Part shown: positions 1 through 64,000 of the stretch, piece after piece
How the letters are laid out: the number at the start of each line of letters is the position of its first letter
How positions within the stretch are numbered: position 1 is the first letter of the stretch
From: Heloderma charlesbogerti
Lineage: Eukaryota; Chordata; Lepidosauria; Squamata; Helodermatidae
Direction: 5' to 3'
Assembly: GCA_026122225.1 (NCBI GenBank)
Contig: JANEZZ010001505.1
Location: 124,001 to 188,000 of the forward strand
DNA: 64,000 bases
The notes under the pieces: model-generated
What the model was told of the DNA's origin: nothing
Databases searched by the model: none
Seen by the model: only the letters and a program-made list of their open reading frames with translations
Made by a program: the position numbers and the translations under genes

Positions 1-1109
1 AAATGTGGCTGCCTTCATTTCTATTTCATATTGTTTGTATTTTTCAAGAATCAAAACCCACCTTTTTCTGCCAGACCTTACGCTCTTTGTATGGCAGAAA
101 AGAGCTACTTGAGGATGTCGTTCTGAGAATTGACGAGCATGCAATAACTCTAAATGCATAATAGTCAGGATGGATGAAAACCAAATGAAACTGATACTTA
201 ACATATGTCTGTCTTAATATATAACAGCTCTTTCTGTTTGTTTGGAGGGAAGGGGGAGTTCCCCTTCCAATGAATGGAAAAATATAGAACACTTCTTCAA
301 GGGCAATCCAGCCTGACAGATGCTTTTGGCCAGATAACTGTTCTCATTCCCATCTGACCAAGTAGAAAAGAACAGTTCTCAAACATAAAACCCACATTCC
401 AAGCTCCCGTGTAGAAACCTCGAATCCAATTTTATATTTGACTAATCATGCCCTAGCTTTGATCATATTCCAACGAGAGTAAAATGGAAGTGTGGGACCC
501 CCCCCCCAAATGACGCCTCATTGATTCAGAAACAATTGCATGCCAGTCTGAAAATTGTAATGGCAGGTACATTGCCTTTTACTGCAAGCACTTAAACGGA
601 GGAAGGAAAATGAACTTGTGATCCATCTGACAGCTAATCTCAATAAAACAAGGTCTGTGATAATGTCCTTTTTGTCAAAATGTTAAGGAAATGCAGCCAA
701 GGGGTGGGGATGGGGAATTATAGACACAAGCTGCTGTTTCCATATGTTTTGAGAATCTTAAAGTGGATCAAACTAGGAAGGCAGCTAGCAAAGCGGATTA
801 GTTTCTACATTCCAATTCTTTCCCCCCGAAGGTCATGTATGTTAAACTCCAATTGTCTTTGTACTGCAGAGCGTATTACTTGGAGCCAATGAATTCCCCA
901 CTCTTCCAACCCCATTATCATTAAAGATGTAATGTTTTACAGACAACGGGTCACGACGATATTCTCCCTCAAAGCTTACATTATAACAAAGGCCAGGAGA
1001 GCCGGGGGGCAGGGGGAGTAGAGGCAGAGACCAGATGGGGAAAAAATCCTGCCCAGAATATTCATATAACATTCTTTTCATCAACCCTGCGAGTTTTTTG
1101 TTGACCATC
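1..1109. other. 3' flank of the ADAMTSL3-like gene
   Basis: This stretch lies downstream of the minus-strand gene. I recognise no exon, SINE or transposon in it. The short open frames on both strands have no domain content. It is A+T-rich with a short C-run near 500. Confidence 0.5.
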
Positions 1110-1115
1110 TTTATT
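1110..1115 (-). terminator. Candidate polyadenylation signal AATAAA
   Basis: The minus strand reads AATAAA here, 58 bases past the stop codon of the PLAC exon. That is a reasonable place for a 3'-end signal and would give a very short 3' UTR. Longer 3' UTRs using signals nearer base 1 cannot be excluded. Confidence 0.45.
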
Positions 1116-1172
1116 GTACAGAGAGATCAGACTGAATCAAAGCTCTCTTCTCACGGCATCTTCACTGCGACA

Positions 1173-1303
1173 TCATGAACTTCCCATGGAAATATAACCT
1201 TCTCCACATGACTGACAACACCTTTGTTTGTAGAGGTCTATCAAGCATAATTTTAGTTGCTTTACAAATGTACAGTAGTGAGTTGTGTCCTTGCACTCGC
1301 CTT
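1173..1303 (-). CDS. ADAMTSL3: ADAMTSL3-like terminal coding exon (PLAC domain)
   Basis: This is the last coding exon of a secreted ADAMTS-like extracellular-matrix glycoprotein. These proteins lack the protease domain and modulate matrix and microfibril assembly. The minus strand has an acceptor, TTTTTCAG, just before base 1,303. The exon supplies two bases of a Lys codon and then encodes GECKDTTHYC, FVKQLKLC and YKQRCCQSCGEG, the six-cysteine PLAC (protease and lacunin) pattern that ends this family. Eight more residues follow before a TGA at 1,173-1,175. Its phase (2 bases) matches the preceding exon (1 base). The DTTHYC...YKQRCCQSC wording is closer to what I recall of ADAMTSL3 than of ADAMTSL1. 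The family is clear; the paralogue is inference. Confidence 0.85.
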
Positions 1304-1766
1304 CTGAAAAATACATTGAAATGCAACAAGAGTGAAAAAGGACAGTTACACCACCGCAGGTCAAAATAAGCGACGCTTTGATGCTAATGTTGTTTGGGGC
1401 AACACGAATGTAAGGCCTAGGTAAAATGCTAGCCTCCTCTCTCCTTGCGTCTCGCGTCTTTCACAAAACTATTGTAGAGAAATCTGCAGGCTGCTTGGAG
1501 ACTCATTCATGAACGAGTTGCCTTAAATAAGTATAGGTCCAGTCCACTGTCTGAGCCTAACTTGGGCGTCCTTTGGCTTTTTTAGCTCTTCAGTATCAAA
1601 TTGCTTGCTGAACTGGGACAATGTCACTTAGTAATTATTTGGGAAGATGGGTTTATTTGATGGCTTAACAAGTTCATTCTAGAACTAGGCTTCGCCACTT
1701 CTCTCTAAATGCAATTTGCCACAAGTGGACCAGCAAGTTCAAAAATGGAAATAAACATTTACATAC
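1304..1766 (-). other. Last intron of the ADAMTSL3-like gene
   Basis: The intron runs from donor GTATGT at 1,766-1,761 to acceptor CAG at 1,306-1,304 on the minus strand. At 463 bases it is the shortest intron seen here, and I see no repeat in it. Confidence 0.75.
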
Positions 1767-1981
1767 TGTCACAGGAAGTGACATTGCAGTGTCGCCAGGT
1801 CACTGGTCTCTTCCTCCAGGCACAAGACTGATCTGCTACAGGTCTTTTATTTCTCCTGTGTATGCAGCTGACTTGTCGCGACTGGAACCCACTGCCACAG
1901 TCTACAGTGCAGGGTCGCCAGGGTCCAGTCCGCCAATGCACGTCACATTTGTCTGAAGAACAGTTTCTTCGAATGGATGGT
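1767..1981 (-). CDS. ADAMTSL3: ADAMTSL3-like exon: last thrombospondin type 1 repeat
   Basis: A 215-bp internal exon with acceptor CTGCTGCAG before 1,981 and donor GTATGT after 1,767. It finishes one TSP1 repeat (RRNCSSDKC) and encodes a complete one that starts DVHWRTGPWRPC, continues CGSGFQSRQVSC, and ends near WRHCNVTSC. TSP1 repeats bind matrix partners and carry O-fucose or C-mannose in this family. The usual O-fucosylation motif CxxS/TCG is not intact here because the residue before CG is Asp. NVTS is a possible N-glycosylation site. It begins with one base completing an Arg codon from the exon ending at 8,127, and ends with one base of the Lys codon completed in the PLAC exon. Both phases fit. 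Confidence 0.87.
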
Positions 1982-2346
1982 CTGCAGCAGGGGGAAGAAA
2001 AAAACAAACAAAACCAAGATGCAATTTGAGATACAGTCCAAGAGAAGACATTTTTTAGGACAGGGGTCCCCAACCCCTGGACCACAGACTGGTCCTGGTC
2101 CGTGGCCTGTTAGAAACTGGGGCGTAGTAGGGGTGTGCGAAACCCCCTTACCTTGGGTCTGCAGGGGTCCGTGGGGGGGGAGGTGATCCATCCCTCCCCC
2201 CCGGAATCCTCGCCAGCCCTGGCCGGCTCCGCTCCGCAGCAAGTCTGCGGAGCTGCCAGCCGGCTCCAGTCACTGGTGGACTTCCGGCCGCTGGGATGCA
2301 AATGGCGTCTGCATAGCAGATGCCATTTGCGTCCCTGTTCTTCAAG

Positions 2347-2380
2347 TAATAGGCTACATAAATCTTTATGTAGCCTATTA
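2347..2380. repeat. Perfect 16-bp-stem hairpin in the hAT element
   Basis: TAATAGGCTACATAAA is followed by a 2-base loop and its exact reverse complement. Just upstream (about 2,295-2,332) lies a second inverted repeat around ATGCAAATGGCG and its complement. Both modules recur in diverged form in the elements at 21,515 and 39,214. Confidence 0.85.
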
Positions 2381-2802
2381 CTGCAAAGAACAAGGACGCA
2401 AATGTCAGGGTGGACACTGAGCCCATAGAATCCCAGAGTAGTTCTGATTCTGAGGAAGAGCAGTCGCTCCTGGGAGAGGAGCGTGCTCCTTTTTCCCAGG
2501 GCCAACAGCTGATGGGGATTCCTCCCACCAGCATTCCTAGCTTAGATAGCAGTCCTGGGAGTGACAGAGCATGGGAAGCAGACTTGATGGACGCGTGATG
2601 CCGACGCAAAGAGCGGCGCCAAATGGAGGGCGCAGAAAGGAGGCATAGTGCCCGGTTGGCGAGCAAACAACAGCTGTGCCCAGAGGATCCAAGGGAAAAG
2701 GGGAGGGACTCTCCCTAGTCCTTACGTTCAGGGGTCTGCCAGTAATTCCCTTTCAAACGGGGACCAACTGTTCCAACTTAGGGCATAGGTACTCTGCTGC
2801 TC

Positions 2803-5800
2803 CCCTTCATGGATCACTGCCTTGTTGTGGCGAAGGGGCTTGCGTAACTCAGTGAAGCCATAAGCTATGCCGTGCAGGGCCACCCAAGATGGACAGGTCA
2901 TGTCAGAGAGTTCTGACAAAATGTGGTCCACTGGAGAAGGAAATGGCAACCCACTCCAGTATTCTTGCCAAGAAAACCCCATGGAATGTATCACAAGGCT
3001 AAAAGATATGACGCCGGAAGATGAGCCCCTCAGGTCGGAAGGTGTCCAATATGCTACTGGGGAAGAGCAGAGGGTATTTCCAAGTAGCGCCAGAAAGAGT
3101 GAAGCGGCTGGGCCAAAGCCGAAAGGACACTCAGCTGTGGATGTGTCTGGCGGTGAAAAGAAAATCCGATGCTGTAAAGAACAATATTGTTTAGGAACCT
3201 GGAATGTCAGATCAATGAATCAAGGTAAGCTGGAGGTGGTCAAACATGAGATGGCAAGATTGAACATCGACATCTTGGGAATCAGCGAACTAAAATGGAC
3301 AGGCATGGGCGAATTTAATTCAGGTGACCATCATATCTACTATTGTGGGCAAGAATCCCTTAGAAGAAATGGAGTAGCGCTCATAGTCAACAAAAGGGTG
3401 GGAAAAGCAGTACTGGGGTACAATCTTAAAAATGATAGAATGATCTCAGTACGAATCCAAGGCAAACCATTCAACATCACAGTAATTCAAGTCTATGCCC
3501 CAACCACTGATGCCGAAGAAGCTGAGGTTGATCGGTTCTATGAAGACCTACAACACCTTCTAGAACTAACACCAAAAAAAGATGTCCTCTTTATCATAGG
3601 GGATTGGAATGCTAAAGTAGGAAGTCAAGAAATCACCGGGATAACAGGCAGGCATGGCCTTGGTGTACAAAATGAAGCAGGACAAAAGCTAATAGAGTTT
3701 TGCCAAGAGAACATGCTGATCATAGCAAACACTCTTTTCCAACAGCACAAGAGGCGACTCTACACATGGACGTCACCAGATGGTCAATATCGAAATCAGA
3801 TTGATTATGTCCTTTGCAGCCAAAGATGGAGAAGCTCCATACAGTCAGTCAAAACAAGACCTGGAGCTGACTGTGGCTCAGATCATGAGCTGCTTCTTGC
3901 AAAATTTCGGCTGAAATTGAAGAACGTCGGGAAAACCACTAAACCGTTCAGGTATGACCTAAATCATATCCCTGATGAATATACAGTGGAGGTGAGGAAT
4001 AGATTTCAGGGATTAGACCTAATAGACAGCGTGCCTGAGGAACTATGGACGGAGGTCCGTAACATTGTTCAGGAGGCAGCAACGAAATCCGTCCCAAAGA
4101 AAAAGAAATGTAAGAAAGCCAAGTGGCTGTCAGATGAGGCTTTACAAGTAGCTCACGAAAGAAGGGCAGCGAAAAGCAAGGGAGAAAGGGGAAGATATAC
4201 CCAACTGAATGCAGAGTTCCAGAGAATAGCAAGGAGAGACAAGAAGGCCTTCTTAAATGAACAATGCAAAGAAATCGAGGAAAACAACAGAATGGGAAAG
4301 ACTAGAGATCTCTTCAAGAAAATTGGAGATCTCAAGGGAACGTTTTGTGCAAAGATGGGCATGATAAAGGACAAAGAAGGCAGGGACCTAACAGAAGCAG
4401 ATGAGATTAAGAAGAGGTGGCAAGAATACACAGAAGAACTATACAGGAAAGATCTGAATGTCCCTGATAGCCATGATAGTGCGGTCACTGAACTTGAGCC
4501 GGACATCCTCGAGAGTGAAATCAAGTGGGCCTTAGGAAGCATTAGTAACAACAAAGCTAGCGGAGATGACAGTATTCCAGCCGAGCTATTTAAAATCCTA
4601 GAAGATGATGCTGTTAAAGTGCTGCATTCAATATGCCAACAAATCTGGAACACTCAACAGTGGCCACAAGACTGGAAAAGGTCAGTTTACATTCCAATTC
4701 CAAAGAAGGGCAACGCCAAAGAGTGTTCAAACTACCGCACAATTGCGCTCATTTCACATGCCAGCAAGGTGATGCTCAAAATCCTACAAGCTAGGCTTCA
4801 GCAGTATGCGAACCGAGAACTACCGGAAGTACAAGCTGGGTTTAGAAGAGGCAGAGGAACTAGAGATCAAATCGCCAACATTCGCTGCATCATGGAGAAA
4901 GCAAGAGAATTCCAGAAAAACGTCTATTTCTGCTTCATTGACTACGCTAAAGCCTTTGATTGTGTGGATCACAACAAACTGTGGCAAATTCTGAAAGAGA
5001 TGGGAGTACCAGACCACCTTACCTGTCTCCTGAGAAACCTGTACGAGGGTCAAGAAGCAACAGTAAGAACCACACATGGAACAACCGAGTGGTTCAAAAT
5101 TGGGAAAGGAGTACGACAAGGCTGCATATTGTCACCCTGCTTATTTAACTTATATGCAGAGTACATCATGAGAAATGCCGGGTTGGATGAATCAGAGGTT
5201 GGAATTAAGATTGCTGGGAGAATTATCAACAACCTCCGATATGCAGACGATACCACCCTAATGGCAGAAAGCGAAGAGGATCTCAAGAGCCTCTTGTTGA
5301 GGGTGAAAGAGGAGAGTGCAAAAGCTGGTTTGAAACTCAACATTAAAAAAACGAAGATCATGGCATCTGGCCCTATCACTTCCTGGCATATAGAAGGGGA
5401 AGAAATGGAAGCAGTGACAGATTTTACTTTCTTGGGCTCCAAGATCACCGCAGACGGTGACTGTAGCCATGAAATTAAAAGACGCTTGCTCCTTGGGAGG
5501 AAAGCTATGGCCAACCTAGACAGCATAGTAAGAAGCAGAGACATCACCTTGCCGACAAAGGTCCGTCTAATCAAAGCTATGGTTTTCCCAGTAGTAATGT
5601 ATGGCTGTGAGAGCTGGACTATAAGGAAGGCTGAGCGCCGAAGAATTGATGCTTTCGAACTGTGGTGCTGGAGAAGACTCTTACGAGTCCCCTGGACTGC
5701 AAGGAGGTCAAATCAGTCCATCCTAAAGGAAATCAACCCTGAGTGCTCATTGGAAGGACAGATAATGAAGCTGAAGCTCCAATATTTTGGCCACCTAATG

Positions 5801-6017
5801 CGAAGAGAAAACTCCCTGGAAAAGACCCTGATGCTGGGAAAGACTGAAGGCAAAAGGAGAAGGGGACGGCAGAGGATGAGATGGCTAGATAGCATCACGG
5901 ATGCAATGAATATGAACTTGAGCAAGCTCCGGGAGAGAACGCAGGACAGGAAGGCCTGGCGTGCTATGGTCCATGGGGTCACGAAGAGTCGGACACGACT
6001 GAACAACAACAACAACA
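2803..6017 (+). mobile_element. Full-length RTE-BovB LINE
   Basis: A ~3.2-kb element flanked by a perfect 12-bp target-site duplication, ACTCTGCTGCTC (2,791-2,802 and 6,018-6,029). The 5' end contains the BovB-type GAAGGAAATGGCAACCCACT segment. The 3' end reads GGACACGACTGAACAAC and runs into short AAC repeats, as BovB tails do. About 3.2 kb is full length for this clade. With its open frame and intact duplication, it looks like one of the youngest insertions in the window. BovB is known for horizontal transfer among squamates and ruminants, and its enzyme is thought to mobilise squamate SINEs. Confidence 0.93.
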
Positions 6018-6037
6018 ACTCTGCTGCTCATATCTAG
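2867..6037 (+). CDS. BovB polyprotein: AP-type endonuclease plus reverse transcriptase
   Basis: An uninterrupted frame of 1,056 codons. It encodes the enzyme that nicks target DNA and reverse-transcribes its own RNA at the nick. The apurinic-type endonuclease starts at LGTWNVRSMNQGK (residue 109). It continues through ISELKW, VYAPT and GDWNAKVG (near 246) and ends with the catalytic SDH at 338-340. Reverse-transcriptase motifs follow: GFRRGRGTRDQ, then motif A FIDYAKAFD, motif B GVRQGCILSP, and the catalytic YADD at 792-795. A basic C-terminal part includes YGCESWT and WRRLLRVPW. All key residues are present, with no stop or frameshift. The true start is uncertain because the first 100 residues have no domain and several Met codons. 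The last 7 or so codons lie in the 3' target duplication and host LTR. Confidence 0.93.
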   Translation: MPCRATQDGQVMSESSDKMWSTGEGNGNPLQYSCQENPMECITRLKDMTPEDEPLRSEGVQYATGEEQRVFPSSARKSEAAGPKPKGHSAVDVSGGEKKIRCCKEQYCLGTWNVRSMNQGKLEVVKHEMARLNIDILGISELKWTGMGEFNSGDHHIYYCGQESLRRNGVALIVNKRVGKAVLGYNLKNDRMISVRIQGKPFNITVIQVYAPTTDAEEAEVDRFYEDLQHLLELTPKKDVLFIIGDWNAKVGSQEITGITGRHGLGVQNEAGQKLIEFCQENMLIIANTLFQQHKRRLYTWTSPDGQYRNQIDYVLCSQRWRSSIQSVKTRPGADCGSDHELLLAKFRLKLKNVGKTTKPFRYDLNHIPDEYTVEVRNRFQGLDLIDSVPEELWTEVRNIVQEAATKSVPKKKKCKKAKWLSDEALQVAHERRAAKSKGERGRYTQLNAEFQRIARRDKKAFLNEQCKEIEENNRMGKTRDLFKKIGDLKGTFCAKMGMIKDKEGRDLTEADEIKKRWQEYTEELYRKDLNVPDSHDSAVTELEPDILESEIKWALGSISNNKASGDDSIPAELFKILEDDAVKVLHSICQQIWNTQQWPQDWKRSVYIPIPKKGNAKECSNYRTIALISHASKVMLKILQARLQQYANRELPEVQAGFRRGRGTRDQIANIRCIMEKAREFQKNVYFCFIDYAKAFDCVDHNKLWQILKEMGVPDHLTCLLRNLYEGQEATVRTTHGTTEWFKIGKGVRQGCILSPCLFNLYAEYIMRNAGLDESEVGIKIAGRIINNLRYADDTTLMAESEEDLKSLLLRVKEESAKAGLKLNIKKTKIMASGPITSWHIEGEEMEAVTDFTFLGSKITADGDCSHEIKRRLLLGRKAMANLDSIVRSRDITLPTKVRLIKAMVFPVVMYGCESWTIRKAERRRIDAFELWCWRRLLRVPWTARRSNQSILKEINPECSLEGQIMKLKLQYFGHLMRRENSLEKTLMLGKTEGKRRRGRQRMRWLDSITDAMNMNLSKLRERTQDRKAWRAMVHGVTKSRTRLNNNNNNSAAHI

Positions 6038-6304
6038 TTGCTAACGGTAGAGTTGTTAAGTTGTAAAAGAGGAATAAAGCTTTGAAAAGAATCCATTTGT
6101 CTGTGTCTGGACTTGGCTACTGGATTAGACTGAGAGAGCCCTCCAAGGAGCCCTTGACAGCAAATGGCGTCCGCTATGCGGATGCCATTTGCATCCCAGC
6201 AGCCAGAAGTCCGCTGCAATACCATCCCCCCCGGTCCATGGAAAAATTGTATTCCACGAAACCGGTCCCTGGTGCCAAAAATGTTGGGGACTGCTGCTTT
6301 AGGA

Positions 6305-6654
6305 CATATCTCCATTACAACATAATAGAAGCCTACAGCCAAAACAATCAGCTGGTTAGTTCAAGCCAACACGTGAAAGTCAGCCTCACAACCACTGCAC
6401 TCTGCTTCTCGGCCCTCGTGGTGCTCTAAGGGTCATCACGTCACGATGCTGCACTGTTGTCAGTAAAAGCCACAATGGGTAGAATTCCTCACCTCAAGGT
6501 CTAGATGAATGATTGCTATTTTTCAAGTGGGGGCCTTTCCTGGGCTATGAGCGACCTCTTCTCTCTGCGTCCCTGGTCAAGCAGTGCCGCTGTGTGCACT
6601 GGACCTGGTTGGAGGCCTTGGAGGGCCTCTCCTCCCGTTCCCCTGCACACCACC
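6305..6654. other. Intron sequence between the hAT nest and LTR copy 2
   Basis: No exon or classifiable repeat is recognised here. Confidence 0.4.
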
Positions 6655-6659
6655 CCAGC

Positions 6660-7193
6660 TGTCAGGGTGGAAACTGAGCCGACAGAACCCCAGAGCAGTT
6701 CTGATTCTGAGGAGGATCAGCAATCCATGGGAGAGGAGCCAGCTCATCCCTCACAGGCACAGCAGCTGGCAGAGATTCCTCCTGCCGGCATTCCTGAGAT
6801 AGTGATCCTGGCAGTGAGAAAGTGCGGGAGGGGGGCTTGCTAGATGCTCGACGCAGACGCAGGGAGCGACGAGAGATGGAGATCGTGGAAAGGAGGCATA
6901 GTGCCCGTTTGGCGTGCAAGCAACGGCCACCTCCCATGGACCCAAGGGAAAGAGGGAGGATCTTTCCCTAGCCCATAAGTTCAGGGTCTTCAAGTAATTC
7001 TCCTTCAAACGGGGATCAACTGCCTACCCGGAGCATAGGCTACTCTGCTCTTCATTGCTTAGTCACTGGTGATTAGCATCTGAAAGAGTCATTAAGGTGT
7101 AAAAGGATTAAAGCCTTGAAAAGAATCCTTTCGTCTGTGTCTTGAGTTGGCTATTGGAGTGTACTGAAAGAGGCTGCTAGGGCATTCCTGACA
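6660..7193 (+). mobile_element. Solo LTR (copy 2)
   Basis: It starts TGTCAGGGTGG and ends CATTCCTGACA. The 5-bp duplication is CCAGC (6,655-6,659 and 7,194-7,198). At 534 bp it belongs to the same family as copies at 2,403, 9,758, 18,449, 18,904 and 19,140. The open frame at its 5' end starts like the others but shifts frame near 6,800. Confidence 0.82.
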
Positions 7194-7198
7194 CCAGC

Positions 7199-7770
7199 AA
7201 GGCCTCAATTTGTCACCTGGCAGGCAAATTCTGACAGGCCTGGGCTAGGGCCAGGACATCTTGCTTTCTCCTGTGGCTAACCAGGTGAAAAGCTGCAACG
7301 ATTCAGCCAACGAATGCCAACAGGACAATCCTTCACTCTCCTCTCCTTGCTCCCATGTCTTGTGGCCCATGAAGTTTCTCAAGCCCCATAATTAAAGGAG
7401 CACTGCCTTAGGTACAGGGAGTCAAAATGAGGGAGTCACTAAATCAGAAAATAAGCTGGCCCGAACACTGCTCCACAAGACGGCAACTTGATTTTTCTTG
7501 TTTTGGGTTACAAAATGTATCCAGACTTAGAATCAGGCTTCATAGAAATCAACAGGAATTATGTTCAAGTAAATGTTCTTAGGATTGTTAGTAGCAGCTA
7601 GTAGAGTAGTCACAGTCCTTTAAGTAGACTGGCTCTTTTCCCTAGGATTGTCTCCAGTATAGAGAGGTGGTAGTGGGGAAAGGCCTCATCTGTTCATTTC
7701 TGCCTATCATACCATTCCTAAAGGCGGGGGCGGGGGGGCTGTTTTAAATTTTCTTAGGGATGATCTACAT
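7199..7770. other. Intron sequence without recognisable elements
   Basis: I see only a G-rich run near 7,725 and no exon or repeat I can name. Confidence 0.4.
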
Positions 7771-7896
7771 CAGTCTCCCCCAACCTGGTGTCCTCCAGAT
7801 GTGTTGGACTACAACACCCCGCATTCCTGTCCTGCTGGCTGCAGCTGATGGGACTTAAAGCCCAACATCTGGAGGGCACCGGGTTGCGGAAGGCTG
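7771..7896. mobile_element. Foldback MITE (CCTCCAGATGT family), copy 1
   Basis: The ends are long inverted repeats, CAGTCTCCCCCAACCTGGTG and a diverged complement ending GGAAGGCTG. They enclose the common reptile string TTGGACTACAAC. Similar foldbacks lie near 9,415, 30,886, 33,112, 37,793 and 40,648. Confidence 0.6.
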
Positions 7897-8126
7897 GCCT
7901 ACAGTGACCCCATATCAGCTCCCTGGGGTTATCTGATCCTGACCCAGAGTGGAAGGTGTGGCAAACAACCACATCTAGCGGATTAACAGATGTGGCGGTG
8001 GCTGACCGCCATTTTCTCAGTGACATCTAGTAAAAGAAGTGCATGGCATGCTGTATGCTGAAAGAAAAGAAAGCAAAAGAAAAAGCTAAGATTTGCCAAG
8101 GGCAATTCCTTCCGGTGGCACTGTAC

Positions 8127-8236
8127 CTTCTCCTGTCATCACACAGTGAGTTCGATCCCATAGATCCGTTTCGATACTGGCACTGAACCAGACGGTGCTG
8201 TAGGCCCATTCCATGGCCCGTGCAGGGGCCAGTGCA
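8127..8236 (-). CDS. ADAMTSL3: ADAMTSL3-like exon: thrombospondin type 1 repeat, C-terminal part
   Basis: A 110-bp exon with acceptor TTTCTTTTCAG before 8,236 and donor AG/GTACAG after 8,127. It encodes CTGPCTGHGMGLQHR, then LVQCQYRNGS and SLCDDRR, the cysteine core of a TSP1 repeat whose opening Trp residues (HPWGQ) come from the exon at 10,771. It starts in phase 0, as that exon requires. It ends with two bases of an Arg codon finished by the exon at 1,981, giving the continuous reading CDDRRRPSIRRNC. YRNGS is a possible N-glycosylation site. The repeat lacks the WSxCSxxCG opening, an atypical form that I recall in the corresponding ADAMTSL3 repeat. Confidence 0.85.
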
Positions 8237-8574
8237 CTGAAAAGAAAGGTGAGAAGCAGCATCGATGAGAAAGGCAAAGATCTGCATCTCCCCGTGCAAG
8301 CTGCAAAGAATTTAAACTTGTCAAGATATCGGAGCCCCCGGCCCACCTCTATCCTGCTCTCTCACGTGTAGTACAAATGCCAAGAAGTGATCATATTAAT
8401 GACTACAGCCTATTTCCATACAGAAGCTTGGATGCATCCACCCACCCCTGACACAGGAGCGGGTTCTTAATCAATCCCAGTGGGTTTTATGGGACAAAGA
8501 GCATTAATTACAATCTGGGATACAGCTGAGAGGCAACAAATCCTGATGTTCACCACAGACACTGTGAGCACAAG

Positions 8575-8911
8575 GGGCAGGATTAGCTCATGGGAACACA
8601 GGGAGTTGCCTTATGCCAAGTCCAACCATAGGTCCATTTAGCTCAGTATCATCTACGCCAGTGGAGGCTGGTGGCTCTGGTCAGTGGAGCGGTGACTCTG
8701 CTCTGGGTTTCAGTCAGAATTCTAAAGGAGCTCTCCATGGTGCGAAGCGTTCTGAATGAGTTCTGGCTGGTTCTGACTGAAACCCAGAGCGGAGCCACTG
8801 CCCCACTGACATCGGAGCCACCAGCCACCACTGGTTTATGCTGACTGGCAGTGGCTGTCCAGGGTGTCAGATGGAGGTCTCTCCCAGCCAGGGATTGAAC
8901 CTGGGACCATT
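8575..8911 (-). repeat. tRNA-derived SINE, split by a foldback MITE
   Basis: The reverse strand contains the polymerase III B-box-like GGTTCAATCCC (near 8,891) and the family body (GACTGGCAGTGG, CTCAGTAT). The two halves, 8,575-8,657 and 8,835-8,911, join across the MITE at 8,658-8,834. Relatives lie near 14,575, 20,350, 28,930 and 33,345. Confidence 0.65.
8658..8834. mobile_element. Foldback MITE with ~60-bp inverted ends
   Basis: The sequence begins CCAGTGGAGGCTGGTGGCTC and ends with its near-complement, GCCACCAGCCACCACTGG. Inner arms also pair (CTGGGTTTCAGTCAGAA with TTCTGACTGAAACCCAG). It sits inside a SINE, so it is younger than that SINE copy. The superfamily is not resolved. Confidence 0.8.
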
Positions 8912-8924
8912 TATTACTATTACA

Positions 8925-9143
8925 TGTATATCTTGCCTTTTTTCCCCTTGCAAGGAACCCAAGGCGGCTTACATGATCCCCCTCCTCTCCATTTCATCCT
9001 CACAACAACCCTGAAAGGTAGTTTAGGCTGAGATGCAGTGACTGCCCTAAGTCACACAGTCAGCTTCATGGCCTAGTGGGGACTAGAACCCGGATCTCCT
9101 GAATCCCAGTCCAACATTCTAACCACTACACCACACTGGCTCT
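8925..9143 (-). repeat. SINE/LINE-tail repeat with tRNA-like head, reversed
   Basis: Read in reverse it starts near GTGTAGTGGTTAGAATG and continues through a conserved body to an A-rich tail near 8,925. The same family lies in plus orientation at 40,250-40,430 and partially at 10,533-10,630. Confidence 0.55.
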
Positions 9144-9414
9144 CACTTTGCATGCAAATATGTACTCTGCTACTAACCTACAATCCTTCCCCAGCACTGT
9201 CCCTGAGTGGATCTTTATTTTCAACCACAGAAGTAAATGGTTGCAATTAAGCGGGGGGGGGGGGCATCCAAAACCTGTCGCTCCAATTCTGACAGTGACC
9301 CCATGGGAAGATGCAAGGGAGGGGCCAGCCAGGGCCCCATGCCCCCCTTTTCAAACAACCTGCTGCAAAACCCCTATTGCCACAAAGACGGCTCAACCTC
9401 ACCCATCTTTGTGC

Positions 9415-9550
9415 AAAGGTGAGGAACCTGTAGCCTTCCAGATGTGATTACACTCCAAACCCCATCAGCTCCAGACAGCATGGCCAATGGTCAGAAATGA
9501 TGGGAATTATAGTCCAACGACATCTAGGAAGTAACAGATTCCCCACCCGT
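9415..9550. mobile_element. Foldback MITE (CCTCCAGATGT family), copy 2
   Basis: GTGAGGAACCTGTAGCCTTCCAGATG on the left pairs imperfectly with ACATCTAGGAAG...CCCCACCC on the right, in the same arrangement as at 7,771. Confidence 0.5.
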
Positions 9551-9757
9551 GGCTTTGTAGCTGAAAATCGGGGGGGGGGGCAGGGGCGGATACACGGCAA
9601 CATTCAGAGGACCCAGACATGTCTCAAAGGCTGCCAGTTGATGAACCCCAGAACAAGGACTCTGGCTCTGATTTACTGCATGCCTTTTATACCTCTGCCA
9701 AACTGTTGAACAGCGAGTATCTGTTTAAGTTCTATGCTGGATTAGTCTCTTCCCAGG

Positions 9758-10285
9758 TGTCAAGGGCTCCTTGGAGGGCTCTCAGTCTAATCCAGTAGCC
9801 AAGTCCAGACACAGACAAAGGGACTCTTTTCAAAGCTTTATTCTTCTTTTACAACTTAACAGCTCTACAGGTAGCAACTAGATCTGAGCAGCAGCATCCC
9901 TATGCCCTAAGTTAGAACAGTTGGTCCCCGTTTGAAAAGCAATTACTGGCAGACCCCTGAATATAAGGACTAGGGAGAATCCCTCCCCTTTTCCCTTGGA
10001 TCCTCTGGGCGCAACCGTTCTTTGAGCGCCAACCGGGCGCTATGCCTCCTTTCCGTGCTCTCCATTTGGCGCCGCTCTCTGCGTCTGCGCCGCGCATCTA
10101 ACCAGTCTGCTATCAGTGCTGGGTCACTCCCTGGACTGCTTTCTAATCTAGGAATGTGGGTGGGAGGAATCTCTGGCAGCTGCGGGCCCTGGGAAAAAGG
10201 GGCGCGCTCCTCTCCCAGGAGCGACTGCTCTTCCTCCGAATCAGAACTACTCTGGGATTCTATGGGCTCAGTGTCCACCCTGACA
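9758..10285 (-). mobile_element. Solo LTR (copy 3), uninterrupted reference copy
   Basis: On the minus strand it starts TGTCAGGGTGGAC at 10,285 and ends CCCTTGACA at 9,758. It is flanked by a perfect CCAGG duplication (9,753-9,757 and 10,286-10,290). It carries an AATAAAG polyadenylation signal near 9,840. Its first ~310 bases are an open frame of 102 codons on the minus strand (10,278-9,970) starting MDTEPIESQSSSDSEEEQ. Length 528 bp. Confidence 0.88.
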
Positions 10286-10396
10286 CCAGGTATATTTTCT
10301 AAGCATGCCTACCTATGTCACCTTCGGACAAAGTCTTGGCTTTAGGCCAGGAAAAGCTGGGTCCCAGCTCCCACATAGCCATGAAGCTCTTTCAGT

Positions 10397-10630
10397 GTAT
10401 TTATTTAGTGACTTATTTTTAAAATGCCCATCCCGTCTTTCAGTTTTGCAAACTTCCAAGGCAGCTTCCAAAGTCAGCAAAACATAAAGTGGTATTAAAA
10501 ACAATGTTCAAAACACAAAACAACACGAGACGCTTGAGACAGTCACTCACCTACCTCACAGGGTTGTAGTGAGGCTGGTATGCGCTGCAGCCCTGGGCTC
10601 CTTGGGGGAAGGGTGAGATATGAATGTGAG
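10397..10630. repeat. LINE/SINE fragments
   Basis: 10,397-10,515 resembles a reversed LINE 3' end (TATTTATTTAG..., CAAGGCAGCTTCCAAA). 10,533-10,630 resembles the SINE body CTCACAGGGTTGTAGTGAGG found at 40,250. Both are short and diverged. Confidence 0.4.
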
Positions 10631-10770
10631 CAGTGGTTGCGTATTACACTGTGCTGCTGGGCAGTCTTCATTCAGTCAATGGGGCATGTGCAGAAAGCCC
10701 CATGGGAGGTTGTGCAGAGCGGCACCACTGGTGCTGATTACGGATGAGCCCCCCCTATTAATTAAATTAC

Positions 10771-10975
10771 CTGGCCCCATGGATGAATGATCCATTCCGT
10801 GCACAAATGGCCCACACAGGGTTTCTTTTCCAAAGGGCGCTCCTTGTGTGCGCAAGCGCCCAGAGGCAGTGTCACGGCAGCACCGTTGGCTTTGACTTGC
10901 TTGCAGAATCTCTGCCGCTGACGAAACCCATTGCCGCATGAAGCAGAACATTCAGACCAGGCACTTGTGGCCCAG
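10771..10975 (-). CDS. ADAMTSL3: ADAMTSL3-like exon: thrombospondin type 1 repeat
   Basis: A 205-bp exon with acceptor CCCTCTTCAG before 10,975 and donor CAG/GTAATT after 10,771. It encodes WATSAWSECSASCGNG, then FRQRQRFC and CAHKERPLEKKPC, a complete TSP1 repeat. The repeat includes an intact CxxSCG O-fucosylation motif (CSASCG). The exon ends with WIIHPWGQ, which opens the next repeat. Its first base completes a Ser codon from the exon ending at 14,305 and it ends in phase 0. Both neighbours fit, giving CPASWATSAW at the 5' join and HPWGQCTGPC at the 3' join. Confidence 0.9.
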
Positions 10976-13900
10976 CTGAAGAGGGCAAATGAAAAAAAAG
11001 TGAGGCACACAAGGAACGCCATACCCCAAACTAGTTGTGATTTAATTTAATTTAATTTTAAAGTAAATGAGTTAGTCACTGCAACTCACGGGATGTCCAG
11101 AGTCAATGAAGGCTATGCTGTGCTCAACTGCTCCATCTTCAGTAGTCGTGAGTGCTATGTGCTACCTTACATAGAGAGGCCGTGCAATGCCTGCCTCTAA
11201 GGGCCATGGAATATTGATTTGTTTGCCTCTGTGGTGAACGCACCCTGCCCCTCCTCATCTCAGTTATTAAAAACAGGGAAACACCACAGCACTATGTCTC
11301 CGAATGCTGCCACGTTTGTGGGATTCCCAGAGGCACCCTGCTGGCCCCGGAGGAATCAGGATGCTGAATCAGAGAGGCCTTTGGCCTGAATCCAGCAAGG
11401 CTCTTCTTCAGTTCTTCTGTCAGCTCAGTCATCATAAGCACAACGGGAATCTGGGCCCAGATGTACAGGATGTTGTGATGGCCACCAATTTGGATGGCTT
11501 TAAAAGGGGGTTGGACAAATTCCTGGAGGAGAAGGCTATCGATGGCTACTAGTCTTGATGGCTATGTGCTACCTCCAGGACCAGAGGCAGTATGCCTGTG
11601 TGCACCCGTTGCTGGGGAACATGGGTGGGAGGGTGCTGTTGCGCTCATGCCCTGCTTGTGGGTTCCCAGTCGACAGCTGGTTGGCCACTGGGTGAACAGA
11701 ATGCTGGACTAGATGGACCTTTGGTCTGATCCAGCAGGGCTCTTCTTATGTACCTCACAGCACCAGCAATCTGGTTTAAATGTGATTCTGAATGGATGGG
11801 AACTCCTCACTGATAAGGGTTTGTGTGTTTGTGCATGCATCACATTGTTTGTTTGTGCATGCATCGCATCACAGCACCAGCAATCTGTTTTAGATGTGAT
11901 GCTGTCATGGAAACACGGCCTGAGTTTAGTTTCAGGAAAACCTTTGTTACACCAACTGAGTTTGTATGCTTTTTGTTATTAGACAAGGCCAATTATCTTA
12001 CAGTGTGTGTTTCTTTATTTGCGTCGGCAGCCAGGAATTGAGAGCCACATTTGTGGCCCAAATTTGAATTGTCTTCATGTTTGTAATGGCTTATAGCTAA
12101 ACAAATATAATTCTCTCTCTCTTTCTCTCTCTATTTTGATCGGTGGCACTAGAAGCTGTCTGTCTCAAAGCAGCTGGGGTCTAAAAAAAAAGGGCATCTC
12201 CACTTTCATAGGTAGTGTAGCTGTTATTACCAGATGCTAGGGACAAACAGCAGGTTGCCATCATGCCACGTTCACTGTGAACTTCCCTGGCATGTCTGTC
12301 TGATCACTGTAAGCGGTAGAGTAGTTGACTAGATGGACTTTGGCCTGATCTAGCAAGGTGTTAATGGGATCTTCCCTCCTGTGGCTAATATCAGTGGTAT
12401 AAGGAGTATTCATTTATTTGTTAAAAGCTATGCAGCTGTAAGAAGGTCAATGTTTTTGTAATCTTTTGAGTCAGAAGTTAAAATGTGGGTGTATTTTATA
12501 CCATGTCTAAGTGGGATTCGTCTTATAAAGTAAAGATGTCACAGGCACCCGACTGGGTCTGGGAGTCTGTCGTCCCCCCCGCCTGCAACTCCCGGACTGC
12601 ACCCGCCAAGACGCTGACCTCACTCACACCCTGCTCGCAACCACTTGTGCCCTGCTTGCATCCTCCAGGACTCACCATGATCCCATCTGGTGAGCACCCA
12701 CCATTTTCCCGCCTTTGTTGTGTGCGCATAATGCCTCTAGTATTGTGCACATTGAGCTTTCCTGGCCCCCAAACAGCACATATTTAAATATGCACATTTT
12801 AAACTTCCTTTTTGCACACACAACAAAGGCAGGAAAATGGCGGGCGCTCATCGGATGGGATCGCGGTGAGGCTGAGCAACTCGCTGAGCTTGTGGGTGGC
12901 CTGAACGCGGGTCTTGGGGGGGAGCAGGGGCAGCACTTCTGCAGGTGCCCGGAGAACCTGAGCTGGGATGGGTTTTCACATCCCTATTAAAAAGTCATTT
13001 TTAGGTTGTAGAATTTTAACATAGATAAGTTCTTTGGACCTTTGTAATATGGAAGAGGGTGTTATCCATAAGATATTATTCTTAATGTAAATGTTTTATT
13101 TGATTTTTAGCTCCTGAAGAAGGAGACATCCCCGAAACATGTAGAGCACAATACATTTTCCTTTTTCGAGCACTGGATCTTGCCTCCCCCTTCTTTGTTG
13201 TTAATATCAGTTCATCAGCTGCAGAAGCTTGCTGGTCTATGACCATAATAAAACTGATCGATTGAATGATTGACTGATCAGCTGCAGAAGGGCAGGGGTT
13301 CTTGGGACTGCAGCAGGGGAGGAAAGGGTTAACCCCCCCTCCTTCTTGCACACTGTTGTCCTGCCTACTATTAACTAAAAAGCAAACAAACCAAAAAACT
13401 GATGTGGTTTCTAAAGATGTGTTTAGCGTCACATCTAGTTTGGCCCTTAGTGTAGTATGAAAACAGCCAGAACTCATCTGAACTGAGCCTGGTTTAACAT
13501 TTCTTGTGGACTCTGAGATGCAAATTGGGATTAACATATGAGAATTCGGCTTGGCTGGGGCTCTGCGGGAAACATTCAGGGGAGAGGGACAGGGTTCTCT
13601 TCTCTCCCTTTCCACCTGCAGTGTGGGCCTGGCTTCCTCTTGGCTTCACAATTTGCATGACATATGCACATATCATCAGCAAACTATATGCTGATCCAGC
13701 CATCAGTCTTTCCTCTCCCTCTCATCTGCAATTTAGCTGGCTACGTTTTTCTTTTTAAATTTATGTTAAGTGCCACATTTGTTAATTCATTTATCCATTC
13801 ATCTTTTGCTCTATTTAAAAATGACCTTGCAAACATTTTTTTAAAGAGTTGAAAAACTGCTTTGGAGATTGGCAGGGAGAAGTGGGTTTGTGACAGCACT

Positions 13901-14304
13901 GGTAGCTGCCAATACATGCCCCCCAAAGACAGATCTTTCCCATTCATTGTCCTCCCCAATTAAACCCAGCACAACCAGGCTTTTAAGACCATGTCTTGGA
14001 ACAGAAGAAGAATAGCTGTTTACAAAGCTATGAAACCGCCTCTTCCACTCTTCCACCAGTACATAATTATGTATCCCATATTCTCCTGGTGGCTACATAG
14101 ACTTAGCAACATTTCCACCCAAACCTTAGGAATTAGTACAAAGTGTCCTGCATCACTTTTCTATAGGCTGCACCACAGACTTTAACATCGTAGAGCAAAG
14201 TGATAGGAAATGAAAATAACTTGACAAGCTTGATGGCACTTTGTAAAATAATAATAATAAAAAAGTATAAATATTGAAATAAGCTAGCAATTGAATGAAA
14301 ATAC
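10976..14304 (-). other. Intron with CR1/L2-type LINE fragments
   Basis: The intron contains LINE pieces near 11,304-11,415, 11,463-11,752 and 12,303-12,370, and a TC-rich tract at 12,112-12,133. From 12,400 to 14,300 I see no exon. A 177-codon minus-strand frame at 13,082-13,615 has no recognisable domain. Confidence 0.6.
11463..11752 (+). mobile_element. CR1/L2-type LINE 3' end
   Basis: It carries the familiar squamate LINE tail wording: TTTAAAAGGGGGTTGGACAA, GGCTATCGATGGCTACTAG, CTGGACTAGATGGACC and TCCAGCAGGGCTCTTCTTATG. The same family is reversed at 20,575-20,850. The element is 5'-truncated, as is usual for LINE copies. Confidence 0.65.
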
Positions 14305-14488
14305 CTGGCAGGACAATCCTGGATGTTGCAAGGGTGGTGCTTTACAATGGGCTTCTGACCCTGCTCACATAATGACTTGTTCACCTTTTGCTCCTTCATG
14401 CTCACACACAGCAGCCTTTGGAAATGGGTGCCTGAATTCCCACAAGGAGCAGAACAAGGATTCCAGTCACCAAGCTCCCACGTATATT
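14305..14488 (-). CDS. ADAMTSL3: ADAMTSL3-like exon: first of the C-terminal thrombospondin repeats
   Basis: A 184-bp exon with acceptor TTTTTAACAG before 14,488 and donor AG/GTATTT after 14,305. It encodes YTWELGDWNPCSAPCG, then QRLLCVS, KSLCEQGQKP and PCNIQDCPA, a complete TSP1 repeat that follows the Ig domains. The two bases at its end join the next exon to make Ser. It begins with two bases of a codon, so the preceding exon must end with one. The Ig exon at 23,215 ends in phase 0 instead, so an exon of length 3n+1 is probably missing from my annotation between them. Confidence 0.87.
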
Positions 14489-14574
14489 CTGTTAAAAAGG
14501 GGAGGGGAGGGGAGAAAGCAACTGGTAAACAAGATCAAGGGCTATAGGTTGCATCTCAGATATACTGACAGCTT

Positions 14575-14757
14575 CAGGATACAAGGATCTGCCTTACAGT
14601 ACGTCCGGCCACCAGTCCCTACAGCCCAGTATTCTCTTCTCTTTTCATAGGTCCCTCAAGATTTTCCCCAGTCTGTCCCCACCCCCCTTGAATGGAGATG
14701 CCAGGGACTGAACCTAAGACTTTGTCCATGCAAAGCTTGTTCTTAATGTATTACTAA
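14575..14757 (-). repeat. Diverged tRNA-derived SINE
   Basis: It resembles the SINE at 33,345, including GGAGATGCCAGGGACTGAACC followed by a CATGCAAAG string. Confidence 0.45.
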
Positions 14758-15112
14758 GCTCCAGGTTTTGGGGGGCCCTTAGGCAAGACACCCTCAATGG
14801 GCCCCTCCCTTGGTGCGTCCACCTTCTCACCACCATGGTCCCCAGATGCTCTTGCTCCGCCTCCTCTTTCTCATCCTTGCTCCCACTTGCTTGCTTGACA
14901 GGCAGAGAGCCAGGGAACAAGGAGGCAGGAGCATCTACGTCTCCTCCTTCTCACCACCACCGTTGTCTGGGCCAGCGCGAGAGGCAGGAGAACAAGCAGG
15001 TTGCACTGGTGAAGAGGAGGAGCAACTCCAGGGGGATCTTGTCAGTGGGCCCCTGCTGGGGTGTGGGCCCTTGGCAGGTGCCCTACCATACCTACCCTTG
15101 ACACTGGCCCTG
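14758..15112. repeat. Three-copy interspersed repeat of unknown class, copy 1
   Basis: A ~350-bp unit runs from the GGGCCCTTAGGCAAGACAC side to CAGGTGCCCTACCATACC. It recurs at 28,452-28,795 and 32,190-32,495 with the string ACTTGCTTGCTTGACAGGCAG. It opens long plus-strand frames only because it is GC-rich. No protein family is recognised. Confidence 0.6.
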
Positions 15113-15604
15113 ACTAAGCAATGTTCCCTTTCTACTTCCTAAATACACCGTAAACAGTAGATCGGTCCCCTCGGTGGCAGTGCATACAATAAAGCTTCAA
15201 AGAATGTCAACATGTTCAGAGAGACAAACTATCCTCTGAACATTGGAGATCCATGAACGGAATCTCCCACGTAGTTGTTTTTTTAATTGACTAGCAGCCA
15301 TGGGGAAGGCAAGATCTGGATGAGGACAAGGGGGAGGATGGTTAACCTTTCCCCTTCTATTAAAATCCTCTTCCCCACCAACCTGCTCTCTGTCCCACAG
15401 AGAGAAACACACAGGTACCATGAAGATGCCCGTATGTTTTAACTGCAGCACAAATATAAGCTGGGGATGGGCAATTTCACTGGGAAATGATATGGGAAGA
15501 GTTAAACCCACCCACTCTGGCACTGTCATCCCAATTTGACCTCCTCCACCTGGTATTATCCCCTTAAAAGCCTGCAGGAAATGCTATTCATGGATCTCCA
15601 ATGT

Positions 15605-15752
15605 TTTCATAGAATCATAGAATAGTAGGGTTGGAAGGGGCCTATAAGACCACTGAGTCCAACCCCCTGCTCAATGCAGGAATCCAAGTCAGAGCATCCC
15701 TGACAGGTGGCTGTCCAGCTTCACCTTGAATGCCTCCAGTGTGGGAGAGCCC
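15605..15752 (-). mobile_element. CR1 LINE 3' end
   Basis: The plus strand reads TCATAGAATCATAGAATAG then GGGTTGGAAGGGGCC, the reverse complement of the CR1 3' terminus with its ATTCTATGA repeats. The element is 5'-truncated. Confidence 0.75.
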
Positions 15753-16130
15753 ACTTTTGCTCATGCACACATGAGTGCAAGTACATACACAATCCTTTTC
15801 TAAAACAAAAGAAAAAAAATGAAATTCTAAGACATGATCCTTCTGGATACTAATCCAGCAGAGTAAATAAGCAGATATTGTTGACTTGCTAACATGGCAT
15901 ATGTGTAAAAATATGTAATAAAGTAGAACCAGCGCCAACACTGTAGAACCCTACAGTTCTTGGGCCGAACCCAGTCCTCAGCACGGTGCCATCTGGAGCC
16001 CCCAATTAACAACCACGGAGCCAAAACGTGGATGTGGATGAGCAGCTTCTGCAGCAATGGGCCCTTGCAACATGGGCCCATTGGGTCCCTTGGATCGGTG
16101 GGTCGGGGGCAGCATGGGGCTTTACACTAC

Positions 16131-16225
16131 CATAGAATCATAGAATCACAGAATAGTAGGGCTGGAAGGGGCCTACAAGGCCATCGAGTCCAACCCCCCA
16201 CTCAATGCAGGAATCCAAGTCATAA
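16131..16225 (-). mobile_element. CR1 LINE 3' end, second copy
   Basis: It has the same ATAGAATCATAGAATCACAG start and the GTCCAACCCCCCACTCAATG body as the copy at 15,605, and is shorter. Confidence 0.72.
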
Positions 16226-16227
16226 TT

Positions 16228-17546
16228 TGGTGCTACTGTTCAGCAGACATGTCCTGCACCTAGCTCATCATATAACCTCCTAGAATCATTGCATCAAAAC
16301 AAAAAGATCTGGTCTAGTTGAATAATTGCTGCTGTAATAAAGTGGAAAACAACTGCTCCCAGCCCCACCCCTCAAATTAATCCTGTCAACTAGAGAGTGA
16401 TAATCTCCAGCAGTAAAGGCTGTTTTTTATTAGGCTTATGATTCAAAATCATCCCATCCTGGTTCCTCTCAGACATACTTTGAAAGATGAAGTACTATAC
16501 GATGTTGACAGATTTTTAAGCAATCATGGGTGTCATGGGGGGGGGGCAGGGTTTGAGAGGGGGCAGGGTTGGTCCTGTAATATCCAAGAATAATTGATCG
16601 CTCCCAGCTGTGTCTACAGTCTCTTTCCTATGGCACATAATGAATTCTTTAACTTATTGGGTTTTCAGCGTTTCCTTATTACTTCTGGCTTTCTTAAAAT
16701 AATACAAAAGAGCCCTTTTCAAAGCAGAAATGGTTAAAATTTACTGAGTGCAAGTGTGACTGAAAGACTGTATTATTTATTTTGCTATGAAGACATGGCA
16801 CAGGGGTGCTCCCCCCCATACCCACCGTGCAAAACCCACCTCTTTAGCAATATTTTAAACGTTTATGGTGCTTGAATAATGAACCTCCTACACAAACACA
16901 CACACACACAAACACACACTTTCCCAAACCAGCTAATTCCTGGGACTGGGAAAGAAAACCCTTTGTAGAAATGCAGAACAACAATATTGATGCTGCCTCT
17001 TAAAAGAAATAAAGGAGCAGCTGCCTCCCTGGCTCCTGGCTTGGAAACTCCCCATGTTCTTGCCACCTGCTGTAAGACACCGGGGGTCTCACTAGCATCA
17101 CGAACCAAGTGCCTTGCCTTCTGTTCCGGGATGGTTCCAAGCGAGGCTTTTATTGTGCAACCTCCCTGCCTCGTTTATGGACTTTTACGAGGGGGTCCAG
17201 ATGTCATCTTCAGTTTGTGACCCTCCCATATTTTCCCACCACTTATTACCCCCATGAAAAATCCTTAAGGAAGGAAAGGTGGAATAGTTGCATGGTATGT
17301 TTTTATTGGTAGCGCTAGGAGCCAACTGTCCGGAAAGCACCCTTGCTCTCTGCTATGCTTCAGCACCACCACTGCAAATGGCCAAAGGTGGTCTTGTGAG
17401 AACCAGCTTAGCAGGGTCAGGTGACACAAGGGGCCAAGAGGGTGTCGCCTATTTCTATAAAGTTGCTGATTCCAGCCTGTCTTCTTGATCTGAGCAACTT
17501 ATTGTAAGCTCAGCTGCTTCTAAATAGCCTGTCCTTACCTGCCGGA
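16228..17546. other. Intron sequence, mostly unannotated
   Basis: It contains a (CA)n-like tract at 16,893-16,919 and poly-G near 16,540. I recognise no exon. Confidence 0.45.
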
Positions 17547-17814
17547 CAGTAGTGTGATTATCAATTTTGGAAGTGCATGATTGACATCATGGGAGTCCCC
17601 ATAGCCACACCCTCAAGGAGAGGCCAAAAATTCAGGCAGCTGTGTTGGTCCATATCAATAAAACCCCTTCTAGCAGTTTTCATCTCCATCTGGAGCAGGT
17701 CTTTCATAAAGTGAATGGGTCTTAATTGCCCATTCAAGGTCAAGCCACCCCAAAATATTTTGCATTACAAGAGGGAACAATATATTGTTGCTGGGAAAAT
17801 CATTTCTCCTCAGC

Positions 17815-18327
17815 TAGAGATGTACCAATTTTGTAACATCCATTCTGTCTGCATTTCGTTTCATCGTCTGCTCATTGACAGAATTGAATTTTTCCAATTT
17901 CCCAAATTCGCATTTGCACAAATTCACACTTATGAAAATGCACAAATCCCCCCAAAATGTGTAAATCACCCGCCCCCCAAAAATTATGTGTGATTTTATG
18001 TGTTTTTATTTGCTACAGTAGTCATTGCCCATAACAATAAATGATTGGATTGGCACCCTCCAAAATGCACAAATTCCCCCCAAATGCACATTGCTTTCGC
18101 CTACGGAGGAAATGCAATTTTTCAGCTGTTTTTTTTTTTTTTTAATTTTACATACTTTCTATGACTAAAATTTGCGTAAAATTCCAGAAAGTAAAAAAAA
18201 AAGCAGGTTTGCAGGTCTGAGGAATCTGTGCAGTTTGGGAAAAGTCAGTCTGATGCAGAATCCATGGGTCGAATCCATAGAAATCCGGATTCATTTGATT
18301 CCATTGCTGATTCCTCTGACATCCCTA
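17815..18327. mobile_element. TAGGGATG-family hAT-type MITE inside element X
   Basis: The ends are TAGAGATGT and ACATCCCTA, with diverged 8-bp flanks TCCTCAGC and CCCTCAAC. The body contains the family's GCACAAATTC/AAATGCACA strings and a T-run. It is older than the copies at 24,709 and 30,458, judged by end and duplication decay. Confidence 0.65.
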
Positions 18328-18903
18328 CCCTCAACTGCTGTGAGGATTGCAGCTGAGCTCAGAGGGAACAGGCAAGTTTCAGGGGAAGAGGGGCCTCAGC
18401 ATCCCTGCTTATAAAAAAGAGGCAGCACTGTGTCCCTGTGAGCCCTGATGTCAGGGTTGGATCAGAGCCCACAGAGTCCCAAAGCAGCTCTGATTGTGAG
18501 GAGGAGACACAATCTGTGGGAGAGAAACTCTCTCAGGTTTCACAGGCACAGCTGGAGGGGGAGCCCCCCCCTGCTCACATTCCTGGGAGCGACATTGACC
18601 CTGGCATGGAAAGGGAGGGGCAATTTGAGCTTTTAGGAGCAAGGCGCAGGCACAGGCACAAGTGAGAGGTTGCAGGAGCCAAGCTGAGGTGCTCAGCCCA
18701 ATTGGCTCAATGTCAACAGCTGAGCCCCGAGGCCCCATGGGAGAGGGGGAGACTTTCCCCTCCTACTCCTTAAGTTCAGAGAGTTGCCGCACTTTTCCTC
18801 AAATGGAGACCAACTGATGTCCTAACTCTTAGAAACTCTTAGGCGGCTGTCCCTTTGTATTTCCCCAGAGTCTCAGGCAATTAGCATCCGTAAGCTTCAT
18901 TAG

Positions 18904-20009
18904 TGTCAGGGTTGGATCGGAGCCCATAGAGCCCCACAGCAGTTCTGATTCTGAGCAAGAGATAGAAACTATGGGAGAGGAACCCGTATGCTGTTCAGAA
19001 GTGCTGCCGGAGGGAGAATCTCACATTCATGAGAGTGGTAGAGACCCCGGCAGGCAGGGGGAGGGACAATTGGAGCTTCAGGACACTAGGCGCCAGCGAA
19101 GGGACAAGCGGGAGATGGAGGGTGTCAAGAGGAGGCACTTGTAAGGAGCGCCCTAGCTGCCTCTTACAGTCCCCTCCAATAGCCAACTCAAGACACAGAC
19201 GAAAAGGATTCTTTCCAAGGCTTTATTCCTTTTACAACTTAAAGACTCTTTCAGATGCCAATCACCCGCGACTAAGCAAGGAACTGCACTGGGTAGTTAG
19301 CAGAGTAGCCTAAACTCCAGGTAAGGCAGCTGGTCCCTGTTTGAAGGAGAAGGGCGGGAAGACTCTGAACTTATGGGCTATGGAGAGGTCCTCCCTCTTA
19401 CCCGTGGGTCCTTGGGATGCGACTGTTGTTTTAGCGCCAAGCAGGCAGAGAGCCTCCTCTCAGCGCCCTCCACCTGGCGCTGCTCCCTGCGTCTGCACCA
19501 AGCATCCAGCAAAACTCCCTCCCCCGCTCTCTCGCTGCCAGGGTCACCATCTCTCTCAGGAATGCAGGCAGGAGGAATCTCTCCCTGCCGCTGTGCCTGT
19601 GAGAGATGAGTGAGCTCCTCTCCCACGGGTTGTTGCTCTTCCTCAGAATCAGAACTGCTCTGGGGCTCTATGGGCTCAGTTTCCACCCTGACAGCGCTCA
19701 GCTCACTTGGCATGGCGTCAACAGCTGCGCCCCGATGCCCCACGGGAAAGGGGTGGACTTTTGCCTCCTAGCCCTTAAATTCAGAGGTTTCCTGCCTCTG
19801 CCCTCCAAACAGAGATCAACTGATTCACTGAGGCTAGAAACCTCTGGTAGGCAGCTCTCTTAAGTTTCCCTCATTAGGCTCATGCAATTAGCATCTGTAA
19901 GCATCATTAGGTTGAATGGAAATAAAGCCTTGGAAAGGAGCCCTATTGTCTGCGTGTTGATTCTCTGGCTACTTGAGGATTTCAGAAGGCAGCAAGGGCG
20001 CTCCTGACA
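18904..20009 (+). mobile_element. Solo LTR (copy 5), middle LTR of the nest
   Basis: It starts TGTCAGGGTTGG and ends GCTCCTGACA, with a perfect ATTAG duplication (18,899-18,903 and 20,010-20,014) made in LTR copy 4. It is split by copy 6 at 19,140-19,693. Confidence 0.8.
19140..19693 (-). mobile_element. Solo LTR (copy 6), innermost LTR, reversed
   Basis: On the minus strand it runs from TGTCAGGGTGGAAAC (19,693) to the terminal CCTTACA at 19,140, where one base of the usual CTGACA end has changed. The flanks are GCACT and GCGCT. The minus-strand frame 19,743-19,378 crosses it, 121 codons including the serine/glutamate-rich segment shared with other copies. Confidence 0.75.
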
Positions 20010-20349
20010 ATTAGGTTGAATGGAATCAAAGCCTTGGAAAGCAGCCCTTTTGTCTGAGCGTTGATTCTGGCTATTGGAGGATTCAGTCGGCTACAGAGGC
20101 ATTCCTGACACCTGGTTCCACTACACCACTGCCACCTGCCTGCTTCTGAAAGCACCTGTGGGGCATGCAGATTACCTCCAGGTGGTAATCAAGGTGGCCC
20201 CGCACACCCACTGGTGCAAGGACAGAGGCATGGCCACCTCGGTAGTGGCTTGCTCAACACAGGACTGTACTATGGAGGCCGAATGCGTGGCTCTGGAGGG
20301 CGCCTGGTTGGCTACCCCTGGTGCTCTGCCTCGCAGCTGCTCTCCAGGC

Positions 20350-20478
20350 TCAGGCAGAGCTCTTTGACATCACCTGCTACCTGAGCCCTTGGAGGTACAA
20401 GAGACTGGACCTGGGACCTCCTGCATGCAAAGCATGGGCTCTGCCACTAACCACTGAGCTATCCTCCCTTCCCCTTCT
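20350..20478 (-). repeat. tRNA-derived SINE fragment
   Basis: The right part matches the SINE head: GACCTGGGACCTCCTGCATGCAAAGC and ACCACTGAGCTAT. In reverse these are the tRNA-like A-box region and downstream sequence. Confidence 0.6.
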
Positions 20479-20574
20479 AGAAAGGGGAAAGCCAAAGCCC
20501 TCTGTGCGGCCTCCATCACAGGGCTTGTTGTGTTACAGCCCACAGCTCTCCCCCACCCCTGCCATGAGCTGATA

Positions 20575-20850
20575 ACAACAGAAGAAGAGCCCTGCTGGAT
20601 CAGGCCAAAGCATCTCGTTTGCCGCAGTGGTCACCCAGATGCCACTGGGAAGTTCACAAGTGGGACACGGGAACAATAGCGGTCTTCCACTGTCGTTTCC
20701 CAGTGACTGGCATTCAAAGGCATGGTGCCTCTGAAGCTTGAAGAAGCATCCAGCCACCATGGCTAATAGCCATTGATAGCCTTATCCTTCATGTATGTGA
20801 CTAACCCCCCTTTGAAACCATCTAAGATGGCGGCCTGATATTAAAATGAG
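20575..20850 (-). mobile_element. CR1/L2-type LINE 3' end, reversed
   Basis: The plus strand reads AGAAGAGCCCTGCTGGATCAGGCC and continues to CCCCCCTTTGAAACCATCTA, the reverse of the LINE tail at 11,463-11,752. Confidence 0.62.
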
Positions 20851-21506
20851 CCAGAGCCATCTGACTTACTGATTAGGGGTGACAGAGCCACCAAATGTAC
20901 TTGACCCAGTCTCTTTGCAGACCCCCTCCGAGAAGAAAAAAGGAGGACCAATTCCCAGATTCTGAGCCCAGAAGTGGTAGCGTGGACATTTTGAGTTTAG
21001 AGAGACTGAATGAACCCATCACTAGCCACCTAAGGATGTTTGCTCTGCTAGAATCTGGGGTGGTTCCAGATGGAGGGCTTCCCACACTGCCAGTTAAAAG
21101 GCACTGTGCAGCTATTTGATCTTTTCTTCTATACCAGATTTTCTGCAGTAAGAAAAAAGGTGGAAGAAGTGGTGGGAGAACACCGGAGCATAATGAATGG
21201 GAGTTGACATCCTCTGGACCCCCCACAATATTCCGTAGAAAGGGTGATGCAATGGAAATGCCACAAATCTCTTTCCTGGAGACCAAAGCAGTCTCAAAGC
21301 TTGAGGCTTCTGTCTAGAGCATCAACCACCCCTTTTAATCCCCTCGCTGCCTCACTTGAAGGGCAGGACTCTTGTCAGTTAGCCAGCCCTTCCTGGGGTC
21401 CTTTTGGTGGTGACCAAAATTTGGAATAGCCTCCCCTTCTCTGCTCATGCTTTGGCAAGTGGCAAAAACTGTTACAGCCTCCTCCAACCTGAGGTCCCCC
21501 AGAGGT
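20851..21506. other. Intron sequence without a recognised exon
   Basis: A 137-codon minus-strand frame (20,873-21,286) has no family match. I looked here for the small exon missing between 23,215 and 14,488 and did not find a convincing one. Confidence 0.4.
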
Positions 21507-21514
21507 GTTGGACT

Positions 21515-22169
21515 TAGGGATGTCAGAGAATTCCGCGATGGATCTCGGTGAGGCCGAATGCCAGTGCATTCAGCCCCCCGAAATCCATCGCGGAATGGCC
21601 TGCCACCCCTCCGCCCCCCGTGGATCCCACCCGGGACAAGACTTACCTGGGGCAGATGTTCTGGACGGTGGCTCCAGCGGTGGTGGCTGGTCTTCCGAAC
21701 GTCTGCTGCCGCCGCCATCTGCAGTCTGTGTCTTTTTTCCCCCCCCACAGACGTGATAGGCTATGTAAAGACTTACGTAGCCGCCTATCACGTCTGGGTT
21801 AAAAAAAAAAAAAAAAGCATACGCAGATGGCGGCGGCTACGGCCGCCACCATTTGCGTTCCTTATTTTTCACCGTCTTAGTCTACGTCAATATTTACATA
21901 GACTAAGACGGCGAAAAATAAGGAACACAAATGGCGCCCACTACACTATTTGCGTTCCCCTTTCTTTTCTTTGTCTTAGTCTATGTAAATATTGACGTAG
22001 ACTAGGACGGCGAAAAATAAGGAACGCAAATGGCGGCGGCGTTTTTTTTTGTTACCCAGAGCCCTCTGTGGCCAGCGGGGGAGGACTGGATCGCCTCCCC
22101 CCCACCCCGTCGAGGATTTCGACCATGAACAGAATCCGCAAAAAGGTAAGTCACTTTTGTACATCCCTA
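21515..22169. mobile_element. Palindrome-rich hAT-type element, copy 1
   Basis: The ends are TAGGGATGT and ACATCCCTA. A perfect 8-bp duplication, GTTGGACT, flanks it (21,507-21,514 and 22,170-22,177), diagnostic of hAT-type insertion. The interior is a chain of inverted repeats. CAGACGTGATAGG (21,748-21,760) pairs with 21,784-21,796. CCGTCTTAGTCTA (21,872-21,884) pairs with 21,899-21,911. TTTGCGTTCCTTATTTTTC modules repeat in both orientations. There is no transposase. Outward GTAAGT donors lie near 21,646 (minus) and 22,145 (plus). Confidence 0.85.
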
Positions 22170-22177
22170 GTTGGACT

Positions 22178-23214
22178 ACAACCTCCCGCATCCTCCAATC
22201 CTCATGGCTGGCTGTGGAATGCTGGGAGTCGTGGCTAAACACCTCTGGGGGCACCAGGTCTGGGAAGGCTGCTTGATTATTTCAGCAGCCTTTTTCTGGA
22301 TGGTACTTTTTAAAATGTATTCTTCCAACAGCTGTTGTTTTGTTTTTCTTTTTTTCCCATGATATCTTTTGGTTATTTTATTGATGTTTTTGCTATTACT
22401 GTGCTGGTATCGTTATTGATCATCTAATTGTATTAGCCTCCTTCATTATTCATATAGAAAGGTGTGTTATAAATACTGGAAATAAATAATGCAGGCTCAA
22501 CTGGGATTCAGACTTTGTGGGATCAATGTCCTCCTGTCCCTGGGAATTGTCTGTGAATTCTCACACACACACACACACACACTCACTCACACACCAGTGG
22601 CAGCCAAGGGTGTCAAGGGGGGAGGGGGTACGCTCACAGCCTGATAAAGTTATGGCATACAGCATCAGAGGTTATGGGTGATCAAGACAGGAAGAGAAAA
22701 CCCAGGGAAGCTGTTCTTAACCATAGCCCCATGTCTTCTGGTTTTCCCCCCTAAGGCAGAGCATCGTCAGATATCTTTCTTGACGCTTGCAGTGCTGTGC
22801 TTCCCTTCCTACTTATTTATTTTTAAATAATAATGTTTTTTACTGGCAGTTGGGACTGCTCCAAAGCAAAGTGAGGGCCTCTAGCCGTCCACATCTTCTT
22901 TTCCCATGGATGCCTCTGGGCCACACGTGGGGCTCTGAGACATTCTTAGGAAATGAAGGCGGCAGGTGGCTGCAGGCTGATGCCGTCATCTGCAGCATGC
23001 CCATCTCGTGGTGGTACCCAGGTCAGTTTCTCAAATTGCCAAATGTGCCCACAGGCCCAAAATGGTTGCCTACCCCTGCCCTAAGGTCCAAATAAATAAA
23101 TAAATAAATAAATAAAAATGGGGGGGAATCTCACAACACTTAAAGAAGACATACAATTAAATGTTAAGAATTGTGTCATTGAATTTTCAACAAACCTTCC
23201 TTCTTGACATTTAC
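22178..23214 (-). other. Intron sequence with microsatellites
   Basis: It holds an (AC)n tract at 22,562-22,582 and an (AAAT)n tract at 23,091-23,117. I see no exon. Confidence 0.55.
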
Positions 23215-23402
23215 CCAGACAGACAACGGCTTGGCACTTGATGAAGTCCGACATCTATACTGTCCAGCAAATTGGTCAGACATAACGTGCACCTCTAAGA
23301 TGCGTCCCCGAACCAGAATCCTGTGACTGAAGCCTTTAATTTTGTCGATGGGTTGATTTTTGAAGAACCAGTGAATCTTTGTAGTTGGATGTACTGGACA
23401 AC
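23215..23402 (-). CDS. ADAMTSL3: ADAMTSL3-like exon: second half of an Ig-like C2 domain
   Basis: A 188-bp exon with acceptor CACTTTCTAG before 23,402 and donor TGG/GTAAAT after 23,215. It encodes CPVHPTTKIHWFFKNQPI, then HRILVRGRILEV and the strand-F signature DQFAGQYRC, ending AKPLSVW. The first Ig Cys, core Trp and second Cys are all present, so the domain is complete with the preceding exon. Two bases join one from the exon ending at 24,094 to make the Gly before Cys. It ends in phase 0, which does not fit the exon starting at 14,488. Most of the exon lies left of the palindrome arm's last visible base (23,513), so its mirror copy would fall beyond 64,000. Confidence 0.88.
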
Positions 23403-24093
23403 CTAGAAAGTGAGGACATTTTTTGCCTGTTTTCCTATAACATTAGGATTTTGTGCTTAAAATATCTATGAATTGACACGAATTTGTTACGTGCACCTTT
23501 TTGGGGAGGACAGGGGCAGTACCCTGCCCGACCACACACAGTTTCAAGACCACATGGGTTTATTCTAGTGCCAGTCTCAATATCCCCACACCACCAAATC
23601 CATCTTCAGATTTATGAATACTTGTATTGAAAACATATATTTAAAAAAAAATCTGATGCCAGATTAAGTGCCTATTGGGCAGCATAGAAATGTAATAACT
23701 GAATTAATTAAATGAATTCCAGCAGTGGTCAGGGCTACTAGTGGGCAAGACTAGAGCCAAAAGTGGCAGGGCACCCCTTTGTTCTCTCTCTGCCACACAC
23801 TTTCACCCCATTTTCCCCCTTCTTGTCCCAGGCATGAAATTAGGTTGCATGTAGCCACTGGCTGCTCACCTCTGGCTTCAAGCCTGCTCTTGGACATATG
23901 CAATATTATATTGCAACAAAGCAGGGTAGTTCAAGGGCATTTGTTGTGATTTGTAAACACATCATAATAACCAGAGGTGCAGTGGACTGCAACTTCGGTG
24001 TTAGGGGGGCAGGTGTAGCCGATTGCCCCTACCCACCCATCAAAAGGGTGCCCCTGTTCCAACGCTAACACATACAGATATATTGAGTCATAC

Positions 24094-24213
24094 CTATCCG
24101 TAACAGATCTCCAGGCACCACGCTAACATTGATACCGATTCCAGAGGCCATGAGGACACGCTTTCTCCTACTGTTGCTGGATGATCCGTTGTTAGGCTCC
24201 TGAAACCTTCGCT
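24094..24213 (-). CDS. ADAMTSL3: ADAMTSL3-like exon: inter-Ig linker and start of the Ig domain
   Basis: A 120-bp exon with acceptor CTTCTTCCCAG before 24,213 and donor ATAG/GTATGA after 24,094. It encodes ERRFQEPNNGSSSNSRRKR, then VLMASGIGINVSVVPGDLLRIG. Phases are 2 in and 1 out, matching both neighbours (Glu at the 5' join, Gly at the 3' join). Sites of interest are NGS and NVS sequons and a basic RRKR run that resembles a proprotein-convertase site. An identical copy is on the plus strand at 63,300-63,419. Confidence 0.87.
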   Translation of the reverse strand, partial: SEGFRSLTTDHPATVGESVSSWPLESVSMLAWCLEICYG

Positions 24214-24551
24214 CTGGGAAGAAAGGGGGGGAGGGAAAACTAAGCATGACATCCCAGTGTTTCCCAGGAATAAAAGTGATGGGATATTTTAACCAGACAG
24301 CCAAACGTTTGAATGCTCCTGAACAGCTCTTTGGATCCTGGCCCATATTTTTATGCCATTTCTCCTTCCCAGTGCAAAGTGTGTGTGTGTGGGGGGGGAG
24401 GCCAACCTTGATCACCATTACCTTATGCAGTTTGCTTCCCCAAACTGCTTCAGAAAATGACTTCGTACAGGGCTGGATCCAGGTTTGGGGGTTACAGGTG
24501 GCCCACCCATTCCAGGAGGCAGCCCCACAACTCTTATCTCACCCCCCCTTC

Positions 24552-25356
24552 CAGTGGTGTAGTGGAGACAGGGCTCACAGAGATGCAGTCCCAGCACTAT
24601 TGTTTATTGGCAGGGACGCTGACATCCCCCTCATACTCCCCAGTTCCCTCTGAGCTTAGCTGAAATCTTCACAGTAGCTGGGGGGAAATGAATTTTCCCA
24701 GCAACAATTAGGGATGTATGGATTGTGTGACATTTGTTCCATCCATGGAGTGTCAAGTGTCTTTTGTTCCATTGTCCACCCACTGACAGAACTGGATTTT
24801 TTTTTCATATTTGTGAAAATATGCATGTGCAAAAATGTGCAAATTCCCCCCAAATCTGCACTTTCCCCCAAAATACGCATTTTCATGCTTTAGCCTATGA
24901 GGGAAACACACATTTGGGGCAGGTTTTTAAATATTTTGAGTAGTTTTCTACGGCAAAATTTGCGCAAAATTTCCGAAAGCTAGAAAAACAGTGCACGTCT
25001 GTGGAATCTGCCCATACAGGGGAAACGGCAGTCCACTGCAGAATCTACAGGTCAGATTCATAAAAATCCAAACTCATTTGGTTCCACTGCAGATTTCTCC
25101 GACATCCCTAACAACAATACATTGTTCTCTGCTGTAACGCAAAGTATTTGTGGGTGGCTTGATTTTGAATGGGCAATGAAGGCCTCTTAGCTTTACAAAA
25201 AATACCTTGCTCTTGGAGGAGATGACAACTGCTAGAACTGGTTTGGGGATATGGAACAACCCAGCTGCCTGAATTTTTGGACTCACCTTATGGGGATGGA
25301 TATGGGGGCTTTCATGATGAGCGCCTCCACTTCCAAAATGTACCACTACCCCACTG
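24552..25356 (-). mobile_element. Element X, copy 2, carrying a MITE
   Basis: The ends are CAGTGGTGTAGTGG on the left and an inverted CCACTACCCCACTG on the right. It is 405 bp without the MITE at 24,709-25,110, matching copy 1 at 17,547. The mirror copy is at 62,157-62,961. Confidence 0.65.
24709..25110. mobile_element. TAGGGATG-family hAT-type MITE, copy 2
   Basis: The ends are TAGGGATGT and ACATCCCTA, with 8-bp flanks GCAACAAT and ACAACAAT. The body carries AAATTTGCGCAAAATTTCC and GTGGAATCTGCC blocks shared with 30,458-30,870. Mirror at 62,403-62,804. Confidence 0.82.
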
Positions 25357-25567
25357 CCTTCATCACATTAAAATCTGCTTTCAGCAGATGGGTGAGCAGG
25401 TGGAACTTTCCCTCAGATGTCAGCAGGGAGGAAGGGGAGGCAGCAGTAGCAACGAGACATAAGCACTGGGGACCAAGCAAAAGCGTGGCTCAGGCCGAAG
25501 ACAGAAAGGCCCTCAGCAGCTGCCCAATGGTGCCACCTGGCACTGCTGGTCCTGAGCGAGTACTTGC

Positions 25568-25750
25568 CAGCCAATCGAAGAACAGTTGTGGCTACGGCTC
25601 GTCCAAGAGCGTTGGTGGCTGTGCAAATGTAAGTCCCGGTGTCTTCACCTGAAACATTCCTCAGGAGTAAGGAACCATTTGCAACTGTGAAAACGTCATT
25701 TCTTGGGGAGCTTTCATTTTTAAACCATGTGACCTCAGGTTGGGGAAGAC
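25568..25750 (-). CDS. ADAMTSL3: ADAMTSL3-like exon: Ig-like C2 domain
   Basis: A 183-bp exon with acceptor TTTCTCCCCAG before 25,750. It encodes GLPQPEVTWFKNESS, ANGSLLLRNVSGEDTGTYIC and TATNALGRAVATTVLRLA, the Trp-to-Cys part of an I-set/C2 Ig domain. The first Ig Cys must be in the exon before. KNES, ANGS and RNVS are sequons. The donor is TG/GCAAGT, a GC rather than GT donor. Using it gives phase 1 and joins perfectly to the exon at 24,213 (LRLA-E-RRF). The nearest GT, four bases on, gives the wrong phase. No earlier exon of this gene is visible anywhere upstream in the window. Confidence 0.9.
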
Positions 25751-25970
25751 CTGGGGAGAAAGCAGTATGATACAAAAGAGTATTAAAACATTTGTGAAAA
25801 GTACAATTTTTTATTATGAAATTGGGCGATGGTGGTGGAATAGCTAGGGCTTACGATTAGGATCATCACAGCCTGTTAAGGAATATTTAGTTGGTTAATT
25901 GTCTGCTGTACCTTTTAACTAATGGTCTTCAAGTACATTTGCATATTAGCAAAAGCTCAATATAGGTGTC

Positions 25971-26623
25971 TGTCAGGATTCCCCTTATGGCCTAGACCCC
26001 ATGAGCAACCCCTTAAGGATCTCTTGCCTCCTTAAGAATCCCACTTTCCTTCTTTTAAACTTCTCCTTCCCAGTAACGTGGGGTTTAGGCTGTAGGAATG
26101 GGGTGATTGACACAGAGATACAGAGTTTAACCACAATAGTTTATTGGTAAATTAAAGCAAGGAAATCACAACTAAAGGTATTTACACAATAGAGTTGAGT
26201 GATACAAAAGGCATTAACAGAAAATAAAAGTTACAGAAATGCATGTTCCTGTACCCTAGCTGTAGTTAGACTTCGCCAGGCTGCTTCTTTCTGCTCTCTC
26301 TTCAGACTCTGGTCTCCCCAACTCTGATCTTACTGCTCTGTTCTTTCTGACTCTCTCTTTTTATACCCTCCTCCCCGAAAACTGAAAATACTGCTTCAAA
26401 CCTGAAGATATGAAACTTAACTGAGGAAATGAAACTGAAATGTAACCAGGGAAATGAAACTGGGTTAGGGGGTTGGACTCGATGGCCTTGTAAGCCCCTT
26501 CCAACCCTACTATTCTATGATTCTATGAAACTGCTCCTCTCAGAGATACCCCCTCCCAACAAAAAACCCCAGGCCTCTAGGCCTGACCGTCTTCCTTTCC
26601 TCTGTAGGCCTCAAACCTTCACA
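25971..26623 (-). mobile_element. Solo LTR of a second family
   Basis: On the minus strand it starts TGTGAAGGTTTGAGG at 26,623 and ends GGGGAATCCTGACA at 25,971. The flanks are GACAT and GACAC in LTR orientation. It holds a plausible core promoter (TATAAAAAG near 26,360) and CAATAAACT polyadenylation signal (near 26,145). A 66-bp CR1 fragment lies inside it at 26,462-26,527. Mirror at 60,890-61,542. Confidence 0.78.
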
Positions 26624-27138
26624 ATGTCTTTTTGAGACACTGAAGGAAGTGTGAGATAACTTATTAAGTTATTACACTAACCCAAACTACTGTTCATTGT
26701 CATAAGGAAAATACCCAAACTATTTTGTTAAGTGGCCTTAACAGTCAAGCCCAAGGATTACAATATCTCCGCAAATCCCATTTTGCAAGAAGTGTACGAG
26801 AACATGAGCAAGCGGGGGGGATGGACGTTGTGCAGTTCTCCAGTTTTCCCAAGTGATAGGAAGCTACAGAGGCAACCTTTTACAGATCAATTTCTTTGTG
26901 AGAGAGAACTTAAGATTTATAGCAATTTTTTAAAAAAACAAAACAAATACAACTGGAACACAAGAAAGTGGGCAAGCTTCTTGACAGACAGTTCCTTTGC
27001 ATGCAGTCACAGGAATAATGTGATGTGAGGCAAAAGTACTGAGTAACTAAGGCCACAATGAATTAATTTAAGTACAAGATCTGCAACATTAACATGTGCA
27101 GGACATTTTGATATCAATCTCTGAAGCTGTGAGGTGAT
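26624..27138. other. Unannotated sequence
   Basis: There is no exon or repeat I can name, including the 98-codon plus-strand frame at 26,732. Confidence 0.4.
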
Positions 27139-27589
27139 TCAGACCATATTTCCTTGAGACAAAAACGGGATATTGGGATGACAAAAATGGGACAGATCAA
27201 ACTGAATGTAGGGCGGAAAGAATCTCTATGGGCAGAATGATGGTAGAAATAACAGTAGGATTCACACTCCTGGCTCCCACATGCTGAATGGGGCTTAGCG
27301 GCCGCCTCTTGAATTCTCTGCCACTGCGGACAAGCCAGGGGGCGGCGTCTGATCACCGCTAGCTTAAGAAGCCTGGCCCTGACTGGACAAAGGAAATGGA
27401 ACTTCCTCTTTCGTCACACTAGTAGTTTTACTGCACGCATTGATTAGCGTAGAGCCTTATGATAAACGCGTTGTTTTTTACAAAAAATTAAAAACGGGAC
27501 AAAATTGACATTTATATTACAACGACGGGACGGTTGGGAAATATGAAAAAAACGGTACTGTCCCATTTAAAACAGTACGTATGGTCAGC
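27139..27589. mobile_element. Short DNA transposon with CAGACCATATTT-type ends
   Basis: The left end reads CAGACCATATTTCC. The right end is a diverged inverted copy, ACGTATGGTCAG. Inside are repeated CGGGAC/GTCCCG strings. This arrangement is typical of hAT-type MITEs. The target duplication is unclear. Mirror at 59,924-60,374. Confidence 0.55.
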
Positions 27590-28451
27590 CTACTTATAGG
27601 TAGAGACTAACACAGCTGCTGGGTTGGGCGCAGTCATGCAACTGCCAGTAGCCACACCCTTTCAGGTGTTGAGGGAGGCCCTGCTGAATCACTCGCCCCA
27701 TTCTCCACAGTTCCATTAGGTGAAACAGACTGACCCTGAAGGAAATCCATACCCTGGCCCCTCCCAGGTTCCAGAGCCCTGAGTGCCAAGTCTTGGGAAC
27801 CCTCCATCACTTTCATTGTGCTTCCAAGTGCTCACCAAATTCCTACCTATCCATGTCGTTCCCTGCACAGCTCTGCCAATTGTAACCAACCTATTTAAAG
27901 CATGCCTACCAGCGCTAATCGCTAGCAAACCCACACCAAGGTCATACTGTTAAACCGGTGAAGAAACCTGCACACTTCAGCACATCTGCTTGACAGGCAA
28001 AAAAATTCCCACTCGGATCATGAGCAACCAGCTACCCTTAGAGTGCACGCCCTGATGCAAAGGTGGGCGGGTGCCACAAACTGCAAAGACACCTGGTTTG
28101 GGGTAAGGTAGGATGAAATAAATGTTTAAGCCCTGTGCTATGCCGGCATCATCATGACATGTCTCCATCTCTCTTCTGTGCCTTGCCTCTCTTCGCACGT
28201 GCTGCTCCCGCCTGGATTCCTTGCGGCGGGCAGGCAAGCATGCTTCCTCAGTGCGGTATCAGTTCCCCCCAAAGCAAGCAGCATACACTTGCAGCTGCCC
28301 GGCCAGCCACAAAATATAGATTCTGTCACCTTCACGGGTGGCATTCAGACTGCCAAACAGTTTCTTTCCAACCGAGCACCTCTAGTGAGATGAGTGTGTA
28401 GCGGCCACCAGTTTTAACCATCATGATTCTTTACAGAAACCAGTTCCAAGT
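27590..28451. other. Unannotated sequence
   Basis: Several short GC-rich open frames overlap on both strands with no domain content and no ADAMTSL-like cysteine pattern. Confidence 0.4.
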
Positions 28452-28795
28452 GTTTTAGGGTCCTTGGGCAAGACACCCCCAATGGGCCCTCTGCCTCAAT
28501 GAGTTTACCCTCTCGCCACCATTGTCACCCTCTGCTCTTGCGCCTCCTCCTCTTTCTCATCACTACTGCCACTTGCTTGCTTGACAGACAGGGAGCAAGG
28601 AGGCTGGGGCACCTCCTGCTCCTCCCTCTCACCACTGCTGTTGTCTGGGCCAGAGCAAGAGGCAGGGGAATGAGCAGGCTGCAATGGGGAAGAGGAAGAG
28701 CAAGTCCAGGGGGCTCTTGGCAGTGGGTCCCTGCTGGGGTGCGGGCCCTTGGCAGGTGCCCAACCATGCCTATCCTTCACGGTGGCCCTGAAAGA
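28452..28795. repeat. Three-copy interspersed repeat of unknown class, copy 2
   Basis: It shares GGCAAGACACCCCCAATGGGCC, ACTTGCTTGCTTGACAG and TTGTCTGGGCCAGAGCAAGAG with 14,758 and 32,190. Mirror at 58,718-59,061. Confidence 0.6.
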
Positions 28796-28929
28796 AAACC
28801 TATTAGCCATTACCGAAAGAATAGCCTCGAGAGCCCTTTACCTGGCATGCAACACAGCGGTGTTCCAGTTTCAGTGTCTTGCACATCAGGTGTCCACTGA
28901 CTGGGGTACAGGAAGTGGTTGCAGAGATA

Positions 28930-29510
28930 TGTAGGAAGCTGTCTTACACTGGGTCAGGTTATTTGCTCATCTCGCCCCATAGTGTCTACTCTGACTTGCA
29001 GTTAGGAATGGGTGAGAAATTCATTGGGTTTGCATTTTAATGCAAGTTTACCCAGTTTGCGCCTCCCAGAACCGAATACAATTTGCAGTCAGAAATCCAT
29101 ATGCATCTGAGCTTGCAATGCTTCCCAGAATAAATATATCTGACAAGATGTGCACATTTGGAAAAATGTGCAAAGGAAAAGGCATGCATTTCTAAAATGT
29201 GCACAAATATGCTTTAGTCAACGAGTGCATGCAAACAAAAATGCATACATTTGAAAAATGCACAACTGAAAAATGCATACAAAAATATGTACAAATTCCT
29301 GTGCAAAAAATCCCCCAGCCCAGCTCACATGGAACCAGGGTGGAACAAGCTTGGTGGTAAAAAAAAATGAGAAACTCAACAAGACTGAGCTTGACGTATT
29401 CAGCCATCTCTTGGGCGGAGACCTTTTGTATCACCTGCAACCTGATCTTTTAAATGGAGATATCAGAGATTGAACCTGGGGCCTTCATCATGAAAAGCTA
29501 CAGGTCCTCC
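28930..29510 (-). repeat. tRNA-derived SINE split by an A+T-rich insertion
   Basis: The SINE body (GGAAGCTGTCTTACACTGGG) at 28,930-28,997 resumes near 29,395 with GGAGATATCAGAGATTGAACC. The ~390-bp insert has AAATGCACA/ATGCATAC strings like the TAGGGATG MITEs, but its ends are not clear. Mirror at 58,003-58,583. Confidence 0.5.
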
Positions 29511-30349
29511 CTGTATGAAGTCTAATTATTAAGCCAGGCTGAACATTCTTTTTCACAGATCATTTTGCAAAATTGCTTTATAGGCGATTTCTTCATGATG
29601 TGGAATGATCCCTGAGAGAGGAAGTTTAGCATCTCGGTCAGGAGCTTAGCACTTTTCTGTCCGCACCTCCGGTTTTCTTCTCGGTATAATGTAAACCAGA
29701 CTTAATTTTTGGAGCTAGCTATTTTTATGGAAAATAAAAGTGTCTATCAAAAAGCTATCAGAAAGAAAATCACTCTAACAGGATTGCCACCAATCTGAAC
29801 TTACTCTCTTCAACTCAAAAGCCTATTTTAAAAAAACTGTTAAACAAGTCAACAACATATTAGAAAGAACTAATTTAAATGGCAGATACTATAAATACTG
29901 CAGAGAAACAGCTTCACTCTACTTGGAGAAGACCTCCTGAAATCAGGAAGAGATCTTGTTCCAATCCAGAGCCCCTTTTGTGGTTGCGGCCCAAATACTT
30001 TCAGCCAGGGTTTTGACACCTTTTCATAACATTCTCAGCTAGAGTTAAAATTCTTTAGATGTACTATATTTTCCAAAGCTACGCAGGAAGACCAACTCAC
30101 ACTACACAGAGGTTAAGGAAGCAAGGCTAGAAGAGCCTGAACTAGTTTAAATTACTGCTTAAGGATCAAATCAGGCAGGAATCAGCCACAGAAACAACAA
30201 CATTAGCAATATTAACTATAAGGGTTGCAATCCTCCTGTAGATTTCATGCATGTAAGCCCAACGACTTCAGCACAGCCATGATCACAGGCCTTGAGTTCT
30301 AATTCTGAGGACATTTACTGAAATATCTGGATTCATTTCTGGCCTGTTT
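29511..30349. other. Unannotated sequence
   Basis: I see nothing recognisable except a short LINE-like string, AGAGCTGGTGTTGACC, starting at about 30,364 just beyond it. Confidence 0.4.
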
Positions 30350-30457
30350 TCAAGTTCAATTCAAAGAGCTGGTGTTGACCTTTAAAGCTCTTCCTGGCAT
30401 CGGTCCAGCCAGAGTAGCTGAGGGATCAGCTTTTTTCCATACAAGCCTACTCATGCC

Positions 30458-30870
30458 TAGGGATGTATGGATTGTGTAAAATCCGTACCACCTGCGTTTC
30501 ACAGATTTCAGGCGCCTGTCGTTCCGTCATCTGCCCATCAACAGAATCAGATTTTTTTGTTTCCAAATTTGCACAAATGCGCATTTGGATAAATTTGCAC
30601 GTGCAAAAATGTACAAATTCTCCCCAAATGTGTGTTTCCATGCATTAGCCTATGGGAGAAATGCACATTTTGGGCCAATTTGGGGGGGGGGGGGTTGCAT
30701 AGTTTCCTAAGACGAAATTTGCACACAATTTGGAAAAGTTAGAAAACTGGTCCACAAGTCTGTGGAATCTGCCCGACGGGGGAAAAGCTGGTCCGCTGAG
30801 GAATCCATGGGTTGGATTCAGGAAAATCTGAACTCAATTGTTTCCGTTGTGGATTTCTTTGACATCCCTA
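30458..30870. mobile_element. TAGGGATG-family hAT-type MITE, copy 3
   Basis: The ends are TAGGGATGT and ACATCCCTA, with 8-bp flanks CTCATGCC and CTCATGCT. The body aligns with copy 2 and includes a G-run. Mirror at 56,643-57,055. Confidence 0.83.
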
Positions 30871-30885
30871 CTCATGCTTTAAGGC

Positions 30886-31011
30886 AGTGTTCCCTAACCT
30901 GGTGCCCCCCACATGCGTAGGACTGAAACTCCCATCATTCCCCTCCAGTGGCCACGCTGGCTAGGAATTATGGGAGTTGCAGTCCAACACAAATTGGGGG
31001 ATGCTGCCTTC
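30886..31011. mobile_element. Foldback MITE (CCTCCAGATGT family), copy 3
   Basis: CAGTGTTCCCTAACCTGGTG on the left pairs with a diverged complement at GGGGGATGCTG on the right, enclosing CCCATCATTCCC and GGGAGTTGCAG. Mirror at 56,502-56,627. Confidence 0.5.
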
Positions 31012-31794
31012 AGGTGCCACTCCCTTCACTGGCATGGCAGGTTGGGACTAAGGATGTTTGTGGAATTAGCACTTTGCAAAGCCCAATATGAACTGACCTG
31101 ATCTGCAGCTCCTGGATGAACATATGGATCATAACTTAGTTATCTACCAGCTTCCCGAATGTTCTGACACAGTTGTTGGCTCAATTAATCAGTATCAAAA
31201 TGCATGCAGAAATGCATATTTTGAGACAAATGCATTGAGAAATGCACATTTTGAGAAAAAATATGTTTAAGATACGTAATTAAAAATGTATTTATATGCA
31301 CATTTTTGAATGGAATAAAACATTCACAGATTTAAAAGGCAATCATATGGCCCCTAGAAAATGTCTGAGGGGCCTTAGGATCCTGGGGATTTTCTCCTCT
31401 GAGACCACAGACAGAGCTATTTCCTGGGGTGGGGGGAATCCCCACTCAGATTTCTACCCCTCTCAGCCACCACGGAAAGCTCCACAGTGGCTCATCTCCT
31501 GAGGTCGGTGTCACAACACTGGAAGAGGACAGGGAGGGAGAAAAGGGAGCGTGCCAGTGCAGGGACAGAAGAGGCCATGAATTCACCAGAACCACAAACC
31601 TCTCTGCCTCCACCCTTGCTAGATGGGCTCAAATACATCCAAGGAAGATGCCCCACTGCCCTTCAGGCCCTGCCTGCCTCTTGCTGGCAGGGTTTAGAAC
31701 AGACTGTAGGATTGCACTCTGTATGTGGAAACAGATGGACTTATGAGTGAACATATGCAAAAGTGACACAGACTAGAAACAGACTGATTTGTCC
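31012..31794. other. Unannotated sequence with MITE-like A+T-rich part
   Basis: 31,195-31,310 holds repeated AAATGCACATTTTGAG strings like those in the TAGGGATG MITEs. The remainder is unremarkable and has no exon. Confidence 0.35.
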
Positions 31795-32150
31795 ATCCCT
31801 GGTGGGGAATAAGGAAAGGGCCTTCTCAGTGGTGGCACCACAACTCCAGTATGCTCTCCCAGTATGCTCTCCGCAGGGAGGCTTCCCTGGCCTTGCTGTC
31901 ATTTCAACACCAGGCCCTTTTAATTTTCTCAGATATTTTATCTGCTTGTTTTTTCTCCTGTGTTCAGTCTTTATGCTGCTCTTTCATTTCTTGCTTTGAT
32001 TTTATAGCTGTTACTCTTTTATTGTATGTACATGTTATGTCTTTTTTTTTTTCTTTTTGTGTGTTGTTGTTTTTTATGTTTCACTGTAAGCCACGCCAAG
32101 AAATTTTTTGAAGGGCAGGTTACGAAGACTCTAAATACATATATCAATAA
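31795..32150 (+). mobile_element. L2-type LINE 3' end
   Basis: It has the typical closing wording AAGGCCTTCTCAGTGGTGGC-like near 31,820, GGGAGGCTTCCCTGGCC, then CACTGTAAGCCACGCCAAG and an AATACATATATCAATAAATG tail. It is 5'-truncated. Mirror at 55,363-55,718 on the minus strand. Confidence 0.6.
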
Positions 32151-32189
32151 ATGTAACCTAGAGGGGGACAATGTTTTTTTAAAAGAGCA

Positions 32190-32495
32190 GTAAGCAGCTT
32201 AAGAAAGGCAAGGCCCCCTCCCTCAGTGAGTCCACCTTCTCACTGCCATTGTCACCAGCTGCTATTGCTCCCCAGCCTCTTTCTCCTCATTCCTCCCACT
32301 TGCTTGCTTGACAGGCAGAGAGCCAGTGAGCATTTACTGCTACTCTTTCTCACACCACCCTTGTCTGGGCCAGAGCAAGAGGCAGGGGAACAAGCAGGTT
32401 GCCATGGTGAAGAGGAGGAGCAAGCCTGGGGGGCTCTTGTCATTGGGCCCCTCCTGGGGTGTGGGCCCTCGGCAGGTGCCCAAGCATGCCTACTC
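32190..32495. repeat. Three-copy interspersed repeat of unknown class, copy 3
   Basis: It shares ACTTGCTTGCTTGACAGGCAG and GGTGTGGGCCCTCGGCAGG with the other copies and ends next to a (GA)n tract at 32,501-32,517. Mirror at 55,018-55,323. Confidence 0.58.
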
Positions 32496-32517
32496 TTTGA
32501 GAGAGAGAGAGAGAGAG

Positions 32518-33111
32518 TTTTAATCACATATTTTCAATGTAATCAGTGAACACATACAAATATTCTAACAAATAACAAACATTACATAGGAAATTCAATT
32601 ATAGTCAATTGGGGATCACAAGAGTTTCAATGTATTAATAACCTTATATTTATCCACAGAAGTTCTTCGGGGGTTTAAGATTCAGTTGTAATTATCGAAA
32701 TTTATCTCTCCACCTCTGCCCATGACATGATGGTGGTTTTCTCTGGGAACTTTGTTTGTTGATAAGGTCTACGAACTTATATCAGATTGTATGGAAGGTG
32801 TCAAGGACTCTTTTTTTTGTCTTTGTGCCCTTATCTGTTTAGTCTTGATGACGGCCCTAACAACAACACATATGGGTCTCCCGCATCACATGCAGTTTGG
32901 CCCTTTAAACAAGGATTAGACATATTGATGGAGGATTGGTGGCTGATGGGTATTGGCCATGACAGCTAAACTGAACCTCCATGTACCGGGGGGTGGGGGA
33001 TATACCTGTGAATACCAGCTGTTGAGCGCTATTGTCTTTATGTCTTCACAGAGGTATCTTGCTGGCCACTTTTGACAAGAGTGCTGGACAAGGTAGTTCT
33101 TGCCCTAATGC
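32518..33111. other. Unannotated A+T-rich sequence
   Basis: There is no recognisable exon or named repeat. Confidence 0.4.
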
Positions 33112-33248
33112 AGGAGAGGGGAACATGCGGCCTTCCTGATGTGGTTTAGACTCCAACTCCCTTCAGCCCCAGCCAGCATGACTAATGGGCAGGGACGATG
33201 GGAGTTGTAGTCTAACAACACCTGGAGGGCCATAGGTTCTCCACACCT
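33112..33248. mobile_element. Foldback MITE (CCTCCAGATGT family), copy 4
   Basis: GAGGGGAACATGCGGCCTTC on the left pairs with CTGGAGGGCCATAGGTTCTCC on the right, enclosing CTCCAACTCCC and GGGAGTTGTAG. Mirror at 54,265-54,401. Confidence 0.6.
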
Positions 33249-33344
33249 GACCCAATCCAAGAAGGCTTCCCCCCTCCTTTTACAAAATTACTGAGTTTCA
33301 AAAGCAGGACAGGAAGGAGGAGAAAAGGCTCAGCCTTCACATGG

Positions 33345-33545
33345 TGACATTCAACATTATATGCCATTGTCATATACTGAGTTAGACCAGTGGCCCATCT
33401 AAGCGCAGTATTGTTGACACTGACTGGCAGCAGCTCTCCAGGGCTTCAGGCAGGAATTTTCCCAGCCCTACCTGGAGATGCTGGGGATTGAACCTGGGAC
33501 CGTCTGCATGCAAAAGACCTCAGCTCAAGGGCTTAGCCCCTCCCC
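33345..33545 (-). repeat. tRNA-derived SINE
   Basis: The best preserved member here. In reverse it carries a tRNA-like head with B-box GGTTCAATCCC (33,484-33,494) and body CCAGGTAGGGCTGGGAAAA. It is a retroposon, not a tRNA gene, because no acceptor stem or anticodon arm folds. Mirror at 53,968-54,168. Confidence 0.72.
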
Positions 33546-34410
33546 TAAATAACATTTGGTATTAACAAAACCATTTCATGGAAAACCCATTGCCTGTATC
33601 AGGTCAACATTTCAAAAATCAGTATAATTAAGGGTGAGAATGATTTTGAAAGATAGGCTTTCCTAAAAGAGTGCTCTCCAAAGACGTAGCTTGTTCTAGT
33701 TTGGCTTGAAGTTGCTCCTTGATGGCAAATACAAAATATTTCATAAAATCCTACAGGATATTTTGGAGCTGGGGGTTGGGAATACTTTAAGAATAATTAG
33801 TAAGCCCAAATCTTTTATAGTGTGTAACATTTTACCAAGCTTTTAAGGTTGGCGGAAATTTGTTTTTAAGCATAGTTCATTTTATGGGCTCCCTGCAGTG
33901 CACATTTTGGGAGGAAATAAATACATGTTTCTGTCTACATGCAGTGTGTGTGTGTGTGTGTGTGTTTGCTATATAAAAGTCTTTTTTTAGATAGAAAATC
34001 TTTTCTATGTAAAATGTCAGGGCCACAATTCTTGCAATTCTGCTGTGCAGCTCATTCATTTGTTTTATTTCATCAGTACCGTTGGAAACCTCACACAGGA
34101 GAAATGAACAAACCCAGCAAGTTGTACAGGGTTCATGATATACTTCAGTAGGCAGTGGTAAATGCAAGCAAAACAGCAGTATCTCATATGGTTAGCATCA
34201 AACAGACCTTGCGCTTTCTAAATTACACTTGTGTGGAACGTGCATGCTGAAACGCAAATCATCAGACTGGTAGGAGAGGGCAAGGAATGTGTCAGGTAAA
34301 TTAAATCTAGGGCTCTATGCAAGAAAGGATTGGCTGAAAACAGGGCCCATTTTCAATGGGTAACGTTAATTCTAAATATAATCTCTTTTCCAGTGTCTTC
34401 TACTGAAAAT
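33546..34410. other. Unannotated sequence with a (TG)n tract
   Basis: (TG)n at 33,944-33,965. No exon seen. Confidence 0.4.
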
Positions 34411-34751
34411 TAGAGATAGAAAATCAGTTTCTTTCAGTTTTTCATTTTTCCAGTCTAAGTTCATTTCATCCTGAATTTTGAGAACTTAAAAAAAAAGTTT
34501 GCATTAAAATCTGCACACATATTTGTGTGTGCACTTCTCCTAATACATGTAGTGTTCCTAACAGAATCCATATACACATTTTTGTATGCACTTCTCCTTA
34601 ATATACACATTTTTCTACACATTTTTTGATTGGAGAACTCCACTGCAAAATTTGGAAGAGGGCAAATTTCAAAGGATAACTGAGTTCCAGTCTGCATATT
34701 GGTTTGAAAATGTGAAAAAAGTGAACTGAACAAATTCCTCCTTCATCCGTA
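34411..34751. mobile_element. TAGRGAT-family MITE, diverged copy
   Basis: The ends are TAGAGATAGAA and CTTCATCCGTA, inverted at 8 of 11 bases. The flanks are CTGAAAAT and ATGAAAAT, 7 of 8 identical. The interior has CATACACATTTT-like repeats. Mirror at 52,762-53,102. Confidence 0.65.
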
Positions 34752-35383
34752 ATGAAAATACAGAAATTACCTTCAGTTCAAGAGCTCCGAGGTATTTAGA
34801 GAGTCAAGGTAGAAATAAATATATCAAAGGAAATAGGAACATTCCAATAAATGCTACAAGTTGTACAAAATACCTTGAAATGTGTACCTTACTAAACCAA
34901 ATACTATACTGCCAAAGGCCACTGAAGTCTCAGTGAACAGAAGGGCCAAAAGAAAAATAAACAACAAACTTGTCTGTGCATGAAGCGATCCCAGCAGAGT
35001 GTGCTCTAAAAATCGGAAAAACTGGAAGTGAGATCTGGGAAACTTTCAGGAAATGTCAACACTTGAGAAATCTAGAAAACTAATGAAATGTCATGCGTAC
35101 AATTTGATATTAAAGCTTTTTTTTCTTTTTTCACCAGTAGGTGGCGGACGATGCCCATTACAATATATGCATCTCTTAATTTTCAATAATTATTTCAATT
35201 TAGTTCCATCAACGCTTCACTCTCTCCTTTCAAATTATTTTGGTTTTCCCCCCTCATTTCTGTTTGTTTGTTTCCTAAATGCAATGTTGTCCACCAGAAA
35301 TTCTGAAAAAAGCAGTAATGGAATGTTTTACTACATACATAGCATGTACGTTGACTAAAAAGCAATTTGCTGTAACTATAAGG
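34752..35383. other. Unannotated A+T-rich sequence
   Basis: There is no exon or nameable repeat. The 101-codon frame at 35,053 has no domain. Confidence 0.4.
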
Positions 35384-35745
35384 CAGAGGTAAGGAACCTC
35401 TTTGAACCCCAAGGCTGAATTCCATTCAGAGAAGCTCTCAGGGGCCACGTTACAGTGGTGAGCGGGGCCCAAGACGAGACGGGCAGGGCCAAAAATATGA
35501 AACATACCAGCATATTTTAGCTTAAACCTCTTACTACCAACAACTTGAGTCTTAGGCAAGGCAATTCAACCTTTTAGATTGGGGAAAAGACTGCACAAAA
35601 GCCAGAAACCACCAAATGATTGGTGGTTGGTGGAAAGGGGGTGGGGCCAGGGGAGGGGGCATGGCCTTGTGGGGGACACCGGAGAGCCAGTTTGGGACCC
35701 CAGAGGGCCAGATTTTGCCCCTAGGCCTCAGGTTCTGCACCCCTG
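35384..35745. mobile_element. hAT-type MITE with CAGAGGT/CACCCCTG ends
   Basis: The left end reads CAGAGGTAAGGAACC and the right end GGTTCTGCACCCCTG, an inverted match. The 8-bp flanks are CTATAAGG and CTATAGAG. Mirror at 51,768-52,129. Confidence 0.65.
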
Positions 35746-36077
35746 CTATAGAGAGATAGTGACTGATCGACAGAAGCAGAAAGAGATTTTTTTTCTTAAT
35801 TTTACAAATAGTTCCTAACATTTATTGTGGGTGACATGAAAGGGCAATGTTTGCTATTGATTTTTGTTGTTATTTTATTTATGGTCACAGGTAATTTAAA
35901 GAATGCTTACTGTAATGAATAGAAAATATCTTATTGTAAACTAAAACATAAAAAATCATCATACATTTCATCGCATTTATAGAAATAACATTTCTTTAAA
36001 CATTTCCTGATGAAATGCCACTCATTAGGAGGAATACTTTACGGCATGCATGCTTTTCTTAACAAACTATGTATTAC

Positions 36078-36505
36078 GGGAGCAATCCTATGTGGATTGA
36101 CGGTCGCTTCTGACCCCGGGGGCGACCACCTATCTAGTGCAGGGCAGGAGGAGTGGTGAGCAGAGGATCTCCTCCTTGCCTCCCTCGCCCGGATGTTGCA
36201 GCTGATTTCGGCTGTCTAGCTGTGGGACCTCAGGCCACAGAAAGCAGCAGCTGGACGACACATAGGATGTGTCGTACTGGCATTTCTAACCTCCCTGCCC
36301 TGGCCCGCCCCCTGGAATGCCCCGTTTTCGCTGCTCCGCACTGCTCTTCCGAGTGCGGAGTGCATGGCTGATCAGTGCTGCCTATGAAGCGGTGCAGGAG
36401 GGGGTGGAGGGTCGATTCTCCGAGAACCACCCTTGGAGCGCAGGCTCCGAGCTGACCTATCCTACGGCCGTCTAGCCACTGACTAGCCGCCATAGGATTG
36501 CGCCC
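36078..36505. mobile_element. DNA transposon with GGGnGCAATCCTATG ends
   Basis: The left end GGGAGCAATCCTATG and the right end CATAGGATTGCGCCC are inverted repeats, 14 of 15 bases. The interior has an internal palindrome around ACGACACATAGGATGTGTCGT. A three-base flank TAC/TAA is suggestive only. Mirror at 51,008-51,435. Confidence 0.6.
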
Positions 36506-37427
36506 TAAGTTGATAAGGTATGAGATGGAGCAGGACAAAACATTAAAACAGGCGTCCACAACCTTTTTGGGTCGCTGGACACATTTGAGAGTGTCATGGG
36601 TGCTCTCACAAATACGCTTGCCCATTCATAAAATGACTACCATGGTGGGCGTGGCCAGCTAATCACACAACACTCATTTCCCAGAAGGTCAACTGGTGAG
36701 ACTAAAAGAAACTTAACCTGCCCAAGACCCCAAATACACGGCAGAGGTGGGGTCTGAGCTCCAGAGCACAAAACCACTCTTTGGAACCCAAATGAAGATG
36801 GCATTGAAGGACAGCACTTCACTTTGCAGCATGTCAGCCCTCCAGCTAAAAAAATAAATATAACCCCCCCTTAAGAAATAAAATGATATTCTGCAGGGGC
36901 AGGGAGGCTGGAGGGCGCCAAGAGAGTATGGGCATCACGTTGGAGACTGCAGCATTTAGAACATCTTACCATTAGCACACAGCACAGTTTGTGACTGAGG
37001 ATGATCCCAGACAGTAAGTTACACCCAATTATATAAAACAGATCTGCCATAAAATCAGTAGCGTCTTTAGAAAATCATTTAGTGTGGGGTTTTTGGTACC
37101 CAGTGGTGTAGTGGAGGAGAACACAGGGGAGTGGAGCTCCAGGACTTCATGCAGCACAAGAGCAATGGCATCATCCGTTGGAGTGCCAGAGTAATGAACA
37201 GGCTCTCCTTGCTCGGGCACGTGAATGAGCTGACAGCAGGCTTTCAAGATTTGCTATTTTTTGTAACATATTACCAAGACAGAAGATGAAGAAAATAATC
37301 AAGCAGAGGATAAATACTGCCCCCCCACACACACACACTTTTATTTGATGGAGTTCCCACTTCACACTAGCTGTTTAATGGTAACACTTCTTTGCAAGAC
37401 AGTTTGCATTTCTAATTAAAAGCTAAT
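36506..37427. other. Unannotated sequence
   Basis: I see no exon. A CAGTGGTGTAGTGGAGG string at 37,101 resembles an end of element X, but the rest is not similar. Confidence 0.4.
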
Positions 37428-37561
37428 GGGCAGTATCCAATGTTAGACTTACTTAGAGTAGATTCACAGAAATGAATGAGACATAAGTTAATCACAACTA
37501 ACTTACATCCCATTCATTTCAATGGGTCTACTCTATGTAGGACTAACATTGGACGCCACCC
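37428..37561. mobile_element. 134-bp foldback MITE
   Basis: GGGCAGTATCCAATGTTAG on the left pairs with CTAACATTGGACGCCACCC on the right. Inner arms AGTAGATTCACAGAAATGAATG and CATTCATTTCAATGGGTCTACT also pair. Mirror at 49,952-50,085. Confidence 0.75.
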
Positions 37562-37792
37562 AGTGTTTCCATTTCAGCTGCCTGAAGAACTTTTGTTAAA
37601 AATCAGTGTTGTTTTACAAACTGAACCTATGAGGTCTGCAGTCTATGCCCTGCGTTAAAGGAAGCGTACTCCCTGGGAGCTATGCACAGGATTGCAGCCA
37701 TGCCCTGCAAACTTAACTGTAAGATTTTATTAGTGGTTTGGATGCCTGTGTTCTATGATGGGTTTTTAAGCAGTGTTCGCTCCTTAGAGTAT

Positions 37793-37922
37793 ACATCATG
37801 GGTGGGAAACCTGTGGCTTTCCAGATATTTTGGCCTACAACTCCCATCATCCCTCATCATTGGCAATGATGGCTAGGGCTGATGGGAATTGTAGGTCAAA
37901 ACATCTCAAGGGCCACAAGTTG
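37793..37922. mobile_element. Foldback MITE (CCTCCAGATGT family), copy 5
   Basis: GGGAAACCTGTGGCTTTCCAG on the left pairs with the ACATCTCAAGGGCCACAAG side on the right, enclosing CAACTCCCATCATCCC. Mirror at 49,591-49,720. Confidence 0.6.
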
Positions 37923-37934
37923 CCCTTGAAAATA

Positions 37935-37984
37935 TACACACACGTGTGTGTGTGTGTGTGTGTGTAGAGCAAGCGAAAGACAGA

Positions 37985-38029
<45 letters not shown>

Positions 38030-38165
38030 AGAAAGACTAACAACAGAGTATTAAAAATAAATATTTCAAGTTAAACATTTACTTTAAGACCGATGGCATC
38101 CACAGTGGATCCAGATCCTCCTTGTTGCTTTGCTGTTGTGCTGCTTTATACCCCTACCTGCCAGC

Positions 38166-38194
<29 letters not shown>
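37935..38194. repeat. Microsatellite cluster
   Basis: Three tracts: an ACACACAC/GTGTGTGT palindromic tract at 37,935-37,965, (AT)20 at 37,987-38,026 and (TG)14 at 38,166-38,194. Each has the same length in the mirror arm (49,319-49,578). Confidence 0.93.
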
Positions 38195-38196
<2 letters not shown>

Positions 38197-39213
38197 CACG
38201 GCATTCTACTTTTAAAAGCATACAGTAACATGGTCAATGCATGCACTGTATGGGATGCTGTTGTGAAAGCTCAACCATTCCTCCCATGTCCAATTTTAGA
38301 AACCTGAATGAACACTATGGGTAGAGACACTGGGTGGTAACAGACAACCATTTAACCAAACATTTATAGCAAATACATGGCTAAATTCTCCATACCACTG
38401 GGCAGGATGATACAGAATAGGTGTGGGCAGACTTCAAGCTTGCAGCATCTATTTTGTTTTTTTTTACTAGAACCCTAAGATCTACCAGCCAGAAGACATA
38501 TGCTTAGAATTAAAGAATTTGTTCTGAGTAGCAGAGCTGAACGGAGCTCACAATCCTTCCACGGAAAAATCCACTCCTGTTTATTATTTATGTATTTATT
38601 TGCACCCTGCCCTTCTACCAAAAAATGGCACTCCAGACAGCTTACAGAAACAATTAAAGACCCCTTCATTTCATCAGTATAACTTAGGGTGGTAGGGGAG
38701 TTCTTTTGTTGCTGCTAATGTTAAACAATTGGGAGTCTTAAATCCTTGTGGTTCTACTGCAAAGCACCTACCAACAGATTCAGAGCTACCTTCTGTCCAC
38801 CCCTTATACAGATGACCAAAATAAGAAAGGGTAGAGCGCTTGTCCACTTGGACTGGGTGCTACTCCTTCCTGCCAAGTGCATGGCAACTTCACTCATTAT
38901 AAAAAGAGAATGGGATTGTTGGAAAGGACTGTTGTAATCAGGTACTACTGTGCTTTTGATAAGGCTATAAAAATCTTGCTTGCTGAAAATAAGGTGAAGT
39001 CCAAGCGGTCGGGGCAACGGTGCATGCAAGCTTTCCCCAGCCGGGCAGCAGGTAGAGTATTTATCTAGAAGCCGCCTCATTTGGGGTAGCTTTGCCTGGA
39101 CTGCACCTTCCCCCATTGGGGAGGACTGGACAGCACAGGTGAAACAGACCTGGTGGACGTGCCGGCTGGAGCGTCAGCCAGCATACAGGCCAAGGACCAG
39201 ATGATGTCAGGGG
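38195..39213. other. Unannotated sequence with a LINE-like piece
   Basis: 38,578-38,665 resembles a reversed LINE tail (TTATTTGCACCCTGCCC, CAGACAGCTTACAG). No exon is recognised elsewhere. Confidence 0.4.
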
Positions 39214-40142
39214 TAGGGATGGCGGAGAATTTCTCCCCGAAACTTCGGGGGGCCGAGCGCCGTGTTCGGCCCCCCAAACAAGTTTCGGGGAGAAATCCTC
39301 CACACACCCCCACACCCCACACCCCCCCCGGGACGGGACTTACCTTCCCTGAATGTCCCTCCCGGCGGCGGGTCCGGCTGGCGGTTCGTCGGGTGTTCGA
39401 GCGGGGCAGGAGCGGCAGCCGGTCTTTCGACCGGCTGCCGCCCCCGCCATTGCAATAAAAGAAAAAAAAAAAATCCCCTGATAGGCTACGTGACGATTCA
39501 CGTAGCCTATCACGGCTAGATTTGCAAAGTCAGCCGTGATAGGCTACGTCAATCATCACGTAGCCTATCATGGGTGACTTAAAAAAAAAAAAAAAAAGTG
39601 TGTACGGATAATGGCGGCCCCCATAGGGAGTCGCCATTCCCATTCCTTATTTGGTCGCTGTAGTCTACGTAAATGTTTACGTAGACTACGGCGAAAATAA
39701 GGGCAACGCTATTTGCGTTGCCCTTATTTTCGCCGTAGTCTACGTAAACATTTACGTAGACTACAGCAACTAAATAAGGAACGCGAATGGCGGCTCCCTA
39801 TGGGGGCCGCCATTCGCGTACGCGCTTTTTTTTTTTTTTAAAGTCACCTGTGATAGGCTACGTGACGATTCACGTAGCCTGTCACGGCTGACTTTGCAGA
39901 TCTAGCCGTGATAGGCTACGTGAATCGTCACGTAGCCTACCAGGGGGCGTGTTTTGTTTTTTTTTTTAACTTTCGCGTTCGCGGCCGGGCGAGGCGGCAA
40001 GCCTCCCCCCCGGCCTGAATTTTGGCCGGGCAAGGCGGGAAGCCTCCCCCCCCGGCCTGAACTTCGCAGGGGGAGCAGTGAAGCGCTCCCCCCCACCGCG
40101 AACAAGCTGCGAGAAAAGGTAAGTGACTTTCGTCCACCCCTA
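39214..40142. mobile_element. Palindromic hAT-type element, copy 2
   Basis: A 929-bp element with ends TAGGGATGG and CCACCCCTA and a perfect 8-bp duplication, GTCAGGGG (39,206-39,213 and 40,143-40,150). Its middle, about 39,476-39,948, is one large palindrome centred at 39,712. The inner 53 bp of each half pair perfectly (39,657-39,709 with 39,715-39,767). The outer parts are about 85-90% complementary. Smaller perfect hairpins sit inside the stems, for example TGATAGGCTACGTGA around 39,480-39,513. Outward GTAAGT donors lie near 39,343 (minus) and 40,119 (plus). It has no transposase. Mirror at 47,371-48,299. Confidence 0.9.
39657..39767. repeat. 53-bp perfect inverted repeat with 5-base loop
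   Basis: The right stem begins GCGTTGCCCTTATTTTCGCC and the left stem is its exact complement over 53 bases. The loop is TATTT. Each stem arm contains a smaller palindrome, GTAGTCTACGTAAA with TTTACGTAGACTAC. It would extrude readily as a cruciform or form a stable RNA hairpin. Mirror at 47,746-47,856. Confidence 0.93.
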
Positions 40143-40249
40143 GTCAGGGGACATGGCCATTAATGTCATCCAGCCTGCTGGGAGCCAGATGGGGGCAATT
40201 CCCCCCCGCCCCCAAAGAACCTCCCCATCCCTGCAGTAGAGAGAGATTT

Positions 40250-40430
40250 GTGTGGTGTAGTGGGAAGAGATGGACCAGGGAGACCAAAATTTGCACCCCT
40301 GCTCAGCCATGAATCTCACTGGGTAATGTTGGGCCAATCACTCTATAGATAACTAGGTTGTTGTGATGATAATCTTATGTATGCCTCTCTGTGTTCCTTG
40401 CAGAAAGGTAAAGTACAAATGTAATAAATT
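40250..40430 (+). repeat. SINE with tRNA-like head
   Basis: It opens TGTGGTGTAGTGGGAAGAG and continues TCAGCCATGAATCTCACTGGG and TTGTTGTGATGATAA to an AATGTAATAAAT tail. Mirror at 47,083-47,263. Confidence 0.6.
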
Positions 40431-40460
40431 TTGCACATGCGATGATGATGATGATGATAT

Positions 40461-40608
40461 CATTTTTATCTCACCTGTCTTCCATGATGGAACTCAAGGT
40501 GGCTACATGGGATCCCTAGGTGGTCTCCCCTCCAAGCACTGACCATGCCCAGACCTGCTTAGTTTCAACAAGGTGGCTACTTCATGTGCTTTCAGGCCAC
40601 ACCCTAGG
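40461..40608 (-). repeat. 5S rRNA-derived SINE
   Basis: On the minus strand the segment 40,569-40,511 reads CTAAGCAGGTCTGGGCATGG, then AGTGCTTGGAGGGGAGACCACC. This is the internal control region of vertebrate 5S rRNA (A box, intermediate element, C box) with substitutions. Flanking non-5S sequence shows it is a SINE3-type retroposon, not a 5S gene. An (ATG)n tract adjoins it at 40,440-40,457. Mirror at 46,905-47,052 on the plus strand. Confidence 0.72.
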
Positions 40609-40647
40609 ATCAATGAGAATCCTTGATGCAGCGGGGATCATCTGCCA

Positions 40648-40787
40648 GTAGAACAGGGCTGGGACATCTGTGACCATCCAGATGTTTCTAGGCTCCAATT
40701 ACCATCAGCCCTGGCAGCCTGGCCAATGGGATGAAAGTAGTAGTTCATCAACACCTGGAGGGCCACAGGTACCCCAGCCCTGCAGCA
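40648..40787. mobile_element. Foldback MITE (CCTCCAGATGT family), copy 6
   Basis: CAGGGCTGGGACATCTGTGACC on the left pairs with GGAGGGCCACAGGTACCCCAG on the right. Mirror at 46,726-46,865. Confidence 0.55.
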
Positions 40788-42179
40788 GCAGAAGTTAGCG
40801 AATGTATCACACAGCGTTAGTATTAAAAATGAACAGTCCCCAAATCTGATGGATTATACTCTTTCCAGTGATAATTTGTTTTTTGTCTTTTCTTGTTTCC
40901 AGCAGTATTTTTTGTTACTATTATTCTTGAGGAATCACCCTCCGAAGTGGCCAAATGAGGTGTTATTGGATGTCATTGTCATGACTGTAAATCCAGTAAA
41001 GATTTCGCAAGAGAGTGAGTGGGAAGAGGGTGGATGGTTAAATTAGATATGGGTACTGCTGTTCTTCCTGTAAAATCTAATAGGGCAAAAATTGTGCAGC
41101 ATGGCATTTCCCACTGCAATATCCCCCTTGAATTTCCTTTTACCTATCTAAAAATAAGCCCTAAAACATTCCACATTGGAACGATCTAGGCCTGCTTCTG
41201 TGATGTGTGAAAAATTCCAGGCAGGTTTGGTTAAAGGAGAGTGCTCCTAATCTCTTAGTAGCGTAGCCTGGATTTTACTTCTCCAGTTGTCAGAAATAAA
41301 ATGAAGCAACATGTTGTAAATAAACAAGAAAGGGAGATAGGAGGGGCTGCTGCCAGTCAGTTTTAATCTAACTAAGCCCCCAAATTGCATACTCAGCTAT
41401 TAAAACGTCGTGAAGCAGTGAGTCCTTTGTGCCAGCGGCAAAGCGATACTAAGGCTGCTAACGCTAAAGAACGCTAACAATATTTAACACTAACGGTGTG
41501 ACTAAGGCAGTTGAATGTGAGATGCAGGTTGCTGCTCCACACGCAGTTGCCAAAGTAGAGCTGGAAAACATGACTTCACTGGAGCAATACCCTTGGTGCG
41601 GACAGAGAATAACTGAGCCACATGTCCCGATATCCGTCGGTCTGGCGCCACTATTTTTAAAAGCTATTTGTAGAACTATTAGCATCCATATATTTCTAGC
41701 GTTATTTTTGGTCTTCGAGATGTAGTCCTCTTCTTCTTTTTTTCTTTTTTGGTAGCAGTGTAAGGAAAAATACAAATTCCCCTCCCAAAAGTAATAAAAA
41801 TGGAAATGGCACCACTGGCTCATTTCAAGAATTTATTTTCGGTCACTCGAAGTTCTGATTCTTTCCAAGTATGAGTAAGGAATGGGTTTGTAAACACACG
41901 AGCTGATTTTGATTGAGCATGACACACAACACTGACCTCTGCCAGTGGCTGGCAAATAGACACACATACGTGGGGCGGGGGGGCATGATGTTCAAAGCTA
42001 AGGGGAGATAAATTAAGTCCTTCTCCCAGGTCTCCAGGGCTCTATTTGACTTCCAAGACTTCCCCCTGCCATGCCTAAATCATTTCCTGGTTTCTCTGGT
42101 GGCAGGGGCAGCCTTAGGCACTTCAGTCTGTCCCTCACACACTCTCTCCTCTCCTGTCCACGGGGAACAATTCAGTGAA
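40788..42179. other. Unannotated sequence
   Basis: No exon or named repeat is recognised. A 119-codon minus-strand frame (41,464-41,823) shows no family similarity. Confidence 0.4.
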
Positions 42180-42480
42180 GCCCTGTCAGGTTAAGGGACA
42201 GATCACAGAGACCCCATGTAGGCTGTATGCACTGTTTCAAAGTTGGTGTACTGCACCCCACGGACTCACACAGGCTCTGACTTCCAAACAACCCTAAGTT
42301 TTATTTAAACAAAACCTTTTCACTTTTCTCTCAGGCAGTGGCCTCTCTCTCCTCAGGCCAGAAGCTCTCAGCCACTTCCTGGTTCCTCCCAGGAAGTACA
42401 ACCCACTCGGGCCAAACTCACTTAGGCCAATTCTTTCAGACTGTTACACACAATGGAACATAGTTAAGAGTACCAGGCTC
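42180..42480 (-). mobile_element. Probable LTR or LTR-like repeat
   Basis: On the minus strand it has an AATAAAACT signal (near 42,300) followed about 120 bases later by an end reading CCTTAACCTGACA, which is LTR-like. The 5' boundary and a target duplication could not be found. Mirror at 45,033-45,333. Confidence 0.4.
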
Positions 42481-43586
42481 TCCCCGGGTGGAGAATATGA
42501 CATGCAAAATGAGGCCCACGTACAGACTTACAGGCCATATTTGCATGAGCCATCAGTCACAAAAAAAGGGATAGACAGAGGAGTCATTCTGGCCACTCGG
42601 TCCCTTCCCCATTGCTTACATGATGACCGGTGTAAGCTAGCCTTAAGGATCATTCAACATGCCATAAGATGGCCACTCACTGGTCTATGTGTTATTATCT
42701 TTGATTTCAATCCAAAGGGATGTGCAGCCAACTGCGTGTGCTCAATGGAGTTACTGAAGCCTTCTGTGCAGAAGCGGCTCCTGTGGTCTACCTCGCAAGC
42801 TGTTCCAGGAACTTATGAGATTTTGGTAGTGCCCTCCGATAAGGAGTTGCAGTTATGGAAAGTAATTGCTCTTTTCTGACCTGTCTGTAAGAGCTAAGGG
42901 AACAAAAATAAGATGTGGGACCATACTTTCCATCAAACAAATCCTCTCTTCAAGAGGTAATTCTTACGTCCCATCTCTTTGTCGCATTTCAAGAAACAGA
43001 GCCCAAGACGGATTCTGCACATTAAAAATGTATACAACCCTTTTGAGTAAGACAAAAGTCCAAAGTGGAGAACAAAATAAAAATAGCAAATACATAAAAC
43101 CAACTTTAAACAACATTAAAATAACAACATAAATGCAGCAGTAATGAAAAAATAATTAAATTACCAGAGACCATCTGAAAGAGAAAGAACATAACTTTCC
43201 TCCAAAAGGCCAGCCAGCCAGGGGGCTATGTGGATTTCTGGAAGGAAAGAATCCCATAATACTGGAGCCTTGACAGAAATGGCCAATTTGACCTCCTTAC
43301 AAGATGGAACTTGGAGCACGGCCTCACCTGCAAGTTTTAATTGGTTTGTGGGGGGCAGGGAGATGGTTGCTATCCACTGCTATGAGATACTGGAAAGCAT
43401 TGTGCTTAGGGACGCAAAAGCTGCCCCCCACCCCTGACTTCAGAAGGACAAGCCTTAAGGGCATAAAGCACAGGACAACTCCTCAAGGAATCCTTCCCAC
43501 TCAACACACACACACACACACTGCCCATCACAGGTGGGCATTTTGCGAACTAGCGAGCAGTAGTGCAGACTTTGCTTGCAGCCAGT
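42481..43586. other. Inner end of the left arm
   Basis: I find no ADAMTSL3 exon here. The 125-codon frame (42,502-42,879) and others lack recognisable domains. An (AC)n tract lies at 43,504-43,520, about 65 bases from the arm tip. Confidence 0.45.
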
Positions 43587-43926
43587 TCTGGCGAGAGTGA
43601 GATCTGAGACTGTGCTACAGTGTTGTGTTGTTGAGCATTGTCTGCATACATTCTGTTGCCTTTGTTAGTTTTTTTTTCATTTATGCGGGTTCGATATATG
43701 CTATTGTTTGTATCTACATATGACCTCATTTGTGATTACACCCGTTGCTCTCCGCTTCCCGGTGAGACTACAGCCCAGACCAGATGGCTATAGTTTGGAG
43801 AGATAGAGGTATGCCACGTTTACTACGCACACTCAACTGCTCCTCGTGTGTCTATGTTAGGGGGTATAGAGACATATACACCCCACTACACATGCACTTT
43901 GTCCGTCTTTTGGTGAGGGCTGCTAG
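43587..43926. other. Single-copy centre of the 20-kb palindrome
   Basis: These 340 bases occur once in the window and separate the arms. The centre is not itself palindromic and shows no exon, LTR or SINE. It is flanked on both sides by the arm tip GCTTGCAGCCAGT or its complement. In a natural palindrome this is the spacer. In an artefact it would be the genuine sequence adjoining one arm. Confidence 0.9.
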
Positions 43927-45032
43927 ACTGGCTGCAAGCAAAGTCTGCACTACTGCTCGCTAGTTCGCAAAATGCCCACCTGTGATGGGCAGTGTGTGTG
44001 TGTGTGTGTTGAGTGGGAAGGATTCCTTGAGGAGTTGTCCTGTGCTTTATGCCCTTAAGGCTTGTCCTTCTGAAGTCAGGGGTGGGGGGCAGCTTTTGCG
44101 TCCCTAAGCACAATGCTTTCCAGTATCTCATAGCAGTGGATAGCAACCATCTCCCTGCCCCCCACAAACCAATTAAAACTTGCAGGTGAGGCCGTGCTCC
44201 AAGTTCCATCTTGTAAGGAGGTCAAATTGGCCATTTCTGTCAAGGCTCCAGTATTATGGGATTCTTTCCTTCCAGAAATCCACATAGCCCCCTGGCTGGC
44301 TGGCCTTTTGGAGGAAAGTTATGTTCTTTCTCTTTCAGATGGTCTCTGGTAATTTAATTATTTTTTCATTACTGCTGCATTTATGTTGTTATTTTAATGT
44401 TGTTTAAAGTTGGTTTTATGTATTTGCTATTTTTATTTTGTTCTCCACTTTGGACTTTTGTCTTACTCAAAAGGGTTGTATACATTTTTAATGTGCAGAA
44501 TCCGTCTTGGGCTCTGTTTCTTGAAATGCGACAAAGAGATGGGACGTAAGAATTACCTCTTGAAGAGAGGATTTGTTTGATGGAAAGTATGGTCCCACAT
44601 CTTATTTTTGTTCCCTTAGCTCTTACAGACAGGTCAGAAAAGAGCAATTACTTTCCATAACTGCAACTCCTTATCGGAGGGCACTACCAAAATCTCATAA
44701 GTTCCTGGAACAGCTTGCGAGGTAGACCACAGGAGCCGCTTCTGCACAGAAGGCTTCAGTAACTCCATTGAGCACACGCAGTTGGCTGCACATCCCTTTG
44801 GATTGAAATCAAAGATAATAACACATAGACCAGTGAGTGGCCATCTTATGGCATGTTGAATGATCCTTAAGGCTAGCTTACACCGGTCATCATGTAAGCA
44901 ATGGGGAAGGGACCGAGTGGCCAGAATGACTCCTCTGTCTATCCCTTTTTTTGTGACTGATGGCTCATGCAAATATGGCCTGTAAGTCTGTACGTGGGCC
45001 TCATTTTGCATGTCATATTCTCCACCCGGGGA

Positions 45033-45333
45033 GAGCCTGGTACTCTTAACTATGTTCCATTGTGTGTAACAGTCTGAAAGAATTGGCCTAAGTGAGTTTG
45101 GCCCGAGTGGGTTGTACTTCCTGGGAGGAACCAGGAAGTGGCTGAGAGCTTCTGGCCTGAGGAGAGAGAGGCCACTGCCTGAGAGAAAAGTGAAAAGGTT
45201 TTGTTTAAATAAAACTTAGGGTTGTTTGGAAGTCAGAGCCTGTGTGAGTCCGTGGGGTGCAGTACACCAACTTTGAAACAGTGCATACAGCCTACATGGG
45301 GTCTCTGTGATCTGTCCCTTAACCTGACAGGGC
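45033..45333 (+). mobile_element. Mirror copy of the probable LTR
   Basis: Reverse-complement duplicate of 42,180-42,480, with TAAATAAAACTTAGG followed by CCTTAACCTGACA. Confidence 0.4.
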
Positions 45334-46904
45334 TTCACTGAATTGTTCCCCGTGGACAGGAGAGGAGAGAGTGTGTGAGGGACAGACTGAAGTGCCTAAG
45401 GCTGCCCCTGCCACCAGAGAAACCAGGAAATGATTTAGGCATGGCAGGGGGAAGTCTTGGAAGTCAAATAGAGCCCTGGAGACCTGGGAGAAGGACTTAA
45501 TTTATCTCCCCTTAGCTTTGAACATCATGCCCCCCCGCCCCACGTATGTGTGTCTATTTGCCAGCCACTGGCAGAGGTCAGTGTTGTGTGTCATGCTCAA
45601 TCAAAATCAGCTCGTGTGTTTACAAACCCATTCCTTACTCATACTTGGAAAGAATCAGAACTTCGAGTGACCGAAAATAAATTCTTGAAATGAGCCAGTG
45701 GTGCCATTTCCATTTTTATTACTTTTGGGAGGGGAATTTGTATTTTTCCTTACACTGCTACCAAAAAAGAAAAAAAGAAGAAGAGGACTACATCTCGAAG
45801 ACCAAAAATAACGCTAGAAATATATGGATGCTAATAGTTCTACAAATAGCTTTTAAAAATAGTGGCGCCAGACCGACGGATATCGGGACATGTGGCTCAG
45901 TTATTCTCTGTCCGCACCAAGGGTATTGCTCCAGTGAAGTCATGTTTTCCAGCTCTACTTTGGCAACTGCGTGTGGAGCAGCAACCTGCATCTCACATTC
46001 AACTGCCTTAGTCACACCGTTAGTGTTAAATATTGTTAGCGTTCTTTAGCGTTAGCAGCCTTAGTATCGCTTTGCCGCTGGCACAAAGGACTCACTGCTT
46101 CACGACGTTTTAATAGCTGAGTATGCAATTTGGGGGCTTAGTTAGATTAAAACTGACTGGCAGCAGCCCCTCCTATCTCCCTTTCTTGTTTATTTACAAC
46201 ATGTTGCTTCATTTTATTTCTGACAACTGGAGAAGTAAAATCCAGGCTACGCTACTAAGAGATTAGGAGCACTCTCCTTTAACCAAACCTGCCTGGAATT
46301 TTTCACACATCACAGAAGCAGGCCTAGATCGTTCCAATGTGGAATGTTTTAGGGCTTATTTTTAGATAGGTAAAAGGAAATTCAAGGGGGATATTGCAGT
46401 GGGAAATGCCATGCTGCACAATTTTTGCCCTATTAGATTTTACAGGAAGAACAGCAGTACCCATATCTAATTTAACCATCCACCCTCTTCCCACTCACTC
46501 TCTTGCGAAATCTTTACTGGATTTACAGTCATGACAATGACATCCAATAACACCTCATTTGGCCACTTCGGAGGGTGATTCCTCAAGAATAATAGTAACA
46601 AAAAATACTGCTGGAAACAAGAAAAGACAAAAAACAAATTATCACTGGAAAGAGTATAATCCATCAGATTTGGGGACTGTTCATTTTTAATACTAACGCT
46701 GTGTGATACATTCGCTAACTTCTGCTGCTGCAGGGCTGGGGTACCTGTGGCCCTCCAGGTGTTGATGAACTACTACTTTCATCCCATTGGCCAGGCTGCC
46801 AGGGCTGATGGTAATTGGAGCCTAGAAACATCTGGATGGTCACAGATGTCCCAGCCCTGTTCTACTGGCAGATGATCCCCGCTGCATCAAGGATTCTCAT
46901 TGAT

Positions 46905-47052
46905 CCTAGGGTGTGGCCTGAAAGCACATGAAGTAGCCACCTTGTTGAAACTAAGCAGGTCTGGGCATGGTCAGTGCTTGGAGGGGAGACCACCTAGGGA
47001 TCCCATGTAGCCACCTTGAGTTCCATCATGGAAGACAGGTGAGATAAAAATG
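46905..47052 (+). repeat. Mirror copy of the 5S rRNA-derived SINE
   Basis: The plus strand shows the 5S-like core directly at 46,944-47,002 (AAGCAGGTCTGGGCATGG). Confidence 0.72.
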
Positions 47053-47370
47053 ATATCATCATCATCATCATCGCATGTGCAAAATTTATTACATTTGTAC
47101 TTTACCTTTCTGCAAGGAACACAGAGAGGCATACATAAGATTATCATCACAACAACCTAGTTATCTATAGAGTGATTGGCCCAACATTACCCAGTGAGAT
47201 TCATGGCTGAGCAGGGGTGCAAATTTTGGTCTCCCTGGTCCATCTCTTCCCACTACACCACACAAATCTCTCTCTACTGCAGGGATGGGGAGGTTCTTTG
47301 GGGGCGGGGGGGAATTGCCCCCATCTGGCTCCCAGCAGGCTGGATGACATTAATGGCCATGTCCCCTGAC

Positions 47371-48299
47371 TAGGGGTGGACGAAAGTCACTTACCTTTTC
47401 TCGCAGCTTGTTCGCGGTGGGGGGGAGCGCTTCACTGCTCCCCCTGCGAAGTTCAGGCCGGGGGGGGAGGCTTCCCGCCTTGCCCGGCCAAAATTCAGGC
47501 CGGGGGGGAGGCTTGCCGCCTCGCCCGGCCGCGAACGCGAAAGTTAAAAAAAAAAACAAAACACGCCCCCTGGTAGGCTACGTGACGATTCACGTAGCCT
47601 ATCACGGCTAGATCTGCAAAGTCAGCCGTGACAGGCTACGTGAATCGTCACGTAGCCTATCACAGGTGACTTTAAAAAAAAAAAAAAGCGCGTACGCGAA
47701 TGGCGGCCCCCATAGGGAGCCGCCATTCGCGTTCCTTATTTAGTTGCTGTAGTCTACGTAAATGTTTACGTAGACTACGGCGAAAATAAGGGCAACGCAA
47801 ATAGCGTTGCCCTTATTTTCGCCGTAGTCTACGTAAACATTTACGTAGACTACAGCGACCAAATAAGGAATGGGAATGGCGACTCCCTATGGGGGCCGCC
47901 ATTATCCGTACACACTTTTTTTTTTTTTTTTTAAGTCACCCATGATAGGCTACGTGATGATTGACGTAGCCTATCACGGCTGACTTTGCAAATCTAGCCG
48001 TGATAGGCTACGTGAATCGTCACGTAGCCTATCAGGGGATTTTTTTTTTTTCTTTTATTGCAATGGCGGGGGCGGCAGCCGGTCGAAAGACCGGCTGCCG
48101 CTCCTGCCCCGCTCGAACACCCGACGAACCGCCAGCCGGACCCGCCGCCGGGAGGGACATTCAGGGAAGGTAAGTCCCGTCCCGGGGGGGGTGTGGGGTG
48201 TGGGGGTGTGTGGAGGATTTCTCCCCGAAACTTGTTTGGGGGGCCGAACACGGCGCTCGGCCCCCCGAAGTTTCGGGGAGAAATTCTCCGCCATCCCTA
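47371..48299. mobile_element. Mirror copy of the palindromic hAT-type element
   Basis: Same ends, GTCAGGGG-type duplication in complement (CCCCTGAC) and 53-bp stem as at 39,214-40,142. Confidence 0.9.
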
Positions 48300-49316
48300 C
48301 CCCTGACATCATCTGGTCCTTGGCCTGTATGCTGGCTGACGCTCCAGCCGGCACGTCCACCAGGTCTGTTTCACCTGTGCTGTCCAGTCCTCCCCAATGG
48401 GGGAAGGTGCAGTCCAGGCAAAGCTACCCCAAATGAGGCGGCTTCTAGATAAATACTCTACCTGCTGCCCGGCTGGGGAAAGCTTGCATGCACCGTTGCC
48501 CCGACCGCTTGGACTTCACCTTATTTTCAGCAAGCAAGATTTTTATAGCCTTATCAAAAGCACAGTAGTACCTGATTACAACAGTCCTTTCCAACAATCC
48601 CATTCTCTTTTTATAATGAGTGAAGTTGCCATGCACTTGGCAGGAAGGAGTAGCACCCAGTCCAAGTGGACAAGCGCTCTACCCTTTCTTATTTTGGTCA
48701 TCTGTATAAGGGGTGGACAGAAGGTAGCTCTGAATCTGTTGGTAGGTGCTTTGCAGTAGAACCACAAGGATTTAAGACTCCCAATTGTTTAACATTAGCA
48801 GCAACAAAAGAACTCCCCTACCACCCTAAGTTATACTGATGAAATGAAGGGGTCTTTAATTGTTTCTGTAAGCTGTCTGGAGTGCCATTTTTTGGTAGAA
48901 GGGCAGGGTGCAAATAAATACATAAATAATAAACAGGAGTGGATTTTTCCGTGGAAGGATTGTGAGCTCCGTTCAGCTCTGCTACTCAGAACAAATTCTT
49001 TAATTCTAAGCATATGTCTTCTGGCTGGTAGATCTTAGGGTTCTAGTAAAAAAAAACAAAATAGATGCTGCAAGCTTGAAGTCTGCCCACACCTATTCTG
49101 TATCATCCTGCCCAGTGGTATGGAGAATTTAGCCATGTATTTGCTATAAATGTTTGGTTAAATGGTTGTCTGTTACCACCCAGTGTCTCTACCCATAGTG
49201 TTCATTCAGGTTTCTAAAATTGGACATGGGAGGAATGGTTGAGCTTTCACAACAGCATCCCATACAGTGCATGCATTGACCATGTTACTGTATGCTTTTA
49301 AAAGTAGAATGCCGTG

Positions 49317-49347
<31 letters not shown>

Positions 49348-49483
49348 GCTGGCAGGTAGGGGTATAAAGCAGCACAACAGCAAAGCAACAAGGAGGATCT
49401 GGATCCACTGTGGATGCCATCGGTCTTAAAGTAAATGTTTAACTTGAAATATTTATTTTTAATACTCTGTTGTTAGTCTTTCT

Positions 49484-49486
<3 letters not shown>

Positions 49487-49526
<40 letters not shown>
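49487..49526. repeat. Mirror (AT)20 microsatellite
   Basis: It has the same 40-base length as the tract at 37,987-38,026. Confidence 0.93.
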
Positions 49527-49528
<2 letters not shown>

Positions 49529-51007
49529 TCTGTCTTTCGCTTGCTCTACACACACACACACACACACACGTGTGTGTATATTTTCAAGGGCAACTTGTGG
49601 CCCTTGAGATGTTTTGACCTACAATTCCCATCAGCCCTAGCCATCATTGCCAATGATGAGGGATGATGGGAGTTGTAGGCCAAAATATCTGGAAAGCCAC
49701 AGGTTTCCCACCCATGATGTATACTCTAAGGAGCGAACACTGCTTAAAAACCCATCATAGAACACAGGCATCCAAACCACTAATAAAATCTTACAGTTAA
49801 GTTTGCAGGGCATGGCTGCAATCCTGTGCATAGCTCCCAGGGAGTACGCTTCCTTTAACGCAGGGCATAGACTGCAGACCTCATAGGTTCAGTTTGTAAA
49901 ACAACACTGATTTTTAACAAAAGTTCTTCAGGCAGCTGAAATGGAAACACTGGGTGGCGTCCAATGTTAGTCCTACATAGAGTAGACCCATTGAAATGAA
50001 TGGGATGTAAGTTAGTTGTGATTAACTTATGTCTCATTCATTTCTGTGAATCTACTCTAAGTAAGTCTAACATTGGATACTGCCCATTAGCTTTTAATTA
50101 GAAATGCAAACTGTCTTGCAAAGAAGTGTTACCATTAAACAGCTAGTGTGAAGTGGGAACTCCATCAAATAAAAGTGTGTGTGTGTGGGGGGGCAGTATT
50201 TATCCTCTGCTTGATTATTTTCTTCATCTTCTGTCTTGGTAATATGTTACAAAAAATAGCAAATCTTGAAAGCCTGCTGTCAGCTCATTCACGTGCCCGA
50301 GCAAGGAGAGCCTGTTCATTACTCTGGCACTCCAACGGATGATGCCATTGCTCTTGTGCTGCATGAAGTCCTGGAGCTCCACTCCCCTGTGTTCTCCTCC
50401 ACTACACCACTGGGTACCAAAAACCCCACACTAAATGATTTTCTAAAGACGCTACTGATTTTATGGCAGATCTGTTTTATATAATTGGGTGTAACTTACT
50501 GTCTGGGATCATCCTCAGTCACAAACTGTGCTGTGTGCTAATGGTAAGATGTTCTAAATGCTGCAGTCTCCAACGTGATGCCCATACTCTCTTGGCGCCC
50601 TCCAGCCTCCCTGCCCCTGCAGAATATCATTTTATTTCTTAAGGGGGGGTTATATTTATTTTTTTAGCTGGAGGGCTGACATGCTGCAAAGTGAAGTGCT
50701 GTCCTTCAATGCCATCTTCATTTGGGTTCCAAAGAGTGGTTTTGTGCTCTGGAGCTCAGACCCCACCTCTGCCGTGTATTTGGGGTCTTGGGCAGGTTAA
50801 GTTTCTTTTAGTCTCACCAGTTGACCTTCTGGGAAATGAGTGTTGTGTGATTAGCTGGCCACGCCCACCATGGTAGTCATTTTATGAATGGGCAAGCGTA
50901 TTTGTGAGAGCACCCATGACACTCTCAAATGTGTCCAGCGACCCAAAAAGGTTGTGGACGCCTGTTTTAATGTTTTGTCCTGCTCCATCTCATACCTTAT
51001 CAACTTA

Positions 51008-51435
51008 GGGCGCAATCCTATGGCGGCTAGTCAGTGGCTAGACGGCCGTAGGATAGGTCAGCTCGGAGCCTGCGCTCCAAGGGTGGTTCTCGGAGAATCG
51101 ACCCTCCACCCCCTCCTGCACCGCTTCATAGGCAGCACTGATCAGCCATGCACTCCGCACTCGGAAGAGCAGTGCGGAGCAGCGAAAACGGGGCATTCCA
51201 GGGGGCGGGCCAGGGCAGGGAGGTTAGAAATGCCAGTACGACACATCCTATGTGTCGTCCAGCTGCTGCTTTCTGTGGCCTGAGGTCCCACAGCTAGACA
51301 GCCGAAATCAGCTGCAACATCCGGGCGAGGGAGGCAAGGAGGAGATCCTCTGCTCACCACTCCTCCTGCCCTGCACTAGATAGGTGGTCGCCCCCGGGGT
51401 CAGAAGCGACCGTCAATCCACATAGGATTGCTCCC
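51008..51435. mobile_element. Mirror copy of the GGGnGCAATCCTATG transposon
   Basis: Reverse complement of 36,078-36,505. Confidence 0.6.
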
Positions 51436-51767
51436 GTAATACATAGTTTGTTAAGAAAAGCATGCATGCCGTAAAGTATTCCTCCTAATGAGTGGCATTT
51501 CATCAGGAAATGTTTAAAGAAATGTTATTTCTATAAATGCGATGAAATGTATGATGATTTTTTATGTTTTAGTTTACAATAAGATATTTTCTATTCATTA
51601 CAGTAAGCATTCTTTAAATTACCTGTGACCATAAATAAAATAACAACAAAAATCAATAGCAAACATTGCCCTTTCATGTCACCCACAATAAATGTTAGGA
51701 ACTATTTGTAAAATTAAGAAAAAAAATCTCTTTCTGCTTCTGTCGATCAGTCACTATCTCTCTATAG

Positions 51768-52129
51768 CAGGGGTGCAGAACCTGAGGCCTAGGGGCAAAA
51801 TCTGGCCCTCTGGGGTCCCAAACTGGCTCTCCGGTGTCCCCCACAAGGCCATGCCCCCTCCCCTGGCCCCACCCCCTTTCCACCAACCACCAATCATTTG
51901 GTGGTTTCTGGCTTTTGTGCAGTCTTTTCCCCAATCTAAAAGGTTGAATTGCCTTGCCTAAGACTCAAGTTGTTGGTAGTAAGAGGTTTAAGCTAAAATA
52001 TGCTGGTATGTTTCATATTTTTGGCCCTGCCCGTCTCGTCTTGGGCCCCGCTCACCACTGTAACGTGGCCCCTGAGAGCTTCTCTGAATGGAATTCAGCC
52101 TTGGGGTTCAAAGAGGTTCCTTACCTCTG
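51768..52129. mobile_element. Mirror copy of the CAGAGGT/CACCCCTG MITE
   Basis: Reverse complement of 35,384-35,745. Confidence 0.65.
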
Positions 52130-52761
52130 CCTTATAGTTACAGCAAATTGCTTTTTAGTCAACGTACATGCTATGTATGTAGTAAAACATTCCATTACTG
52201 CTTTTTTCAGAATTTCTGGTGGACAACATTGCATTTAGGAAACAAACAAACAGAAATGAGGGGGGAAAACCAAAATAATTTGAAAGGAGAGAGTGAAGCG
52301 TTGATGGAACTAAATTGAAATAATTATTGAAAATTAAGAGATGCATATATTGTAATGGGCATCGTCCGCCACCTACTGGTGAAAAAAGAAAAAAAAGCTT
52401 TAATATCAAATTGTACGCATGACATTTCATTAGTTTTCTAGATTTCTCAAGTGTTGACATTTCCTGAAAGTTTCCCAGATCTCACTTCCAGTTTTTCCGA
52501 TTTTTAGAGCACACTCTGCTGGGATCGCTTCATGCACAGACAAGTTTGTTGTTTATTTTTCTTTTGGCCCTTCTGTTCACTGAGACTTCAGTGGCCTTTG
52601 GCAGTATAGTATTTGGTTTAGTAAGGTACACATTTCAAGGTATTTTGTACAACTTGTAGCATTTATTGGAATGTTCCTATTTCCTTTGATATATTTATTT
52701 CTACCTTGACTCTCTAAATACCTCGGAGCTCTTGAACTGAAGGTAATTTCTGTATTTTCAT

Positions 52762-53102
52762 TACGGATGAAGGAGGAATTTGTTCAGTTCACTTTTTTCA
52801 CATTTTCAAACCAATATGCAGACTGGAACTCAGTTATCCTTTGAAATTTGCCCTCTTCCAAATTTTGCAGTGGAGTTCTCCAATCAAAAAATGTGTAGAA
52901 AAATGTGTATATTAAGGAGAAGTGCATACAAAAATGTGTATATGGATTCTGTTAGGAACACTACATGTATTAGGAGAAGTGCACACACAAATATGTGTGC
53001 AGATTTTAATGCAAACTTTTTTTTTAAGTTCTCAAAATTCAGGATGAAATGAACTTAGACTGGAAAAATGAAAAACTGAAAGAAACTGATTTTCTATCTC
53101 TA
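52762..53102. mobile_element. Mirror copy of the TAGRGAT-family MITE
   Basis: Reverse complement of 34,411-34,751. Confidence 0.65.
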
Positions 53103-53967
53103 ATTTTCAGTAGAAGACACTGGAAAAGAGATTATATTTAGAATTAACGTTACCCATTGAAAATGGGCCCTGTTTTCAGCCAATCCTTTCTTGCATAGAG
53201 CCCTAGATTTAATTTACCTGACACATTCCTTGCCCTCTCCTACCAGTCTGATGATTTGCGTTTCAGCATGCACGTTCCACACAAGTGTAATTTAGAAAGC
53301 GCAAGGTCTGTTTGATGCTAACCATATGAGATACTGCTGTTTTGCTTGCATTTACCACTGCCTACTGAAGTATATCATGAACCCTGTACAACTTGCTGGG
53401 TTTGTTCATTTCTCCTGTGTGAGGTTTCCAACGGTACTGATGAAATAAAACAAATGAATGAGCTGCACAGCAGAATTGCAAGAATTGTGGCCCTGACATT
53501 TTACATAGAAAAGATTTTCTATCTAAAAAAAGACTTTTATATAGCAAACACACACACACACACACACACTGCATGTAGACAGAAACATGTATTTATTTCC
53601 TCCCAAAATGTGCACTGCAGGGAGCCCATAAAATGAACTATGCTTAAAAACAAATTTCCGCCAACCTTAAAAGCTTGGTAAAATGTTACACACTATAAAA
53701 GATTTGGGCTTACTAATTATTCTTAAAGTATTCCCAACCCCCAGCTCCAAAATATCCTGTAGGATTTTATGAAATATTTTGTATTTGCCATCAAGGAGCA
53801 ACTTCAAGCCAAACTAGAACAAGCTACGTCTTTGGAGAGCACTCTTTTAGGAAAGCCTATCTTTCAAAATCATTCTCACCCTTAATTATACTGATTTTTG
53901 AAATGTTGACCTGATACAGGCAATGGGTTTTCCATGAAATGGTTTTGTTAATACCAAATGTTATTTA

Positions 53968-54168
53968 GGGGAGGGGCTAAGCCCTTGAGCTGAGGTCTTT
54001 TGCATGCAGACGGTCCCAGGTTCAATCCCCAGCATCTCCAGGTAGGGCTGGGAAAATTCCTGCCTGAAGCCCTGGAGAGCTGCTGCCAGTCAGTGTCAAC
54101 AATACTGCGCTTAGATGGGCCACTGGTCTAACTCAGTATATGACAATGGCATATAATGTTGAATGTCA
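53968..54168 (+). repeat. Mirror copy of the tRNA-derived SINE
   Basis: Plus-strand orientation, with B-box GGTTCAATCCC at 54,019-54,029. Confidence 0.72.
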
Positions 54169-55362
54169 CCATGTGAAGGCTGAGCCTTTTCTCCTCCTTC
54201 CTGTCCTGCTTTTGAAACTCAGTAATTTTGTAAAAGGAGGGGGGAAGCCTTCTTGGATTGGGTCAGGTGTGGAGAACCTATGGCCCTCCAGGTGTTGTTA
54301 GACTACAACTCCCATCGTCCCTGCCCATTAGTCATGCTGGCTGGGGCTGAAGGGAGTTGGAGTCTAAACCACATCAGGAAGGCCGCATGTTCCCCTCTCC
54401 TGCATTAGGGCAAGAACTACCTTGTCCAGCACTCTTGTCAAAAGTGGCCAGCAAGATACCTCTGTGAAGACATAAAGACAATAGCGCTCAACAGCTGGTA
54501 TTCACAGGTATATCCCCCACCCCCCGGTACATGGAGGTTCAGTTTAGCTGTCATGGCCAATACCCATCAGCCACCAATCCTCCATCAATATGTCTAATCC
54601 TTGTTTAAAGGGCCAAACTGCATGTGATGCGGGAGACCCATATGTGTTGTTGTTAGGGCCGTCATCAAGACTAAACAGATAAGGGCACAAAGACAAAAAA
54701 AAGAGTCCTTGACACCTTCCATACAATCTGATATAAGTTCGTAGACCTTATCAACAAACAAAGTTCCCAGAGAAAACCACCATCATGTCATGGGCAGAGG
54801 TGGAGAGATAAATTTCGATAATTACAACTGAATCTTAAACCCCCGAAGAACTTCTGTGGATAAATATAAGGTTATTAATACATTGAAACTCTTGTGATCC
54901 CCAATTGACTATAATTGAATTTCCTATGTAATGTTTGTTATTTGTTAGAATATTTGTATGTGTTCACTGATTACATTGAAAATATGTGATTAAAACTCTC
55001 TCTCTCTCTCTCTCAAAGAGTAGGCATGCTTGGGCACCTGCCGAGGGCCCACACCCCAGGAGGGGCCCAATGACAAGAGCCCCCCAGGCTTGCTCCTCCT
55101 CTTCACCATGGCAACCTGCTTGTTCCCCTGCCTCTTGCTCTGGCCCAGACAAGGGTGGTGTGAGAAAGAGTAGCAGTAAATGCTCACTGGCTCTCTGCCT
55201 GTCAAGCAAGCAAGTGGGAGGAATGAGGAGAAAGAGGCTGGGGAGCAATAGCAGCTGGTGACAATGGCAGTGAGAAGGTGGACTCACTGAGGGAGGGGGC
55301 CTTGCCTTTCTTAAGCTGCTTACTGCTCTTTTAAAAAAACATTGTCCCCCTCTAGGTTACAT

Positions 55363-55718
55363 TTATTGATATATGTATTTAGAGTCTTCGTAACCTGCCC
55401 TTCAAAAAATTTCTTGGCGTGGCTTACAGTGAAACATAAAAAACAACAACACACAAAAAGAAAAAAAAAAAGACATAACATGTACATACAATAAAAGAGT
55501 AACAGCTATAAAATCAAAGCAAGAAATGAAAGAGCAGCATAAAGACTGAACACAGGAGAAAAAACAAGCAGATAAAATATCTGAGAAAATTAAAAGGGCC
55601 TGGTGTTGAAATGACAGCAAGGCCAGGGAAGCCTCCCTGCGGAGAGCATACTGGGAGAGCATACTGGAGTTGTGGTGCCACCACTGAGAAGGCCCTTTCC
55701 TTATTCCCCACCAGGGAT
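55363..55718 (-). mobile_element. Mirror copy of the L2-type LINE 3' end
   Basis: Reverse complement of 31,795-32,150. Confidence 0.6.
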
Positions 55719-56642
55719 GGACAAATCAGTCTGTTTCTAGTCTGTGTCACTTTTGCATATGTTCACTCATAAGTCCATCTGTTTCCACATACAGAGTGCA
55801 ATCCTACAGTCTGTTCTAAACCCTGCCAGCAAGAGGCAGGCAGGGCCTGAAGGGCAGTGGGGCATCTTCCTTGGATGTATTTGAGCCCATCTAGCAAGGG
55901 TGGAGGCAGAGAGGTTTGTGGTTCTGGTGAATTCATGGCCTCTTCTGTCCCTGCACTGGCACGCTCCCTTTTCTCCCTCCCTGTCCTCTTCCAGTGTTGT
56001 GACACCGACCTCAGGAGATGAGCCACTGTGGAGCTTTCCGTGGTGGCTGAGAGGGGTAGAAATCTGAGTGGGGATTCCCCCCACCCCAGGAAATAGCTCT
56101 GTCTGTGGTCTCAGAGGAGAAAATCCCCAGGATCCTAAGGCCCCTCAGACATTTTCTAGGGGCCATATGATTGCCTTTTAAATCTGTGAATGTTTTATTC
56201 CATTCAAAAATGTGCATATAAATACATTTTTAATTACGTATCTTAAACATATTTTTTCTCAAAATGTGCATTTCTCAATGCATTTGTCTCAAAATATGCA
56301 TTTCTGCATGCATTTTGATACTGATTAATTGAGCCAACAACTGTGTCAGAACATTCGGGAAGCTGGTAGATAACTAAGTTATGATCCATATGTTCATCCA
56401 GGAGCTGCAGATCAGGTCAGTTCATATTGGGCTTTGCAAAGTGCTAATTCCACAAACATCCTTAGTCCCAACCTGCCATGCCAGTGAAGGGAGTGGCACC
56501 TGAAGGCAGCATCCCCCAATTTGTGTTGGACTGCAACTCCCATAATTCCTAGCCAGCGTGGCCACTGGAGGGGAATGATGGGAGTTTCAGTCCTACGCAT
56601 GTGGGGGGCACCAGGTTAGGGAACACTGCCTTAAAGCATGAG

Positions 56643-57055
56643 TAGGGATGTCAAAGAAATCCACAACGGAAACAATTGAGTTCAGATTTTCCTGAATCCA
56701 ACCCATGGATTCCTCAGCGGACCAGCTTTTCCCCCGTCGGGCAGATTCCACAGACTTGTGGACCAGTTTTCTAACTTTTCCAAATTGTGTGCAAATTTCG
56801 TCTTAGGAAACTATGCAACCCCCCCCCCCCCAAATTGGCCCAAAATGTGCATTTCTCCCATAGGCTAATGCATGGAAACACACATTTGGGGAGAATTTGT
56901 ACATTTTTGCACGTGCAAATTTATCCAAATGCGCATTTGTGCAAATTTGGAAACAAAAAAATCTGATTCTGTTGATGGGCAGATGACGGAACGACAGGCG
57001 CCTGAAATCTGTGAAACGCAGGTGGTACGGATTTTACACAATCCATACATCCCTA
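56643..57055. mobile_element. Mirror copy of the TAGGGATG MITE (copy 3)
   Basis: Reverse complement of 30,458-30,870, same ends and flanks. Confidence 0.83.
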
Positions 57056-58717
57056 GGCATGAGTAGGCTTGTATGGAAAAAAGCTGATCCCTCAGCTACT
57101 CTGGCTGGACCGATGCCAGGAAGAGCTTTAAAGGTCAACACCAGCTCTTTGAATTGAACTTGAAAACAGGCCAGAAATGAATCCAGATATTTCAGTAAAT
57201 GTCCTCAGAATTAGAACTCAAGGCCTGTGATCATGGCTGTGCTGAAGTCGTTGGGCTTACATGCATGAAATCTACAGGAGGATTGCAACCCTTATAGTTA
57301 ATATTGCTAATGTTGTTGTTTCTGTGGCTGATTCCTGCCTGATTTGATCCTTAAGCAGTAATTTAAACTAGTTCAGGCTCTTCTAGCCTTGCTTCCTTAA
57401 CCTCTGTGTAGTGTGAGTTGGTCTTCCTGCGTAGCTTTGGAAAATATAGTACATCTAAAGAATTTTAACTCTAGCTGAGAATGTTATGAAAAGGTGTCAA
57501 AACCCTGGCTGAAAGTATTTGGGCCGCAACCACAAAAGGGGCTCTGGATTGGAACAAGATCTCTTCCTGATTTCAGGAGGTCTTCTCCAAGTAGAGTGAA
57601 GCTGTTTCTCTGCAGTATTTATAGTATCTGCCATTTAAATTAGTTCTTTCTAATATGTTGTTGACTTGTTTAACAGTTTTTTTAAAATAGGCTTTTGAGT
57701 TGAAGAGAGTAAGTTCAGATTGGTGGCAATCCTGTTAGAGTGATTTTCTTTCTGATAGCTTTTTGATAGACACTTTTATTTTCCATAAAAATAGCTAGCT
57801 CCAAAAATTAAGTCTGGTTTACATTATACCGAGAAGAAAACCGGAGGTGCGGACAGAAAAGTGCTAAGCTCCTGACCGAGATGCTAAACTTCCTCTCTCA
57901 GGGATCATTCCACATCATGAAGAAATCGCCTATAAAGCAATTTTGCAAAATGATCTGTGAAAAAGAATGTTCAGCCTGGCTTAATAATTAGACTTCATAC
58001 AGGGAGGACCTGTAGCTTTTCATGATGAAGGCCCCAGGTTCAATCTCTGATATCTCCATTTAAAAGATCAGGTTGCAGGTGATACAAAAGGTCTCCGCCC
58101 AAGAGATGGCTGAATACGTCAAGCTCAGTCTTGTTGAGTTTCTCATTTTTTTTTACCACCAAGCTTGTTCCACCCTGGTTCCATGTGAGCTGGGCTGGGG
58201 GATTTTTTGCACAGGAATTTGTACATATTTTTGTATGCATTTTTCAGTTGTGCATTTTTCAAATGTATGCATTTTTGTTTGCATGCACTCGTTGACTAAA
58301 GCATATTTGTGCACATTTTAGAAATGCATGCCTTTTCCTTTGCACATTTTTCCAAATGTGCACATCTTGTCAGATATATTTATTCTGGGAAGCATTGCAA
58401 GCTCAGATGCATATGGATTTCTGACTGCAAATTGTATTCGGTTCTGGGAGGCGCAAACTGGGTAAACTTGCATTAAAATGCAAACCCAATGAATTTCTCA
58501 CCCATTCCTAACTGCAAGTCAGAGTAGACACTATGGGGCGAGATGAGCAAATAACCTGACCCAGTGTAAGACAGCTTCCTACATATCTCTGCAACCACTT
58601 CCTGTACCCCAGTCAGTGGACACCTGATGTGCAAGACACTGAAACTGGAACACCGCTGTGTTGCATGCCAGGTAAAGGGCTCTCGAGGCTATTCTTTCGG
58701 TAATGGCTAATAGGTTT

Positions 58718-59061
58718 TCTTTCAGGGCCACCGTGAAGGATAGGCATGGTTGGGCACCTGCCAAGGGCCCGCACCCCAGCAGGGACCCACTGCCAAGAGC
58801 CCCCTGGACTTGCTCTTCCTCTTCCCCATTGCAGCCTGCTCATTCCCCTGCCTCTTGCTCTGGCCCAGACAACAGCAGTGGTGAGAGGGAGGAGCAGGAG
58901 GTGCCCCAGCCTCCTTGCTCCCTGTCTGTCAAGCAAGCAAGTGGCAGTAGTGATGAGAAAGAGGAGGAGGCGCAAGAGCAGAGGGTGACAATGGTGGCGA
59001 GAGGGTAAACTCATTGAGGCAGAGGGCCCATTGGGGGTGTCTTGCCCAAGGACCCTAAAAC
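58718..59061. repeat. Mirror copy of the unknown three-copy repeat
   Basis: Reverse complement of 28,452-28,795. Confidence 0.6.
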
Positions 59062-59923
59062 ACTTGGAACTGGTTTCTGTAAAGAATCATGATGGTTAAA
59101 ACTGGTGGCCGCTACACACTCATCTCACTAGAGGTGCTCGGTTGGAAAGAAACTGTTTGGCAGTCTGAATGCCACCCGTGAAGGTGACAGAATCTATATT
59201 TTGTGGCTGGCCGGGCAGCTGCAAGTGTATGCTGCTTGCTTTGGGGGGAACTGATACCGCACTGAGGAAGCATGCTTGCCTGCCCGCCGCAAGGAATCCA
59301 GGCGGGAGCAGCACGTGCGAAGAGAGGCAAGGCACAGAAGAGAGATGGAGACATGTCATGATGATGCCGGCATAGCACAGGGCTTAAACATTTATTTCAT
59401 CCTACCTTACCCCAAACCAGGTGTCTTTGCAGTTTGTGGCACCCGCCCACCTTTGCATCAGGGCGTGCACTCTAAGGGTAGCTGGTTGCTCATGATCCGA
59501 GTGGGAATTTTTTTGCCTGTCAAGCAGATGTGCTGAAGTGTGCAGGTTTCTTCACCGGTTTAACAGTATGACCTTGGTGTGGGTTTGCTAGCGATTAGCG
59601 CTGGTAGGCATGCTTTAAATAGGTTGGTTACAATTGGCAGAGCTGTGCAGGGAACGACATGGATAGGTAGGAATTTGGTGAGCACTTGGAAGCACAATGA
59701 AAGTGATGGAGGGTTCCCAAGACTTGGCACTCAGGGCTCTGGAACCTGGGAGGGGCCAGGGTATGGATTTCCTTCAGGGTCAGTCTGTTTCACCTAATGG
59801 AACTGTGGAGAATGGGGCGAGTGATTCAGCAGGGCCTCCCTCAACACCTGAAAGGGTGTGGCTACTGGCAGTTGCATGACTGCGCCCAACCCAGCAGCTG
59901 TGTTAGTCTCTACCTATAAGTAG

Positions 59924-60374
59924 GCTGACCATACGTACTGTTTTAAATGGGACAGTACCGTTTTTTTCATATTTCCCAACCGTCCCGTCGTTGTAATATA
60001 AATGTCAATTTTGTCCCGTTTTTAATTTTTTGTAAAAAACAACGCGTTTATCATAAGGCTCTACGCTAATCAATGCGTGCAGTAAAACTACTAGTGTGAC
60101 GAAAGAGGAAGTTCCATTTCCTTTGTCCAGTCAGGGCCAGGCTTCTTAAGCTAGCGGTGATCAGACGCCGCCCCCTGGCTTGTCCGCAGTGGCAGAGAAT
60201 TCAAGAGGCGGCCGCTAAGCCCCATTCAGCATGTGGGAGCCAGGAGTGTGAATCCTACTGTTATTTCTACCATCATTCTGCCCATAGAGATTCTTTCCGC
60301 CCTACATTCAGTTTGATCTGTCCCATTTTTGTCATCCCAATATCCCGTTTTTGTCTCAAGGAAATATGGTCTGA
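59924..60374. mobile_element. Mirror copy of the CAGACCATATTT-end transposon
   Basis: Reverse complement of 27,139-27,589. Confidence 0.55.
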
Positions 60375-60889
60375 ATCACCTCACAGCTTCAGAGATTGAT
60401 ATCAAAATGTCCTGCACATGTTAATGTTGCAGATCTTGTACTTAAATTAATTCATTGTGGCCTTAGTTACTCAGTACTTTTGCCTCACATCACATTATTC
60501 CTGTGACTGCATGCAAAGGAACTGTCTGTCAAGAAGCTTGCCCACTTTCTTGTGTTCCAGTTGTATTTGTTTTGTTTTTTTAAAAAATTGCTATAAATCT
60601 TAAGTTCTCTCTCACAAAGAAATTGATCTGTAAAAGGTTGCCTCTGTAGCTTCCTATCACTTGGGAAAACTGGAGAACTGCACAACGTCCATCCCCCCCG
60701 CTTGCTCATGTTCTCGTACACTTCTTGCAAAATGGGATTTGCGGAGATATTGTAATCCTTGGGCTTGACTGTTAAGGCCACTTAACAAAATAGTTTGGGT
60801 ATTTTCCTTATGACAATGAACAGTAGTTTGGGTTAGTGTAATAACTTAATAAGTTATCTCACACTTCCTTCAGTGTCTCAAAAAGACAT

Positions 60890-61542
60890 TGTGAAGGTTT
60901 GAGGCCTACAGAGGAAAGGAAGACGGTCAGGCCTAGAGGCCTGGGGTTTTTTGTTGGGAGGGGGTATCTCTGAGAGGAGCAGTTTCATAGAATCATAGAA
61001 TAGTAGGGTTGGAAGGGGCTTACAAGGCCATCGAGTCCAACCCCCTAACCCAGTTTCATTTCCCTGGTTACATTTCAGTTTCATTTCCTCAGTTAAGTTT
61101 CATATCTTCAGGTTTGAAGCAGTATTTTCAGTTTTCGGGGAGGAGGGTATAAAAAGAGAGAGTCAGAAAGAACAGAGCAGTAAGATCAGAGTTGGGGAGA
61201 CCAGAGTCTGAAGAGAGAGCAGAAAGAAGCAGCCTGGCGAAGTCTAACTACAGCTAGGGTACAGGAACATGCATTTCTGTAACTTTTATTTTCTGTTAAT
61301 GCCTTTTGTATCACTCAACTCTATTGTGTAAATACCTTTAGTTGTGATTTCCTTGCTTTAATTTACCAATAAACTATTGTGGTTAAACTCTGTATCTCTG
61401 TGTCAATCACCCCATTCCTACAGCCTAAACCCCACGTTACTGGGAAGGAGAAGTTTAAAAGAAGGAAAGTGGGATTCTTAAGGAGGCAAGAGATCCTTAA
61501 GGGGTTGCTCATGGGGTCTAGGCCATAAGGGGAATCCTGACA
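60890..61542 (+). mobile_element. Mirror copy of the second-family solo LTR
   Basis: It reads in LTR orientation: TGTGAAGG start, TATAAAAAG promoter at about 61,149, CAATAAACT signal near 61,368, CCTGACA end. Flanks are GACAT and GACAC. A CR1 fragment lies at 60,986-61,051. Confidence 0.78.
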
Positions 61543-61762
61543 GACACCTATATTGAGCTTTTGCTAATATGCAAATGTACTTGAAGACCATTAGTTAAAA
61601 GGTACAGCAGACAATTAACCAACTAAATATTCCTTAACAGGCTGTGATGATCCTAATCGTAAGCCCTAGCTATTCCACCACCATCGCCCAATTTCATAAT
61701 AAAAAATTGTACTTTTCACAAATGTTTTAATACTCTTTTGTATCATACTGCTTTCTCCCCAG

Positions 61763-61945
61763 GTCTTCCCCAACCTGAGGTCACATGGTTTAAAAATGAA
61801 AGCTCCCCAAGAAATGACGTTTTCACAGTTGCAAATGGTTCCTTACTCCTGAGGAATGTTTCAGGTGAAGACACCGGGACTTACATTTGCACAGCCACCA
61901 ACGCTCTTGGACGAGCCGTAGCCACAACTGTTCTTCGATTGGCTG
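61763..61945 (+). CDS. ADAMTSL3: Duplicate ADAMTSL3-like Ig exon (inverted copy)
   Basis: Identical to the exon at 25,568-25,750 but on the plus strand. Acceptor TTTCTCCCCAG ends at 61,762. The donor is TG/GCAAGT at 61,946. It encodes the Ig segment with EVTWFKNESS and GEDTGTYIC. If real, this belongs to a second, divergently oriented partial gene whose next exon follows at 63,300. No TSP1, PLAC or N-terminal exons of this copy are in the window. As with the left copy, no upstream exon is found between here and the palindrome centre. Confidence 0.88.
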
Positions 61946-62156
61946 GCAAGTACTCGCTCAGGACCAGCAGTGCCAGGTGGCACCATTGGGCAGCTGCTGA
62001 GGGCCTTTCTGTCTTCGGCCTGAGCCACGCTTTTGCTTGGTCCCCAGTGCTTATGTCTCGTTGCTACTGCTGCCTCCCCTTCCTCCCTGCTGACATCTGA
62101 GGGAAAGTTCCACCTGCTCACCCATCTGCTGAAAGCAGATTTTAATGTGATGAAGG

Positions 62157-62961
62157 CAGTGGGGTAGTGGTACATTTTGGAAGTGGAGGCGCTCATCATG
62201 AAAGCCCCCATATCCATCCCCATAAGGTGAGTCCAAAAATTCAGGCAGCTGGGTTGTTCCATATCCCCAAACCAGTTCTAGCAGTTGTCATCTCCTCCAA
62301 GAGCAAGGTATTTTTTGTAAAGCTAAGAGGCCTTCATTGCCCATTCAAAATCAAGCCACCCACAAATACTTTGCGTTACAGCAGAGAACAATGTATTGTT
62401 GTTAGGGATGTCGGAGAAATCTGCAGTGGAACCAAATGAGTTTGGATTTTTATGAATCTGACCTGTAGATTCTGCAGTGGACTGCCGTTTCCCCTGTATG
62501 GGCAGATTCCACAGACGTGCACTGTTTTTCTAGCTTTCGGAAATTTTGCGCAAATTTTGCCGTAGAAAACTACTCAAAATATTTAAAAACCTGCCCCAAA
62601 TGTGTGTTTCCCTCATAGGCTAAAGCATGAAAATGCGTATTTTGGGGGAAAGTGCAGATTTGGGGGGAATTTGCACATTTTTGCACATGCATATTTTCAC
62701 AAATATGAAAAAAAAATCCAGTTCTGTCAGTGGGTGGACAATGGAACAAAAGACACTTGACACTCCATGGATGGAACAAATGTCACACAATCCATACATC
62801 CCTAATTGTTGCTGGGAAAATTCATTTCCCCCCAGCTACTGTGAAGATTTCAGCTAAGCTCAGAGGGAACTGGGGAGTATGAGGGGGATGTCAGCGTCCC
62901 TGCCAATAAACAATAGTGCTGGGACTGCATCTCTGTGAGCCCTGTCTCCACTACACCACTG
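62157..62961 (+). mobile_element. Mirror copy of element X with its MITE
   Basis: The plus-strand orientation shows CAGTGGGGTAGTGG at the start and CCACTACACCACTG at the end, with the MITE at 62,403-62,804. Confidence 0.65.
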
Positions 62962-63299
62962 GAAGGGGGGGTGAGATAAGAGTTGTGGGGCTGCCTCCTG
63001 GAATGGGTGGGCCACCTGTAACCCCCAAACCTGGATCCAGCCCTGTACGAAGTCATTTTCTGAAGCAGTTTGGGGAAGCAAACTGCATAAGGTAATGGTG
63101 ATCAAGGTTGGCCTCCCCCCCCACACACACACACTTTGCACTGGGAAGGAGAAATGGCATAAAAATATGGGCCAGGATCCAAAGAGCTGTTCAGGAGCAT
63201 TCAAACGTTTGGCTGTCTGGTTAAAATATCCCATCACTTTTATTCCTGGGAAACACTGGGATGTCATGCTTAGTTTTCCCTCCCCCCCTTTCTTCCCAG

Positions 63300-63419
63300 A
63301 GCGAAGGTTTCAGGAGCCTAACAACGGATCATCCAGCAACAGTAGGAGAAAGCGTGTCCTCATGGCCTCTGGAATCGGTATCAATGTTAGCGTGGTGCCT
63401 GGAGATCTGTTACGGATAG
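63300..63419 (+). CDS. ADAMTSL3: Duplicate ADAMTSL3-like linker/Ig exon (inverted copy)
   Basis: Identical to 24,094-24,213. Acceptor TCTTCCCAG ends at 63,299 and donor GTATGA starts at 63,420. It contains the SRRKR run and the INVSVV strand, in phase with the exon at 61,763. By mirror arithmetic the next Ig exon would lie at 64,111-64,298 if the arm continues, beyond the window. Confidence 0.87.
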   Translation, partial: SEGFRSLTTDHPATVGESVSSWPLESVSMLAWCLEICYG

Positions 63420-64000
63420 GTATGACTCAATATATCTGTATGTGTTAGCGTTGGAACAGGGGCACCCTTTTGATGGGTGGGTAGGGGCAATCGGCTACAC
63501 CTGCCCCCCTAACACCGAAGTTGCAGTCCACTGCACCTCTGGTTATTATGATGTGTTTACAAATCACAACAAATGCCCTTGAACTACCCTGCTTTGTTGC
63601 AATATAATATTGCATATGTCCAAGAGCAGGCTTGAAGCCAGAGGTGAGCAGCCAGTGGCTACATGCAACCTAATTTCATGCCTGGGACAAGAAGGGGGAA
63701 AATGGGGTGAAAGTGTGTGGCAGAGAGAGAACAAAGGGGTGCCCTGCCACTTTTGGCTCTAGTCTTGCCCACTAGTAGCCCTGACCACTGCTGGAATTCA
63801 TTTAATTAATTCAGTTATTACATTTCTATGCTGCCCAATAGGCACTTAATCTGGCATCAGATTTTTTTTTAAATATATGTTTTCAATACAAGTATTCATA
63901 AATCTGAAGATGGATTTGGTGGTGTGGGGATATTGAGACTGGCACTAGAATAAACCCATGTGGTCTTGAAACTGTGTGTGGTCGGGCAGGGTACTGCCCC

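What the first reader, a model, noticed from the sequence alone, without database searches (positions are those of the whole stretch)
23513..64000. 20-kb palindrome with no visible divergence between arms
The two arms of at least 20,074 bp are reverse complements around a 340-bp centre. Coordinates of all landmarks sum to 87,513, so there is no net indel anywhere. Open frames spread over the whole arm translate identically in both copies. Such identity needs a very recent event, ongoing gene conversion as in sex-chromosome palindromes, or an artefact. Possible artefacts are a fold-back long read, an amplification chimera, or an assembler path using one unitig in both directions. I favour an artefact or an assembly-graph error, but a real palindrome would be a notable genome structure.
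Basis: partly seen in the sequence, partly recalled or inferred. Interest (0 to 1): 0.9.

Follow-up and report, generated by a model that had tools for sequence, protein, structure and literature searches.

The report
Lizard contig folded back by assembly
A 94-kb mirror image with perfectly identical arms is really present in this contig, but it is most likely an assembly error in what is likely a lizard genome: the contig appears to have folded back on itself inside a gene, ADAMTSL3, whose first exons lie near the end of a different contig.

Summary
The window is bases 124,001-188,000 of a 214,707-bp contig (C1320) in a 2.30-Gb genome of 3,246 contigs. The palindrome has arms of 46,781 bp with no mismatch and no indel around a 340-bp centre, and the second arm runs to the last base of the contig. 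The whole window lies inside it. SAXO2 on the contig is 89% identical to that of the lizard Elgaria. The left arm carries the 3' exons of one conserved gene, ADAMTSL3 (residues 1335-1747 of the Elgaria protein, plus a PLAC exon), on the minus strand; the fold point lies upstream of them. The gene's first exons (residues 6-245) lie on another contig, C1732, running towards that contig's end, 20.9 kb away. So the sequence that should follow the fold point is the rest of ADAMTSL3, not an inverted copy of its 3' end. The palindrome is therefore most likely a fold-back assembly artefact at a contig end; a fold-back read as the trigger is inferred. I had no raw reads, so a real inverted duplication breaking one ADAMTSL3 allele is not excluded (about 5%). 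It is not evidence for a sex-chromosome-type palindrome.

The parts
1..43586 (+). left arm of the palindrome (starts 3,195 bases before the window, at contig position 120,806)
   Evidence: exact reverse-complement match to the right arm over 46,781 bp
43587..43926 (.). 340-bp centre (spacer), the only non-palindromic stretch
   Evidence: genome search at E up to 10 found only itself (1 candidate)
43927..64000 (-). right arm (inverted copy); continues beyond the window to the last base of the contig, 214,707
25566..25754 (-). ADAMTSL3 exon, residues 1335-1397 of the Elgaria protein (Ig domain), the most 5' ADAMTSL3 exon found on the contig
24089..24214 (-). ADAMTSL3 exon, residues 1397-1438
23197..23406 (-). 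ADAMTSL3 exon, residues 1436-1507
14292..14492 (-). ADAMTSL3 exon, residues 1507-1573 (TSP1 domain)
10771..10974 (-). ADAMTSL3 exon, residues 1570-1637 (TSP1 domain)
8099..8248 (-). ADAMTSL3 exon, residues 1634-1682
1762..1983 (-). ADAMTSL3 exon, residues 1674-1747 (TSP1 domain), 99% identical to Elgaria
1206..1295 (-). ADAMTSL3 terminal exon, PLAC domain
   Evidence: Pfam PLAC, E 2.5e-8; mirror copy at contig 210,218-210,307
61759..61947 (+). mirror copy in the right arm of the residues 1335-1397 exon
63299..63424 (+). mirror copy in the right arm of the residues 1397-1438 exon

Best explanation
The palindrome is real in the assembled sequence but is most likely an assembly fold-back: the contig reaches a 340-bp junction that likely lies in an intron of ADAMTSL3 and from there is repeated in reverse until it ends, instead of continuing into the missing middle of that gene. 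Shown: the perfect 46,781-bp arms, the right arm running to the last base of the contig, only 3' exons of ADAMTSL3 found on this contig, and its 5' exons near the outward end of contig C1732. Inferred: that a palindromic (fold-back, missed-adapter or otherwise chimeric) read joined the contig end to its own reverse complement, that the assembler walked back along the same reads, and that consensus then made both arms identical.
For: (1) The right arm has no outer flank: it ends at the contig's last base while still pairing perfectly. (2) There are zero differences in 46,781 bp; at the density in human Y palindrome P6 (49 differences in 110-kb arms, passages of PMC3723533) about 21 would be expected. 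(3) ADAMTSL3 appears as one gene cut at the fold point. Residues 1335-1747 plus PLAC lie on C1320, minus strand, with the 5' direction facing the centre; residues 6-245 lie on C1732, plus strand, at 2,721,611-2,893,729 of 2,914,613 bp, running towards that contig's end. The Elgaria record holds ADAMTSL3 as one 1,747-aa protein; in Phrynosoma and Phrynocephalus the SAXO2 match and the ADAMTSL3-like match (all annotated only as hypothetical proteins) carry consecutive locus tags. (4) Three arm stretches were searched in the genome (window 20,000-24,000; window 41,000-43,586; contig 120,001-124,500). Matches over the whole stretch, or up to the contig end, were only within C1320; all other listed matches were partial, under 600 bases and 67-98% identical (40 candidates scored in each). 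(5) Nothing marks the outer arm boundary at 120,806: no repeat edge by eye in 600 bases on each side, and no second flank among the scored candidates. (6) Fold-back reads are a documented artefact: 0.55-0.6% of ONT genomic reads, one example with about 2 kb between the arms, able to tangle assembly graphs (PMC12870357, Results and Discussion read, Conclusions in passage). Inverted duplications in a gorilla Y assembly, attributed to palindromic reads, were absent after read correction (PMC6218980, passages).
Against: No reads, depth or assembly graph were available. The 340-bp centre matches no adapter I recalled and is only weakly atypical in composition: 18-25 of 274 held-out windows score as low. 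[quoted passage not shown] the centre here is long and not a simple repeat, and the platform is unknown. A real palindrome collapsed in an assembly graph could also yield identical arms and a contig ending at the arm boundary, so points 1 and 2 alone do not decide. The middle of ADAMTSL3 (residues 246-1334) matched only the paralogue on C495, so the true continuation was not found (27 of 362 candidates scored). C1732's last 2 kb shows only repeat-type matches to C1320, 65-97% identical and at most 368 bases.
Confidence: 0.92

Rival explanations
1. A real, very recent inverted duplication of about 47 kb exists on one haplotype of the sequenced animal and breaks ADAMTSL3 on that copy; the assembler could not get past the second arm.
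For: The centre matches only itself in the genome and is not recognisable as adapter; a collapsed real palindrome would also end at the arm boundary; the ADAMTSL3 exons read without stops in both arms for 6 of 7 mirror pairs, the seventh match running past its exon into stops.
Against: No scored contig match carries the arm's outer end joined to a different flank (40 of 15,807 candidates scored); it would place the break in a gene that is a single conserved gene in other lizards; no difference between arms.
Confidence: 0.05
2. A long-lived palindrome kept identical by gene conversion, as on sex chromosomes.
For: Arm identity and length lie in the range used to define such palindromes (larger than 8 kb and at least 98%, PMC11168930 passages).
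Confidence: 0.02
3. A palindromic molecule made by whole-genome amplification before sequencing.
For: Such chimeras give the same structure (PMC6218980 passages; PMC13265396 passages).
Against: No sign in the sequence separates it from a fold-back read; arms of 46.8 kb from one molecule would need a very long amplified molecule. It is a sub-type of the artefact explanation.
Confidence: 0.01

Closest known systems
Fold-back (inverted palindromic) long-read artefacts (Breakinator paper, PMC12870357)
   Same: near-perfect symmetry around a short unmatched centre; reported to be able to tangle assembly graphs
   Different: here seen in an assembled contig, not in a read; most reported cases have little or no sequence between the arms; read evidence not available
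Inverted duplications in assemblies attributed to palindromic reads (Pacasus, PMC6218980)
   Same: inverted duplications in assembled sequence that were absent when palindromic reads were split
   Different: that data set was whole-genome amplified; the library type here is unknown
Sex-chromosome palindromes (human Y P1-P8, primate X)
   Same: long arms with near-identical sequence in inverted orientation
   Different: no outer flank on one side, no arm differences, no complete gene pair found, very short centre, sex linkage not shown

Membership tests
Fold-back assembly artefact | palindromic copy with no unique flank beyond the second arm | tested here: met
   right arm ends at the contig's last base
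Fold-back assembly artefact | arms identical, because both come from the same sequence | tested here: met
   0 differences in 46,781 bp, (also expected of a collapsed real palindrome)
Fold-back assembly artefact | true continuation of the chromosome lies on another contig | tested here: inconclusive
   ADAMTSL3 5' exons lie on C1732 near its outward end, but the sequence joining them to C1320 (residues 246-1334) was not found
Fold-back assembly artefact | most reads cross the junction without folding; arm depth half per copy | not testable with these tools
   no reads available
Fold-back assembly artefact | adapter sequence in the centre (some cases only) | tested here: inconclusive
   no significant match to four recalled adapters, both strands, 300 shuffles each; the best, 14 of 15 bases of the SMRTbell loop, is reached by 40 of 300 shuffles
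Sex-chromosome-type palindrome | arms larger than 8 kb and at least 98% identity | tested here: met
   46,781 bp, 100%; definition from PMC11168930 passages
Sex-chromosome-type palindrome | both arms bounded by unique flanks | tested here: not met
   no sequence beyond the right arm; no other contig with the arm's outer end among the scored candidates
Sex-chromosome-type palindrome | located on a sex chromosome | tested here: inconclusive
   gene content and published Z homology argue against it, partly from recall; sex linkage not measured
Sex-chromosome-type palindrome | complete gene copies in both arms | tested here: inconclusive
   only the 3' part of ADAMTSL3 (residues 1335-1747 plus PLAC) was found; a full gene scan of the arms was not done

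The most novel reading that the evidence does not exclude
A real, newly arisen 47-kb inverted duplication with a 340-bp spacer sits inside ADAMTSL3 on one haplotype of the sequenced lizard, giving two head-to-head 3' gene halves and an unusually long, perfectly identical palindrome outside a sex chromosome.
Probability: 0.05. Interest if true: 0.45.

Novelty: not a real feature. Interest (0 to 1): 0.08.

Why it matters
Taken at face value, this contig would give a false giant palindrome, a false duplication of the ADAMTSL3 3' exons and an extra copy of a BovB-like element. It is also a worked example of weighing palindrome versus fold-back without reads: follow one conserved gene through the fold point and ask where its other half lies.

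Tried and rejected
Adapter in the centre: four adapter sequences recalled from memory, both strands, none significant against 300 shuffles each. Centre as a noisy copy of itself or of the neighbouring sequence: best scores within the shuffled range (300 and 20 shuffles). Centre composition: low-ranking when the model was trained on the tested windows too (5-18 of 492 as low; CpG ratio reached by 5.5% of windows), weaker when held out (18-25 of 274), so I do not lean on it. Rfam on the window: 0 matches. C2744 and C509 as the ADAMTSL3 5' half: first suspected from a spacer-domain pair 78% identical over 54 residues; dropped because I recalled this sequence type as ADAMTS16/18, and the later ADAMTSL3 search listed neither. 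Other contigs from the TSP1 search (100 matches, 150 of 368 candidates scored): I compared exons of C300, C454, C1831, C1330 and C174, at most about 40% identical to the C495 paralogue exons over 50 residues or more, dropped. Search for SH3GL3 by its BAR domain: asked, never answered. Focused search for ADAMTSL3 residues in the 246-1334 gap: asked, never answered. Paper searches: searches found nothing; the listings and the passages gave nothing used here beyond SH3GL3 and ADAMTSL3 lying in one human region.
Full report
WHAT IS THERE. The window is G000:C1320:124,001-188,000 in a genome of 2,302,168,690 bases in 3,246 contigs. C1320 is 214,707 bp. Over the whole contig the arms are 120,806-167,586 and 167,927-214,707, 46,781 bp each, exact reverse complements. 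The contig is thus 120,805 bp single, one arm, 340 bp, and the same arm inverted, which stops at the contig's last base. Of 20 contigs taken at even number steps, 10 are longer than C1320.

SURROUNDINGS. A 4-kb piece of the arm, the innermost 2.6 kb, and 4.5 kb across the outer boundary were each searched in the genome. Matches over the whole stretch, or up to the contig end, are only to C1320 itself; the other listed matches are partial, under 600 bases and 67-98% identical, as expected of repeats (40 of 21,749, 734 and 15,807 candidates scored). Among these no contig carries the outer end of the arm next to a different flank. Position 120,806 shows no repeat edge by eye in 600 bases on each side. 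The centre matches only itself in the genome at E up to 10, matches none of four recalled adapters, and is only weakly unusual in composition when tested on held-out windows.

GENES. The single part of the contig carries EFL1 exons on the minus strand (contig 43,130-44,260, PDB 5anb, E 9e-138; 41,973-42,422 and 43,130-44,260 in Pfam) and SAXO2 on the plus strand (Pfam SAXO1-2, E 1e-57). SAXO2's best relative is Elgaria multicarinata webbii, 89% identical over 88% of the query, so the organism is likely an anguimorph lizard. The left arm carries, on the minus strand, the last part of ADAMTSL3: in a local tblastn with the 1,747-aa Elgaria protein, residues 1336-1747 fall in seven exons, and a PLAC exon follows, each with a mirror copy in the right arm. 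Between the residue-1335 exon (contig 149,754) and the centre (167,587) no further ADAMTSL3 exon was found.

THE TEST. If the palindrome is real and fixed, ADAMTSL3 is cut in two in this animal. If it is a fold-back, the rest of ADAMTSL3 should lie elsewhere, at a contig end pointing outward. A search of the genome with the Elgaria protein gave 27 matches (27 of 362 candidates scored): 14 on C1320, as 7 mirror pairs; 4 on C1732 (residues 6-65, 60-108, 122-201 and 201-245, 73-95% identical, plus strand, 2,721,611-2,893,729; the first match contains one stop); and 9 on C495, at 32-77% identity, which is a paralogue, probably ADAMTSL1. C1732 has 2,914,613 bp, so its last listed ADAMTSL3 exon lies 20.9 kb from the end towards which the gene runs. 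Residues 246-1334 matched only the paralogue; they may lie in an unassembled gap or on an unscored contig. A focused search for residues in that gap did not complete. The last 2 kb of C1732 shows only repeat-type matches to C1320.

READING. The sequence that belongs after the fold point is, by inference, the rest of ADAMTSL3. The inverted copy sits in its place, at a contig end, with no flank and no difference between arms. This is what a palindromic read, or a unitig walked in both directions, would produce. Literature: fold-back reads make up 0.55-0.6% of ONT genomic reads and virtually none of the PacBio HiFi reads tested; one shown example holds about 2 kb between the arms, but typically fewer than half have more than 11 bases there; they can tangle assembly graphs (PMC12870357; Results and Discussion read, Conclusions seen in passage). 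Inverted duplications in a published gorilla Y assembly were attributed to palindromic reads and were not seen after correction (PMC6218980, passages). The sequencing platform and assembler of this genome are unknown to me.

VERDICT. Observation confirmed and larger than reported; most likely an assembly fold-back; low interest.

Noticed in passing
window 2867-6037 (+): An uninterrupted 1,056-aa frame that I recall as the endonuclease and reverse transcriptase of a BovB/RTE type LINE (no call names it); another copy at contig C1320 15,951-18,775 is 97.5% identical over 2,825 bases, which suggests recent activity. Its inverted copy in the right arm inflates the copy count.
   Followed up: partly
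contig C495, 5,990,337-6,253,882 (+): A paralogue of ADAMTSL3, probably ADAMTSL1, spread over about 260 kb, with TSP1 exons and a PLAC exon.
   Followed up: partly
contig C1320, 41,973-44,260 (-) and 104,616-118,359 (+): EFL1 exons and SAXO2 in the single-copy part of the contig next to ADAMTSL3; the order resembles human 15q25 and the SAXO1-ADAMTSL1 pair on human 9p (human positions recalled). An open frame at 48,411-48,977 (-) also looked like EFL1 to me but had no Pfam match.
   Followed up: partly
contigs C2744 167,553-167,717 (-) and C509 1,737,697-1,737,864 (-): ADAMTS spacer-domain exons, 78% identical to each other, probably the ADAMTS16/18 pair (name recalled).
   Followed up: no
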